NCBI GenBank assembly: GCA_030272155.1
Contig: CP126203.1
Location: forward strand, 1,426,001 to 1,490,000
DNA: 64,000 bases
Direction: 5' to 3'
From: Tetradesmus obliquus
Lineage: Eukaryota; Chlorophyta; Chlorophyceae; Sphaeropleales; Scenedesmaceae
In this document: piece by piece, positions 1 to 64,000 of the stretch
Position numbering within the stretch: the stretch's first letter is position 1
Layout: each line of letters starts with the position of its first letter
Program-made: the position numbers and the translations under genes
Notes under the pieces: generated by a model
What the model saw: the letters and a program-made list of their open reading frames with translations, nothing else
What the model was told of the DNA's origin: nothing
The model's database searches: none

Positions 1-194
1 GTGCTTGCTGCAGCGACTGGACTGTGCTTGTGGCACAGCTTGTTTTTAAGCTGCTGCTAGTGAGGTTTGCTGCAAACCAGCGGCGCATATGCCACGCACC
101 TGTTTTATTACCACAGCAGCAGGATCTATATTATTGCTCCTGCTTTGTACATCTGCCATTGCCCTGCACCTATATGCGCGTGTCGCAAACTGCA

Positions 195-252
195 GTGCTG
201 CTGCTGCGGAGGCATCTCTACCCAGCAGCCTGCGCGCCACCTTATCAGCTGA
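195..252 (+). repeat. Acceptor-side echo of PrmA exon 311-437
   Basis: A CAG acceptor at 192-194 is followed by a near copy of the first bases of the exon at 311, reading [11 protein letters not shown] in the same frame. The copy then breaks off into unrelated sequence, while the intact exon continues to GDTAEQLSD. Confidence 0.75.
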
Positions 253-310
253 AACCTGCTTGCCTTGCCCCGCGGTGCACCTGTGGCAACTGTGTTTGCT
301 GCACGTGCAG

Positions 311-851
311 CGCTGCTGCCGCGGAGGCGTCTCTTCCCAGCAGCCTGCGTGCCACCTTCTCTGCTGTCTCTGGTGACACTGCGGAGCAGCTGAGCGACTG
401 CTTGCTGGGGCTGGGGGCGCAGTCTGTTGTTGTGCAGGTGGGCCTCCTTGGGTGACAGCCTGTTACAACAATTTGCTGCCTGCTAGGGCTGGGGGCTCTG
501 TCTGAGGGGGTGCAGGCAGGCCTCTTTCCTGGTGACAGTCTGGTTGGCAGTCAAACATGATATTTTTTGCTGCTGGGGCTCCTTGAGTGGCATCCTGATG
601 ACAGACGAAGCAGCTAAGCGACTGCTTGCTGGGCCTGGGGGCGCAGTCTGTTGTGCAGGTGGGCCTCTTTGGGTGGCAGTACCATTCGGTGTTTGCTGAA
701 GGGACCTACAGCAACAGCAGGTTCCTTTGCGGGAAGGCCTGCTTGACTGACAGCCTGAATGACAGACACAGCAGCTGAGTGACTGCTTGCTGGGGCTGGG
801 GGCGCAGCCAGTGGTGGTGCAGGTGGGCCTCCTTGGAGTGATAGCGTACTC

Positions 852-891
<40 letters not shown>

Positions 892-2433
892 CAGCTGCAC
901 TCACACCAGCGGCAACCATAGCAGGCTTGCCTGAAGGCTTGCTTGCTTTCCTGCAGCACTTACTTACCTGCGGCACGGCATGGCCCCACGGATACCCTAC
1001 CGGGCCCTCGGGCACGGTAGGGATGGTAGGAGGCGTGGAGGTGCATGAGGTATCCTCATCGCCACACACGTCCCCTTCCTCAACTTACGCGGGTGTTGAG
1101 TGTGAACACACCACGCGTAGCTCATTCATTTATTCACCTGCGGCACCCCAGGCCTTCAGTTGTTTCCTGCAACGCAGTCGCCTGTGCACCCTGTGGCTCA
1201 TACCATCTAAGATGGTGCCAGGACCCACATGTAACTATCCTCTCCAGCTGTAAACCCCCTCATTCCTCATACTCATGTTGTTGCTGCAGGAGGCGCGGGC
1301 GGAGGGGCAGCCTGAGCAGGAGAAGTTTGGTGCTGAGGCGGGGCTGTGGGACAGCTGCCAGGTGCTGGCTCACTTCCCTCTCGAGGTGAGGATTCCTTTC
1401 TGACGCAGTGGCCTCTGCCAGCGCTGCTAGCACAGCGTAGGTGTTATAGCGTCTCTTGTCCTCAGCCAGCAGTTCATCATGTGTTTCTCTTGGCAACTGT
1501 CAAGTTTGGTGCTGAGGCGGGGCTGTGGGACAGCTGCCAGGTGCTGGCTCACTTCCCGCTTGAGGTAAGAAAGCGGTTTCTTGAACTTGCGTGGTGTTCA
1601 AGCAAAAGATGATGTCATGTACGAGATTGTTCTCTTCACTATGCGCCTTCAATTGGCTTGTGAATGTCTTTCCTAATACATTGTGGAGTGATGCATGGGA
1701 CGTTGAGTGCTGAGGCAGGGCAGTGGGGCAGCTGCCAGGTGCTAGCACACTTCCCGCTTGAGGTGAGCGTTGTGTGAACCAAACCTGCCTTCAGCTATCT
1801 GCTGCCGTCGTTGTCAGTTAACTTGTGTTCCTTATGTGTTTTGCATCCTGCAGTCAGCATCTCGTGGCCATGGGATTGGATTTTTTTTGCAGCGCAGTGG
1901 TGCAGTGCATGTGAATTGTTGGGCGGAGGCAGGGCTGTGCGACAGCTGCCAAGTGCTGGGTCACTTCTCTCTTCAGGTGAGCTGTGTGCTGCAGCTGGCT
2001 GCAGCATGACGTGGAATGAATGGCTGCCGCAGCGCAGGACATCCTGGAGCTGCTTGATTTGCCACTTGGCACTGTTCAATGCACCTCTTCCACGAACTTT
2101 ACCTCCCTCACCGCCTGCATTTTCGCTGTTGGTGTGGTATTCGCTTTGCTGCAGCACAACGTGGACGAAACCGTTGCTGCAGTACAGGACATTCTGGAGC
2201 TGCCGGGGCTGTCATTTGAGCTGGAGGAAGTTGTTGACCAGGAGTGGGTGGAGCAGATCAAAGCCAGCTATGTGCCCGTGCAGGTGAGGGTTTAGTGCGT
2301 TAGACGGTTGTAGTTTAGGTTTTAGGGTGCTGGAGTGGCAGGTGGTGGGTAGGGAGTGGTGGGCCAGGAGTGGGTGGAACAGATCAAGGCCAGCTACGTG
2401 CCCGTGCAGGTGAGGGCTTGACGGTGACAACTA

Positions 2434-2497
<64 letters not shown>

Positions 2498-2573
2498 ACA
2501 ATGCTGAGGGCTTGTACATAGTACCGGAGTGGAGGGAGCCGGCTGACCCGGCTGCCCTGTGCTGCTGCTGAGG

Positions 2574-2638
<65 letters not shown>

Positions 2639-2711
2639 AATAGCGGACCTGTACAAGGTTGCCGCTTATGTCTGAAACACGCATGGTGCCTGCCCACCTG
2701 CCTTTTCCGTG

Positions 2712-2752
<41 letters not shown>

Positions 2753-2814
2753 AGATAGCTGAGGGCTTGTACATAGTGCCGGAGTGGAGGGAGCCGGCTG
2801 ACCCGGCCGCCTTG

Positions 2815-2858
<44 letters not shown>

Positions 2859-5833
2859 CAACTAGTGGAGGACCTGTACACAGTGTTGTGTGTGCCTGAA
2901 ACGCATTGTGCCTGCGTCTCTGCCTTTTCCTGCCTGCTGCTGCTGCTGCTGCTGCAGATAGCTGAGGGCCTGTACATAGTGCCGGAGTGGAGTGAGCCGG
3001 CTGACCCAGCAGCTCTCAACATACGGCTCACACCAGGAGTGGCCTTCGGCACAGGTGAGCAACAAGACTGGCTGTTTGGGCTGTTTAAGCTAGTGTGCAC
3101 TAGGACATGCTTGTGCCCTTTTTCGTGCTGTTGCAGCCTCCTGGCAGGAGACCTGGAGTGTCAGCAAACTACGTCCTTCACTGAATGAGTGCTGGCATAT
3201 GCCACTGGCAGCAAGTCAGGACCTTGTAATGCTGCTGCTGCTCCTGCTGCTGCTGCTGCTGCTATTGTGCAGGCGAGCACCCAACCACCAAGCTGTGCCT
3301 TCGCTACCTCGCGGGACAGGACCTCCAAGGCTGCTCTGTGTGTGACTACGGCACAGGCTCTGGAGTGCTAGCCATCGGTGAGACAAGGTTTTGGCCCTGT
3401 TGAATGCAGCAAATCCACAGATAACACTGTTTATAGTTTTTTTGTGTGCGATCACTGCACAGGCTCTGGTGTGACAGTGTGCTAGCTATTGGGTGAGGCA
3501 ACTGCCTTCTAAAATTTTGCCTGGTCATAGCGTATTGATGTGTCCTGGGTGCTAGTGTGACATAGCTATGCCTACCTATAGGCACATAGCACAAGCTCTG
3601 GCGTGCTAGCCATAGGTGAGGCAAACGGTAACTAGCCATCAAGTCCTGGCTCTGTGTGTGCATGCGTGCTGACTTTGTGTGTGTCATCACAGCACAAGAT
3701 CAGGCGTGCTAGCTATAGTGGGGCAGGCCATTCTGTTATCCAGGCGTTTGCAGCTGCGCTGCTAATGAATGTGGGTGTTGCAGCGGGCACAGAGAGGACC
3801 GACTGACTGTACACAATCATGTCACCAGTTGGCGCCGCCCAGCTGCTGACCACCTGCGTGCCTGCCTGTGTTGCTATGCAGCGGCTCTGCTGATGGAGCT
3901 AGCAGCGCAGTGGGCACAGACATGAACCCGCTAGCAGTGTGTGCATTACCAAAGTGCTGCCTGCCTGCCTGATTGACCACCTGCTGCTGCAGCTGCACTG
4001 CTGATGGGTGCTAGCAGCGCCGTTAGTACAGACATGGACCCACTGGCAATTCGTGCTGCGAGGCCAATGCTGGCCTGAACAAACACTGACCCACTAGCTG
4101 CCTGCCTGCCTGCCTGCCTACTTGCCTGCTGCTGCAGCTGCACTGCTGTTGGGTGCTAGCAGCGCAGTGGGCGGAGACACGGACCCGAAAGCAGTGCGCA
4201 CCTAACCAAGTTGCTGCCTGCCCGCCTGATCGACCACCTGCTGCTGCAGCTGCTCTTTCTATGGGTGCTAGCAGCGCAGTGGGCACAGACCCCGACCCCC
4301 TAGCAGTGCGCGCTGCGGAGGCCAATGCTAGCCTGAATGGAAACTGAACCGCTAGCTGCCCGCCCGCCTGCCCACTTGCCTGCTATTGCAGCTGCTCTTC
4401 GATGGGTGCTAGCAGCGCAGTAGGCACAGACACGGATATGATAGCAGTGCGCACCTAACCAATTCGCTGCCCGCCCGCCTGCCTGCCTACTTGCCTGCTG
4501 CTGCAGCTGCTCTTCTGATGGGTGCCGCCAGCACAGTGGGCACAAATACTGATCCACTGGCAGTGTGCGCATAACTTAACTGCTGCCTGCCTGCCTGCCT
4601 GCCTGATTGACTGCCTGCTGTTGCAGCTGCTCTTTTGATGGGTGCCGCCAGCGCAGTGGGCACAGACACCGACCCGCTTGCAGTGCGTGCTGCGGAGGCC
4701 AATGCTGGCCTGAACGGACACTGAGCCACTAGCTGCCTGCCTGCCTGCCTGCCTACTTGCCTGCTGCTGCAGCTGCTCTTTTGATGGGTGCTAGCAGCGC
4801 AGTGGGCACAGACACTGACCCGCTTGCAGTGCGTGCTGCGGAGGCCAATGCTGGCCTGAACGGCATGCAGGGGCGCTTCTCGGTGGTCAGGTGTGGCGCA
4901 AACTTGGACGACGCTGACCCACTGCTCCAGGTGAGGCCAAAACACTGCTCCAGGTGAGGCCAAAACACTGCTCCAGGTGAGGCCAAAACACTGCTCCAGG
5001 TGAGGCCAAAACACTGCTCCAGGTGAGGCCAAAACACTGCTCCAGGTGAGGCCAAAACACTGCTCCAGGTGAGGCCAAAACACTGCTCCAGGTGAGGCCA
5101 AAACACTGCTCCGGGTGAGGCCAAAACACTGCTCCAGGTGAGGCCAAAACACTGCTCCAGGTGAGGCCAAAACACTGCTCCAGGTGAGGCCAAAACACTG
5201 CTCCGGGTGAGGCCAAAACACTGCTCCAGGTGAGGCCAAAACACTGCTCCAGGTGAGGCCAAAACACTGCTTTTGATTATGTATGTATGTTTGAGCAGCA
5301 GTCAAGCACAGTAAATGTGTTGGTTTCCGAGTATTTGGGTGCAGCGGCACAGACACGAACCCGCTGGCAGTACGCGCTGCCAATGCTGGCCTGAACGGCA
5401 TGCAGGGGAGGTTCTTGGTGGTCAGGTATGGAGCAAACCTGAATGATGACCCCTTGTTGCAGGTGAGACAAGCACTGCTTTTACGTTGCATTGTTCGTGT
5501 GCCACACGAACAACAGTGTGTGGTTGGCAGTGGTCACGTGTGGCGCAAACGCTGATGACGCTGATCCACTGCTGCAGTTGAGACCAGAAACCGTCCGTCT
5601 ACCGCAGCACTTTGCACTAGCCAGGCGCATAGATGAGAGTGTTCCAAAAAGTGTGCAGAAGCCTTGGTCCTGTTCATTATTATGCAGATGTGTTGCACGC
5701 TGTGCCAAACGGTTTGTGGAGTGTGCAGACGCACATCTGTTGTCAGCGTCACAACGATGTCTGTATTCATGTGTGCGTGACACTTGCTGCCTCTGCAGCA
5801 GCTACTGCTCCTGGTACTGCTGGACCTTATAAC

Positions 5834-5882
<49 letters not shown>

Positions 5883-6140
5883 AAAATGCTCCACACAGCT
5901 GCAGGATGGCGCTCCGCAGCTGTTTGATGTGGTGGTTGCAAACATCCTGCGGGGTCCGCTGCTGGAGCTGTGGCTGTGTGATTGACCTTCTGACACTGGA
6001 TGCTGCTGCTGCTGCTGCTGTTTTGGTATACAGCTGGAGCCCAGCCATCCCCGGCTGTTTGACGTGGTTGTTGCCAACATCCTGCGGGGTCCGCTGCTGG
6101 AGCTGCAGCCGCGGCTGTGTGATTGATACTCTCACACTGA

Positions 6141-6178
<38 letters not shown>

Positions 6179-7016
6179 TTTATATACAGCTGGAGCCCAG
6201 CACTCCCCGGCTATTCGACGTGGTTGTTGCTAACATCCTGCGGGGTCCGCTGCTGGAGCTGCAGCCGCGGCTGACTGCCTACTGCAGGCCCGGCGGGCGC
6301 CTGGCCCTCTCAGGCATCCTGGCAGAACAGGTGAGGGTTTCATACATAGATTTGTTTGTGTAGTCCACAATTGTTTAGTGCTGAGTGCCTACTGCAGGCC
6401 TGGCGGGCGCCTGGCTCTTCAGGCATCCTTGCAGAACAGATGAGGGCTCCATACACAGATGAATTTCTATAGTCCACCATTTTGATGTGCTGGCTGGCTA
6501 TTGCAAGCCCGGCGGGCGCCTAGCTCTTTCAGGCATCCTAGCGGAACAGGTGAGGGGCCATCATTGTACAAAGACGCTTTAGCCATTGTGCTGTGATCAG
6601 TGCCGACTGCCTACTGCAGGCCTGGCGGGCGCCTGGCTCTCTCAGGCATCCTGGCGGAACAGGTGCGGGGTGCAACATCTACTCGTCATGTGTGGTGCTG
6701 TGATGAATGCTGGTGAGCTGGCATCCGCTGCTGAGCGCAGGTTATGTCGTCTTGATTGTATCGCTGAATTGTCGTCCATTTCTACAGCCATATGCAAACT
6801 CTCTGTCAACAGCTTGTGCTGAGTTGGGTTGAGCTGCCCAGGGTAATCTCAAGCCACCAGCATCTACGTGGCATTTCAAACTGACAGGTGTGTGTTGTTT
6901 CGTTGATTTGCCTGCAGGCGCCTGATGTGGTAGCTGCCTACAGCCCATACTTTGAAGATTTTCAGGTCAGCACTGAAGGCAGCTGGGCACTTGTCACTGC
7001 GCGCAGAAAGCAGTGA
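311..7016 (+). CDS. prmA: Ribosomal protein L11 methyltransferase, PrmA family (multi-exon, 5' end unclear)
   Basis: S-adenosylmethionine-dependent methyltransferase that in bacteria trimethylates ribosomal protein L11; a nuclear copy probably acts in an organelle. Exons read by eye: 311-437 ([19 protein letters not shown], the usual PrmA N-terminus), 1290-1385, 2155-2283 ([15 protein letters not shown]), 2958-3054 ([12 protein letters not shown], the family hallmark), 3273-3377 ([15 protein letters not shown] motif I), 4773-4930 ([16 protein letters not shown], motif II with acidic Asp), 6190-6330 ([13 protein letters not shown], the NIL motif) and 6918-7016, ending in a TGA at 7014. Phases agree at the junctions checked. 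The first exon and targeting peptide are not identified and may lie before the window. Introns are filled with partial exon copies. Family assignment is firm; exon boundaries are probable. Confidence 0.88.
470..833 (+). repeat. Three donor-side echoes of PrmA exon 311-437
   Basis: Copies at about 472-526, 613-664 and 776-826 repeat the exon end encoding [13 protein letters not shown] and run on into the donor-like GTGGGCCTC. They have different amounts of decay: the first has lost the donor, the third is close to identical. All lie downstream of the intact exon. Confidence 0.8.
1192..1245 (+). repeat. 54-bp intron element, copy 1
   Basis: Matches 30184-30237 at about 52 of 54 positions, in the same orientation. 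Both copies end roughly 40 bases before a splice acceptor. The element contains a 15-base inverted repeat (ACCATCT-A-AGATGGT). No coding sense is apparent. Confidence 0.85.
1502..1976 (+). repeat. Three donor-side echoes of PrmA exon 1290-1385
   Basis: Copies at 1502-1565, 1707-1762 and 1921-1976 repeat the exon end encoding [15 protein letters not shown], each followed by a GT donor (gtaag, gtgagc, gtgagc). Divergence increases with distance from the intact exon. A short acceptor-side echo of the next exon (AAAQDILEL) follows at about 2018-2060. Confidence 0.85.
2363..2411 (+). repeat. Donor-side echo of PrmA exon 2155-2283
   Basis: Repeats the exon end encoding [16 protein letters not shown] together with the donor GTGAGGG. 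It lies 80 bases after the intact exon. Confidence 0.85.
2431..2957 (+). repeat. (CTG)n tracts with acceptor-side echoes of PrmA exon 2958-3054
   Basis: Long CTG runs lie at about 2431-2496, 2578-2638, 2716-2752, 2819-2859 and 2935-2957. Several are followed by a copy of the exon start encoding [10 protein letters not shown] (about 2502-2560 and 2751-2813, with a weaker copy near 2866-2886). The last tract ends in CAG and abuts the intact exon. The CTG run thus stands where the polypyrimidine tract and acceptor should be. Confidence 0.85.
3880..4772 (+). repeat. Seven acceptor-side echoes of PrmA exon 4773-4930
   Basis: Copies begin near 3881, 3991, 4137, 4250, 4392, 4507 and 4627. Each starts after a CAG acceptor preceded by a CTGC-rich tract and encodes a variant of [18 protein letters not shown]. 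They break off at different points: some stop before AVRAAEAN and others reach GLNG. The intact eighth copy continues to the donor at 4931. Confidence 0.9.
4931..5275 (+). repeat. 23-bp minisatellite, 15 units, made of a repeated splice donor
   Basis: The unit is GTGAGG followed by CCAAAACACTGCTCCAG, repeated every 23 bases from 4931 to 5253. Variation is almost limited to CCAG/CCGG. The last nine bases of the unit (CTGCTCCAG) are the end of the PrmA exon and the next six are its donor, so each unit recreates the exon-intron junction. The array begins exactly at the donor. Confidence 0.95.
5338..5582 (+). repeat. Two longer donor-side echoes of PrmA exon 4773-4930
   Basis: The copy at 5338-5463 repeats the 3' half of the exon (GTDTNPLAV through the LLQ end) and has a GTGAGA donor. 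The copy at about 5521-5580 repeats [16 protein letters not shown] but has TTGAGA in place of the donor. Confidence 0.85.
5890..6135 (+). repeat. Two acceptor-side echoes of PrmA exon 6190-6330
   Basis: Copies near 5905-5985 and 6030-6120 encode [16 protein letters not shown] and then diverge into unrelated sequence (WLCD*). CTG runs separate them, as in front of the intact exon. Confidence 0.85.
6387..6661 (+). repeat. Three donor-side echoes of PrmA exon 6190-6330
   Basis: Copies at about 6387-6439, 6490-6549 and 6605-6661 repeat the exon end encoding [17 protein letters not shown]. They are followed by ATGAGG (dead donor), GTGAGG and GTGCGG respectively. Confidence 0.88.
6789..6813 (-). 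repeat. Dispersed TGTTGACAGAG repeat, copy 1
   Basis: On the minus strand this reads TGTTGACAGAGAGTTTGCAT. Near copies occur at 25616-25640 (-), 56939-56961 (-), 20236-20268 (+) and 50259-50292 (+). Confidence 0.75.
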
Positions 7017-7330
7017 GCAGTGAGCAGTGAGCAGTTGGCCGGCACTGCGTCCGGCACTACTGGCATGTGCACTGAGCCTCAGTGCCCCGGCGGGGGCACG
7101 CATCAAAGCGACAACCGTGCGGTCGTCTGTCGTTAGTTACTGGCGCTACGGTCTCCCGGCTGTTGAACTGGTGTCAGCCACGTGTCAGCCACGTCTGTGC
7201 AGGCTTTGGTCAAACATGGGCTTGTCACCTTGACCAGCGCCTGGCACATGTTCGACTCCCAGTGACCTGTCATAAGCCGCTATTTGCCTGCAAGAGCATG
7301 TTATATTATTTCTTTACCACGTGAATATAA

Positions 7331-7335
7331 TGTAA
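7331..7335 (+). terminator. TGTAA polyadenylation signal of the PrmA gene
   Basis: TGTAA, the chlorophyte poly(A) signal, lies 315 bases after the PrmA stop and is the first strong candidate. Confidence 0.5.
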
Positions 7336-8130
7336 CGTTTTTGCACAGCAGATGAACTGTGTGGTGTCACGAAGCGTGTTTACGCCCACCAGTTTACGGA
7401 AGGTGCACTGTCGATTGATACCACGCGCCTGCTGCTAAACACAACATAGCCAGCTACTTTCGTACATGGGCAACTACTGACGGTTGACCCGCACAGCGTT
7501 GAATGTCTTCTCCACCGAGTCATGGGTAGCAGTGCTGCAGAACGTGCAGTGACAGTAGCCTCAAGTCGAGCAGCCATCCTGTTATGCTCATTGATTTTAA
7601 AAAAATTAATGACCTAAGCTTTCAGGGACCTGAGCAAGTGACAGTGGCGTGGGGACACGCGGCAGCAGGAGTGCAGTAGTAGTGCATGCAGTGAAGCAAG
7701 CAACTCAAGTGAGTAGGCCAGCACATGCTGCGCTGCACACCAGCACAGAGTATGTATGATACCATTTTCTCATGACTGCTGCACAAAGCACTTTCCTGCA
7801 AGATGTGCAGCCAGCACATTTGGTACAGCACAGCAGCTACCATACTATGATAGCAGTACAAGCACATGTGGCAGGTGCTGTCACCCATTGCAGCGCCAAT
7901 GTTTTGCAGGCCCTACCTTGCGTTGCTGCATGTGCCTCAGGCTCACTGCATGACACAACTTACACACTGTACTGGGTTGTAGTCGGCCTGCCAGTATTGC
8001 AAGCCTATCTGCAATAGCTGTGCGGGCCGTTACCTGCAAGCATGCCTTATTGTGCATGCTGCACATGTCGTCACCAACAGGACAAAACATTCACGCAGGT
8101 GTTGATACATAACTTAATTTTAATTACGTA
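7336..8130. other. Intergenic stretch without a supportable gene
   Basis: Only short open frames with no family resemblance and no convincing exon structure. It separates two plus-strand genes and should hold the promoter of the downstream one, but no clear element is recognised. Confidence 0.5.
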
Positions 8131-8245
8131 ATGTCTGCAGGAGCAAAGCATGCTGCTGCTCAGAGTGCCGCTGCATGTTCATGCGGCATGCAGCAGCAAA
8201 TGACGCACATATGCAGCACTACAAGCAGCACCACCACCAGCAGCC

Positions 8246-8284
<39 letters not shown>

Positions 8285-9792
8285 GGGGCAGGGGCAGCAG
8301 CTGGTCAACATCATGGAAGACTTTCCTATTGCTAGCTATGCTGCTGACTGTGCACTTGGCAGCAGCCTCAGCTGTGACAGCACAACCAGCAGCAGCCAGA
8401 TCAGCGGCAGCAGCAGCAGCAGGCACTCCAGGGCTTCCGCCAGCTGCATGGCACAGAGTTGGCCACGGCATTGTGCAGGCAGATGCAGCTGCAGAGCACG
8501 CTGTGCTCAACAGGATGCAGCCGGGTGAGGGCAGGCTGCCATCACAGGATGCAGCAGCAACAGCAGCAGCGACGGCGGCAGATGCTGGGAACACCTTGAC
8601 AGCAATTGCAGCACAGCCAGCAGACCACAGGTGGGGCCAGCTCAGCCTAATAGGCTACTAGCCTGATAGTATCAGCGTGTTTTGCCATGCACTCACACAC
8701 ATGATGTGCTGCAGCCATGGCACAACCATGGACCATGCACGCATGCCGTGCATCACTACACAGCACAGAGTGGACAGCCTGTGTATGCACCGCTGAGCAA
8801 AGGATGCGCTGCTTTTGTGCATTTGACCTTTTGCTCTGCCCTTTAGTCATGAACACCAGCTATAGCAGCAGCAACACCAGCAGCACTGCCAGCAGCAACT
8901 GTTCGAAGCAGAAGTAACAATATGGAAGATGTTCCATCGTCAATACAACTGTCGTGCTGTTGCAGCATGCAAGCGCAAATAGATGCCGCTTTTACAGCGC
9001 TAAAAATTGCACAATCCATTCTGGCCACCTTGCTAAAGATCTTGACAGTGCTTGATGTGTGCTTTCCCATGCTGCTGTTACCCCTGTTAAGCAGGCGCTC
9101 ACTGCTGCAGTTTGACCCTGGGTTCCCCTGGCCCACAGCAGACATGAGGCCGTTTGCAAGCCAGTGCAACAAAACATGACATGACATGACAATCATCGCT
9201 GCGTGCTTCTACATGCTGCTGCTGATGCTGCTGCTGCTGCTGCTGCCGCCCATTTTCAGGATGCGCTCGCTGCTGCAGTTTGACCCTGGGTTCCCCTGGC
9301 CCACAGCTGACATGCGGCCCGTTGCCAGCCAATACAACAAGACAGTACATGACAATCATCGCTGCATGCTTCTCCATGCTGCTGTTGTCCTATTTCTGCA
9401 GGCGCTCGCTGCTGCAATTGGACCCAGGCTTTCCATGGCCCACAGCAGACATGAGGCCCGTTGCAAGCCAATGCAACAAGACCGGCAACAGCACCATAGA
9501 GCTGTTCTATGACTACAACTGGCCAGCAAACTCAGCAGGGCCTTACTGCTTCAGGATATGGACCAATGCAAGCATCAGCGGCGGTGCTTTGGGGGAGATT
9601 ACAGCCCCACTAAATGGACAGACGGATGCATCTGCGTCATTTGTGCAGCTGACAGCAATGGGGTTTGAAGTCGGTGAGTGAGCACAGTCAGCGCAGAATT
9701 TGCGAGGTAGTGTGATGCCTGTTTGAATCAAGCCAGCAAGCAGAACGCTGCCGCGGCAGGGGCCCTGATGGTGTGCACCATGCTGCAACGTT

Positions 9793-9847
<55 letters not shown>

Positions 9848-10072
9848 AATGCTGCAATGACAACAAGCGGCCAGGCTGCAAGGGCTGGTATATCAGCTAA
9901 TAGCAGCGTCAAACCAGTTGCTTAGTGCCGGAGCACAGAACAACACACTGAACTAAACGCTTCAACCTGCCTCCTGTCGTCATGCAGGCAATAACTGCTC
10001 CAATGCAATTGCGTTACTCACCCTCTCCAGCGGCGCCACGCAAACCATCACGCCGGCAACACAGTCCCGTGC

Positions 10073-10117
<45 letters not shown>

Positions 10118-10995
10118 GTCAATGCACTGCAGGCAAGAACTGCACCAACGCGGTTGCATCTGCTTCACTCACCCTCTCCAGCGGCGCCACCCAAACCATC
10201 ACAGCTGGCAACACAGTATTCACCAACAACGCAGCATGGTCTACAGGCCGGCTAAACCTCACGCTCACAAACCCCGTCATGTATGACAATGTGACAAATG
10301 CGGTGCTCTGCATGACGCTGAGGAGCCCCTGCGCAAACATATTTGCGCTGTGCCAGGCGGTGGCACAAGCTGCGGCACGTTTGTCAGTGTTTTTGCGTAC
10401 AGGCAGAAGAAGTCTTGCTGAGAGTGTTTTCCGTGATGAAATTTCCAGCTGGAATATCTCAGCATGTGTCAGTTCCTTTGCAGTGCACCAGCTCACAAGT
10501 GCTTGTGCTGTCAGCTTGGTACAATGTGCAGCGGTGTGCTTGCTGGTGCAGTGTCTGATTACTAAGAGCATTACTAACTATGTGTGCCTTGAGGTGGAAC
10601 ATTCACTTGATATGTTGACATGTGTGCTGCATGCAGTCCCCAACTGCAGTGCCGGTCAAACCCTGGCAGCCATGTGCACAACAAAGTCAACCTTCTTCAC
10701 GCCGCCAACCGACTGTGTTGGCTCTTGGTCGGCTTGGGGCAGCTGCAGCAAGCCTTGCGGCAATGGCACACAGACACCCAACTACACAGTAACAGCAGCA
10801 GCTCAAAGCGGTGGCCTGGCATGCCCGGCAGTCAATGGGTCTACTAGCAGCCAGCCATGTACCACGCAGGCATGCCCATCGCCATCACCCAGCCCCAGCC
10901 CCAGCCCCAGCCCCAGCCCCAGCCCCAGCCCCAGCCCCAGCCCCAGCCCCAGCCCCAGCCCCAGCCTGGGTTGCAGCAGTAATGGGTTGAGCTAG
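8131..10995 (+). CDS. Secreted protein with thrombospondin type-1 repeat and Ser-Pro tail
   Basis: Probably an extracellular or cell-wall protein. The first exon (8131 to about 8524) has a Gln/Ser-rich stretch and a signal-peptide-like segment (TFLLLAMLLTVHLAAASA). A coding exon at 9402-9673 encodes LDPGFPWPTADMRPVAS and FYDYNWPANSAGPYCF, with several N-glycosylation sequons. An exon from 10133 holds NCTNAV and SSGATQTI. The last exon, from about 10637, has a TSP1 module (WSAWGSCSKPCGNGTQTP, then further Cys) and about 14 Ser-Pro pairs, and ends with TGA-less GLS then TAG at 10993. Ser-Pro rods are typical of hydroxyproline-rich algal wall proteins. The middle domain is not recognised. Exon joins between 8525 and 9402, and near 10350, are uncertain. 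Confidence 0.65.
9092..9342 (+). repeat. Two acceptor-side echoes of the exon at 9402
   Basis: Copies at about 9092-9176 and 9260-9336 encode RSLLQFDPGFPWPTADMRP up to CNKT, then break off into ACATG repeats or CTG runs. The intact exon continues into GNSTIELFYDY. Confidence 0.88.
9988..10130 (+). repeat. Acceptor-side echo of the exon at 10133, followed by a (CTG)n tract
   Basis: 9988-10070 encodes NNCSNAIALLTLSSGATQTI and then breaks into (CTG)n at about 10073-10112. The intact version follows directly (KNCTNAVASASLTLSSGATQ). A separate CTG run lies at about 9796-9847. Confidence 0.8.
10878..10966 (+). repeat. Hexanucleotide CCCAGC array encoding (Ser-Pro)n
   Basis: Nearly perfect CCCAGC repeats in frame within the last exon, giving a Ser-Pro rod of about 14 pairs. 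Confidence 0.9.
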
Positions 10996-11112
10996 CACAT
11001 GCGAGACTTGCAGTGCCGGCATGGTGCAGCCCGCAACTGAGTGTGCACTGGCAGCATGAAGAGTGCGTGCTGATATCTATTTGAGGCCCTCACTGCGCGT
11101 TAATGCTGCGCA

Positions 11113-11117
11113 TGTAA
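11113..11117 (+). terminator. TGTAA polyadenylation signal after the TSP1 gene
   Basis: TGTAA 118 bases after the stop codon at 10995. Confidence 0.5.
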
Positions 11118-11190
11118 ATTTAGGTTGCATACAACATCCAGCCTGCAAGCTGCTAACATACAACAGCAGCATGAATTCAGTACTTGCTAG

Positions 11191-11232
11191 TGGCTATAGC
11201 CAGCTAGCGCTAGCTAGCCACAGCGCTGTGGC
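11191..11232. repeat. Cluster of three perfect palindromes
   Basis: Consecutive perfect palindromes: TGGCTATAGCCA (11191-11202), AGCTAGCGCTAGCT (11202-11215) and GCCACAGCGCTGTGGC (11217-11232). They lie about 75 bases after the poly(A) signal of the upstream gene. Confidence 0.85.
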
Positions 11233-12264
11233 AGGCCCGTCAGGTTGCATACCAGCCCCGCTGCCTGAGAGATTCCGCAGCCTTAACAATCTGCAAACTG
11301 AATGCTGCAGAGAATCAGCACTGTCGTGATATGTCATCGGCAAGCTGCTGCGAGAGCAGCGTCGCTGACACGCCAATCCACTCGTAGCCTACGACTCGTA
11401 GGTCTACGGCAGAATTGCGCAAAAATGTCAACAGTATCAAGAGGTTAAACTGATTGCAAAGGTAAGGTCTCTGAAGTCTTGGGTCACACGTCGCGGTTGG
11501 CGCCGAGCTTGCCGCCAAATCATGCCTAGAACAGTACTGCTGCTTTTTCTCAAGGTCCTTCCCCACTGCTGCCTCCACTACTTGTTCCCGCCTCAAAATA
11601 TACTTTGATAAGCTTGTTGTGTTGTTTATATGCATTCTAAGCTCAGCACACAGGCATTCCTGCTGCCACGAATGCTGACGTGTCAACAGCAGTCTCGAGA
11701 GAGGTCTGTTACAGGGGTGGGCAAGCTATCGCCCTAGAGCGAGTCACTTGCCCCTCTTTCAGCTCACATATCATGAGAACCCGATAGCAAGCCACAAGAT
11801 GCAACCAAAGTAAAACTCCAGAGGCATCTTGCAGCCCCTACCTCCCCATAAACCAACAAGTACATGCAGTGCAGCATGTGCGAAGTGCAGCACGAAAAGC
11901 AGCAGGGTGCTCAAAGCACAGGGCACAAAACGCACAAGGGAAGGCAGGCATGGTCCAAACAGCAAGCGGGATGCACAGTGGTGCTGCTTACCATAGGTGT
12001 TCGGCATGATTGCACCAAGGCACTGCTGTACACACCAGACTGCAGCAAGCAGGAGCACGCGGGACCGACAGGAGACACTGCATGTGACATGCAAACTAAG
12101 GTACTACTGCTTCTGCAATCCTCATGGCTGACAAGCACAGAAGCACGCAATGCGACACACATAGCTGATAAATCAAGCACAGTGACACACAACATGCAAC
12201 ATGGCCTTGCCAGAAAGTGGAAATTGGACAACTACTGACAGCACATCATGTAAAAGCAGGAAGG
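11233..12264. other. Intergenic stretch
   Basis: No supportable gene. The right part may be the untranslated 3' region of the minus-strand retroelement that begins at 12265, but no poly(A) tail or target duplication was recognised. Confidence 0.4.
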
Positions 12265-13990
12265 TCAACCAGAGCGGGGCGCCAGTACAATGCGCAACTG
12301 TGCTGGATCAGATCGCAAGAACGGGTGATCTCCAGGCACCGCAACACGCCAATGAGCCGGCGCAGCCTCCATTGCCACAAAATCAGCAAGCAATTCCCAA
12401 AACCGCAAAACCGCCTGCTGCTTCGCCTCCTGTAACACCTGCGCTAGTAGTTGCTGTCGCTGTTGTTGTTGTTGCAGCAGCTGCGGCTGCCTACGCTGCT
12501 CAACCAGCTGGTTATGCTGTTGCTGCGCAGCAGTGAGAGCTGCAGGCTGAAACACATCTGTAATAGGTACCTGCCATTGCGGCGGCGGCGCAGACGGCCG
12601 CGGCGCAGCAGGCGCGGGCGGCGGAATGTGCAGCGTGTTAGCCTGCCGTCGGCCAACATCCATGGCATTCAGAGCAGCTAAACAAATAACCCCCCAAACA
12701 CCCTGGTGGAGCCGCTTAGGGCCGGGAGGCCGCTGCATCAACCAGACATGCCGCATAGCAAGCGGCGGGCGGCCTGCAGCCCGCGTACACCATGTTGCAG
12801 GCAACGCAGACAGCAGGCTGTCAATCACCGCTACCGCAACTGGGCACTCCCAAAAATGGTGCACCAGACCAGGGCACGCAGCGCCACACATGCATGTATC
12901 ATGCTGCTGGTGCATGCGCGGCGACGTAGGCAGGCCATCCATGATCAGCCGCCAATACGTCTCCTTGTACGCATTATCCCAGCGCATCTTCCATAGTGCG
13001 CCCTGGGCGGCCGCCACACATTGCAAGCCACGAGTCAACGCCGCGGGCGGGGCACCCGCACCGATCGCAACACTGACAAACCTAGTGCGCCGCTCCTGGC
13101 GCTCAGCACGCAGGGGACCAAGCTGCAATGAGGTAGCTTCACGAACAGACAATTGCGCAACAGACACCGTCTTGCCGCGATGATTCCGCCAGCCTAGCCG
13201 CGCCACCAACATGGCCTCAACATGCTGCTCTGCTGCAGAAGGCACACATGGCGGGTCTGGCACAGCTGCAGGCGGCCAGGGCCGGTCTGCTGCAGGATGC
13301 CGCACAACAGCCAAGGCAGCCCGATGCCACGGCATGGGCAACAAGTTAACCAAGTCTGTCAAATCTGCCGATTCGTTGTCTGCATTGCTGAAGTTGGAGC
13401 CGTACGGCAGCAATGGGTGTGGCAGCTGCTGCCGTGCAGCATGCTGGATCACATGCCAAGCGCGACAGAGATCGGCCACAGTGCGGATGCGCGGCCGACA
13501 CTTGCCGCCAGAACATGCATGTGGCCCGCGCACAGAGGGCACGGGATGCATTTGCAGCCCACCGGGCACAAACCCAACCATTGCTTGCAAAAAAGGGTTA
13601 GCAAAGACAGGAGCCAAACTACACCAAGCCCCGGGCTGCAGCACCGGCGCCTCCTGCACAGCCTGTAGCTGTGCACGCAACTGCTGCACGTCTGACAGCT
13701 GTTGAGGATGTGGCGGCGGCAGTGCAGGGGCAGGCGCCGCAGGCGCCAACGCCTTCACATCACAAACTTTGCCTAGCGCTTGAAGACCAGCAATCATGCG
13801 GCGCAGCGGCGGGGGAGGGAGGGACTGCTGAGGGAACGCCTGTGACGGCTCCATCGGCGTTTGCGTGTCTTCAAAGCTGTCTCGTCGTAGTTGGCCACGG
13901 ACCTGGGGAAGGGGTGTATCATCACTTCCAGCGGATGTCTTTGTCAGGTAAGAGAAGCAGGTGAAGTCCAAACCCCTCAATTTGGACTCA
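12265..13990 (-). mobile_element. Non-LTR (LINE) retrotransposon, 3' ORF fragment
   Basis: One open frame continues on the minus strand from about 13990 to a stop at 12265. It ends in the kind of region found after the reverse transcriptase domain of algal LINEs: a block ALWKMRWDNAYKETYWRLIM, then a zinc-binding CxC-x3-C-x4-H-x4-C cluster (CMCGAACPGLVHHFWECP, as in zf-RVT), then a Pro/Gln-rich tail. No reverse transcriptase palm motif (YxDD) and no endonuclease is in the frame, so the copy is 5'-truncated. The frame stays open further upstream to 14280, but that part overlaps a possible plus-strand exon. The element lies tail-to-head with the sugar transporter gene. Assignment rests on pattern recognition and is probable. 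Confidence 0.65.
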
Positions 13991-14010
13991 ATACTTAAAC
14001 CTATGGTGCC

Positions 14011-14316
14011 GTGCGCCTGGTGCCCGAACCGCTGCGTGGGCGGGCACCAGGTGCACATGCTGGCAAGGCGCTGCTGTGTGGTGCCTGCGTCGCGGAGTGG
14101 CCGGGCAGCACATACACATCTGACAGGTGCATCACTGGCATGGTGTGGCTTGCAGCCGTTGATGGCGGGGCATATGAGGTGCGTACATTTGCTTTTGCAG
14201 GCATGCGCATGGCCGTGTGCGAGAAACCGCCAGCACCAACACCACTGGCTGCCCTTGCCCCTGCTGCAATGATGGAGCATGAGTTGGCTGCAGCTGCTCG
14301 CATCACTGGCTTGTGA
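14011..14316 (+). CDS. Possible terminal exon of an unrecognised gene
   Basis: A GC-rich open frame of about 100 codons ending in TGA, containing CGACVAEWPGSTYTSDRC and an Ala-rich end. A TTTGCAG acceptor at about 14194-14200 could start a shorter last exon reading MRMAVCEKPPAPTPLAAL. No family is recognised, and the opposite strand is also open as part of the retroelement frame. It could be a decayed host gene next to the insertion, or chance. Confidence 0.2.
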   Translation: MRLVPEPLRGRAPGAHAGKALLCGACVAEWPGSTYTSDRCITGMVWLAAVDGGAYEVRTFAFAGMRMAVCEKPPAPTPLAALAPAAMMEHELAAAARITGL

Positions 14317-14412
14317 CCAGCTGCTACATCGCGGTACGCATCATCACTATCACATCAGTCGAATACCCATCTTGCCATCAGGCACAGATGCAGTACACTG
14401 CCATGCCGTGTG

Positions 14413-14417
14413 TTACA
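14413..14417 (-). terminator. TGTAA polyadenylation signal of the sugar transporter
   Basis: TTACA on the plus strand, that is TGTAA on the minus strand, 54 bases beyond the transporter stop at 14471. Confidence 0.6.
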
Positions 14418-14470
14418 TAGAGATCTATTTATCATGATTATAATTGGCATAAAGCTGTGTTGTTCCCAAC

Positions 14471-17400
14471 TCAAGTTCCAACTGCTGATAACTGCAGGGA
14501 ACCTCCATCTTGCAAGAAGATGCCGCCTGATGGCCCAGGGCTTCCAGCTGCAGCGGCACCAGCTGAGCCACTCTGAGATGCATCTGGTTGCTGCCTTTTG
14601 TTGTACACCCGCTTCCACAGCCAGTGCTTGGCCCAGCACTGGTTTATCAGCTCCAACTGGACGTGCTTTGTGTCTGGCAGCAGCAGCAGCGTGAACACCT
14701 GCGCAGCAAACATTTCCCTGCTTGTTAGTCTGTGCCTGCAAGTAATCCAGGACGCAGGCCACACCACTGCAAGCATCTTAAAAAGGCCTGCGGACACGGA
14801 CACTCCACACTGCCAGCTATGGGAATGATCTGTGCGTGCTGGCAGCCGCACAAAAAAACAACTCATCCTGGGTGGGTCAACCATCACAGCATTATGCCTA
14901 GGCAGGCCTGCCAGCATGACGCCATCTGCAGCACACAACAACTGTCATTCCACCGTCATCAGCAGCTCAATCTCTGTTACTCAGCAGCACGCCACGCTCA
15001 CCGCTACAAACAGGTTACTGGCAGCAGCCAAGAACGACATGCTGGATGGGTAACACAAGCAGCTGTTTTGATATCCAGGAAATAGCAGCAATTTGTTGGT
15101 GGTGCAAAGCACCATGACCACTCACCGCTACAAACAGGTTGCTGGCAGCCGCCAGGAACAAGCTTCTGGTGGCCATCTTGCACAGCATTGCTGCCTTGAA
15201 GGCGGTGCCCACGCCACATTGCATGTGCAGCATGTGCAGCACACCATGCCACGCTCACCGCTACAAAGAGGTCGTTGGCAGCAGCCAAGAACAACATGCT
15301 GGATGGGTCACACAAGCTCTTTTGAAATCTAAGACATAGCAGCAATTTGTTGGCGGTGCAAAGCACCATGACCACTCACCGCTACAACCAGGTTGCTGGC
15401 AGCAGCTAGAAAGAAGCTTCTGGTGGCCATCTTGCACAGCATCGCTGCCTTGAAGGCGGTGCCCACACCGTGCATAAGGTAGTCAAGGCCGATCGCGATT
15501 GCCACTGCATGCGCACGCGTAGACAGGGGCTGCAGCACAAACAAGGATGCAAGGCAAGCGCGCAGCAGCAGCAGCAGCGTTGCGGTCAATTAATCGCAGA
15601 TCACTCTGCTGCAGGGAAAATTTAGCTGATGGTGGGCACCTGCTGCTGGTGTGCAGGAGACACAGAAAGCCAGCCGACTACCTGCTGGCAGCAGGAGAAG
15701 TACAGCAGCCTATCTTGCAGCACAAGTGCCAACGTGTTGGTGGTATGTTCTTTTCATCAAGACGGGAACCTGAGCCTGCAACACCACATTTGACACTGAC
15801 AGCAGCACACGTGTGCACACACGGCACAACTCGATCAGCTCAAGGGCAGGCCGTCACTCTGTAACACACAAGCAGCAGTAGCCTGCTGCTGCAGTGATGG
15901 TATGATACACACAGAGTCGTTTTGCTTGCAAGAAAGAAGTCCTAACAACAACCCTACCTGGTTCTCTGTCGCCACCACAGGGAACATGCTCAGCAGGCCT
16001 CCACTGGCTGCCACATTTGTAGCAAACAGAGCCAGCATTGCAGCTGTAGCAGCTGCAGACGCGCCTTCTGCTGCGGGTGCAGTTATCAAGTGCAGCCCTA
16101 GGCCAATGGCCAGCCAGGTAGCTGCTGCTGCAGTGCAGCCGCATGTTATGATGGCTCGCGGGCTGAAAAAGGCCGTGGCTGCAACAGCAATAAGGCAACC
16201 TGCAGAGCAGCAGCGAGCAAAAAGCGGTCGTCAGAGCAGTTGCAGTGGCTGCTGCGGCTGCTGCAGTGCAGCCGCATGTTATGATGGCTCAAGGGCTGAG
16301 AAAGGCAGTGGCTGCGACAGCAATAAGGCAACCTGCAGGGCAACAGAGACAGGCAGACAAGCTTGCTGTCAGAGCATCTGTTGTGGCTGGTTGCTGGGTG
16401 AGATAGCGGCTTGTGACAGCCTGATGGTGCTTGAGAAGTGGAGGGCAGCTGATGCTGCAGCGACGTTCCCCTGCGATGCTGAGAAGTGTTTGCACAGCGC
16501 TTGATCCAGGCTGCTGCAAGGTTGCAAGTCTGTGCACACTTACCGATTGTGCCTGCAGCGCCGACCACGCTGGCTCCGATGAGTTGCGCATGTTCCGGGA
16601 AGATGGCTTGCAGCAGCGGGGACAACGCATATGCCATCAGCTTGAAGCTGCCTGCAGCAAACGCGGTAAGTGTCCAAGTGCCAGCAGGTTTTTGGTTTGT
16701 TGCGTTTGTGCAGTACCCAAAGATGGCTTGGAGCGACAGAGAAGCGCAGCGAACACAGCAGCATGCCGTAACAGCGGCGCCGCTGGCTTGTTATGTTACG
16801 CACGCGGGCAGCAGCAGTAAGCGCCTACTGGTACAGATGAAGCAGACACACATACACTCCTGCCTTGCACTGTATAGAGTGCTGGCATACTATAAGAGCG
16901 CTTAGCAAGCGTTTCCACCCACCTGCTGTCTGGATGAACAGCGCCAACACTGAGCTGACAAACAGCGGAGGCAGGCTGCTGCGCTGCCACAACTCCCGCA
17001 GGTTGTCCATCATGATGCCCACCTGCAGTGTGCCAGCAAGCACATGGTGTAAGCAAAGGACAGGTGCAGAGGACGGTAGAGGCAGGCTGCTGCACTGCCA
17101 CACCTCCCGCAGGTTGTCCATCATGATGCCCACCTGCAGTGTGCCAGCAAGCACATGGTGTAAGCAAAGGACAGGTGCAGAGGACGGTAGAGGCAGGCTG
17201 CTGCACTGCCACACCTCCCGCAGGTTGTCCATCATGATGCCCACCTGAGCAATTTGTGAGCAGAACACACAGCGTAAACACATGACATATGCAGAGGGCA
17301 GAGTGGACACGTGTCACATCACATGTCGGTTGGTAGGCGCTGCAGGGTCCACAAATTTGCTTCCTGGAACACTGCTGTGCATCGCTGTTGCGAACTGCTC

Positions 17401-20400
17401 TGCGTACATGCGCAGGGGCACCAGCAGACATGCCAAACACGAGAAAGAAGGCGGCTACTTCTGCCTGACATACGCACAGCGAGCCACCAGCAGTTGCAGC
17501 AGCAGACCCTTTGACTTTGACTAGTTACCTTTGACTTCATGACATGGCTAGGCCTGCCTGCTGACTTCCAGATGTCGACAAGCTCCTTGTTGCAGTCATA
17601 AAAAGGACCCCGGATTATCCTGCAAGCACAAATCCGCATCCTTTGGGTAACCTGAGCGCCAGCACAGGCAAGAGCTAGTCAACAAAGCAACCAACAATCT
17701 GGCCAAAGATATGCATGCCAACAGCGTGCTGCATTGCACAAGGCATGTTATAGCAGAGACCTAGCTTGACAAGAAGACGCTGGGGAAGAGTTAGCTGAAG
17801 AAGACGTGTTATGATGGCGCACAGCACGGACAGCCAACAGCATGTACGACATCAATCCTACGGATACAACGTGCCATTGTTGTGATGTAGCATGTCATTG
17901 TTACATGTGTGCGCTGCTGCAGCGCTTATGCACACTTACCTCAGCATGTCCCGGCCTTCCGCCAGGCGCCCGCGCTGTATGAGCGAGTTGGGCGTCTCTG
18001 GCAGCCAAATGATCAGCAGCAGCATCACCAAGGACGGCCATGCGCCTGCAGGGCAGCGCAGGCAGTGCAGTTTAGGGGTCTGGCACGCTTAAGAACACAA
18101 GGATAGACTGTGTTGCATGCAGCCAGATGATGAGCAGCAGCAGCATCAGGGAGGGCCATGCGCCTGCAAGGTAGCGCAGGCAGTGCGGTTAATGGGTCTG
18201 GCACTTGTAACAACGAAAGGATAGACTGCGTTGCATGCAGCCAGATGATGAGCAGCAGAATCACCAGGGATGCCCATGCGCCTGCAAGGCAGCGGAACCA
18301 GTGCACTTTGTACAGTTTGAGGAAGCCAGCCCGGCACTGCGGCGTTTGCTGCATCCACGCGTCAAACTGTCTATGCCTGAAAAACCAACATTAAGAAGAC
18401 TTCAATGCAGCCATACAGCAGCCCGTCCCAGCAGCAGAGACAGCAACCCCGTTAACTCACCTAGTGCAACCACCACCCTCCATGCCTGCGGCAGCTCAGT
18501 ATGTTCCAAGCCAGATATGCACACCAGGCCCGTCCACAGCCCACATGCAACAGAACATCATGCATTCTTTGAAATGCCACTTGCTGCTTGCAGGACAGCT
18601 CATCTCACCAACCAGCACCACCGGCATGCAGCAAGCGTATGCTGCAATGTCACAGCTGTCATAGCAGAAACAGAGAAGCAGCATCCCCATGTACCCACCG
18701 AGTGCAACCACCACCCTCCATGCCTGTGGCAGCTCAGTGTGTTCCAACACAGACACGAACACCAGGCACGCCCACAGCCCGCAGCTGCGGCCAACAGCAG
18801 AAGCAGCCAGAAAGCCCGCCCGCCACTGCGGCGCTTGCTGCATTCCACGCATCTGATTGTATCTGCCAGGACAACCAGCATGCAGCACACGCACACAGCA
18901 GCCATACAACCATGCGATGAACTCACCGAGTGCAACCACCACCCTCCACGCCTGTGGCAGCTCAGTGTGTTCCATCGCAGACATGCACACCAGGCACGCC
19001 CACAGCCCACAGCTGCCGCCAACAGCAGAAGCAGCCAGAAAGCCGGCTCGCCATTGGGGAGGGGCAATCTCTGCACACTCCACCCAGGTGGAGTGCAGCA
19101 GCGGGGCAATCCCTAGGCCGATGAGGAGTGTGCCGAGCAGCAGCTGCACCCATTGTTGCGCGGACGCTTGCAGGATTTGGCCTGCATGATATAATTGATG
19201 TATGGGCGGCGGGCAGGCCGGCCGGCCGGGTGGAAGGGTGGTAAGTTGGCTTAAGGAAAGAAGGGTGATGGGCAGGGGGCAGGCAGGCCGGCAGGCAGGC
19301 ATAGAGAAGGTCATCCACCCAGCAAAAGAGAGCTGCAAAAGTTTGATTCTGTCGGTGTGATTGATGAGCTTCGGTCGGACCGTACGGAGTACTGCAGTGC
19401 GCGTTGACCTTGTGAGAGCGGGCGGCCAGGTTTGCGAATGACAGCATTTCACAGGTGCGCGGATGTGTTCTGAGGGACACAGCAACAGCTGGCACACGCA
19501 CACAGCAGCAACAGTGAGCGACAGCAATTGCAAACCCACCCGCCAGCACCAGCACGACACCCGTGAAGGTTGCAGCACGCCTACCAGCCAGCCTGCTGAG
19601 CCAAGCAGCCGGCAGCGCTGCAGCAGCAGTTGCCGCCATGCGCAGCGTGACAAACCACGCGCGTGCTGTGCTGCTGACGTCACACCAGCAAGGGCTTGGG
19701 TAGCGGCACGTCAGCAGCTCCTGCTGCTGCACTGCTGCTTGCGTCACGGAGGCAGAGGCAACCTGCATAAAAGCAGACATGACAATTTCACGAGCCTTTC
19801 AAGAAATTAAAGAATTTGTGTTGCAACCTGCAGGTACCACGCAGTCCATGCAATGTGCAGCTGCAGCGCCTGGCTTGATTGGTTGTGCTGGGAAAGCAGC
19901 GTGGCCGGGCAGTAGGGCCAGGGTGGCAGCGACCCTTCTGGTGCCAGGATTGCCGATTGCACTGCCACAGCACTTCAGTGGCTCTGCTCAAGCTGCTGCT
20001 GCTGCTGCTGCTGCTGCGAGCTGCCTTAATTTAGAAGTTCATAAGAAATGGCAGGGTAGCTGCGTCCACCATGCCTGCTGCTGCTGCTGTTGCCACCTGC
20101 CTTGTTATAGAAGTTCATTAGGAATGGCAAGGTTGCTGGGTCCACCATGCCAGCTGCATCCACAAACCCGATGATGTACCCGGCTGTCATAGCAGCCCAG
20201 AGAGCCACCTGCACGGTTGCGGGAAATCCACAGCGCATGTTGACAGAGGGATTGCATTTAAATGCATGTGAGCAATGTACTAGCTGGTAGCTTGTATGAA
20301 ATGGAGGGCAAGACAGAGATGCAGCGTGTGGATGAAAATGCAGAGCAAGAAGCTTGCAATACTCAGTGGAGATGCAGGTGCCACCAACGATGCCGAGCGC

Positions 20401-20466
20401 AGCACTTGCTGACATGAGCAAGACATCGGCATACACACATCGTTTCCATTTAGTGCATGGCAGCAT
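14471..20466 (-). CDS. Sugar/H+ symporter, MFS monosaccharide transporter (STP/HUP type)
   Basis: Twelve-helix MFS transporter expected to import hexoses with protons. Minus-strand exons in order: about 20466-20360 (KWKRCVYADVLLMSASAALG, helix 1), about 20216-20118, about 19770-19510 (SRLAGRR, MFS loop 2-3 motif), about 19200-18930 (LLGTLLIGLGIAPLLHSTWVE then APPQWRAGFLA), about 18060-17942 (WLPETPNSLIQRGRLAEGR, a sugar-porter signature), about 17640-17560, about 17010-16905, 16670-16546, about 16125-15957, about 15560-15376, and the last exon from about 14702 (LPDTKHVQLELINQCWAKHW) to TGA at 14471. The loop 6-7 exon reads GPFYDCNKELVDIWKSAG. Substrate is not determinable here. Several introns carry exon echoes. 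The start codon near 20466 (MLPCTKWKRC) is provisional. Confidence 0.85.
14995..15310 (-). repeat. Donor-side echoes of the transporter exon ending near 15376
   Basis: Copies at about 15310-15255, 15215-15125 and 15055-14995 repeat the exon end encoding KMATRSFFLAAASNLVVAVS in varying lengths, each with a GTGAG donor. In transcription order they lie after the intact exon. Confidence 0.85.
16995..17250 (-). repeat. 111-bp tandem repeat, three copies, of the transporter exon start
   Basis: The sequence encoding VGIMMDNLRE recurs at 17001, 17112 and 17223 with a period of exactly 111 bases. The unit spans a CAG acceptor, the exon start and about 50 bases of decayed sequence. The copy at the lowest coordinate is intact and continues to SSLPPLFVSSVLALFIQTAGG. 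Confidence 0.9.
18120..18290 (-). repeat. Acceptor-side echoes of the PETPNSLIQRGR exon
   Basis: Two copies encode GAWASLVILLLIIWLHA and then diverge where the intact exon (about 18060-17942) continues with LPETPNSLI. In transcription order they precede the intact exon. Confidence 0.85.
18466..18845 (-). repeat. Donor-side echoes of the WRAGFLAASAVGG exon
   Basis: Copies near 18845-18700 and 18525-18466 repeat FLAASAVGRSCGLWACLV through ELPQAWRVVVALG with a GTGGGT or GTGAGT donor. They follow the intact exon in transcription order. Confidence 0.85.
20236..20268 (+). repeat. Dispersed TGTTGACAGAG repeat, copy 4
   Basis: TGTTGACAGAGGGATTGCAT followed by a small palindrome GCATTTAAATGC. It lies in an intron of the sugar transporter, antisense to it. 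Confidence 0.7.
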
Positions 20467-20739
20467 GCCGCAGGGCTCTGCTGCTTTTCCTCACCCACAC
20501 AGCAGGTGTGACTGGTGCTCTGGTTCTGCTGCTGCTGCTGCTGCTGTTGCTGCTGCTGGCATCCCGCTCCACAGCATCCAAGGTCTCTGCTTCACCGCTT
20601 GGAAAGTAACTTTGAAAGCTTAGCATTACCATAGCGATAATTAAGGCTGAGGCTGCCTCAACGGCATTGCTGTCACGACAGTGCTGGATTTGATCGCAAG
20701 TCTGTGCAGCAACCAGGCACCTCGGTATGACTTTCACTA

Positions 20740-21253
20740 AAGCTATCAGCTAATTTTGTTGAACTTGTGCAGGTTTGTATCTTATCTTTGTCTGTGTTCT
20801 CTGTCCTCCCTCCCTCACACCCTGCCTCCATAGACCCCGTTCGTACGCGTATGACAATGTGTTACGTTCACGGATGAACCATCTGAACGTTATTTTAGCG
20901 CGGTATTTGAGAAGTAAAGTTGCCCTGCACGTTCACGCCCAGCCGCACTGAACACTTTGCACTGCGAACATCTTGACGCTGGCGTCATGCGTGTGCGCTA
21001 CTGACGCGATTGCCGATTTCTCCATCTTTGCCAGGAAACAAGCCACTATCGCAGCTCTCCCACTGAGCAGCTGCCTCAGGACAATGTGCATCACTGTCAC
21101 AGCTGTCAGACAGCTGTCCTGCAGCTAGCCGTGTTGTGTCCATCGCAAACGTGGTGGTAGCACCTACTGTCCAGCCACAATGTTAGCACAATGGCTGCTG
21201 CATCCTGCAATTCTCTAACAGCTTTATCAGCACAACCCCAGCCTGGGACTGAG
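20740..21253. other. Intergenic stretch between two minus-strand genes
   Basis: No gene supported. It contains sequence with lower CTG content than its surroundings and should hold the promoter of the sugar transporter, but no clear element was recognised. Confidence 0.4.
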
Positions 21254-21463
21254 TCACCGCGGCATGCTGCCACCAGCTGCTTGCTGCTGCTCCTTTTGCG
21301 CCTCTTCTGCTGCAATAGCGTCCAACAGAGAAACCTCTGCTGCTGCTGCTGCCGCTGCTGCTGAAACATCTTCACTCACACCTGCTGCTGCAGAAACACC
21401 CCCTTGCTGCTGCTGCTGCTCGCCACCATCTACACTGCCTACTGCAACATCCGCACTCCTTGC

Positions 21464-21506
<43 letters not shown>

Positions 21507-24060
21507 ATGCTGCCCGCTGGCCGCAGCGAGATGTTCCGCAAGTAGCCCGTGCGTGTTCTCTCCACCCCGGGGTGCCAATTCCGCACCATGTCACGCAGCG
21601 TTGAGTCAGGCATAACATCAGCTGATCTATACTTGCCGAAGCGCTGCCTGAACGCGCCGAACACCTCGCTCTCGTGGCAGCGGCCGATGCGCTGCAGGCG
21701 CACGTCTGCAAAGCCGGCTGCAGCACACAACATGCAGCAGCACAGAAGAGTTGAGTTTCAGTTGTGCATGGATCCAAAGCACCAGAGCTGTTATGTGCAG
21801 ATCCAGCTTACCATACCAGCGCTCGCTGCCAACAGTCCGCCACTCAACAACCAAGCAACCACCTACTAGCAGCAACCCTTGCAGTCAGCTTCTTGAAAGC
21901 AGCTCTGGTCAAACATGGTCAAACCCGGTCAAACTCACCAAAGTCCTGCCACTGCGACTCCAGTGTCTGAGCCTCTGCCACGCTCAGCCTCTTGGGCCTG
22001 CCCACTTCAAATATGCCAGCAGCAAACAGTGCACCGATGCCGCTGCTGATTGACCATGTAGGGTCCCCTAGCCCTGCTTCTAGCACGCCCGCTGCTGCCA
22101 CGCCGCCTGCTAGGCACGCTGATGCTGCTGCTGCTTTGATCCACAAGGGCACTTGGTAGTCTATGGCATCCACACTGCATGTACAGGAGACAGAGCAGGC
22201 AGGAGTTCTTGGCACAGATGCAGCGTGCAGGTAAAAACAGACACGTGACTTTGCCAATTGCTGGCAAGTGTAAACAAGCAAGTTGTTGCCAGCCACCCAG
22301 GCACTCTTCATGCTCAGGGGGCAGAAGCAGGCTGGGGAAATCTTGACACAAATGCAGGGTGCAAAGACATAACTGAAACAAGACATCGCCACCTGCTGAC
22401 TGTACTCTGTCTGGGCATGCAGCAGCGGGCTGTGAAGGTCTTGGCACAGGCGCAGGGTGCAGCGGGCAAAGGGTGGTAACTCTTGCTGCTTGTGACACAG
22501 TCACAATGTAATGACTCACGGCTGCTGTGTTGCGCGGCCAAGTATGTTCATGAGCCAGTCTGAGGGCCGCTCCGTGTCAAAGTTGCCCAGGAAGACTAGC
22601 AGCAGCTGCACAGGGCTCAGGTACCACAGCGCAACAGCCCACAGCAACGCACCAGTCGCATCACCTGCAGCAGCAGCAGCAGCAGCAGCAGAGTAAGTTC
22701 AGAAATGGCTGAGCAACATACGCACTTACAAACAGCGCAGCACTGCAGCAGTGAGCACAAGCACACTGAAGAGTACAGCAAATACCACGAGCACCCTGCC
22801 CGTCCAATCTGTTATCTGAAGTGTAGGACAGGGCAGCCACTCTGGCGTTGCTCACCTAGGCCAAATCCTGCAAAGCCGCTTGCTGCCAGTGCTTTGCTGA
22901 TGCTGTCATCATCATTGAATGACCACACGTCACTGCTTGACAGCTGTTGTTGACAATAAAATGCAGTCACGGTGCCTTTTGCTCACCTAGCCCAAAGCCT
23001 GCAAAGCCCAGAGCAGCCAGTGCTTCACTGATACTGTCATCATCGTTGTACAGCACATCTGCCAGCTCATCCCTCATGTTGGTCAGCGTGTAGGCGGCAG
23101 AGCCCACAAACAGGAATACTGCAGGGCAATGTGGACATTTGCAGGAGGCCACACAGCAGCGTGAGCAGGAGTCCCACCCAGTTTCGTGAGGTTTCAACAA
23201 TTGCTGTTCGGCGAATTTCGGCTGCAATGAGTGATGCAGGAGTATCAGTTTCAGGACACCAGGTGGCTGCGGACGCCATTGCTGCACAATCATCGCCTAA
23301 CAACAGGGCGCGCCAGCTGCTTCAACAGCACGGTTCAAGCTCATCACATCACCAGCTTGTTTGAAAGCTGTGCTGCAGTGCAGCAGTGCATCCGTAAGCA
23401 TAGCTGTGCTGCTGCTGCTGCTGCTGCTGGTGCTGCTGCTGCTGCTGCTGCTGCTGCTGTCACTGCCAAGCCTGTGCTTGCGTGCAGCACTCACGTGCTG
23501 CTGGGATGCCTGCAGAGCTGCTGCCACCTTCACCGCCATTGTCGTTGTTGTCTCCTGATGCTCGTAAACAGACTGCAACAGACACAAAACATGTGATTTG
23601 ATGGAACTTTGTTGAGCGGCGGCGTGCACCCCACTGCTGCTTCCGTTGTTAGCGCCAGCAGTAGTGTACATTGCTCTGGTCCTGAGAGCCAAGGGTTGCT
23701 CGCAAGCAATTGCCAAGGAGCAGTCCAGCCTCACTCAGTGTACAGAAGACATTCTCTGTTGCTGCTATTAGTGCATAGCATCAAGATCAAGTTCACGCAA
23801 TGGCGGGCTAGCGCCTGCAGGCAGCAAGAGTGCAACAGCTGGCCACAGCTCAGCATGCTGGCCACTGGCCGCTGCATGTCAGGCTGGTGATGCCGTGTAC
23901 CTGACAGCTTCCGCTGTTCCGCATGTGCCAAAGTGTTTTTGTGGTTCCGTGTATGTTGACTGATACGTCCATGGCATCTGATGTTGCTACGAACTGCTTG
24001 AGGCCCACCACCAACCACAGAAGCAGCAGGCTGGTGGTGGTTGCCACCACAGCGAACACG
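21254..24060 (-). CDS. Unrecognised multi-pass membrane protein
   Basis: A run of exon-like minus-strand blocks with good splice sites: about 24060-23960 (FAVVATTTSLLLLWLVVGL, membrane helix), 23410-23260, about 23120-22985 (LFVGSAAYTLTNMRDELAD then EALAALGFAGFGLG), about 22666-22530 (LLWAVALWYLSPVQLLLVFL), about 22190-21925 (WSISSGIGALFAAGIFEVGR), and a last exon from about 21720 with RCHESEVFGAFRQRFGKYR and MVRNWHPGVERTRTGY. After that comes a Ser/Ala/Gln-rich tail to a stop at 21254. I do not recognise the family. The hydrophobic segments and conserved-looking soluble end suggest an organellar membrane protein, which is inference. The 5' end is uncertain. A frame with GTT to other exons was not verified. 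Confidence 0.55.
22850..22930 (-). repeat. Donor-side echo of the exon at 23120-22985
   Basis: Repeats NDDDSISKALAASGFAGFGLG with its GTGAGC donor, downstream of the intact exon in transcription order. Confidence 0.85.
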
Positions 24061-24549
24061 CATTGCTGTCAGCGACGTCTGCATGTATGTTAGGTGTCGA
24101 AAGAAACGTTTTTACTGGATGGTGTCCACCAGAAGACAGGGAAGTCACCACCTTCAGTGCTGTGCGATGTGGTAGCAGCTTGGTTGAATATGAACGTTGC
24201 TGCTCAATACATATAAACCGTTGGCTATCCGCATTATTGTATTCAAGTGACCGCAGGAAAGTATGATAGACCCTCGTCACCACCCCAGGAACCCCAGCGC
24301 CCCAGGAACGGTTCCCCCTTGCAAATCGGGCTTCAGCTCAGGCTTGCAGACAGACTGTCACATCAAGACACACAACTTCACATTTACAAAACGATGTCCA
24401 CGTGCAACTGTGTCGCTTATAGATAGGTGCAAGTCAGGGTGTAGTGCTTGAACGGCTTCAGGTCCTCACAGCAGCACTTGTTCACGGTGTGTTCAGTGAA
24501 TACCGTTGTCAACAACACTGAGCACTTTCGTGTCAGCTGTTTAGGCAGC

Positions 24550-27500
24550 ATGCTGCGCCGGATCCTCTGCCTGTCAAGCAGCAACCCTGGTGCAGGGCTA
24601 GCAGTGCTTGCTGCTGCATCACAGCAGACAGCAGTGCACAGCAGCGGAGGCAACGTTCAGCGACGATTACCACCTCAATCAAGCAACGTCTACTGCCTGG
24701 AAACAACAGCAGCAGGTGCAGGCCACAGCAGCAGCAGTGCCAGCTCAGCGCTGCATCACTTGCAGGAAGCCCACAGTCAGCAGGGAACTGCTGGCACCTC
24801 AACTAGCAGCCAGCAGCACTTGCAGCACCTGCCTCATACAACAAGCAGCTGTTTGCGGGCCATCAGCAGCACTACCAGCAGCACTACAGCACGGCTGCCA
24901 GCTTGTCACCCTCACCTACAGCTGCAGCTGCAGCAGCAGGTGTCTTGGCCACAGCAGCGATGGCAGAGAACCCAGCAGCAACAGCAGCAGCAGCAGCAGC
25001 AGCTCCTGCAAGGGCCGGCTACTTTCTGGCTGGTTGGGCAGGCATGGCGTGGGCTGCAGCACCCCAACAAGTAAGCGCCTTGATAGCTCCGTGGTGCATG
25101 TTGCCCAACAGGCCAATTTTGAATTGCAGCCATAGCAGCATGCCTGCCACATAACACGTGTTAGGTGCTGCGTGTTCCAAGAGGGACCCATCCACACAGC
25201 TGCATCATTTGACACACTGCAGCATGTTTGTCTCTCTCCAGTAACCACTGTGCAATGTTGGCGGTTGTGCGTGTGTGCTTCCTGCAGGCTGCAGCCCGAA
25301 GGCAAGCGGCTGGCTGCAGCCCCCAAACACCTACACCCAAACCCCAAACGTTACATACCAACTGCTCGCTGTTCACTGTTTTGCGTATGCCTGCTGCAGG
25401 CCTGTGCCCAAAGGCAAGCGGCCTGCGGCAGCCGGCAGACCTAAACCAGATGTAAAAAAGCCACAGCAGCGGCGCAACACACAAATCACAGCGCCTGTTG
25501 TGATGGTCATCATGCCAGATGGCACCAAGCAGGTGTGTTGCTGCACACTGTTGGTGTATCTATGTACAGCCCATGTTTACTCGAATGTGGTCAGGATGCT
25601 TACATGCTTACGTGCCATATGCAAACTCTCTGTCAACAGCAGTACGCTGGCAGCAGCTGATGTTGAATACAGCTGTTGACCTGACAAGCATCTATGTGAT
25701 GTGCAGCATTGCTTTGCTGGTTTGTATTGTGAGGTTGTGCTGCTATCTGGCTGCTGAACGCCAGTGGTGGTCGCTCCTCCTTGCAGGAAATGGCGCTGGC
25801 TGCTGCGATGGCTGCTGCTGCGGGGTTGGCCCTAGATCTCATGTCACCCCAAACATCTGCTTCGCCTGCACACCTTGCACACACTGGCGCTGGCTGCTGC
25901 TGCTGCTGGCCTGGGGCTAGACTGCATGCTATGCCAAACATTCATTGTGCGCGTGCGCCGTGCAGGAAATGGCGCTGTCTGCTGCGCTGGCGGCTGCTGC
26001 TGGCCTGGGGCTGGACTTGGTGGAGGTCAACGCAAAGGGGCAGCCGCCAGTCACGAGGTGGGTGGGGCTGCGTTTCGTTTCTGTGACATTCGTGCTGGTC
26101 AACGTTTGTGTTGATTGTCTGTTTTAGTGGCATTCTCAGCAGTTTGGCCTGGGGCTGGACGTAGTGGAGGTCAATGCAAAGGGGCAGCCGCCCGTCACTA
26201 GGTGGGTGGGGCTGCGTGTCGGTTTTCCAATAAACCGCTGTGGTATCCCTGTGGTATTCCCAGCACTTTGGCCTGTGGCTAGACCGTGTCAAAGCCTGGG
26301 TGCAAACCGTGCAGAATCAGATGCCACTGCAGCACGCTGGAGTTGCCGCGTGTGAGCAGCAACGCCGTACAAAAGCAAGACATAGTTCATCACACGGCTA
26401 TCCGGTTTTGCCTTGAACTGCTGCAGGGTGATGGACTGGAAGAAGTTTGCGTACGAGCAGCAGCAGAAGGCAGACGCGGCCGACAAGCAGCGGCGGCAGC
26501 AGCAGAAGCTGTCGACGCCAAAGGAGATGCAGTTCTCTGCACGCATCGGAGGTACGCTTGGCAGGCACGGCAGCTGCGCCTGTCTGCTTTGATGCTGTTG
26601 CAGGCTTTGCGGCATTCGCCAGCTGCATAAGTACATCAGGAGTAATCGGGCAGCGACACTCCTGAGTGCACAGCCGAAGGAGATGCAGTTCTCAGCGCGC
26701 ATCGGAGGTGCACTTGGCAGGGCAGCTGCGCCTGTCCTCTGCTGTGACAAGCCAGACGTCTGCACCTGCAATGCAGCTTTGTGACGGGAGATTGAGGATG
26801 GTGTGGGTAGCGTGCATGTTCGCTTGCAGAGAGTATGTCATGTCTGGGCATCATCCTGTACATATAATTTCGAGCGGCAGCACGCCTGCAAGGCTGCTGT
26901 ACTGCTGAGGTATAACTGCTTTGATGATACTTTCTTCTCTGCTTTGCTGCTGCTTCTCCTGCAGATCATGATCTGGAGGTGAAGATGAGGAAGGTGGCTG
27001 GCTGGCTGGATCTCGGCCACAGGTGAGGCTGTTGAAATAGTTGATACATTTGCATGCAGGCATTTTGCAAAGTAGTTGGCAATTGAGGTAGCCGAGTAGG
27101 ACAGTGACAAACGAAGGTGCACAGAACAATTGGGTTCTGTTACAGTTTGCGCAAACACAAACACTACTGCATGCAAGCGCCACAACTGAAACAGCATTGC
27201 CAGCAGGAAGGTGGCAGGCTGGCTGGATCTGGGCCACAGATGAGGCGGTTGACAGGGAGTTACAGAGTTCTTAGCACTGTCCATGGTTGTGTTCACCAGT
27301 AGAGGAACAATAATAGTCGCAGTGTCCACCTCCCCAGAGGATGAGGCGTGATTGCCAATGCCGGAAGGTATGGCTTACAAGAAGGTTATCAAGTGGAGTT
27401 GTGCTACAGTTTGCGCAGACCCTGCTGCCTTCAGCTGAACCAGCATTGCCGGAAACGCTAGCTCCGTGAGGGAATGACCCCATCACTACGTTTGTTGCAT

Positions 27501-27585
27501 TCACTGCTATGTGCAGTGCACTTGCAACTTGAAGCGGCACTCTCAGTCCTGGTCTGACAATGTTGTCAGTGCTAACATGTCCTGC

Positions 27586-27639
<54 letters not shown>

Positions 27640-28136
27640 AGGGTTCAGCTGGTAGTGAAGCACGGCAGGGAGGAGGAGGCAGCAGCAACAGGTAGGAAGC
27701 ATCTGCATAGCCACCTCGTGCTAGAGATGGCAGCTGTTGAAAGGCCCATGGACACTTGCAGGACCAAGTGGATCACATGCTTCAAGCAGAGTCTGCTGAT
27801 GCTCATTTGCACCTGGTCAGGCTCGTTGGCATACGTCTCACCTGCTGCCTGGACGTTTCATTGAGAATCAGACTGACCCAATGTCTATGTATAAGGGACA
27901 GTCAAAGTACACTGTCAACACAGCATGTCCCCGCCAACAACTTGGGCTCACTGTTGCCTGCTTGTTATATTGTTGCTGCTGCAGAGGCCCTGGAGTACTT
28001 GCTGGCACGTGTGCAAGCAGACTACAACGTCGAAGCAGGAGAGCAGCAGCAACAGCGGCGTGCAGTGACCAGGCTGGTCAAACCTTTGGGGGCGCCAGGG
28101 GAGGCAGCAAAGAACAAAGCAGCAGAGGCCAGCTAA
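24550..28136 (+). CDS. infC: Translation initiation factor IF-3, organellar
   Basis: Binds the small ribosomal subunit and checks start-codon pairing. The start at 24550 gives a mitochondrial-type presequence (MLRRILCLSSSNPGAGLAVL). Exons: 24550 to about 24720; about 24810-25070 (Gln/Ala-rich); 25400-25532 (NTQITAPVVMVIMPDGTK, the IF-3 N-terminal strand); 25965-26057 (LGLDLVEVNAKGQPPVTR, the N-domain signature); 26427-26551 (VMDWKKFAYEQQQKADA linker helix, then KEMQFSARIG); 26965-27022 (DHDLEVKMRKVAGWLD, C-domain); from 27642 (VQLVVKHGREEEAA); and a last exon near 27985-28136 with ALEYLLARVQADYN and an Ala/Lys tail ending in TAA. Phases agree between the exons from 25965 to 27642. The join around 27690-27985 is uncertain. 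A plastid rather than mitochondrial site cannot be excluded. Confidence 0.85.
25289..25335 (+). repeat. Acceptor-side echo of IF-3 exon 25400-25532
   Basis: After a CTGCAG acceptor the copy encodes LQPEGKRLAAAPK, against PVPKGKRPAAAGRPK in the intact exon, then diverges. Confidence 0.7.
25616..25640 (-). repeat. Dispersed TGTTGACAGAG repeat, copy 2
   Basis: Identical over 25 bases to 6789-6813. It lies in an IF-3 intron. The flank GCTTACGTGC is shared with the copy at 56939. Confidence 0.8.
25787..25925 (+). repeat. Acceptor-side echoes of IF-3 exon 25965-26057
   Basis: The copy at 25787-25850 encodes EMALAAAMAAAAGLALDL and breaks off. A more decayed copy lies at about 25885-25925. Confidence 0.8.
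26140..26202 (+). repeat. Donor-side echo of IF-3 exon 25965-26057
   Basis: Encodes FGLGLDVVEVNAKGQPPVTR with a GTGGGT donor, 85 bases after the intact exon end. Confidence 0.9.
26675..26712 (+). repeat. Donor-side echo of IF-3 exon 26427-26551
   Basis: Repeats PKEMQFSARIG followed by GTGCAC. A similar echo of the next exon (GWLDLGH) lies at about 27205-27241. Confidence 0.8.
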
Positions 28137-28991
28137 GGCACTGAGCCACGCTGTTCGTGTACCCGGACGAATGAGAATGAGGACGGAGACTGTGGCCTTC
28201 CGGCTGGGTTACTTTTTTTGTTACACCGGCTCTTTCCACTCGAAGTGCTCCGAACTGACTAAAGCTGCGGCGGCAGGCGTTGTCTCACTGCACTGCACAG
28301 TGTGACGGCCCTTTATAGCTGAAGGTTTAGCGCGCGAGGCGCAGGCATTGGTGAGCTTCGTGGAGCAGTGACAGTCTCTGATTACGTGCAATCAGGCCAA
28401 ATATGCTGCCTCGAAGGCCATGCAGCAAAACTTTTCAGCAAATGTGCAAATTACGACGTCCAGTTCTGCATCTTGGCCAGGTTCACTGGCTTCTGGTGTT
28501 TTGGGTTGTGGGTTTTGACTTTGCCAGAGTTTTGCGGGCAGGTGTTGCCTGATAGCACGTCACGATAAGACACTTCTTAATGTAATCAAAGGTGATGAAG
28601 TGCCTCGTAGGGGCTGGGAGGGGTGGGTGGGTGGCCGGATGGCTTCATCCAACGCAACAACTATGACGGTAGCTCAGCACCATGCATGCATGCGAAATGG
28701 CGCGTGCCTCGCACACAAGCAAGGAAACAATCGTCCGGGATACGGAGTGGAAGTCACCGTAATTTTGACATGCGAACGTTGGGCGGTGATTGATGACGAG
28801 TCGTTGACTGCTACCACAGCACTCTGCTACAGCCCGCTGTAGCACACGACAGCAGAGATGACCCCCAACCACACCGACATGCAGACGCGCATTGAGACGC
28901 TGAGTCGCTTCATCGCAGTTAGCAGATACAAAGGATCTCTTTCGTGTATATCGCTCAATTCGTTTTGCGCCTGTGGGCGCTCAGCAGCAGC
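28137..28991. other. Intergenic region between IF-3 and CRTISO
   Basis: 855 bases with a TGTAA signal at 28581-28585 that probably ends the IF-3 transcript. The remainder should hold the CRTISO promoter and 5' leader. No clear TATA box or light-response element is identifiable by eye. Confidence 0.5.
28581..28585 (+). terminator. TGTAA polyadenylation signal of the IF-3 gene
   Basis: First TGTAA after the IF-3 stop, 445 bases downstream. Confidence 0.45.
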
Positions 28992-29455
28992 ATGCTTCGT
29001 GCTAGGGCCTTCTCTGGAGCCAATGCTGGCCGGAGTTCGGGCAGCAGGCGGTCTCTGGCTTGCAATCGATTCATAAATGCCGCAGTCAAGACGCCGTACC
29101 CAACAGACACCGCGCAGTTGACCACTGAGGCCCCTACTGATGTGGTCTACGATGCAGTTATCATCGGTGGAGGCATGGGCGGCCTTACCACAGCAGCAAA
29201 GCTCGTAGCGAAAGGAGCAAAGGTCGTGGTGCTCGAGAAGTACCTAGTGCCAGGCGGCAGTGCAGCACACTACAAGCGGGAGGGCTATACCTTTGATGTA
29301 GGCAGCAGCATGATGTTTGGCTTTGGTGACCAGGGCACAACCAACCTGATTACCAAAGCACTGGAGTCAGTTGGGAAGCGGATGCAGACAGTTCCAGACC
29401 CCACACAGGTGCACTACCACTGCCCACCCAGCAGCGCACACCCGGAGGTGAGCTG

Positions 29456-29496
<41 letters not shown>

Positions 29497-30830
29497 GCTT
29501 CAACACACCCTTATGTACAAACTGAATGCACATCTCTTATAAACACGTGCAGCTTGATGTGAGCGCAGCGTGGCTTGCAGCTGAGAGCCAAGCGCAGGGC
29601 TGGTGCGGCTGCAACAGTGCCGCACCAGCATGGGTGACAGCAGCAGCAGCAGCAGCAGCAGCAGCATGGTTGCCAGCGGCACGCCCGTGCACAGCAGCAG
29701 CAGCAGCAGCAGCAGCAAAATGCAAGCAACAGCACTTGTGTTCGTGTGTCCATGTGTGCGTAGCGCATGACTGAGCAGGAGTAGCACCCGTACAAGCACT
29801 CGGCTGCACCTGTGCACCTGCTGGAGGAAGTTCCCACACACAACTGTGCTCTGTTGCTTCCATAGTGTCATATGTGTGCAGGCCTGAACGTGTAGGTGTG
29901 GCACACGATTGAGGTGTCACACCACGCTGCAGTGCTGAACCATAACCTTCTTCACGTGTCTGTGTCTATGTGCAGTGCCTGGACGTGCAGGTGTGGCGCA
30001 TGTACAGGACTTTGTTGCCGAACTGCTGACACCCACTGCAAAGCTCAACCAGCAACTGGTTTATGTGCCTGTGTCCGTGCTTCTTTGTGTGTTTGCAGGG
30101 CCTGAACGTGCAGGTGTGGCGCAAGTACGGGGACTTTGTGGCTGAGCTGTCTGCCGCTGCCGCAGAACCAAATGCTTTCCTGTTGTGGCTCATACCATCT
30201 AAGATGGTGCCAGGACCCACATGTATTTATCCTCTCCCGAATGCTTCGTGTGCTTGTGTCTGTTGTGTCTGCAGGGCCTGAACGTGCAGGTGTGGCGCAA
30301 GTATGAGGACTTTGTGGCTGAGCTGTCGGCGCGTTTCCCTGCAGAGGCTGCTGGCATCAGGTCCTTCTACGATGAGTGCTGGGCGGTCTTCAACAGCCTC
30401 AACAGCCTGGAGATGAAGAGCCTGGAGGAGCCACGGTGAGGGAAGAAAGTAACAGCCTTATGTAATGTTACAGCAGCAGCAGCAGCAACAACGGCGGCAG
30501 CAACGGCGGCAGCTGCATCAGCAGCATAGGTGATCTCAACAGCCTCAACAGCCTGGAGATGAAGAGCCTGGAGGAGCCCAGGTAAGGGAAGAAAGCAACA
30601 GCCTTATGTGATGTAATAGCAGCAGCAGCAGCAGCAGCAGCAGCAACGGCGGCAGCAACGGCGGCAGCTGCGTCAGTAGCATAGGTCATCTCAACAGCCT
30701 CAACAGCTTGGAGATGAAGAGCCTGGAGGAACCGCGGTGAGGCATGTTTATTGATAGCAGAGCAGCAGCAGCGGCAGCAGCAGCGGCAGAAATGGGTAGT
30801 CTCGGGGCAGCCATGGTAAGGCAGATGTAT

Positions 30831-30866
<36 letters not shown>

Positions 30867-33800
30867 GGGGGCAGCAGCAACACCAGTAGCAGCGCCAGGC
30901 GCAGTGGCTGTGGCAGCAGCAGCAGTGGCAGCGGCGGCGGCAGCTGTAGCTGGAGCAGCAGCAGCAGCAGCATATGTAATGAAACTGCAGCCAAAATCAA
31001 GCTGTAGCCGCATCAACTGCCTCCGGTTGCCGTACTTCTTCCTGCCTTGCATGCACTTTGTGCCGCTTGCCGACCTTTTGTTGTTCCGCTGCTCTGCGCG
31101 TACGCTATGGGCGAATTTGCAAGGAGCTTTGGCTGCCTTGCTCACCAGTCAACCTTGCTTTCTGGTGACATCGTTGTCCTTGCCCCTGCTGGCCTTGTTG
31201 CTGTGCTGCAGGTACCTGATGGGCGATTTTGTGAAGAACCCCATCGCTTGCCTCACAAGTCAATGCTGCTGTTGTGCTGACAGCGTTGCCTTTGCCCCTG
31301 CTGCCCTTGTTTCCGCGCTGCAGGTACCTCATGGGCGAGTTTGTGAAGAACCCGATTGCCTGCCTCACCCTTGCCTCCTACCTCATCACCAACACGGGTG
31401 AGCAAATTTTCTCTGTTGTGGTTAAGGGGGGGGTGGGGGTGGGGGGGGGGGTAGGATTGAACCGCAGCATGCCTCACCCTGGCCTCCTACCTCATTACCA
31501 ACACGGGTGAGCAGGGTTTCAAATTACTGCTTTAGGAGATTGACGTGGTGCGCAAGTACATTAGTGTCAACATCATTGTACCACCACATTGTACTGCCTA
31601 ATTGTACTGTAGGTGACGTGGCACGCAAGTACACCAAGGACCCCGAGCTGCTCAAGTTCATCGACTTGGAGTGCTTCATCTGGAGCACCAAGAGCTATTG
31701 TTTTGCACTGTAGTGCCCAGTTGTACTGCCACATTGTACTGCCTTGATGTATTGCTTCATTGTACCGCAGGTGACATGGCGCGCAAGTACATTTAGGACC
31801 CTGAGCTGCTCAAGTTTATCCACCTAGAGTGCTCCATCGTACTGCCACATTGCACCGCCACATTGCACCCCAGGTTGTGCTTCAAGTGACATTGTACTGC
31901 TGCATTGTACCGCCATCTGTACTGTATAGCAGGTGACGTTGCGCGCAAATACATCAAGGACCCTGAGCTGCTCAAGTTCATCGACCTGGAGTGCTTCAGT
32001 ACACTAGCTCGATGTACTGCCATGTTGTACTGCCACAATATGTCCTCCATACTGTACTGCCAAACTGTACTGCAGGTGATGTGGCACGCAAGTACATCAA
32101 GGATCCTGAGCTGCTCAAGTTCATCGATCTGGAGTGCTTCATCTGGAGCACTGTCAATGCTGACATGACGCCCATGATCAACGCGGGCATGGTCTTCTGT
32201 GACCGGCACTTTGGCGGCATCAACTACCCTGTTGGGGGCGTGGGTGCAATTGCAGAGAACATGGTGGATGGTGAGATGCAACGGCTGTGTCAAATGATGC
32301 TGCGCTGCCGGAGTAGGTGACGTGCACTGCCACAGCACGACAAACACCTGGTTGTGTGCTGCTGTGTGATGCCTGACTTGCTGCTGATTGCACCCGCACC
32401 TTCCTCTTACCTGCCAACTGCTGCCCTCAACACCACATGTCACAATCTTTGCTCCTCCTGCAGGCATCACTGAGCGCGGCGGGCACGTGGTGTACAAGGC
32501 CAATGTGAAGGAGATCATCACACAGGCAGCAGACAGCAGCAGCAGCAGCAGTGAGCCAAGCATATGTGCAACTGGTGAGCCTCCATTGGCGTGAATGACT
32601 GCAATCCGCCTGGCATGACATTAAATTCAAAGATGTCTGTTAAGCACATCTACTTTGCAGAGCTGCACTTGCTTTGGGTAACAGTCTGCGCATGCACACA
32701 GCGCCATGCCCCATCTCTGCGGTGAACACGTGCATCCCCCGATTGCCATGGTGCTGACGGCGGCAGCATGCTGTGTGTGCTACATGTTCATGTAAGCAAA
32801 TTTGGGTAATGCAAACATGCCGTGCAACATGCCTGTTGTCTGCCATGGCAATCACTTAATATCCAATGGTGTGCTTTTTGTTGAAAACGCAGGTGTGCGG
32901 CTGGCTGACGGGCGTGTGTTCCGCGGCAAGTCCATCATCAGCAACGCCACGCGCTGGGACACATTTGAAGGCTTGATGGGCGAGAGCAAGATGCCTGAGA
33001 GCGAAAAGCTGTTCAGGTGGGTGTTATTTTGGGATCAATGTGTCATTTATGTGTCACATGACACTGCATGTGACGCAGCAGCCAGATTGGCACCGTTGAA
33101 GGAAATGTGGGGGTGGCAAGATGCCTGACTGCAAACACCATTCATGCGGCCCTGGCTCTTGATTGTACTGCTTGTAATGCTTGTGCTGCTTGCAGGAAGC
33201 GGTACAAGAAGAGCCCCAGCTTCCTGAGCATCCACATGGGCGTGAAGGCAGATGTACTGCCACCTGACACTGATCATGTGCACAGCTTGTACTGCTTTTA
33301 CTGCTTGTACTGCTTGCAGGAAGCGGTACAAGAAGAGCCCCAGCTTCCTGAGCATCCACATGGGCGTGAAGGCAGATATACTGCCACCTAACACTAATCA
33401 TATGTACTGCTTGTACTGTTTGTACTGCTTGCAGGAAGCAGTACAAGAAGAACCCCAGCTTTCTCAGCATCAACATGGGCGTGAAGGCAGATGTACTGCC
33501 ACCTGATGCAATCTTGTGTACTGCTTGTTCTGTTTGCACTGCTTGTACTGCTTGCAGGAAGCGGTACAAGAAGAGCCCCAGCTTCCTGAGCATCCACATG
33601 GGCGTGAAGGCAGACGTACTGCCACCTGACACAGATGTGCACCACATCCTGGTGGAGACATGGGAGCAGATGGAGCAGCCGCGCGGCACGCTCTTCGTGT
33701 CAATGCCCTCGCTGTGAGTTGGTGCTGCAAATATGTCTTGAGAGAGGATAGTTACATGTCGTTGCAGCATGTTCGGGTTTTTGTTACAGGCTGTGCTGTT

Positions 33801-35691
33801 TTTAAAAGCAGCAGCAGATGGAGCAGCCACGCAGCACGCTCTTCGTATCGATGCCTTGCTTGAGGCTAGACCCCTCGCTGCTGCCAACAGGCGGGCACAT
33901 CATCCACGCCTTCACATGTCTCTCCTGCTCCTTTGTGTCACTGTTGCTGCTGCTGCTGCTCCTGCTGCTGTTTTCACCGTCAGGCTAGACCCCTCGCTGG
34001 CGCCTCCTGGCAGGCACATCATCCACGCCTTCACACCTGACTGGATTGACGCCTGGCAGGTGAGTGCGCCAATGCACACAAGCGCATGCCACTTGTTCTG
34101 TGGCACTCCATCGATCATCCTGCAAGCGCCAATCCCCTCGTGTTACAACTTAGGATCATTAAATTGTGTCCTGTTGCGTCCCAACATCCATTCTGTTGCA
34201 CTTGTAGTACATCACTGCACCATGTGCCTGTTGTCACCGCTGCTACCTGCTGCAGGGCATGTCAGCTGTTGATTATGATGAGACCTGTAGGATCAGTACA
34301 AGTATCAGTGATAATCACATCACAACCTCGCTGTCACTGCTGCTGCCAGCCGCAGGGCATGTCACCTGCTGAGTATGAAGCAAAGAAGGAGGCCGTTGCT
34401 GATGAGGTCTGCGCTGATGAGATCACACATAACATGTGCTCCTGCTCTACTCCCATTGCTGCTGCATGCTGCAGGGCATGTCACCTGCCCAGTATGATGC
34501 AAAAAATGAGGCAGTGGCGGATGAGGTCAAACCCACCATGTGTATATAACTGCATCGGACTGCTTTCGCCCGTGTTTGTGGCTGGCCGCAGGGCATGTCG
34601 CCTGCTGAGTATGATGCAAAGAAGGAGGCAGTCGCTGATGAGGTCTGCGCTGATGAGATCACACATAACATGTGCTGCTGCTCCAATCCCATTGCTGCTG
34701 CCTGCTGCAGGGCATGTCACCTGCCGAGTACGATGCAAAGAAGGATGCTGTTGCTGATGAGATCTGTGCCCGCCTGGAGAAGCTGTTCCCGGGGCTGAGG
34801 GCCGGCATCGAGTTCCGGGAGGTGAGGCTGCCGCATTGTGAATGCTGTTTGATTCATAAGGCAAAGGCTTGCAGATCATGCAACAACAGCAGCAGCAGCA
34901 GCAGCAGCAGGGGCCGTGCTGTTCCCGGGGCTGTGAGCTGCCATCGAGTCCGAGGGTGAGGCTGCATACTGAACACGACTGCTTTGCAGCTGCACGCATC
35001 ATGCCGCAGCAGCAGCAGCCTGATGTGCGTGCACTGCATGCTGTGAGGCATCTGCCTGCTGCGTTTGCGAAACTGAGTGATGGGCTTCAACTCTGTCTTC
35101 CCGGGCAGGTGGGCACGCCGCGCACGCACCGGCGCTACCTGTCGCGTGAGGACGGCACGTACGGGCCCATCCCCAGCCGCCGGCCGCTGGGCATGCTCAG
35201 CATGCCCTTCAACAGCACCAGCGTGCAGGTGGGCTGATAAGAAACATGTTTTTCAAAGTACAGCGTAGTGGTAATGATGGTTAGCTTGCAGGGCAGCTGT
35301 CGGCCCCTGGACATGCCCAGCACGCCCCCCAACAGCACCAGCTCTCAATCACTCAACTTCAACTGCACCTAGTGCATGCTCTGCATGCAGGGCCTGTACT
35401 GCGTGAGTGACAGCACCTTCCCCGGGCAAGAAGTCAACGCGCTTGTGTTCAGCAGCTTTGGCTGCCCACCGTCCTCCCCGCCGTCCTAATCATTTCTTGC
35501 TGTGTTACTTGTCGCAGGGCCTGTACTGCGTAGGCGACAGCACCTTCCCCGGGCAAGGAGTCAACGCAGTCGTGTTCAGCGGATTCGGCTGCGCGCACCG
35601 CGTGGCGGTGGATTTGGGCATGGAGCCAGGCTGGCCAGCAGTTGACAAGGCGTACGCTGGCCTGCTGAACTACGTGCGCGACAGGTCATAG
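28992..35691 (+). CDS. CRTISO: Prolycopene (carotenoid) isomerase, plastid
   Basis: FAD/NAD(P)-type isomerase converting tetra-cis to all-trans lycopene in the plastid. The start at 28992 gives a Ser/Arg-rich transit peptide. Exons by eye: 28992-29447 ([20 protein letters not shown], dinucleotide-binding fold), 30275-30435 ([17 protein letters not shown]), 31324-31397 ([14 protein letters not shown]), 32076-32270 ([31 protein letters not shown]), 32464-32574, 32893-33016 ([18 protein letters not shown]), 33558-33713 ([19 protein letters not shown]), 33984-34059 ([20 protein letters not shown]), 34711-34821, 35109-35228 ([17 protein letters not shown]) and 35518-35691 ([20 protein letters not shown]) to TAG. 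Phases are consistent throughout. Length and order match plant CRTISO. The 32464 exon has a poly-Ser end (codons 24-30) unusual for the family. Almost every exon has echoes. Confidence 0.95.
29885..30175 (+). repeat. Three acceptor-side echoes of CRTISO exon 30275-30435
   Basis: Copies start near 29881, 29975 and 30100, each after a TGTGCAG- or TTGCAG-type acceptor. They encode versions of [17 protein letters not shown], increasingly intact toward the real exon. The first has a stop in place of Gln. Confidence 0.88.
30184..30237 (+). repeat. 54-bp intron element, copy 2
   Basis: Same element as 1192-1245, with about two mismatches. It ends 37 bases before the acceptor of CRTISO exon 30275. 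Confidence 0.85.
30536..30738 (+). repeat. Two donor-side echoes of CRTISO exon 30275-30435
   Basis: Copies at about 30536-30581 and 30692-30736 repeat [13 protein letters not shown] with GTAAGG and GTGAGG donors. CAG/GCA microsatellites separate them. Any of the three could act as the donor. Confidence 0.85.
31100..31260 (+). repeat. Two acceptor-side echoes of CRTISO exon 31324-31397
   Basis: Decayed copy near 31103-31145 and a good copy at 31212-31260 encoding [17 protein letters not shown]. The intact exon continues with [11 protein letters not shown] donor-side echo of the same exon lies at 31466-31510. Confidence 0.85.
31426..31451 (+). repeat. Poly-G tract in a CRTISO intron
   Basis: Runs of 8, 5 and 11 G separated by single T bases, on the transcribed-sense strand. 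The runs are long enough for G-quadruplex folding. Confidence 0.85.
31612..31995 (+). repeat. Three acceptor-side echoes of CRTISO exon 32076-32270
   Basis: Copies from 31614, 31772 and 31932 encode [22 protein letters not shown] variants. They are separated by TTGTACTGCC-rich spacers. The middle copy has a stop. Only the fourth, at 32076, continues to [11 protein letters not shown]. Confidence 0.92.
33197..33500 (+). repeat. Three acceptor-side echoes of CRTISO exon 33558-33713
   Basis: Copies from 33197, 33321 and 33436 encode [19 protein letters not shown] up to LPPDT, each preceded by TTGTACTGCTTGCAG. The unit is about 115-125 bases. The intact fourth copy continues with [15 protein letters not shown]. 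Confidence 0.93.
33805..33915 (+). repeat. Intron-less echo joining the ends of CRTISO exons 7 and 8
   Basis: Reads [15 protein letters not shown], which is the 3' end of exon 33558-33713, directly and in frame into [18 protein letters not shown], which is the start of exon 33984-34059. The 270-base intron is replaced by three extra bases. The segment lies inside that intron. Confidence 0.85.
34255..34680 (+). repeat. Four acceptor-side echoes of CRTISO exon 34711-34821
   Basis: Copies from about 34258, 34356, 34476 and 34594 encode [19 protein letters not shown] variants after GCAG acceptors, with a unit of about 118 bases. All break off before [10 protein letters not shown]. Confidence 0.92.
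35392..35465 (+). repeat. Acceptor-side echo of CRTISO last exon
   Basis: After ATGCAG it encodes [20 protein letters not shown] and then breaks off. The intact exon starts at 35518. An echo of the preceding exon (LSMP-like) lies at 35290-35345. Confidence 0.88.
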
Positions 35692-35724
35692 TAACTGTTA
35701 CATGCCATGTTACGTGACATTCAG

Positions 35725-35829
35725 GCTGTGCACACCGCGTGGCAGGTGACCTGGGCATAAAGCCTGGCTGGCCAGCAGTTGACAAGGCGCACGCTGGCCT
35801 GCTGAACTACGTGCGCGACAGGTCATAGT
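35725..35829 (+). repeat. Echo of the CRTISO 3' end, beyond the stop codon
   Basis: Repeats [20 protein letters not shown] and a second TAG at 35827, with a decayed start. It lies in the 3' untranslated region. Confidence 0.9.
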
Positions 35830-37290
35830 AACACACGAGTGAAGTTATCTAGCGGTAGGGACTGGGCGCCCTCTTCATTCTGGGATGTTGCTGGAGCTGT
35901 TGTGTGTCCTGGCTGCTGCGCAGCAGCTGCTGCTGCTGCCGCAGCAGCAGCTGGGAAATGGAGCTGAGGAGCTGTGGCATGCCAGGGCAGCTGGTGCTGC
36001 AGCTGGGAAATGGAGCTGAGGAGCTGTGCCAAGGCTTGAATGTGTTTGAACTCAATACGTGATCACTGGCTGCAGCGCATCCTCTTTTTGTTGCAGCTCC
36101 ATTGGGGTGTATTCATGTCATGCATGCCATTCCACATGGCCGCCAGCATTGTCGGGCTGCTGTGCGGGTACACAGCAATGCTTGTAGTGCTTCCGCCACC
36201 TGCAGCGAATCAATTAGTAGTTTTGTGCACTGGGTGCCCTCTTAATTGTGCGTCACATGTGCACCTGCAAGGCATGTGGAAGCCAGCGGTGCTGTTTCCC
36301 TGCCATCGGTTGTAACTCTTTATACAGCACAAGCTGTGCATGGTCTGAAATGTGGAGATGGGGGCTTCAAGATCTCTAGAAAGGCCATAAATGTGACGTT
36401 ATGACAGTCAGTACAGCTAGGAATGACAACGCCAGGTGTGACGCGCAGCAATTGCTGCTGTCGCGGCACAGCCTTGTGCGCAGACACGTGTGCCATATGA
36501 TGACAGTGGACATGGTTAACGTAGTTATACGTGAGTGACCATATAAGGATGTAAATGCCACAAGTAATCACATTTGCAAGCAAAGCGCCACAGATCACAC
36601 TGCCGCAATGCATTGTCCTGCACATTAGATCTCTACATGCTGCCATACAGGATCATGCCGCCAAAATGCTGCCGGGCTTTCGACAAAAGGCGCAATACAT
36701 GATGCGCACTTAAGGAGTCGCGGCGTCAACAGGGCATTGGACATGCTGCAAAGTGGCAGCAGTAGCTACCGCCTGCATGTGCAGGTTGTGACAGCCTACT
36801 GCATACCAAGTACACATAGCTGTGTGAGCAACCATAGCAGCTGTGTGAAGTGCTGGGTAACCTCACAGTCAGCAGCTGTCTCCGCAGATCATCAGCACAG
36901 TAAATAATATTCAACACTGGCCCAGCTGCATGCATCGTGCCAGTAGCCTCGAACCTCTGTACTTGCAGGAACACCTCACACAAGCTTTACGCACAACACA
37001 ACTCTCAAGCAGCCTGGCTGCTGCTGCGGCTGAGGCTCAGCATACCAAACCACGGCAGCTCTTATTCAGAGCCGCCTCACCACACAGACCAGCGCCATGA
37101 TCTGCTGTAATAGTCCTGCAAAGGCGTGTCAGCAAATATACTCATACACACACATGCGCGCCCTGGCGCTGCCTTTCAAGCACACTGTACACTGATTCAA
37201 ATGTTTATTGATACCATACAGCCCCCCAGAACTTACAACAAGCTGCTGCAGCAGTGCTGCTCCCTCCACCATGCTGGCAGGTGCACAGCA
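35830..37290. other. Intergenic stretch
   Basis: No supportable gene. 35975-36035 holds a direct repeat of about 40 bases (CTGGGAAATGGAGCTGAGGA twice). A short minus-strand frame near 37127-37075 could be a last exon of the hypothetical gene to the right. Confidence 0.4.
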
Positions 37291-37292
37291 CG

Positions 37293-38021
37293 TCACACAT
37301 AAGGCCAGCAGACAGGCCAAGCAGCATGCGCAGTGGGTGAGTGCGGCGCAGCAACAACGTCGTTGTCCATGGTGCTGCTGTCGTCTACAGGAACCGCTGC
37401 TGCTGCAGCCGCAGCTGCTGCCACTGGTGCTGCCAGCGCGTGGTGGCCTTTCCTGTAGCTCTGCTTGCTGCTGCTGCTCTGGCTGTGCTTGATGCTGTTG
37501 TTGTCCCGGCTGATGCTGATGCCATCCAAGTGGTGCTGCTGGTGCGCATCTAGCATCCCTTGCAGGAAACTCAGCCACGCAGGCCTCTCAGTGCTGCCAT
37601 GGTCACCTGCTGTTGCTGGATGTGTTGGGGGATTGCTGTGTGATGTTGTTCCTGCAAGCTGCACAGGAGCCTTGTGGTGCTGCAGGAGTTCCTGCCAGTG
37701 CCTGCTGGCTTGATGCTGTTGTCCTGCAGGAGCTGCTGATGATGATGTGTGTGCACGCTCCTTTCCTCGCATCCTGTGGCTGGATGAGAAGGGGTTCACT
37801 TGTGCGCTGCAGGAAGCAAGAGCGGACAGGGTGCAGCATGGCGAGCAGCAGCAGTCAGAGGCAGCTTCACGTAGACGCGCAGACATGGACATACACAGCG
37901 CACCCAATAGTTCTCGATGGACAACGAATCCCCTGGTGCATGCAGTTTGCACGGACACTGATATATTGACTTGGACTTCAAGCAGAACCTGTACATGTGA
38001 ATACCACATGTGACTGTGCAC
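37293..38021 (-). CDS. Hypothetical Gln/Ala/His-rich protein
   Basis: Open frame of 242 codons on the minus strand with ERPAWLSFLQGMLDAHQQHHLDG in the middle, flanked by low-complexity His/Gln/Ser and Ala runs. No family is recognised. A possible upstream exon near 38095-38050 encodes SADELWLHQHHQPNR with a CAG-GTACGA donor. The frame may be kept open partly by CAG/GCA-rich composition, so this is only a candidate. Confidence 0.3.
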   Translation of the reverse strand: MHSHMWYSHVQVLLEVQVNISVSVQTACTRGFVVHRELLGALCMSMSARLREAASDCCCSPCCTLSALASCSAQVNPFSSSHRMRGKERAHTSSSAAPAGQQHQASRHWQELLQHHKAPVQLAGTTSHSNPPTHPATAGDHGSTERPAWLSFLQGMLDAHQQHHLDGISISRDNNSIKHSQSSSSKQSYRKGHHALAAPVAAAAAAAAAVPVDDSSTMDNDVVAAPHSPTAHAAWPVCWPYV

Positions 38022-38602
38022 ACCATCTTTCGGTCGTACCTGTTCGGCTGGTGGTGTTGATGCAGCCAGAGCTCATCTGCTGACGGCCAGGACATCATCT
38101 GTTTAGACCTGCCAGTAAGAAAAGACGCAGGTCAGGTGAGTGGCCGGCACGCAACTTGTGGAGCATCCTAGCTGTAGCCAGGAGCAGTGACATCCACAGG
38201 ACAGCCATCGGTCAGTAGGCACCTTACGGTTTTCTTGGGCCAGCAAGGTTGTACTTGTTCAGTGATTATCCTGACAGCAGATAAAGAGCAAGCGCGTGAC
38301 TGCCGTGAACACGAAGCAGGCGGGAAAGATACCAGAAAGGCGCTTTGAACTCTTGATGTGCAGCAGATGGAAACAAGTGTAATCAACTTCAACGAAGTGC
38401 ACGTTCGTCTGGTGCGTTTACAAAAGCCACACCCAATGAGTCACTAGGACCCAGACCCTGCCTGCTCAAGAGGGTCTCTCTTCGAGGTCCTCAAAGGTCC
38501 CTCAAGAGCGGAGGCAGCAGGCACGGTCCAGTCGCAGGTGTCAGCTTAGGTAGTGCTTTCACCTTCGTTTCTTTTAAGTTTGCGAGCTTCATCCTGCTTT
38601 GT

Positions 38603-39049
38603 TTGTCACGCTTTGCCCGTGTCCCTTTCAGAGACTGCCCCCGTTCCAAGACGAACAGCATGATCGGACAATCAATGCTAAGGTCAAATGGACCGTGTTT
38701 GTTTCCACGTCGTTGTTTGTCGACAGAGCAGACCAGAGTAGTTGGCTTGCGGCCGTGCCTGCGCAACAGCAGGCCTTGTGCGTCAAGGCTGCTATGCAAA
38801 GACAGCAATGAACGCCAACAAACATCTTCAGATGGCGATTGGGAGAACTCGCGCTTGCTGCAGTTGCTGAGGGAGCGGCAACAGCAGGGTAAGTTGCCAG
38901 GTGGCAGCAGTCGGTGCTGCATGGGGCTTGTGCCCTCATCAAACGTGTTTAGATCAAGGTGCACAGCTATTGGTAACATATGATGGTATCCGCATGTGAG
39001 ATACATGACAGTGCCTGCATGCAGTCACTGTGCAAAGCCTCTGCGAACT

Positions 39050-39081
<32 letters not shown>

Positions 39082-40703
39082 CGCAGCAGCTGCTTGTACC
39101 ATGCCCTGCATGCAACCAGCGCACATTCAAATGTGCGCTCCATCGTGATAATTGGTGTTCCTGCATGTTCCTGCAGGCAAGCGTCAAGGCCCTGGCAAGG
39201 TCTTCCTGGTCGGCACAGGCCCCGGAGACCCCGGGCTGCTCACGCTGCGTGCAGTGCAGCTTATGCAAACAGCAGACGTGGTGCTGTACGACCGCCTCGT
39301 GTCAGACGACATCCTGCAGCTGGTGCATGGCGGGGCGCGCATGGTGTATGTGGGCAAGCAGGCGGGCTACCACACACGCACACAGGTGGGCGTGCTTGCA
39401 GGAAGCTTGCAGGAAGCTTTGCAGGAGTGGCAGCAGCTTCAGCTGGGATGATGTTTCGCCAGTGGTGAGCGCATGAGTCACCCGCAGCAACGGCCTACAG
39501 CTGTAGCAGCAGGCATTGCTGGTGCACAGCAGCAGCGCATCCATTTGTGCAGCAACCACCAGCCCTCTTGTGGTGACCTGGAATCCAGCCGTGCCAGCTC
39601 ACGAACCTGCTGCTGCTGCTGCTGCTTGCAGGCTGAGATCCACGAGCTGCTGCTGGACTTTGCAGAGGCAGGCGCAACAGTCATCCGGCTCAAAGGCGGC
39701 GACCCTTATGTCTTTGGCAGGGGCGGCGAGGAGGTGCAGTACCTGCAGCAGCACGGCATCAGCGTGCACTGCGTGCCCGGCATCACTGCTGCCGCAGGCA
39801 TCTGCGCAGAGCTGGGCATCCCAATGACCCACAGGTGTGTTTGGTGTGTGGTACAGGTGTGCTAGATAGAAAGATAGAGGGGTTACACGGTGTGTTCATG
39901 TGGCATACACCACCACAGACACCTGGTAAAATAGGAAGCTGCAAGCAGCTCAGCTCGGGCTGTGCAGGTGTGCAGGTGTGCTGTGTGCAACGGCTGAGTC
40001 AGCAGCAGCTAGGACCATATAATGTATGATTTGCGCGCACCTTGTTCTGTTCAGTGGCAGTACGATGCCTTACCCACTGGCGCTGGTGCAGCTTCCTGCC
40101 AGCACAATATCTGGAATTTTAGGGTTCCCTGGTAGTAAGCTGTCTCACCGCCCCTCTTGCTGCCTCCCTTGCTGCTGCGTACTGCTGCATCACAGGGGCG
40201 TTGCAACCAGCGTACGATTCCTCACAGGCCACTCCCGCGAAGGTGGCGAGTCCCAGCTGGATGAGACCCTCGCAGCAGCTGCAGACCCCCACACCACACT
40301 CATCGTATACATGGGCCTCGGCACGCTGCCGCTGCTGGTGCAGCAGCTTCGAGCTCGCGGCATGCCTGCAGACATGCCTGCTGTGGCTGTTGAGCGCGGC
40401 ACTACATCAGAGCAGCGAGTTGTGTTTGACACGCTGCAGCAGCTGCATGGCAGTATAAAAGAGGCTGCGCTGCAGTCTCCTACGCTGCTGGTGATTGGGC
40501 AGGTAGTGGCATTAGCTCCTGGGTGGCAAGATGTGCAGGAGGCAGCAGCGGCTGGCGGGCTGTCGGCAGCAGCAGCATCTGCTGCTGTTACAGCGGCGCA
40601 CGACTGTGCACGATTACAGCTGGAGGATGCAAGGGCAGCAGTGCTGACGCTCCAGCAGCAGCAGCAGCAGCAGCAGGTTCGGCAGCATGCGGCCAGTGGC
40701 TGA
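38603..40703 (+). CDS. UPM1: Uroporphyrinogen-III C-methyltransferase (SUMT)
   Basis: Methylates uroporphyrinogen III twice with SAM to precorrin-2, the first step toward siroheme for plastid nitrite and sulfite reductases. Exons: 38603-38888 (transit peptide with many Arg, Ser and Cys), 39178-39385 ([19 protein letters not shown], the N-terminal signature, then [11 protein letters not shown]), 39632-39834 ([18 protein letters not shown], the second signature, then [17 protein letters not shown]) and 40196-40703 ([45 protein letters not shown]). Phases agree at the last three exons. There is no CysG-type dehydrogenase/chelatase domain, as in plant UPM1. The end is a Gln-rich extension. This gene is almost free of echoes, unlike its neighbours. 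Confidence 0.93.
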
Positions 40704-42091
40704 GCACTTGAGCTACACCGCTGTGCATGACAGTCAGGCGGCTGGTGTGGGGTTGGTTGATCGGGTCGACCTGGCGATTGGATGATGGCTGCGGTGCTTG
40801 GAGAGCTGTTATGTGTCACATTCGCAAGCTGCAACCTTAGCCAGCCATCCGTGAGAGCCGGCGGGATCGTTTGTCAGATGCATCAATAGGCACTTGATGT
40901 ACGGCTCGGGTGATCGTGGGTCATGCTGGCAATCAGCTGGTGTTCTGTATCATATGTTTGTTGCAGCAATGAAGCGCCAGGGCGCTCAACTGTGTTCGCT
41001 GCAATATGCGACCCAGTGATGAGGTTGTGCACATCACTTCCATTTGTTTGGTGTGGGTCACACGCAGCATTTACCACCAATATTGGCACTGGCATTTATG
41101 CCAGATGGCCTAGCCTTTTCAACATTGGTGTATGTCACAAGCAGTTCTAGGGCTGAAAGCTTGAAAGAAAGCATATGTTGTGCAGCACAGTGGCCCAATC
41201 AGAGCGCATTCTGAGTTAGCATATTGTGGCGTTGTTGGTCTGGCACACTTCTGCAGCATACCAAAGAGCAGCTGAGTCGCTGTCACTGACAGCTTGGCAT
41301 GCTTGACATGGTAGCATGCTAGGCCATGTGACCGGGCGTTACAGAAGGCTGAATGTGGGTGTGTTATGGGCCAGGTGCCTGCAGGCAGTCTCACCAGTAA
41401 GCAACATGACCACATGTGTTTTGGTGCAGCTGTTGCTGCTGCTGCTTCGGCATGGTGGATGACTGAGCATCCGGCTGCTGGCTGGCTAACTACGCCGTGA
41501 CGGGTAACAGCACGGTGTCGAAATCTAACGCCAGTTCATCAGTACGGTTGGTTGGTGCATGATCATGCTAATATGCTGCATGCTTTTGCAGTGTGTATTG
41601 TCTTTCTTGCAATTCCTTATACTAATCAGCGTGACATGATGCTGGTGGCCCCTGCTTGTAATCTCTTCACCTGGTCGTGGCGGAGGCGGCAGTGTGTGGT
41701 AAACCTAGGACTGCGAGAGCGTGTGTCTGAATCTGTGTTTCGCGCGGCTATCCCTGCTATATACTGTTGCTGTATGATTCTGTGTCTACTGAAGCTGGTT
41801 CCTTCTGTTAACCAAGTTCGCTGCGGCCGAGGCACTTCGCTGCGGCCGAGGCACTTAGTTCGCTGCGGCCGACGCACTTACAGCTAAGGCGTGACGTCTT
41901 GCACTTTGACTGCATTTTGGGGGTATTGAGGTTCTGACCACGACGTTGAGCATTCTTCGCAGCGTCTTGCAGGTGCAGCCAGTGTTTGCGGAGCTGCCGA
42001 CCCGCCCTGCCCTGCAGCTGTGTTTCTCTTTGGTTGCTAAGCCAAGCTGTTTACGCACGATTTGAACTGCTTTATTTACTAGTCAGTGTAA
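40704..42091. other. Intergenic stretch
   Basis: No supported gene. Contains the short tandem repeat at 41817-41880. An acceptor-like TTGCAG followed by an open stretch near 41971-42060 could be part of the next gene. Confidence 0.4.
41817..41880 (+). repeat. Short tandem repeat TTCGCTGCGGCCGAGGCAC, three copies
   Basis: Units start at 41817, 41836 and 41859, the third with a 4-base spacer and one substitution. The CpG-rich unit stands out from its surroundings. Confidence 0.85.
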
Positions 42092-43802
42092 ATGGTGCAG
42101 TGCGGGGCCTGGTGGCACAGCATCCTGCGGGCGCTGAGCAGCAGTCAAGACACCAAGGACTGCTTGGGCAGCAGTCAAGACACCAAGCACTCCTTGGGCA
42201 GCAGTCAAGACCCCAAGCACTCATTGCCAAGAAGTCCCAAGTTGGGAGCTGAGCTCCCAAGCCTGCTCGAGCAGCCACTGCAGCAAGAGCATGTAGAAGC
42301 AGTGCTGGACATCTGCAAAGACACCAAGGAGCTCCAAAGCCTCCTTGAGCAGCCGCTGCAGCAAGAGCATGTAGAAGCAGTGCTGGATATCTGCATACAG
42401 CGCCACCTGGCTGCAGAGGATCTCTGCCGCTTGAGGGCCGGCAGCCGCTCACTGCAGCAGCTGTGCAGCAAGCGCATCAGCGCTGCACTGCTGCTGCGCA
42501 GCGTGGCAGCATCAGCACAGGCAGCAGCACCAGCCTTACCTGCAGCACCGGCACCTTCAGTCATAACACCTGACTTCGTCAACTTCATCAAACCGCCGCC
42601 ACCTCTAGCAGACGAGGGCAACAGCATAAAGGCACTACGCTGGCTGCTGCGCCAGCCTGCAGTGACAGCAGCCATGCTCAAGAAGTGCAGCCAGCAGCTG
42701 CTGGAAATCCCGGGTGTGCCCCTTGCTGCTGCAGAGACTTTGGTGGCGGCTGGGATCCGAGGTCAGGTCACACTGCAGCGGCTAGCAGCGAGCGCATACA
42801 ATGGTTATGACGGGCCAGTGGCGTGGGCGCTTGCGGTTGCTGATGCTGGGGTGCCTCTGCAGGAGTGGGCTGCTGGCCTGCCTGCAGAGCTGCGCACGAT
42901 TGCCTGTGGCGGCAACTTGACAGAGGAGGTGGGTGTGTGGCTGCAGCAGCACTGCCAGGCTGCAACAGGAACATAGCAATTGGTACGGCAAGGCCACCAG
43001 GCCTGTCTGCTTGGGGTCTGGTGTGCAGCAACAGTCGTATCTGGCTGACAGCCGCACCGATCGTGTCTGATATGTTTGCAGACCGTTTGAATCAAAGTAA
43101 CACGTGCACAGCGCTGGTTTGATTACAGACAATTGCAAACCAATTCGCCGTGCCTGCAACATCCCCGCTGCTGTTGCTGCTGCCACAGATGCTGCAGGAC
43201 CTGAACCCGGCCCGCACAGCAGACCTGCTTGCTGTCGCCCTCAGCATGGCAGCGCCCCGCACCGCGGACGGCTCCCCCTGGCATGTCTCTATCAGCCGCG
43301 CAGCAATCACCTCCATCAGCAGCATGTTCAAGCGGCCCGCATGGAACACCACAGTGCAGCTCTCGGCAGCAGCAGTAGAGGCGCTTCTGCGGCTGGCTGT
43401 GCGGTTGTGCAGCGCCCCCATAAGCACACACTCTGCAGCCAACTTGCCGGAGTTGCTGCTGTCAATTTGCTGGCTGCCTGCTGCTGATGACCTGGCAAGA
43501 CAGGGACCCTTGTGGAGCTCGCATACAGCGTTATATAGCCGCAGGGGCGCCAGCCGGTGCTGTGTGCTGCCCCATATTTCCTGCAGATGCTAGCTCCTAC
43601 AGAGGGTGACAGGAAACTCACGCATGGGCAAGTGGAGCTGCTGCTGTCTTTGCTGGTGGGCCCGGCAGCAGCGGTGGCAGCAGAAGTGTACAGCAAGGCC
43701 ATGCCCAGGCCTCATGACTGCACAATTCTGCATGCGCATGCGCATTGGCTGTGCAGCCAGCCGGGAGCAGCAGCAGCTGCGGCACGCCTTGGGCTGCTGT
43801 AG
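42092..43802 (+). CDS. Hypothetical helical protein with in-frame internal repeats
   Basis: Exon 1 42092-42928 (279 codons, GTGGGT donor), exon 2 from 43189 (MLQDLNPARTADLLAVALS) and a last exon 43587-43802. Exon 1 starts with three 10-residue repeats (SSQDTKHSLG type), then two 26-residue repeats (LLEQPLQQEHVEAVLDIC). It continues with Leu/Ala-rich helical segments such as ALRWLLRQPAVTAAML and VTLQRLAASAYNGYDG. The composition suggests a helical-repeat fold, but no family is recognised. The donor of exon 2 is not clear. Confidence 0.6.
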
Positions 43803-44208
43803 TGAAGTGTCAGGGTCACGGGCGGCAGTGCACTGTGCACGTGTTGTGGCGGTACGAATGCTGGGCTGCTGCATGCAGCTGCAGCAAGCCTGCGGTAGTG
43901 GAGTGTCAGTGACAGTGTACTGTCAACGGCTGCAGGAGCTTGTTGACGATCTTATGAGGTGATTTTCATGCTACCGCCGTTCCAAAAAGCGTATCATTGG
44001 TATTCAGGTATATCGCAATCCTTCAGCATAATGAAACAAGCAGCGTACTGTCTGTAATGGTTGTTCGCCTAGACGCGCTCCTCCGAGCTCAACCTGCTCA
44101 TTATGACCAGCTATATCGTAGATCTCCGGAGGTCGAACGGTGAGGATATGCTATTCGTGTGCCTCATCCGTCTGCTCACCATTACTAGCTCGTGCACTCG
44201 TCCAGAAC

Positions 44209-45264
44209 ATGCATCGCATGGCAGATATCAGCAGCTACATGCCTAATTCAACATCATCATTCGCTCCAGCTGCACTGCTGAACACGTGGAAGTCTGTCTC
44301 AAACACATACGAACCGTTTGGTGCCCTGCTGCACTACTGCTGCTGCCTCTTGTGCAGGCTCATTTGCAGCATGGACGGCTTTGGGCTGTGGTTCTCCCTG
44401 TTCAACCACGCTTTCATCGTCTTCTTCGTGCACACTAGAAGAAGCGACAACAGCGCAGCAGCTCGGGGTGCTGAGATGTCCAAGCTGTTCATTGTGGCAG
44501 CGCTGCTGCAGCTGCTGGTGATGCACAGGGCGCGCAAATGGTACTGCAAGCATCGCTTTGTTGCAGCAGTAGCCAACCGCGTTGCCAGGCAGCTGCAGGC
44601 CTGCGCTGTGATCCTGCACAGCGGCTTCAACGCCACCAGCAGCCTGGCAATAAACAACAGCAAGCCATGGCAGGTGCTAGCAGCGCACCTGCTGATGTCT
44701 GGCGTGCTCAGTCTGCAAGCCTGCCAAAACTTCTTGCTTCCAGTGCGAACAGCAGTGCTCATACAGCCATTATATGTTGCCATATCACTTGCATGGCACT
44801 GGCATTCCCCACAGGCGATGCAGGCAGTCCCTGGCGTGCAGCTGCTTGCAGGAGAGGTCTGTTACAGCTTGCATGGTGTGTTTGAAAGTGTACTGGCGCT
44901 AGCAGCAGCAGGGGCGGGGGTCAGCACAGGCACATGCGGGGCGCTAGACACAGCAGCACGCACGTGCTCGCCAGAGCTTCTGTTTGAGCAGCTGGTGATC
45001 TATGCGAGCCTGGTGCTGTCGTATTTTGTGCCGCTGTTCCTTGGGTTCATAGCAGAGCTGCACCACAAGCGCAACTTTTGGAGAAAGTGCAACATGGAAG
45101 TGGAGCTGCAGCGTAGTGTGCTGCTGCCGCTGCCGGGCCAGCCTCTGCTGAGTCATGCACTTGTGCTCGTGCTGTCGCCAGCGCTGCTGTGGTTTGTTGC
45201 GGAGCAAGCAGCGCCGTTTATGGCTGGGAGAAGTGCTGTTGATGCAGGGGCATGTTCTGTATAA
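44209..45264 (+). CDS. Intronless multi-pass membrane protein, unrecognised
   Basis: One uninterrupted frame (also open from an ATG at 44140). Hydrophobic segments include FGLWFSLFNHAFIVFFV, LFIVAALLQLLVM, VLAAHLLMSGVLSLQ, VLIQPLYVAISLAW, LVIYASLVLSYFVPLFLGFI and HALVLVLSPALLWFV, about six membrane spans. Basic loops lie between them (HRARKWYCKHR, HHKRNFWRK). Codon use and composition look coding. It is the only long intronless membrane-protein gene here, and it has no exon echoes. No family was recognised. Confidence 0.7.
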   Translation: MHRMADISSYMPNSTSSFAPAALLNTWKSVSNTYEPFGALLHYCCCLLCRLICSMDGFGLWFSLFNHAFIVFFVHTRRSDNSAAARGAEMSKLFIVAALLQLLVMHRARKWYCKHRFVAAVANRVARQLQACAVILHSGFNATSSLAINNSKPWQVLAAHLLMSGVLSLQACQNFLLPVRTAVLIQPLYVAISLAWHWHSPQAMQAVPGVQLLAGEVCYSLHGVFESVLALAAAGAGVSTGTCGALDTAARTCSPELLFEQLVIYASLVLSYFVPLFLGFIAELHHKRNFWRKCNMEVELQRSVLLPLPGQPLLSHALVLVLSPALLWFVAEQAAPFMAGRSAVDAGACSV

Positions 45265-47547
45265 TGAGCTGCTTGCAGGACTGCTCACAATCGTATCAAG
45301 TAAACATACAGCTGCATCAGGCTGTATGTTTATCAGGCCAGTTGACTTTGAGGGCAGGCGACGATCCCGTCATGGATCGTCAGTGATGGTGATGATGATT
45401 GCTGCCAGTTGAGCCATGGCCAGTTGGCTATGAGCGGGGGATGTGTTTCTTTACTGCTCTGCTGTCGGCATGGGCCAGGTGTTGGTCAAAATGCATGATC
45501 TTGCATCTGTTGAGGGACGGTGGCGGTGCGTTGACCGACCTTGACTAGGGTCAAACCTGTGGTCAGCGTCCTGCAAAGCAGCACGCAGTATGCAGCGCAT
45601 AAAATGCCTGCAGAACATCTTATGCCTGCAAGGTATTCTGGCGCTGGTGCACACCGCACACAGTGCTGGGTTGTGGGGCGCATGCGTTATGCTGACTGAA
45701 GGGTGCTGTGACATGTGATAATCTGCGACTATGTTACAATCTGTAGCATATTACAATATGTGACCTTCAAGGCGTTGCTTTCCTGTATGCTTCTCAGTCC
45801 AGCCATATAGCATATGTTGTTGACTGTGAGATTGCTGTTTTATGTGGTATGTCTGGTGTTATCTGTTGTTGCTTTTTGTGTTGATGCACTGGGTTGGGTA
45901 CGTACCAAGACAACACGCAGCAGAGATATGACTCCATGCCCGGTTGGCTAGCTGCTGGGTGAGCTGCAATGAAATGTGCGACGATGGCTCTGACTTGCAT
46001 GTGCGGCGCCTTGTACCGTGCCAACCTTGACCGCCTGCTTGCATGCCTCTTGTTAACATGGCACAGGTGTTTCAATTTGGTACAGGGGGATACAAGTGTG
46101 CGGGCCTTCCTTAGAGCGGCACAGCTGTGTTGAGAGCGTACACAGTTGCGGATTGGTGTGCAGATCTGTACACGGGGTTTTCGTTTGTCGGGCGTTGGCG
46201 TCTTTTCCCAATACAGCTGTGGTTTGGCGCTGGGGCCAGTGCTCACTGTTGGTGCCTCAAAGGGCTGCGCAGACCTGCTCTAATTGCTCCATGCAGACAA
46301 GCAGCAGTCGCTGCGCAAGTGGCGGGGACTTTGCATCATGTGTGCCCTTGGTGCTGTTAACATGGAGTTGGTGCTGTGCTTGTGCTGTTCGAAGCCGTGC
46401 ATGTGACAGTCTGGCATTTTGCTGTGTTGGTCCAAGTGGCTGCCGTGTGTTTATCAAAGCATATGCCTTGCGTCTGGACAAGCAGCAGGCAAATTCCCAT
46501 CCCAGCATTGGCAGGGCAGCGCGTATGCGCCCACTGGATTTTGCTGAGTGCGGAGCAGGCTGCCTATTAGTGTTGTTTTCGGGCGTCATAGAGCGTGCTT
46601 ACAAAGGACAGATAGGAGTCCACACAGAGGGGACAAAGGACAGGAAAGTTCAGGCCATGTTGCGTTGAACATGTGCGTCTGTTTTTTTTCCTTTTTTTGC
46701 AGTCAGCAGTAGGAGGCCTCCTAGGGCGGTTTATGGTGTCGAAGCCCTGTATCTTGATTACCTCCACACAAATGTAAGCGTGCTGCTGCTGTGATTTGCC
46801 GTGCTCATTTGCCGCACGTGTCGCAGTCTGAGGCCGTACACAAGGACATGTGAGGACCCCATGAGCCTTGTCTGGCTCCTTATTGGGTGGGCCTGAGGCC
46901 CTACTTTGGTAATTGGTGTACTGTACAGTACTCGAACAGTGCGCCCTCCACATGCATGCAGTGCGCAGCGGAAGTGCCAGCATTCAGTGCAGAGAGCTGA
47001 TCAGCACAGATGTTCATCTGCCAGTGGCATCAGCTGTCAAGCAGGCAGGCAGCTGTTGTGCAACAGCCGATACTGTTACAGCTGTGTCAGCATCACAAAC
47101 AATGACTGAAAGCTGCAAACGGTGCGACCAAATGAACCCAGTGCGACGTGAGCCATGCATGGCCTGGAAGTCAGGAGTCTGGTCCAACGGAACGGTTCGA
47201 TCTGGCTTTCATGCGGCATATGTGCTTGTAGCGACAGCTTGCCAGGTCACCTTTGGTTGGTGTCCAAGGTTGTCATGCCCCGGCTCGAGCCGAGCTCCGG
47301 CCTTCATGAGCCCTGCCAGGCTGGTCAACCGGGCATGCGTCACGACCAGGCAATGCAACTTGACATAGCAGGTTTTAATAACTGTCATTTTCTCATATCT
47401 TCACCATGTTATTGCGAGTGCATGGACTGCTTGGCTGTCAAAGTTCAAAGTTTGAACGAGAGGAAAGGCACGGCTTTGCTCAGCCTAGTCTCCGCATTGA
47501 CTTGAAAATGGTTTGATTTAAGAGGAAGAGCTGCCAATTTTTCCATT
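45265..47547. other. 2.3-kb intergenic stretch
   Basis: Only short frames without family resemblance. No CTG arrays or echoes are apparent. Confidence 0.45.
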
Positions 47548-50230
47548 ATGAAAGTGCTCTCTGAGCACTGCGGCAACAGGCCCTTGGTACTGCTGGTTGT
47601 TCTGCTCAGCTCTGCTGTGGTCTTGCTTTTGTTGCCCTATAGAAGTATCATCGCGGATCGAGTATCAGGCATAACGATCAAGGCGCGATTCAAGCGGTCT
47701 TTGCCATGGTCAGCTGACAACAACACCCTGGACCAGCCAGCCACTGGTGCTGCAGCTACAGGCGGAAGCAGCTCCAAAGTACACCAGGAGCAGCTGCAGC
47801 TGGAGTTCGATTGCAGCACCAAAGAGTTGGCCAGAGACACTTCCTGCTCCCTAGCAGATGCCAGCAAGTATTTTGTGTGCAACAGGCGCTATCTCCGCAC
47901 GGGTGCGTTTGTTGCAGGCAGCAGCGCTTGGCACTCGTACGGCAAATGTGGCCCCAAGCCTGGCATCAAACCTGGAGCCTGCCTCTTCAAACAGCAGCAG
48001 CAAGAGCAACCGAGCAATGCCAGCGGAGCAGCAATCACTGCCACAGCCAACAGCTCTGCTGGCAGCAGCCTAGGCAGGCTCCTGCAGGCTCCGCAACAGC
48101 AGCAGCAGCAACAACAGAAGCAGCAGCAACAGCAGAAGCAGCAGCAGCAGCAGAAGCAGCAGGACGAAACACAGTACATCGTCGTGCTGGGAGACTCCCA
48201 AGGCATGCACTACACAGAAGGTCTAGTGCGTGGCTTGCAGGCAGCTGGCGCCAGCTGCAACATGCAGAAGCGGGAAAATGGCGCAGCCTACTTTGGGGAT
48301 CCTGCAGGAATTGCATACAGGCAGCAGGACTGCAGCGGCTGTGCAAGTTCGCTCACGCGCTGTGTACATCCAGACAAACAGGTGAGCCACATTTCGGAAC
48401 TTACACCAGTAACCTCACCCGTGGGGGAGCCGATGACGCACCCGAGGACTGTCTGTTGAGCAGAGAAGGCTAAGCAGTTGCACACATGGGCTTGCAAGCA
48501 GATGCGCCTGCTGCACGATGCACATGTGTCTGTTGCAGAGTGACGTGGATGGCAAGGCATTGATTTGCAAGGTTTTGGCTTATCACAGTGTTTCGTGGCT
48601 TTCCTGTAGGTTGCTGTTGATGTGGAATACCTGTGCATGGAGTTCGTGAACGACCTTAGCAGATCAAAGAATACACACATCCTGCTGCTGTTTCTTCTGC
48701 AGGTTGCTGTGGATGTGGAGTATCTGCGCATGGAGTTTATCCTAGACTTTGAAGTGACCGAAAAGAAGCGCATCCACTGGGACAAAAACTGCAAGGAGGA
48801 TGCGTCAGCACTGCCGCCAACAGGAGCACCCTGCAAGTGGGCATGGACAACACAGCAGTTCTACCTTGAAAGGTGCGAGGTGCATCACTGATCGAGTTAA
48901 ATGTCATACATTAAGCCAGGGAAGTGTTCAGTTTGTGATCTGCATGCCTTCTCCCGCCGTCAGTGACACCCTGCAAGTGGGCTTGGACAACATAGCAGTT
49001 CTAACATGAAAGGTGACGTTCCTGCAACCATGCAGCTCTCCTGTCAGCTGTCCTGCAAGTGCTTTGTAGCGTTATCCTGCAGGTTGCATTAGTATGCTAT
49101 GACTGTTGTATCAGCGGGCTGATGCCACATCGCAACTGGTTGGCAGCTAAGCTGAAGTTGGCGGCGGCATCAGGTGATTTTGAACCCTTTGAATGCTTGC
49201 GCACCCAGCCTGCACCCTGCGCGTCAACAGCTTTGCACATTTTGGCTAGCAGCTAAGCAGCGCTCCTCCAACACCCAACAACCTGACCAACTGCAGCTGG
49301 CTACACTGCTGCAGGTACCTTGCGGCTCGGCCGCCCAGCCAACTGCATGTGTTTCAAAACGCACACGACTGTGCCCGGCGCAGCAGGGCCGACTATACGC
49401 GAGACTTTTCATGGTTCATATCGCTGCTGAACAGCACACTTGGGCAGAGTTTGAGGTGGGCGGCAAGGCTGCGTGGCAGGAATGCACGTAACATGGTATG
49501 TTATTGATATCTAACATGATACTTGGAACGCATCATTTGTGCATGCGACGGACGACCGACAGCGGCAGCGCAGCTTCCAGTGCTGCTGCGTACTGCAGCA
49601 GAGGCCTTAAATCAATGTCAAGTCAAGTCGAACGAGTTGTTGTTGCTGTCTGCTGCTCCGCCTGCCTGCCCAAATCAGCACTGAAATCTATATGTGGGAA
49701 GCAACAGCCACCAACCCAGACAAGCAGCCTGGCATATGGTAAGCATGCAGCTGGCACAATGCTGTCACAGCCTCCACAGTGGAGGCATCACAGCATGCAC
49801 TGGTTGAGGCTAGCCCGGGCATCCAGTGCTGCATGCTGTATTCAGCAATCATGTGCATGTTACTGCCTCATCTGGCATGCGCTGAGTAGCAGGATACGAT
49901 ACTCACCTGCCTCCTCTCGTTGCAGTGTTCAAGCATGCCTTCTGGGCTGCTGCTTGCAGGAAGAACATTACGTCTGCTGACTGCATCACATTTATGAACA
50001 ACGCGACGAAAGCAGCGATCTACCCTATGGTGGCCCAGACAGTGCGGCACATGCAAGCTGGCACTTACAACAGCAGGAGCAGTGCGGCATGGCATGCAAC
50101 ATTCGATATGTTCACACCAACTTCGGAGCGGTTGGATCTGAATGGAGATGGCGTGCATTTTGTGCACACCTGGAATGACATTGTGGGCAGTCAGCTGCTG
50201 CTTGCAGGATACTGTGCAGACAAGCTGTGA
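47548..50230 (+). CDS. Type II membrane protein with SGNH/GDSL-like domain
   Basis: Exon 1 (47548-48381) starts with a signal anchor (PLVLLVVLLSSAVVLLLLPY). Cys-rich sequence follows, then a poly-Gln/Lys-Gln linker, then YIVVLGDSQGMHYTEGL, a GDS block I as in SGNH hydrolases and plant TBL-type O-acetyltransferases. Exon 48703-48872 reads VAVDVEYLRMEFILDFEV then CKWAWTTQQFY. The last exon (49926-50230) ends with DLNGDGVHFVHTWNDIVGSQLLLAGYC, fitting the Asp-x-x-His block V. Together these suggest a Golgi enzyme acting on glycans, which is inference. Exons between 48873 and 49925 (for example around 49085-49160) are not resolved. Confidence 0.65.
48609..48662 (+). repeat. Acceptor-side echo of the exon at 48703
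   Basis: Encodes VAVDVEYLCMEFVNDL after a TGTAG acceptor and then diverges. A donor-side echo of the same exon (PCKWAWTT with stops) lies at about 48965-49012. Confidence 0.85.
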
Positions 50231-50236
50231 AGCTGA

Positions 50237-50241
50237 TGTAA
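50237..50241 (+). terminator. TGTAA polyadenylation signal of the SGNH gene
   Basis: TGTAA six bases after the stop at 50230. This is unusually close, so a later signal may be the one used. Confidence 0.35.
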
Positions 50242-50258
50242 TGCCACTGCTGCGGCGG

Positions 50259-50292
50259 CATGTTGACAGAGGCATTGCGTTAAAATGCATGC
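50259..50292 (+). repeat. Dispersed TGTTGACAGAG repeat, copy 5
   Basis: TGTTGACAGAGGCATTGCGT then TAAAATGCATG, closely matching 20236-20268. It lies in the 3' flank of the SGNH gene. Confidence 0.7.
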
Positions 50293-50547
50293 CAGCAAGC
50301 GAGCTCTGCATCCAAGCTGCATGCACATACTTTACATACGCGATTTAAGCATTCAGCTGGCAGCACACCTGTCACCGCATGTGTATTGGTCACAGCTAGC
50401 AGTGCGCAATTTGAACATGCAGGTTCGTCACCACAGCGCCGTACCATGGGCGTGTCCCAGTACAGTTGCTGGCACAACGTAACAAAGCAGCTGCAAGGCT
50501 CATGTCCTTTTGAAATGAGTTCAGCGTGATCGATCACATTTCAACTG

Positions 50548-50883
50548 TTGTCTAGCATCAACACATCGGCGATGTTCCAGGGTCAAAGGGCTGTGACAGG
50601 GAGCAGAACTTCTGCTGGTAAGCTTGGTGGTGACTTTATCAGTGCTCGGTCATCAGCCCCGCAAATGCGTCAACTACAGAAGACAATCACCATTACCTGC
50701 ATCTCAGAACATATGCCAGAGAACTTCGCCTCCTGCGCGTGGTGTAACCATCTCGTAAGATGTTACTGCGTGTCACCTGCCGGGTACCATAGCCGTGCTA
50801 CGCCTTCAAAGAGTTTGAAATACAGGCACATTGGCGGTGTCGAGCTTGCTTTCCCGCTGTTACAGCTTCACCTGGCCTTTTAA
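50548..50883 (+). CDS. Possible small ORF or transit-peptide exon upstream of FNR
   Basis: Begins MSSINTSAMFQGQRAVTGSR and is Ser/Arg/Thr-rich with few acidic residues, like a plastid transit peptide. A GGTAAGC donor follows at about 50619. It ends 40 bases before the FNR start. It might be an orphan first exon, an upstream ORF or chance; FNR has its own transit peptide. Confidence 0.25.
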   Translation: MSSINTSAMFQGQRAVTGSRTSAGKLGGDFISARSSAPQMRQLQKTITITCISEHMPENFASCAWCNHLVRCYCVSPAGYHSRATPSKSLKYRHIGGVELAFPLLQLHLAF

Positions 50884-50922
50884 CCCCTGCAGCACGTCGC
50901 TGCTTGTCGTGCTCCCTTTACG

Positions 50923-53900
50923 ATGCAGCTGCAAGCGACGCACGCTCGTTTAGGGTCTTGCAACAGGCCGGTTGACCATTTGACCAGGCAGCGGCTGGTG
51001 GTGCGCAGCAGTGCTGTCAGCACAAGCATCAAGCAGCCCTGCTCAGTGAACCTTGAGAACCTGGGCAGAGCAGAAGGCCAGACCTTTCCTCTCAACCTCT
51101 ACGGTGGCAAGAAGCCGTCGTTTGTCGGCAAAGTCGTTTCTATCGAGAGGCTGGGTGGCAGGGACAAGGAGAGGGATGTGAGCCACATCGTCATTGACAC
51201 TGGTGAGTATGCTGCTGCAGCTGCAACACCACAACTCCTGCTGCTGCTGCCGCCGCTGCTGCTGCTGCTGCTGCTGCTGCTGTGCATGCAAAGATGGCAT
51301 AAAAGGCTTCTTCTTCTTGCACTCTACAGGACTCAACATCAGCAGGCTTGCAACATTCGATTGTACACACCTAGCTTAGCCACGAAGGCTGTTGACGCCT
51401 TTTTTGCTCCATTTTTCCTGCTGCGCGCAGGCGGCGTGCCGTTTGTTGAGGGCCAGTCGTTCGGTGTGCAGCCTCCAGTGAGTGTGCGCCAGCAGAGCAG
51501 CTGGGCAGTACACTTGCTTGTGTGTGTGCTGTTTCTGTGCTTCTGTGAGTTGTCAGCCTGATGGACAGCCTACTCAGCATGGAATGCAGCAGTGGTGTGT
51601 GCAGCTGGTGAATGACCATGCCTCCAGTGTGCAGCCGCCAGTGAGTTTGAGCCAGCAGAGCAGCTGGGCAGCAAGCCAATATGTGTGGTTCAAGTCGGAA
51701 AGACAGCCTGCTCAGCATGACGCAGCAGCCGTCTTGTGATGATCATGAACTGCATGCCTCTGCTATGGTCCGGCAGCGGCCGGCCTGGCAGGTGTCATCA
51801 CCAGGAATTGCAGACTGGACTTGTAAGCAGGTGTATCAGCTGTCACCAAACCAGCCAGCACGCGACTGGGCCTGCTGCAGGGCACCAAGCTCAACAGCAG
51901 GCATATGCTGTCACTGAAGCATTTGGCACAACCACACCAAACTGAGTAGCTGGCATTCAACTGTTTGTACGTGTGCTTGATGCTCCTGCAGGGCACCAAG
52001 CTCAACAGCAGGGGCGTGGAGGTGCCGCAGCACGTGCGGCTGCACTCTATGGCGTCCTACGAGGACTCAATGAATGACGTGACACCTAACTGGATTTCTG
52101 GCACCAAACTGCATGCACCTGCACCTCCTGCTGCAAAAATGTAAGGTCAACAGACGGAGGACAGAGGAGTTCGACAGTTTCTGCAATGACGCCAAGCCGA
52201 CGAGCTGTCTTTTGTCTGTGTTTTGCATTGCTGCATGCGCATGCAGGGTACCAAGCTCAACAGCAGGGGTGTGGAGGTGCCGCAGCATGTGCGGCTCTAC
52301 TCGATTGCGTCTTCGCGCTACGGAGACAGCGGCGATGGCAAGACCTGCACACTGTGCGTGGTGCGCGTCATCTACCCAGGTAAGGCGCAGGTTTGTTTGG
52401 TTAGGCAGTTTTGGCAGGTGTGATGCATGTCACAGCCACCAGTCTATTTGCTGCTAGGAGTCAGATACCACAAGGTGCACGCTGTGCATGATCTACCCAG
52501 GTGGGCACATGTGTTGTCTTGTTTGGCAATCGCTGCTGCAGTGGCAGGTGTGATATGGCACAACCAACAGTGTGATTGCTTCGGGAGTGCAAGTTGCGTT
52601 CTGTGCGTGGTGCGCGTCATCTACCCAGGTGGGCGCAGGTTTGTTGTGTTGATGACTATACTGCTGCAGTGGCAGGTGTGATGCGTGCACAGCTAACAGT
52701 GTGATTGCTGTTGGGAGCGCAAGTTGCAGGCGTGGAGGCGGTGCATGGCCTATGCAGCAACCTCCTGTGCGACTGCATGACTCACTTGTTCTGCAGCTCA
52801 ACCTAACTGTGGGTTTTTTGGTGTGTTGCTGCTGCAGACCCAGCAACCGGGGAGACGGTGCATGGCCTGTGTAGCAACTACCTGTGCGACTGCAAGCCTG
52901 GTGATGAGTTGGTGATGAGCGGGCCTGCAGGCACTGCGCTGCTGCTGAATGACAACCCCTGGAACAAGCGCATTGTGTGCGTGTCCACAGGTGAGAGTTC
53001 ACTTCTGCTTGCAGGAGACGCGTCTGGAACTTGCAGGAAACCTCCTGCGCCGTGCATGACACCTCACGCTTGGTATAGGACACCCTTGCGTGACGGTGTG
53101 AAATGTAGCTCTCGCAAAACAACTGGTAAAACAACAGGCCCTTACAAAACACAGCCTGGTGATGAGCTGGTGATGAGTGGGCCAGCAGGCACTGCGCTTT
53201 GCTAATTGACAACCCCTGGAACAAGCGCATTGTGTGCGTGTCCACAGGTGAGAGTTCACTCCTGCTTGCAGGAGACGCGTCTGGAACTTGCAGGAAACCT
53301 CCTGGCCCGTGCATGACACCTCACGCTTGGTATAGGACACCCTTGCATGACGGTGTGAAATCTAGTTCTCGCAAAACAACTGGTAAAACAACAGGCCCTT
53401 ACAAAACACAGCCTGGTGATGAGCTGGTGATGAGTGGGCCAGCAGGCACTGCGCTTTGCTAATTGACAACCCCTGGAACAAGCGCATTGTGTGCGTGTCA
53501 ACAGGTGGGCCGCTTGCAGGAAACGCAACTGGTGCTTGCAGGATAAACATTTGATGCTTGCAGGACACCGCATGCCGGCTGCACGGCACTGTCTTGCAAC
53601 GGTACATGCTCTCCTGCAAGACTGCGCATATCACCCGCCAATATATCAATATGAATCATCTGTTGGTTGCAGGAACCGGCATTGCTCCCTTCCGCCCCCT
53701 GGCGGCGCATTGTCATGCTGTCGGGCCCTCCACAAAACATATCGATAATAAAAACAGCCTATTGATTTTTAATCGTGTGGCTGCAGGAATCGACATCACA
53801 CCCTTCCGCTCTTGTTGTTCTAGGCCTTGCACTAAGACTGCTGACCTGATACTGACCTACAAACGCAAACCTGTGGCTGCAGGGACCGGCATCGCTCCCT

Positions 53901-55305
53901 TCCGCTCCTTCTGGCGGCGCATCTTCTTTGACGGCATCGACGGCCAGGCCCCGCAGCCCTTCTCGGACAGTGCCTTGTTCTGGCTACTGTCCGGCTTTGC
54001 CAACACAGACAGGTGCGGCTGTGCTACATTGCTGTTGACAGCGAGGTTCAGGTCAGTTGCATGCAAGCAGGCTAGTAGTAAATTGACAGGTATCATTGTT
54101 CCTAGTCACCCATGTTGTTGTTTGTTCTGCTGCTGCCGCTGCTGCTGCAGTGTGCTGTATGGCGATGAGCTGAAGGCAGCGCTTGAGGCCAACCCCAAGC
54201 ACATGCGCCTGGACATCGCGCTCAGCCTGGAGCAGCAGAACGGGCAGGGGGGTCCGGAGTATGTGCAGGTGCGGTGCAAAATAAAGTAGAACAAAAGAAA
54301 AGGATACCACTGACAGTACTAAGCATGTGCAGAGGGGTCAAAGTTTGTGGAATGGGGGCACTATCATGCTGTGCTGGATGTCGGGTGCATCGTGTATGAC
54401 GAGATTCGTTTGTCAAATAATGCATCTGCCCTCAAGTGTGCTCTTTGCTTAGCGAGTAGGGTGCCCAGTGGGGAATTGCAGCTGTTGCCCCAGCATTTGA
54501 GTGTTGAACATCGGAGATTTGGCTGCTTTGCTTGCAGGACCGCATTCACGAGCACGCGCAGGAGTTCCTGGACCTGATGGCCAGTGATGACGCCATCTGT
54601 CACTTTCAGACCCCTGATTCCCAAACCCTGACCCCAAAACCCCATATTTGTTTGAACTTTGCTGCTTGCAGGACCGCATTCACGAGCACGCGCAGGAGTT
54701 CCTGGACCTCATGGCGAGTGATGATGCCATCTTCTACTTCTGCGGGCTCAAGCGCATGTACAGCAGTGTGCTGGAGATGCTGGAGGTGGGTTGTGTTACA
54801 TTGTGTGTTACTTATGTTATATGTTGTTGCATTGTGTTGCAGTGCGGGCTGAAGCGCATGTACAGCAGCGAGCCGGAGATGCTGGAGGTGGGTGTTGGTA
54901 CACAGCAATGTTAATGTTGTTACTTTATGTTATGTAACATTGCAGGCTGAAGTGCATGTACAGCAGCGTGCTGGAGTGCTGGACGTGGGTGCTGTTACGA
55001 CGCATGGTACTGTGCTACATTGTGCTGCTTTGGTGTTGAGTCACAATGTGTGTTACTGCTGCAACATCATAGTTGCCACCAATGGTGCATCACATTCCAC
55101 TGCAGGTGCAGCTGTTTGCTGAATTGTGTGGATGAGACAGATGACAACCATATGACTGTTTGTTGCTGCTCTTACACTGCTCATCGTTGCTGCTGCTGCT
55201 GCTGCTGCCATGCAGACAATGGGCCGTGAGCACCGCGGCATGGACGTGCCTGCACTCATTGCGCAGCTGAAGAAGAGCCACCGCTGGCACGTGGAGACTG
55301 CTTAA
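50923..55305 (+). CDS. PETH: Ferredoxin-NADP+ reductase, plastid
   Basis: FAD enzyme passing electrons from ferredoxin to NADP+ at the thylakoid. Exons: 50923-51202 (transit peptide, then [19 protein letters not shown]), 51431-51477 ([14 protein letters not shown]), 52246-52379 ([16 protein letters not shown]-binding RxYS), 52838-52990 ([16 protein letters not shown], then GPAGTALLL), 53883-54012 ([17 protein letters not shown] site), 54151-54268 ([15 protein letters not shown]), 54672-54785 ([19 protein letters not shown]) and 55216-55305. Phases agree at all junctions checked. The protein ends HRWHVETA, whereas plant-type FNRs end in a Tyr that stacks on the flavin. The expected CxG of the NADP domain is present (YFCGLK). 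Every intron holds echoes. Confidence 0.94.
51629..51677 (+). repeat. Donor-side echo of FNR exon 51431-51477
   Basis: Repeats GVQPP-coding sequence with GTGAGT and the following 30 bases of intron (GCCAGCAGAGCAGCTGGGCA) 151 bases downstream of the original. Confidence 0.9.
51880..52080 (+). repeat. Two acceptor-side echoes of FNR exon 52246-52379
   Basis: A short copy at 51880-51905 encodes GTKLNSRH. A longer copy at 51990-52070 encodes [22 protein letters not shown] and then diverges. Donor-side echoes of the same exon lie at 52465-52500 and 52585-52629 ([14 protein letters not shown]). Confidence 0.9.
52895..53512 (+). repeat. 257-bp tandem repeat carrying the end of FNR exon 52838-52990
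   Basis: The block [16 protein letters not shown] through RIVCVSTG plus donor and about 165 bases of intron recurs at 53155 and 53412, exactly 257 bases apart. These two copies share a frameshift (GCTTTGCTAATT) absent from the original, so the second round copied an already mutated unit. Confidence 0.9.
53672..53815 (+). repeat. Two acceptor-side echoes of FNR exon 53883-54012
   Basis: Copies from 53671 ([16 protein letters not shown]) and 53788 ([10 protein letters not shown]) follow GGTTGCAG and GGCTGCAG acceptors. The real exon reads [13 protein letters not shown]. Confidence 0.88.
54538..54600 (+). repeat. Acceptor-side echo of FNR exon 54672-54785
   Basis: Encodes [20 protein letters not shown] and then breaks off. 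Donor-side echoes of the same exon follow it at 54842-54888 and 54944-54988 (GLKRMYSS). Confidence 0.92.
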
Positions 55306-55383
55306 AAGTGCGATCGGGGTGCTTAGGCCCTGCTGCGGCTGCTGGAGCCACGTGACACCTGTTGAAGATCTTTGGCTGCTGCT

Positions 55384-55597
55384 GAAGAAGAGCCACCGCT
55401 GGCAGTGGAGACTGCGTGAGCATTCGTGCTACTGTACTTGAAGCCTGTAGGGGCTGCTGGCTGTCTACGCGTTACTGCGCAGCTGGAGAAGAGCCTCCAC
55501 TGGCACGGGGAGACTGCTAAAAAGTCTCTGGTGGGTACTGCAATTACCTGGCAACTGGCTGTCTACGCGTTACTGCGCAGCTGAACAAGAGCCTCCA
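55384..55597 (+). repeat. Three echoes of the FNR 3' end beyond the stop codon
   Basis: Copies near 55384, 55480 and 55579 repeat [12 protein letters not shown]-coding sequence with growing decay. The first reads GAGACTGC then GTGAGC; the second reads GAGACTGCTAAAAAG. Confidence 0.85.
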
Positions 55598-55623
55598 CAT
55601 GTCAGGTCGTAATCAGACCCTAC

Positions 55624-55707
55624 GGTATGCACCGGTATGCCAGGTCACCAGAGCCGGTATGTTCAGGTCGGCCGAGCATGCCATACCGGTGCAGATCGGT
55701 GCATACC
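55624..55707. repeat. Imperfect inverted repeat
   Basis: Outer arms GGTATGCACCG (55624-55634) and CGGTGCATACC (55697-55707), with an inner pair built on CCGGTAT/ATACCGG. Confidence 0.8.
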
Positions 55708-55709
55708 CC

Positions 55710-57050
55710 ACTGCAAAACTTGAGACGCTGAGCGCTGTCACGTGGCTTAAACTTTACAAAAACCTGCTCAAGGACCTTGGCAAGGGTGCTGACGGGGGTG
55801 GCTGTAAAAAGACAGGACAAATGTACACAGTACACACATGGGCGTGCACCTTCAAGCAATGCTGGAACAGGAGACCCCGCCCCAAGTCTCCCGATGCTCC
55901 GAGTGGGCTGTTCAAACAGCAGCTTGGGTGGTTGCCTACTGTTACCTGAGGCGTGCTGGCTGGGTTGCTTGCGTTGGGTTTCGCAAGGGGAGTACAGTAC
56001 TGACCGGTTGGTTGAGAACTTACCTAAACTGGCAGGCTGCATGACTGAAGGATTGATTGCTCGCAATGACAAGAACGCCGCCCGCAGGGTTTTAACATGT
56101 GTTTCAGCTTGTTGCTGTGGTTGCTGCACTTAGTGCTGCACTTGATACTGCACTTGATACTTTGCATCTACTGAGCTTCCATACTGCTGTCTGCATGCAC
56201 TTTTTACCCCTTTTTACTGCTGTCAAGCCCGCTGATGACAGACCTCATGCTTTGGGATTGCTGCGAGAACTTGTCAACGTGATGTCCTGTCGTACGCATT
56301 TGCTGTTACACTTTCAGAGTGTCATTGAACTCGATAGGTCGCAATTTGTTGATCTCCGCTGCAGCAGTGCAGCAGCACCACACAGGCCGCCAAGTGCCTC
56401 ACTTTCAGAGAGCGCAGGTGTGCTGTTCAAGGCTGCCATTGCAGCGCACATACTGCTTGCATGATGTGTTGACTGACTGATCGCATTTCTGTAAGGATTG
56501 GTGTGCAATCACCAACGTTCTTCACACTCATTGACAAGGTTTTAGGGTTCGAGTTTCGTCATAATCATGACACGGGTCTTGCCACTTCCGCCGTCTCTGT
56601 TACATGCATCCAAGAACAGCTATCAGCAAGCTTGCGAGTCCTGCCGGGGTTGCCTGATCAAGCTTATGAGGCTCAACAATGTGTAGAACACAACAAAGTA
56701 AATGGAAACACAAATACTTTTGCACACACAGCACTGCTGTCCGGGACTGAGGCTGCAACAGCTGTGTCGGCATTCATCCAGGCGCCTGCAGCTGCTACAG
56801 GGCAAGCATATGAAACACCAGCAACTACCAGACAGCATCAACGCCCCACCTCATGTGCACGTGCGCATGCGCGTAGCAATCTGAAGACACCAGTAGCACA
56901 GCATGCCTGTGACAGGTGATCAGAATGCTTACGTGCAACATGCAAAGTCTCTGTCAACAGCCCTGCACAACAAGCTCTGCAGCTGCAACAGACCAGCCAG
57001 TGGCACTATGCCCACCCTGGGTAACAACAGTTGACAAAACAAACCAGCAC
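55710..57050. other. Intergenic stretch
   Basis: No supported gene. The dispersed TGTTGACAGAG repeat copy 3 lies at 56939-56961 on the minus strand. Confidence 0.45.
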
Positions 57051-57086
57051 CGTCGGAAATTTGTGAGGTGTTGAATCAATGAGGTT
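57051..57086 (+). repeat. Left terminal inverted repeat
   Basis: Pairs with 59326-59361, differing only at positions 10, 11 and 13. Confidence 0.9.
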
Positions 57087-59325
57087 GAATCAACAGGGGT
57101 GTCAATCATGGTTGAATCAACCAAGGTTTCGCCTCAACCCAGGTTGAGTCAATCCGGTTGATTGGTCGATTCCGCTTGAAACCTACATCATCGGGTTGAA
57201 TCGACACTTGCACATTCAACCACGCTTGAGTCGACGCAGTTGAAAGAGCATGTCCGGTTGAAGACCACATCAGACCCAGGAACAGCCCCTGAATGCAGCC
57301 ACTGCTGTCGCAAGCGGAATATCAACTTGCAAAACGTTTGCTTGGTTGTGTCCAGACGTGTGTCTGCTTACCAAATGAGGTGCAACCTGTCACAACAAGT
57401 GACAGAAGTCAAACTGCCTGTCGATCGCTTTGAGCCGAGCACACGTCCGTTGCCCAGTCAATAGTTTCTTGTTGCATTTATATTTGCTTTTGAAGCACGT
57501 ATGGGAGTCTGCAGCTGTTTGCGGCCTCCCAAAGGCTGCACACCGTTCGCGGCCTGTCTATGCTCCATCCGCAAGCCTGGCAGCAAAGATCAATATGTTG
57601 ACATCGATCATATCAATACCCAGGACCAACATATGAAGCAGCATCAACCTTGAGGACGGGCTGCTGTAGGTGCTGCCAGACCAGCTGCCCTGCACTTCGA
57701 CTGCACCAGCACCTGCGATGAAGGCCTCGTGAATGAATTGGGAAAATAATCGACGATTATATACCCTGGTTTGGTCGGTGGATCAGGTGAACACCGTCAG
57801 CTGCAGCCAGACCACAGCTGAGCAGTGCTGCAGCTGCAGCAGCAACTCCAGCAGACAGCAACGGGAGTGGCAGCAACCTGACTCGACATTCACAGCTTCA
57901 ACGTCATAGGCTGTGTCATTGTCAGCGATGGTCGATGCCCTACAGGCCTCGCCCTGCTGCCAACACCCACATGTAGCCAACAGTTGCAGAGTAGTGTGCG
58001 ATGCAATGAACACTGTTGGTGTGCATGCACCCTCCGGCCTGTTTGCTGACCCACCCATGTGTGTCACGCCAGTGCAGGTGTACCTCGAATGTGTTTGTGT
58101 CTGTTGCTGTTGGAAAGGCACTGCAGCCGCTTGACATGAGCTGACTGCCAGTTGAGTGATGCTGGGACGGCGCCCTACCTGCCGCTGGTCATGCTGGTCA
58201 ACGGCAAGCCGTGCAGCAGGACGCTGTCAGCATTTGTCATGTGGCACTTTTGGGGAGCAAGGTGGGTTTGATTGCAAGTGCTTGTTACAACCTTTTGGGT
58301 GCCACTGCAGTGGTTGTTCATCAATGCAAGGCATGTTGTGCCATGCGCTAGTTCCGTGTGCTTCCATACGCCAATGTTGAGCAACGACATGCTCCGCGTT
58401 TTTGACTGTCAGTCAACACATGCAGGGCATCGCCGTGATTGGACCTTCCTTGTATCAACGGTGCTGACCAAAACCTGCCGAGGCGTTCACAGTTGCTGTT
58501 TATCAGTGTACCAGTGTGACGTCATATGGCACTAACACATTCTGCATGCTGCTGCCGTTTGCCTGCTGTACAGCTCCGGCTGCGTGCGACAACAAGGGCT
58601 ACAGACCCCAGAGTGTGGACTGCGCTGCCAGTGGAATCGAATGTTGGGGGAGGAGAGGCTGCTCAGGCACAGATGGGAGGGGTGGTGTGGTGGCAAGACA
58701 GAATGACATCACGTGAGGATGGAGGGGCAGGATGGTGTAGGCTGTGATTGCAGCTTTTGGCTGCTGCTACAGGTGTGGCAAGCGTTGCTGCTGTGGCGCA
58801 TATGTGTTGTAGTGGGGCCAGTGTCACCATCAGTGTTGTCCTTTGATGTATCAGCTGGCTGCTGGTGGTTTGCCAGTCAGAGTGCTACTGTGGCTTGGTG
58901 AGCCAGCACTGGGTTACTAGCAACAGGCCAGATTAAGCAGTCATCATGGCTCTTGGTTCTCAGATGTCACCAACACCTTGCTTGGGTGCTGCCAACGCCT
59001 GCAAGTAGCATTCCAGCAGTAATGAGTGTGTGTGTTGTTTCAACGCCGTTGATGTAACCGGATGGCATTGAAACAATCCAGTGGAGTTCCGGTCAACCGG
59101 AGTGTATTCAACGCAGTTGAAGCGTCGGAAGCATCAACCATGATCGATTGAACGCGGTTAAATAACATTTCAACCGATGATTAAACCGTGGTTGATTCGA
59201 TCGACTGGTTGATTTAACGAGGTCGAATCAACCGGCCCGGTTGACGTCAACCACGGTTGAAAAGCGGTGCACCATCAACCTGACCCAGTACTGCGTCTAA
59301 TCAACCATGTTGCTTTCAACCAGAG

Positions 59326-59361
59326 AACCTCATTGATTCAACACCTCAGACTTTTCCGACG
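59326..59361 (-). repeat. Right terminal inverted repeat
   Basis: Reverse complement of the left end at 33 of 36 bases. Confidence 0.9.
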
Positions 59362-59379
59362 ACAAGCCTCCTAATCAGG

Positions 59380-59901
59380 CACTGCTGACAGCGCATCCCT
59401 CGCTGCAGCCCTCTGCTGCTGATGCTGCAGGCGAGCCGTCACCCTGATCAGGCGGCTGCTTACAGCACTGCAGCCTGCTACTGCAATGTAGCAGTACAGC
59501 GCTGCTGTTGCTGTTGGCTGTGCCTCCTCCTGCGCTTCAACCCACTGCTCACCGCGCATCCTTCACTGCAGCCGTCTGCTGCTGCTGCTGATGATGTTGC
59601 GGTTGCTGCTGCAGACAAGCCGCCCCCTAATCGAGCACTACCTGCTGAGCTGCTCACAGCGCATCCTTCACTGCAGCCACGGCAGCCTCAGCAGCAGCGC
59701 CCTCACCCTCCGCCGTCTCGCTAGCCTGCTTGTCATCATCCCCACCTGCTGCTGCTCGTTCTGCTGTGGTTGCTGCTGCTGCAGCTGCAGAGCCGCCTGC
59801 CAGGCCTGACAGAGCACCAGCCACCCTACTGCAAATGCCTGCAGTGAGGCTGGACACAGCCTTGGCTTCCTTGGCCTCTACGCGGCATCTGCTGCTGCTG
59901 C
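59380..59901 (-). repeat. Echoes of the GYF-gene 3' end beyond its stop codon
   Basis: 59656-59901 repeats about 80 terminal codons (KAVSSLTAGICSRVAGALSG through AVAAVKDAL and a stop). Shorter, more decayed copies lie at about 59545-59655 and 59385-59440. In transcription order they follow the intact end. Confidence 0.9.
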
Positions 59902-60142
59902 TCACAAAGCATCCTTCACTGCAGCCACAGCAGCCTCAGCAGCAGCGCCCTCACCCTCCGCCTTCTCACCCGCCTGCTTGTCCTCATCCCCACCTGCTGC
60001 TGCTGGTTCTGCTGTGGTTGCTGCTGCTGCTGATGCAGGTGAGCCGCCGCCAGCCAGGCCTGACAGAGCACCAGCCACCCTACTGAAGATGCCTGCAGTG
60101 AGGCTTGACACAGCCTTGGCATCCTTGACCTCTACGCCCGCA

Positions 60143-60177
<35 letters not shown>

Positions 60178-63100
60178 CTTGGCCTCCTCGGCTGCTGCTG
60201 CTGCGGCTGGCTTCTCCTCCCCGGCTGCTGCTGCTGCTGCTGCTGGCTTATCCTCCTCGGCTGCTGCTGCTGCCGCTGGCTTGCCAGCATCTGCTGCTGC
60301 CGGCGTACCCTCCTCTGCTGCGGCCGGCTTGTCAACATCTGCTGCTGCTGCTGCCGCTGCTGGCTTGGCTTCCTCCTTATCACCCTCTGCCTTGCCATCT
60401 GCTGAGCCCGGCCTGGATCCAAAAAGCCCTGGCGAGCCGCCAGCAGCAGCAGCAGGGCTCGCGGTGCCGGTGCCGCTGCCGGCGCCAGCCTGCGAGAGCC
60501 TCTCAAAGCTCGACACAGGCCGGATGGGTGAGCGCGGCGGCGTGGTGGTGCGGGAACCAGGCTTTGCTGCTGCTGCTGCTGCCGCATGCCGCAGCTGCTG
60601 CTCCTGCTGGGCAATCAGTGCCCGCACGCCTGACAGCTTGGGCTTAGTAGCACTGTCTGAACCTGACCCTGCTGCCTCATCCTGCTGCTGCTGCTGCTGC
60701 TGCTCCTGGCGGGCTGGGGAGCCCTCCCGGGGAGAGCTGGAGGAGGCACGAGGCAGCACTGGCGGCTTGGCTGCGGGGGTACTGCTGCCGCTGCTGCCGC
60801 CGCTGACGGCTGCTGACTCAGCAGCAGTGGCGGCTGCTGCTGCATCGGCGGCGGCTGGTGGGTCCACTGCTGCTGCTGCTGCTGCTGCTGTGTCAGGCTC
60901 TGACGCTTTGGGGCTTGGGGTGGCCCCGGAACCCCAGCCATCTTCAGCAGCAGCAGCAGCAGCAGCAGCAGTAGATGCGTCAGCAGCAGCTGTGCCAGCA
61001 GGCGAGTCCAGGCTAGCAGGCAGGGCTGAGCTGTCAGCTGCTGCTGCTGCTGCCTTGTCTGCTGCTGCTGCTGGCCCAGCAGCCGCCTCATCTGCTGGGG
61101 CCTTGTCTGTGCTGCCTGCTGCTGCCTTGGCAGCAGCCTTTGTGCCCTTCGCTGCTGCTGCTGCTGCTGCTGGCTTGCTGGGGCTGCTGCCCCAGCCATC
61201 ACCTGCTGCTGCTGCTGCTGCTGCTGCCGGCGCATCACCTCCACTGTCCCCCCAGCCATCACCCCCTGTTGCTGCTGTTGCTGCTGCTGCTGGTGCATCA
61301 CCCCAGCCGTCACCGCCTGCTGCGCCGCTGCTGCCACTGCCAACTGTCACTCCTGCAATGCCAGCTGTCGCGGCGGCGACAGCAGCAGCTGCAGCAGCCG
61401 AACCAGCCCCTGCGCGCCTCTCTCTACCAGCAGCAGGGCGCACTACTTCAGGCCCTGCACCAGCTGCACCTGACTGACCTAGAGCATTTGCAGCGGCAGC
61501 AGCAGCAGCGCCAGGGCCCTGTGCATCACGTGCACCCCTGCCCCTGACGCCACCCTTACTGCTGCCGCCATATTCATCATCATCATCTTTCTCAAGAATC
61601 TTGTTTGCACGATCGTAGACGCCGGCCTGCCGCCCGCCGCGCCGGCCGCTGCTGCCATAATCATCCCCGTACGAATCGTAATCCTGATAACCGCCGCCGC
61701 CGCCGCCGCCTTGGTTGTAACCGCCTGCCCTGCCGCCTCCGGCCACCCTCTCCCTGCCGCCGCCTGCGAGCCCCCTATCTCCCCGCCTGTCGCCGCTGAT
61801 CACATGGCCCCTCTCCCATTTGCCATCAGTGCCCAGCTGCACACCAGCCGAGTAACCCGCAGCGGATCTCGGATCGCTTGCGGTACTGCTGCCTGCAAGC
61901 CGATCGTCATGCTGCTCCCACTGCCGCGGCTCCCGCTCCCTACCACCACCCATACCCATGGCCAGCCCACCACCTCGCCCACCACCCCCCCGGCCGCCGG
62001 CGGCCGCACTGTCACCCCAGCCGCCGCCGCCGCCCCAGCCGCCGCCACCCCGCTGATCAACAGCAGCAGCAGCAGCAGGTGCGCCGTAGTCACCGCCGGC
62101 ACCATAATCGCCATAATCGGCTGCTGCTGTCGCGCCGCGCCCCCGCACGCCGCTGCGGCCGTACGCAGCCGCCGCAGCACCGCCGGCAGCAATTCCAGCA
62201 GCAGCAGCAGGTGCTGCACTGACAGCCGCATGGCTCCTTGCTGCTGCAAAGTTGGCTGCTGGTGTGGTAGCAGTTTGGGGCAGCTGCTGCGGAGCGCTGA
62301 GGTAGCCTCCTGCAGAGGGCCCTGTTGTGCCCCTGGCTTCAGCCTTGAGCTCCTACAGCAGCAGCAGCGGAAGCAGAAACATTGCACACATTGATTCTAT
62401 GTTGACTACATGTTGACTACATGTAAAGAGCAGGCAGGGAAACAGGCTGACACTTGGTACGCATGCGCGACTCGAATGACACAACGTCACTGTTCTGGGC
62501 CTTTGCCTCCAGCTGCTGCAGGGGGCTGGTGTGTGCATGGATTCCACTTGCAGTCTGTGCTGCACTATCTGCACAAACCGTGCTGTCATGAGTAATACAC
62601 AGCTGGCTAGGAGCAGAACAGGGCTTTTCGCCTTAGCCTGCCAGCATCACCATCTGCCAAGATGCAGCCTTGCTACCATTGTCTGCCAGATAGACCCAAT
62701 GCGTATACACAACCCAGCCCACAGGGCTGTGGTGTCACATGACGAGTGGACCGCCCTGATGGAGCTGGCACACTGCTGTTTCACTCCGAACAAAAGGCGC
62801 AGCTACCGCAACCGAACCTATATCTGCTGCTGCTGCTGCTGCTGCTGCTGTGGCCCACCTCGAGCACGTACTCCAGCATTGTCCAGTACTGCCCGATCCT
62901 GCGGATCTTCAGGTCGGTGCCAAACCAGTCCTGCAAGCAGCATCAAAGCAGGCGGCAGGTTGCAGCAGGTTGCAGGAGGTTGCAGCAGCAGCACCAACTA
63001 TGGATACGTGTCGCTGTGATGCACTACAAATACCAATTTCAGGTGCCGGCAGCTGTGCATAGCGCTACATGCATGAATGATGCGGTTGAAACGCAAGTGG

Positions 63101-63713
63101 GGGCTCTACGGCTGCGCCGCCTGCCTGTCACAGCCAAGTCGCCCATGGAGCCTCTGCATATGCACGTCAGTACTAGGCCTCTGCTGCCGCCTGGCATTGC
63201 ACCCTCAAGCAAGCATGCCTGGCATCCATTCTCCTGCAAGCTGTTTTACATGCTGTCCTGCAAGCTGTTCTGCCAATTCTCCTGCAGAGCTGTGCTGCAA
63301 GGCTATTGCATAAGCTGTATCTGCTGCCCTGCAAGATCGCCTCAAACATGCCCTGCAAGCTGTCCTGCAAGCGCCCGGCCCACCTGCGCAAACCAGTTGA
63401 TGATCTGTGCAGCGTCAAAAGGCCCGTGCACATCCTTCAGAGGGTCCTCGTACTCCCACACCTTGGGCAGTGCTGCTGCCTTGCTGGCAGTTTGTGCTGC
63501 CCTGTTAAACCCCGGTGCTGGACCCTGTGGCTTGAATGGCTCCGCATCTGCCCGCAGCGCAGCCTGCTGCTGCTGCTGCTGCTGTGCGGCGCTGTATTGC
63601 TGCTGCGCGGCGTCCTGCTGGCGGCCGTATGCAGCATTATGGCCGCTGTTATATGCTGCACGCGGCGCCTCGCCGCCTGTGCGGTCGTCATGCTGCCACC
63701 ACCGACTGCCCAT
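59902..63713 (-). CDS. GYF-domain protein with WG motifs, low complexity
   Basis: GYF domains bind proline-rich peptides in RNA-silencing, decay and splicing factors. The start at 63713 (MGSRWWQHDDRTGG) is followed by a poly-Gln region and the GYF core: VWEYEDPLKDVHGPFDAAQI in the exon ending near 63390, continued by DWFGTDLKIRRIGQYWTMLE at about 62935-62860. An exon near 62525-62455 reads LQQLEAKAQNSDVVSFESR. The last exon (from about 62350 to TGA at 59902) has an RGG/GGYG-rich region, at least six Trp-Gly motifs (GGWGG, DGWGDA, DGWGSS and similar), then Ala/Lys/Glu/Pro runs. Small exons between 63390 and 62935 may be missing. Function is inferred from the domain and motif pair only. Confidence 0.8.
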
Positions 63714-64000
63714 GGTGAAGTGTCAGTGCTGTGCTGCTTGCAGGAGGTGCAGAGGTGCACTGCTGCTGTACACCGCTGCTGTACACTGCTGCTGTTGCTG
63801 TTGTGTCCCTGCAAGACCAGGTAAGCGATGCCCGGTGAAATGAGATTCACTTAAGTGGTGCAAGCACCCCTCTCAAGGCGTGGTTGTCCACACCAACGCT
63901 GTATGGGTGCAGGGCGGGTGCACGGCAGTTAGACAGCACCCTGCGTTACCAGCAGCAGCTTACAATGCCGAACTTCTACAAAGCCAATGATCATATTATT
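63714..64000. other. Right edge without a called gene
   Basis: Upstream of the GYF-gene start; should contain its promoter. No element is recognisable by eye. Confidence 0.4.

Follow-up and report, generated by a model that had tools for sequence, protein, structure and literature searches.

Truncated exon copies of strong polarity beside exons of Tetradesmus obliquus and their possible origin in failed break repair

In C. elegans helq-1 mutants, tandem duplications arise by end joining of failed SDSA intermediates; these are direct duplications of a repair-synthesis copy, with the sister or the homologue as template, with sizes from ~100 bp and a median of ~1 kb (PMC8654963). Intron gain by AGGT-segment duplication also involves a short tandem duplication that touches or spans an exon boundary. 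Duplicated alternative exons like those of Dscam are exon copies in neighbouring introns (PMC3236188), and with introner-like elements, too, an alga gains intron sequence at high density. For T. obliquus, a G + C content of 57% and a mean intron length of 462 bp were reported, the longest of the five algae in the table consulted (PMC5966456). Among the open-licence papers listed in PMC searches, no title or abstract opening on genome-wide partial exon copies was found.

The partial exon copies of T. obliquus, termed echoes in the following, resemble the C. elegans duplications in being direct duplications with sizes from ~100 bp, and differ from them in a distance that clusters at 105-150 bp, in a genome that is not known to be mutant and in a copied intron that is often unrelated to the local one (PMC8654963). 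Unlike AGGT-segment intron gain, the echoes add length to an intron that was already there and leave the exon beside it whole; neither a new intron position nor splicing at a site within the copy is inferred. This candidate was rejected, as the two copies do not share an inner splice position and homology ends near an existing site (51/92 pairs). Unlike the Dscam duplicates (PMC3236188), echoes are incomplete and polar, they decay, and most of them have no second splice site; an open frame with splice sites on both sides was not found, and alternative exon duplicates were rejected as well.

The window, i.e. the whole 64-kb stretch of DNA analyzed here, was compared with itself after masking, and repeat pairs less than 2 kb apart were counted. 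This revealed 127 direct repeat pairs and no inverted ones, with 20.4% of the window bases located within local direct repeats. As a comparison sample, 20 other loci of 10 kb each from the same genome (200,000 bases) contained 116 direct and 8 inverted pairs, of which at least one direct pair was present in 17 loci, and 15,430 bases (7.7%, summed over the loci) belonged to local repeats. The self-alignment that the earlier note had proposed as a check resulted in a clear dominance of direct repeats, 243 vs. 8 inverted.

Exon models were obtained from a purpose-built unsupervised HMM gene finder without transcripts. After removal of overlapping arrays (40 pairs), duplicates, low-complexity repeats and repeats shorter than 30 bp, 176 of the 243 direct pairs were retained, of which 125 are anchored in a predicted exon and 51 are not. 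The anchored pairs comprise 54 downstream copies with the exon 3′ end, 38 upstream copies with the exon 5′ end, 24 internal pairs, 6 whole-exon pairs and 3 of opposite polarity. Exon copies are thus almost always truncated on the side away from the repeated exon edge (92 polar vs. 3 opposite among the single-edge-crossing pairs of window and sample, p = 7e-24). The partial copies that had been noticed beside exons were borne out, and so was their polarity, which had been described as holding always and holds in 92 of 95 cases. The three opposite pairs are a 23-bp minisatellite, a pair anchored on an echo that was called as an exon, and L026:822-963. For echoes without an exon call by the gene finder, 61 polar and no opposite pairs were counted. 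The picture of local direct duplication with one intact original and a polarity following from geometry is supported by these counts (243 vs. 8; 92 vs. 3).

In the window alone, 26 downstream, 24 upstream and 2 opposite pairs were found, and the 47 distinct echo copies, a count that leaves out overlapping arrays, surround 32 predicted exons. At least three of these (1466-1564, 30099-30206 and 34356-34406) are themselves echoes miscalled as exons, so that the number of real echo-bearing exons is ~29. Roughly 30 exons had been counted before, and at the thresholds used here the copies are somewhat fewer than the more than 60 claimed. Echoes on both strands were confirmed, with 42 pairs on the forward and 8 on the reverse strand of the window, and they occur on both strands of the sample as well. 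Their presence in almost every multi-exon gene was overstated: between 35.9 and 48.6 kb (TP_methylase gene) and in 7 of the 20 sample loci no polar pair was detected. With 50 polar pairs in the 64 kb of the window and 42 in the 200 kb of the sample, the density in the 20 sample loci is about a quarter of that in the window. The window is therefore rich in echoes for this genome (47 copies vs. 40 in the sample), and a high rate of duplication is supported, at a lower density in the sample than in the window.

Independent protein evidence was available for two genes. Two solved FNR chains are continuous across the echo stretches near 52.0 and 52.9-53.8 kb, and an upstream echo in the CtpA gene (86%, 51 bp) is absent from the solved protein 1fc7, which we take to be the D1 protease of Tetradesmus (Scenedesmus) obliquus, encoded in this genome.

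PrmA, the sugar transporter (Sugar_tr) and IF-3 (IF3_N) were assigned by Pfam, whereas the names membrane-protein gene, CRTISO, SGNH and GYF are those of the earlier note. On the forward strand of the PrmA region, exon 311-437 is preceded by an echo at 191-251 (89% identical, unrelated intron flanks, all 7 coding differences at third positions) and followed by echoes at 476-524, 609-679 and 770-836 (80%, 91% and 93%). The exon at 1290-1385, an HMM exon with the donor GTGAGG, was taken as intact; its downstream echoes at 1502-1566, 1707-1767 and 1926-1981 (97%, 89% and 88%) each have their own donor followed by unrelated intron. Echoes of exon 2155-2283 are located upstream at 1998-2053 (79%) and downstream at 2351-2416 (89%), two upstream echoes of exon 2958-3054 lie behind CTG tracts (2476-2549 and 2731-2804; 92% and 97%), and exon 3273-3377 has a downstream echo at 3589-3624 (89%). 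A tandem-copy array with a spacing of ~110-146 bp in a PrmA intron (3877-4863) was assigned neither a strand nor an exon frame. In the 3′ part of PrmA, echoes at 5850-5970, 6001-6117, 6054-6154 and 6605-6669 surround exons 5905-5977 and 6190-6330. Repeat pairs on the same strand mark two upstream echoes (9060-9172 and 9238-9343) of exon 9402-9677, whose predicted protein has a Pherophorin match (PF12499) barely above the cut-off.

On the reverse strand, the sugar transporter gene contains echoes at 14997-15028, 15428-15466, 16257-16346, 17021-17131, 18138-18255 and 18454-18545, with matching introns in 4 of the 6, and the membrane-protein gene a downstream echo of exon 22987-23118 at 22848-22917 (84%). 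The IF-3 gene on the forward strand has an upstream (25782-25821) and a downstream (26145-26221) echo of exon 25966-26061 as well as a downstream echo of exon 26427-26551 (26673-26736, 87%). In CRTISO, also on the forward strand, exon 30275-30435 is flanked by two upstream echoes (29971-30025 and 30088-30151; 86% and 95%) and two downstream echoes (30536-30633 and 30691-30742; 93% and 94%). A downstream echo of exon 31324-31397 with unrelated intron (31470-31513, 95%), an upstream echo of exon 32076-32270 (31590-31688, 91%), an upstream array of exon 33435-33713 with a period of 115-124 bp (33164-33394) and an upstream echo of exon 33984-34059 (33863-33916, repeat pair) follow. The start of exon 34711-34821 forms an array of 3.6 copies with a 119-bp period (34338-34766), and its downstream echo is located at 34918-34965 (86%). 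Exon 35518-35684 has an upstream echo at 35387-35465 (repeat pair) and a downstream one at 35724-35832 (90%), where the repeat takes in what by eye is an apparent stop codon. Further repeat pairs on the forward strand mark an upstream echo of SGNH exon 48703-48836 (48604-48644) and FNR echoes at 51980-52056, 52601-52645, 53664-53710, 54529-54598 and 54941-54998, next to a 257-bp tandem array in FNR (52895-53507). Finally, GYF exon 59906-60224 on the reverse strand has a downstream echo at 59649-59883 (90%).

The intron flanks were tested for 91 of the 92 polar pairs with a random control drawn from 484 introns; the GYF echo was omitted because its unit holds only 22 bp of intron. The flanks are in the random range in 51 pairs, intermediate in 26 and alike in 14. 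Exon parts are ~90% identical even in pairs with random-range flanks, their median identities being nearly equal across the three classes (0.90, 0.88 and 0.88), and of the 44 pairs whose exon parts are at least 90% identical, 26 lack intron similarity (z under 3). In 51 of the 92 pairs, homology ends at most 11 bp from the splice site while 30 bp or more of unit intron remain. A plain tandem duplication over one exon edge on one chromosome, followed by neutral decay, had been proposed as the general explanation. It agrees with the polarity (92 vs. 3), with the matching introns of 14 of the 91 pairs, with tandem arrays whose period is 109-128 or 254-257 bp and with the missing third-position excess in the matching class. 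Echoes differ by only ~6% at codon positions 1 and 2, so that introns should still align after such an event; the expected whole-unit similarity was seen in the 14 matching-intron pairs and failed overall. Together with the homology stops and the third-position divergence of the unrelated class described below, the random-range flanks make this explanation improbable for the echoes in general.

The period clusters at 105-150 bp. Of the 91 pairs, 57 are less than 200 bp apart, with a distance of 133 ± 26 bp between copy and exon, and 34 are at least 200 bp apart. Among the closer pairs, copy length and spacer length compensate each other (r = -0.62; 0 of 5,000 permutations equally tight). Such compensation favours duplication of a unit over filler insertion, and a filler or target-site-duplication model was rejected on this ground. 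The period was thus shown, as were the polarity and the unrelated introns. The origin of the spacers was addressed for 10 different spacers by genome searches with joined spacers. In the search in which all 7 candidates were scored, 8 spacers had self matches only. A second search with 7 spacers (5 shared with the other) scored 40 of its 529 candidates, among which a single repeat predominated; 1 of these spacers held a dispersed repeat. Introner-like elements were rejected on these matches, the tested spacers being unique and not a dispersed family. Within 1.2 kb on each side of 41 unrelated-class pairs, on both strands, 13 (left) and 11 (right) spacers had direct matches with z >4; these were mostly spacers longer than 100 bp that held or adjoined additional echoes. 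Inverted sequence was matched by two shorter ones of 75 and 94 bp (z 4.6 and 5.0), and the remaining spacers had no source in this range; copying of the spacers from elsewhere was rejected on these searches. At least one unrelated-class pair, 15174/15428, is part of a 254-bp repeat whose spacer matches nearby sequence.

Divergence was analyzed by intron class, pairs within one gene not being independent in these statistics. For the unrelated-intron class (48 echoes), a third-position intercept of 0.10-0.14 at zero echo decay was obtained (2dlnL 32 for a neutral slope fixed at 1.68, and 6.1, only moderately significant, when the slope was left free). An intercept of 0.02 (2dlnL 0.6, slope fixed) resulted for the 14 echoes of the matching-intron class; its free-slope fit (intercept 0.086, slope 0.8) brought no gain in likelihood, the two being inseparable with 14 echoes. 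The intermediate class (25 echoes) gave 2dlnL values of 15.2 with fixed and 0.4 with free slope. All differences are located at third positions in 10 of the 44 unrelated-intron pairs with at least two differences (2.8 expected, p = 1e-4), compared to 1/13 in the matching (0.96 expected) and 2/24 in the intermediate class (1.8 expected). Third-position divergence at birth is thus shown statistically for the unrelated-intron class: these copies appear to have differed at ~10-14% of third positions when joined, under protein constraint, whereas matching-intron pairs did not. The synonymous/nonsynonymous counts by class (137/97, 56/47 and 31/29 vs. ~0.8 expected) do not separate the classes by ratio alone.

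Old tandem duplications whose exon parts were homogenised by gene conversion, exon to echo or from spliced transcripts, while the introns drifted, would account for the near-equal exon identities and for homology edges at splice sites. Paralogous LHC genes, a highly expressed family from which the calibration was drawn, also have alike exons and less alike introns. In L037/L039, 6 of 212 third positions differ (2 of four exons counted), intron 1 is unalignable, intron 2 is barely above shuffles (z 4.3) and intron 3 is 77% identical (z 64); other LHC pairs have intron z values of 0 to 7.6. This genome thus does contain gene copies that combine near-identical exons with unlike introns, which counts for the repair model described below; C6 cluster paralogs were too diverged for use as an intron-decay calibration. 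Gene conversion predicts no third-position difference at birth, however, and an intercept was seen. Mismatches in the unrelated-intron class are evenly spread along the copy without a mosaic, and conversion of whole copies would leave none anyway. Repeats ~130 bp apart should moreover be deleted more often than converted, and this explanation is as improbable as plain duplication. Clustered mismatches were observed in the matching-intron class and in non-coding pairs (Fisher p = 0.0006 and 0.006).

The echoes were shown to have decayed neutrally after joining, like non-coding DNA. Those of the unrelated class carry 97 nonsynonymous changes and 3 stops (3.9 expected), and gaps occur in 13 of 51 pairs, 11 of which are not a multiple of three. 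This bears on an assembly artefact in which the two haplotypes of a heterozygous strain were written in succession at exon edges. Such an artefact would likewise yield polar copies with unrelated introns and with differences at third positions, and 14 of 48 echoes have no difference at positions 1 and 2. Changes at these positions in the other 34, stops and frameshifting gaps, substitutions far outnumbering gaps, up to three echoes per exon and splice sites weaker than the real ones (donors p = 0.009, acceptors p = 6e-5) argue against it and leave it quite unlikely. The decoy-like splice sites previously suspected are present: scores >-5 persist at 45 of 53 donors and 35 of 38 acceptors of the echoes. 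That echoes are alternative or regulatory exons under selection is very improbable. The mostly intact sites and the synonymous excess speak for it; frameshifts and stops speak against it, the polarity would be left unexplained, and truncated edges have no clear excess of splice sites (acceptor score >4: 0.38 of 53 vs. 0.26 in controls; donor 0.05 of 38 vs. 0.13).

The preferred reading is that each echo is the scar of one break-repair event using a homologous version of the gene, for which we estimate a probability of about 0.45. A double-strand break would occur inside an exon, and one broken end would invade the homologous gene copy and be extended by ~100-150 nt through the rest of the exon and the splice site into the intron. 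With a template intron unlike the local one, annealing of the tail to the other end of the break would fail, and direct joining would follow. The product would be an intact exon whose splice site works and whose intron flank is new, followed or preceded by the leftover broken exon piece with its old splice site and old intron; a template with the same intron would give a plain tandem duplication. Failed copy-repair would explain why the echoes are polar, why the period is narrow, why homology stops sharply at the splice site and why the spacers are unrelated. We infer the break, another version (allele or homeolog) as template and end joining, the template step being counted here because no donor version turned up in the assembly. 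A third-position divergence of 10-14% with wholly unrelated introns is unusual and counts against the repair model, as do the moderate significance with a free slope, the calibration on highly expressed LHC genes with a well-aligned intron 3 in L037/L039, and the 34 pairs at least 200 bp apart. Two polymerase-theta-like loci with adjoining helicase-type and DNA_pol_A matches are located at C4:2.769-2.779 Mb and C9:2.091-2.102 Mb; one POLQ_helical match there is below the curated cut-off. This reading would extend the tandem-duplication mechanism published for the worm (PMC8654963).

It is doubtful, though conceivable, that break repair between gene versions sharing exons and not introns left the echoes as its fossil record, the intron difference making repair fail at exon edges. 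Scars in the thousands, dating from past heterozygosity or from hybrid ancestry, would then be kept in the haploid assembly, each with a piece of the other version's intron, and would have inflated the introns. For annotation, the echoes are a warning, as the HMM gene finder took 31 of the 92 polar echoes for exons. If failed copy-repair is the true origin, the echoes would show how introns are lengthened and replaced without harm to exons and would account for the large supply of decoy splice sites. Past heterozygosity and the choice of repair template would become readable from a single genome, and a failed-repair mechanism from worm mutants would be visible at genome scale.

The window lies in contig 13 of the genome (104.7 Mb, 17 contigs) and encodes PrmA, a sugar transporter, IF-3 and a tetrapyrrole methylase according to Pfam, as well as FNR, to which solved FNR chains could be aligned. 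The putative gene names CRTISO, SGNH and GYF were taken over from the earlier note; for the region named TSP1 there, the predicted protein matches Pherophorin barely above the cut-off. After masking of simple repeats, self-comparison revealed 127 direct and no inverted local pairs in the window, and 116 direct and eight inverted pairs in 20 sampled 10-kb loci. Repeats cover 20.4% of the window versus 7.7% of the sample, in which single loci range from 0 to 26%. That the copies lie close together and in direct orientation excludes chance and dispersed insertion as their origin.

The window also holds other repeats. A PrmA intron contains a dispersed repeat of about 115–157 bp (980–1136), a short interspersed or introner-like element, for which some 39 further copies of 84–97% identity were found on many contigs among 40 candidates scored; many share the right edge. 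A second dispersed repeat of about 54–67 bp, with more than 30 copies at 91–97%, is present in a PrmA intron (1192–1245) and again within a CRTISO echo's spacer (30184–30237). At 4920–5271, a 23-bp minisatellite of 15 units (98% matches) carries the donor-like CAGGTGAG in each unit. CTG/CAG-type trinucleotide tracts are common across the window, and the acceptor model learned from the window and the sampled loci has a CTG-like rhythm.

Exons were predicted with our own simple gene finder, trained on the window and the sample (264 kb of the 104.7 Mb) and yielding models built without transcripts. In total, 125 of 176 pairs are anchored in a predicted exon, with pairs inside one gene not being independent. 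Of these, 54 are downstream copies with the exon 3′ end and donor side and 38 are upstream copies with the exon 5′ end and acceptor side; three show the opposite polarity, 24 are exon-internal and six comprise the whole exon. Some echoes, i.e., truncated exon copies in the adjoining intron, were themselves predicted as exons; among pairs whose echo was not, the ratio of polar to opposite is 61 to 0. The polarity is seen in both window and sample, and the choice of the intact exon is backed by solved proteins for parts of FNR and for CtpA. The genome codes for a protein identical across nearly the whole match to the solved D1 protease chain 1fc7 from Scenedesmus (Tetradesmus) obliquus. The polar partial exon copies described in the earlier note were thus borne out (92 polar versus three opposite, only direct repeats in the window). 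Locus L041 contains a 105-bp copy, 98% identical, of the inner part of a predicted exon (836–940 and 1253–1357), placed 417 bp upstream of the exon, which has no simple fit to the polarity rule.

In the 57 of 91 polar pairs with a distance below 200 bp, the copies lie 133 ± 26 bp apart; the other 34 are up to 591 bp apart, and several of these reach across an echo that lies nearer. Copies (mean 69) and spacers (mean 64) compensate in length (r = −0.62), and an equally narrow sum was obtained in none of 5,000 permutations, which argues against insertion of independent filler. Array periods from Tandem Repeats Finder include 109–128, 146–156 and 254–257 bp. The natural unit is a duplication or copying tract of 105–150 bp.

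If exon end and intron were duplicated as a unit, as in the plain tandem duplication proposed earlier, the intron halves should match like the exon halves. In 51 of 92 pairs the homology runs out no more than 11 bp from the splice site, and in the cases inspected at base level nearly all copies retain a splice consensus of their own with a differing intron beyond it. Intron flanks of up to 40 bp were aligned and compared with random introns: 51 of 91 pairs fall in the random range (unrelated), 26 lie between (intermediate) and 14 are clearly alike (matching). Where the exon parts reach 90% identity or more (44 pairs), intron similarity is absent in 26, weak in four and strong in 14. At L026, a sampled locus, 128–176 and 252–300 agree in 49 of 49 bases with no likeness on either side.

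The non-coding spectrum predicts near-equal mutability of the three codon positions. Differences at positions 1/2/3 number 59/44/167 in the unrelated, 21/25/75 in the intermediate and 24/11/36 in the matching class. The echoes decay without clear constraint (97 nonsynonymous changes, three stops versus 3.9 expected, gaps in 13 of 51 pairs). In the unrelated class, third-position differences persist even in the echoes that have decayed least: 14 of 48, chosen for zero change at their 424 first and second positions, carry 33 changes at 214 third positions. A joint fit gave a third-position difference at birth of 0.10–0.14 for the unrelated class (2ΔlnL 32 with neutral, 6.1 with free slope), 0.10–0.12 for the intermediate class (15.2 and 0.4) and 0.02 for the matching class (0.6 with neutral slope; the free slope cannot tell). 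From these sequence comparisons, both copies had most likely been diverging as protein-coding exons before being joined, which separates copying from a differing gene version from decay and gene conversion. Mismatches are clustered along the copies in matching-intron and non-coding pairs (Fisher p = 0.0006 and 0.006), but not in the unrelated class.

For calibration, three LHC genes (L037–L039), presumably highly expressed, were compared. L037 and L039 (C14, 4.10 and 4.13 Mb; exons 98–100% identical) differ at six of 212 third positions, counted over two of four exons; intron 1 is unalignable (z −0.3), intron 2 barely aligns (z 4.3, 63% over 118 columns) and intron 3 aligns (z 64, 77%). Between L037 and L038, 25 of 209 third positions differ (intron z 0, 0 and 5.3), and L038 versus L039 gave intron z of 7.6, 6.5 and 2.8. 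Scored on 40-bp ends, the length applied in the echo comparison, introns 1 and 2 fall in the random range in both L037 comparisons. Synonymous sites of the LHC genes may be held back by codon choice or conversion.

Splice-site scoring revealed no evidence of echo function and no clear splice-site excess at truncated edges. Splice sites of echoes score lower than those of the corresponding exons, and donor-like sites (score 2) are fewer at the truncated edge of the 38 upstream echoes (0.24 versus 0.44 in controls), as would be expected under selection against cryptic exons.

A genome search for a second copy of eight spacers found none; in another spacer search, a dispersed repeat in one of seven spacers filled much of the candidate list. 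Searches for paralogs of the exon at 9402–9677 and of window positions 1–1500 (40 of 892 candidates scored) returned just repeats and their own echoes. As the assembly searches thus found no other gene version, we infer that the template was another haplotype, strain or lost homeolog.

Kamp et al. (PMC8654963) conclude that an extended SDSA end that fails to anneal is joined by polymerase theta, so that the copied sequence ends up duplicated in tandem, at sizes of about 100 bp and more. Theta-type helicase and polymerase matches were found at two loci (C4, 2.769–2.779 Mb; C9, 2.091–2.102 Mb), each matching HTH_61, POLQ_helical and DNA_pol_A on one and the same strand, and these are probably two polymerase-theta genes; exon-wise searches, which may overlook one, gave no third, helicase-only (HELQ-like) locus at E 0.001. 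After a break in an exon, copying from the differing version would leave the exon and enter a differing intron, so that the new tail would have no annealing partner and end joining would follow. Repair would then be expected to fail precisely at exon edges, which would account for unrelated-intron echoes outnumbering plain ones (51 versus 14). Tracts ending short of the splice site would duplicate sequence within the exon and be selected against, which would explain why the echoes reach the splice site.
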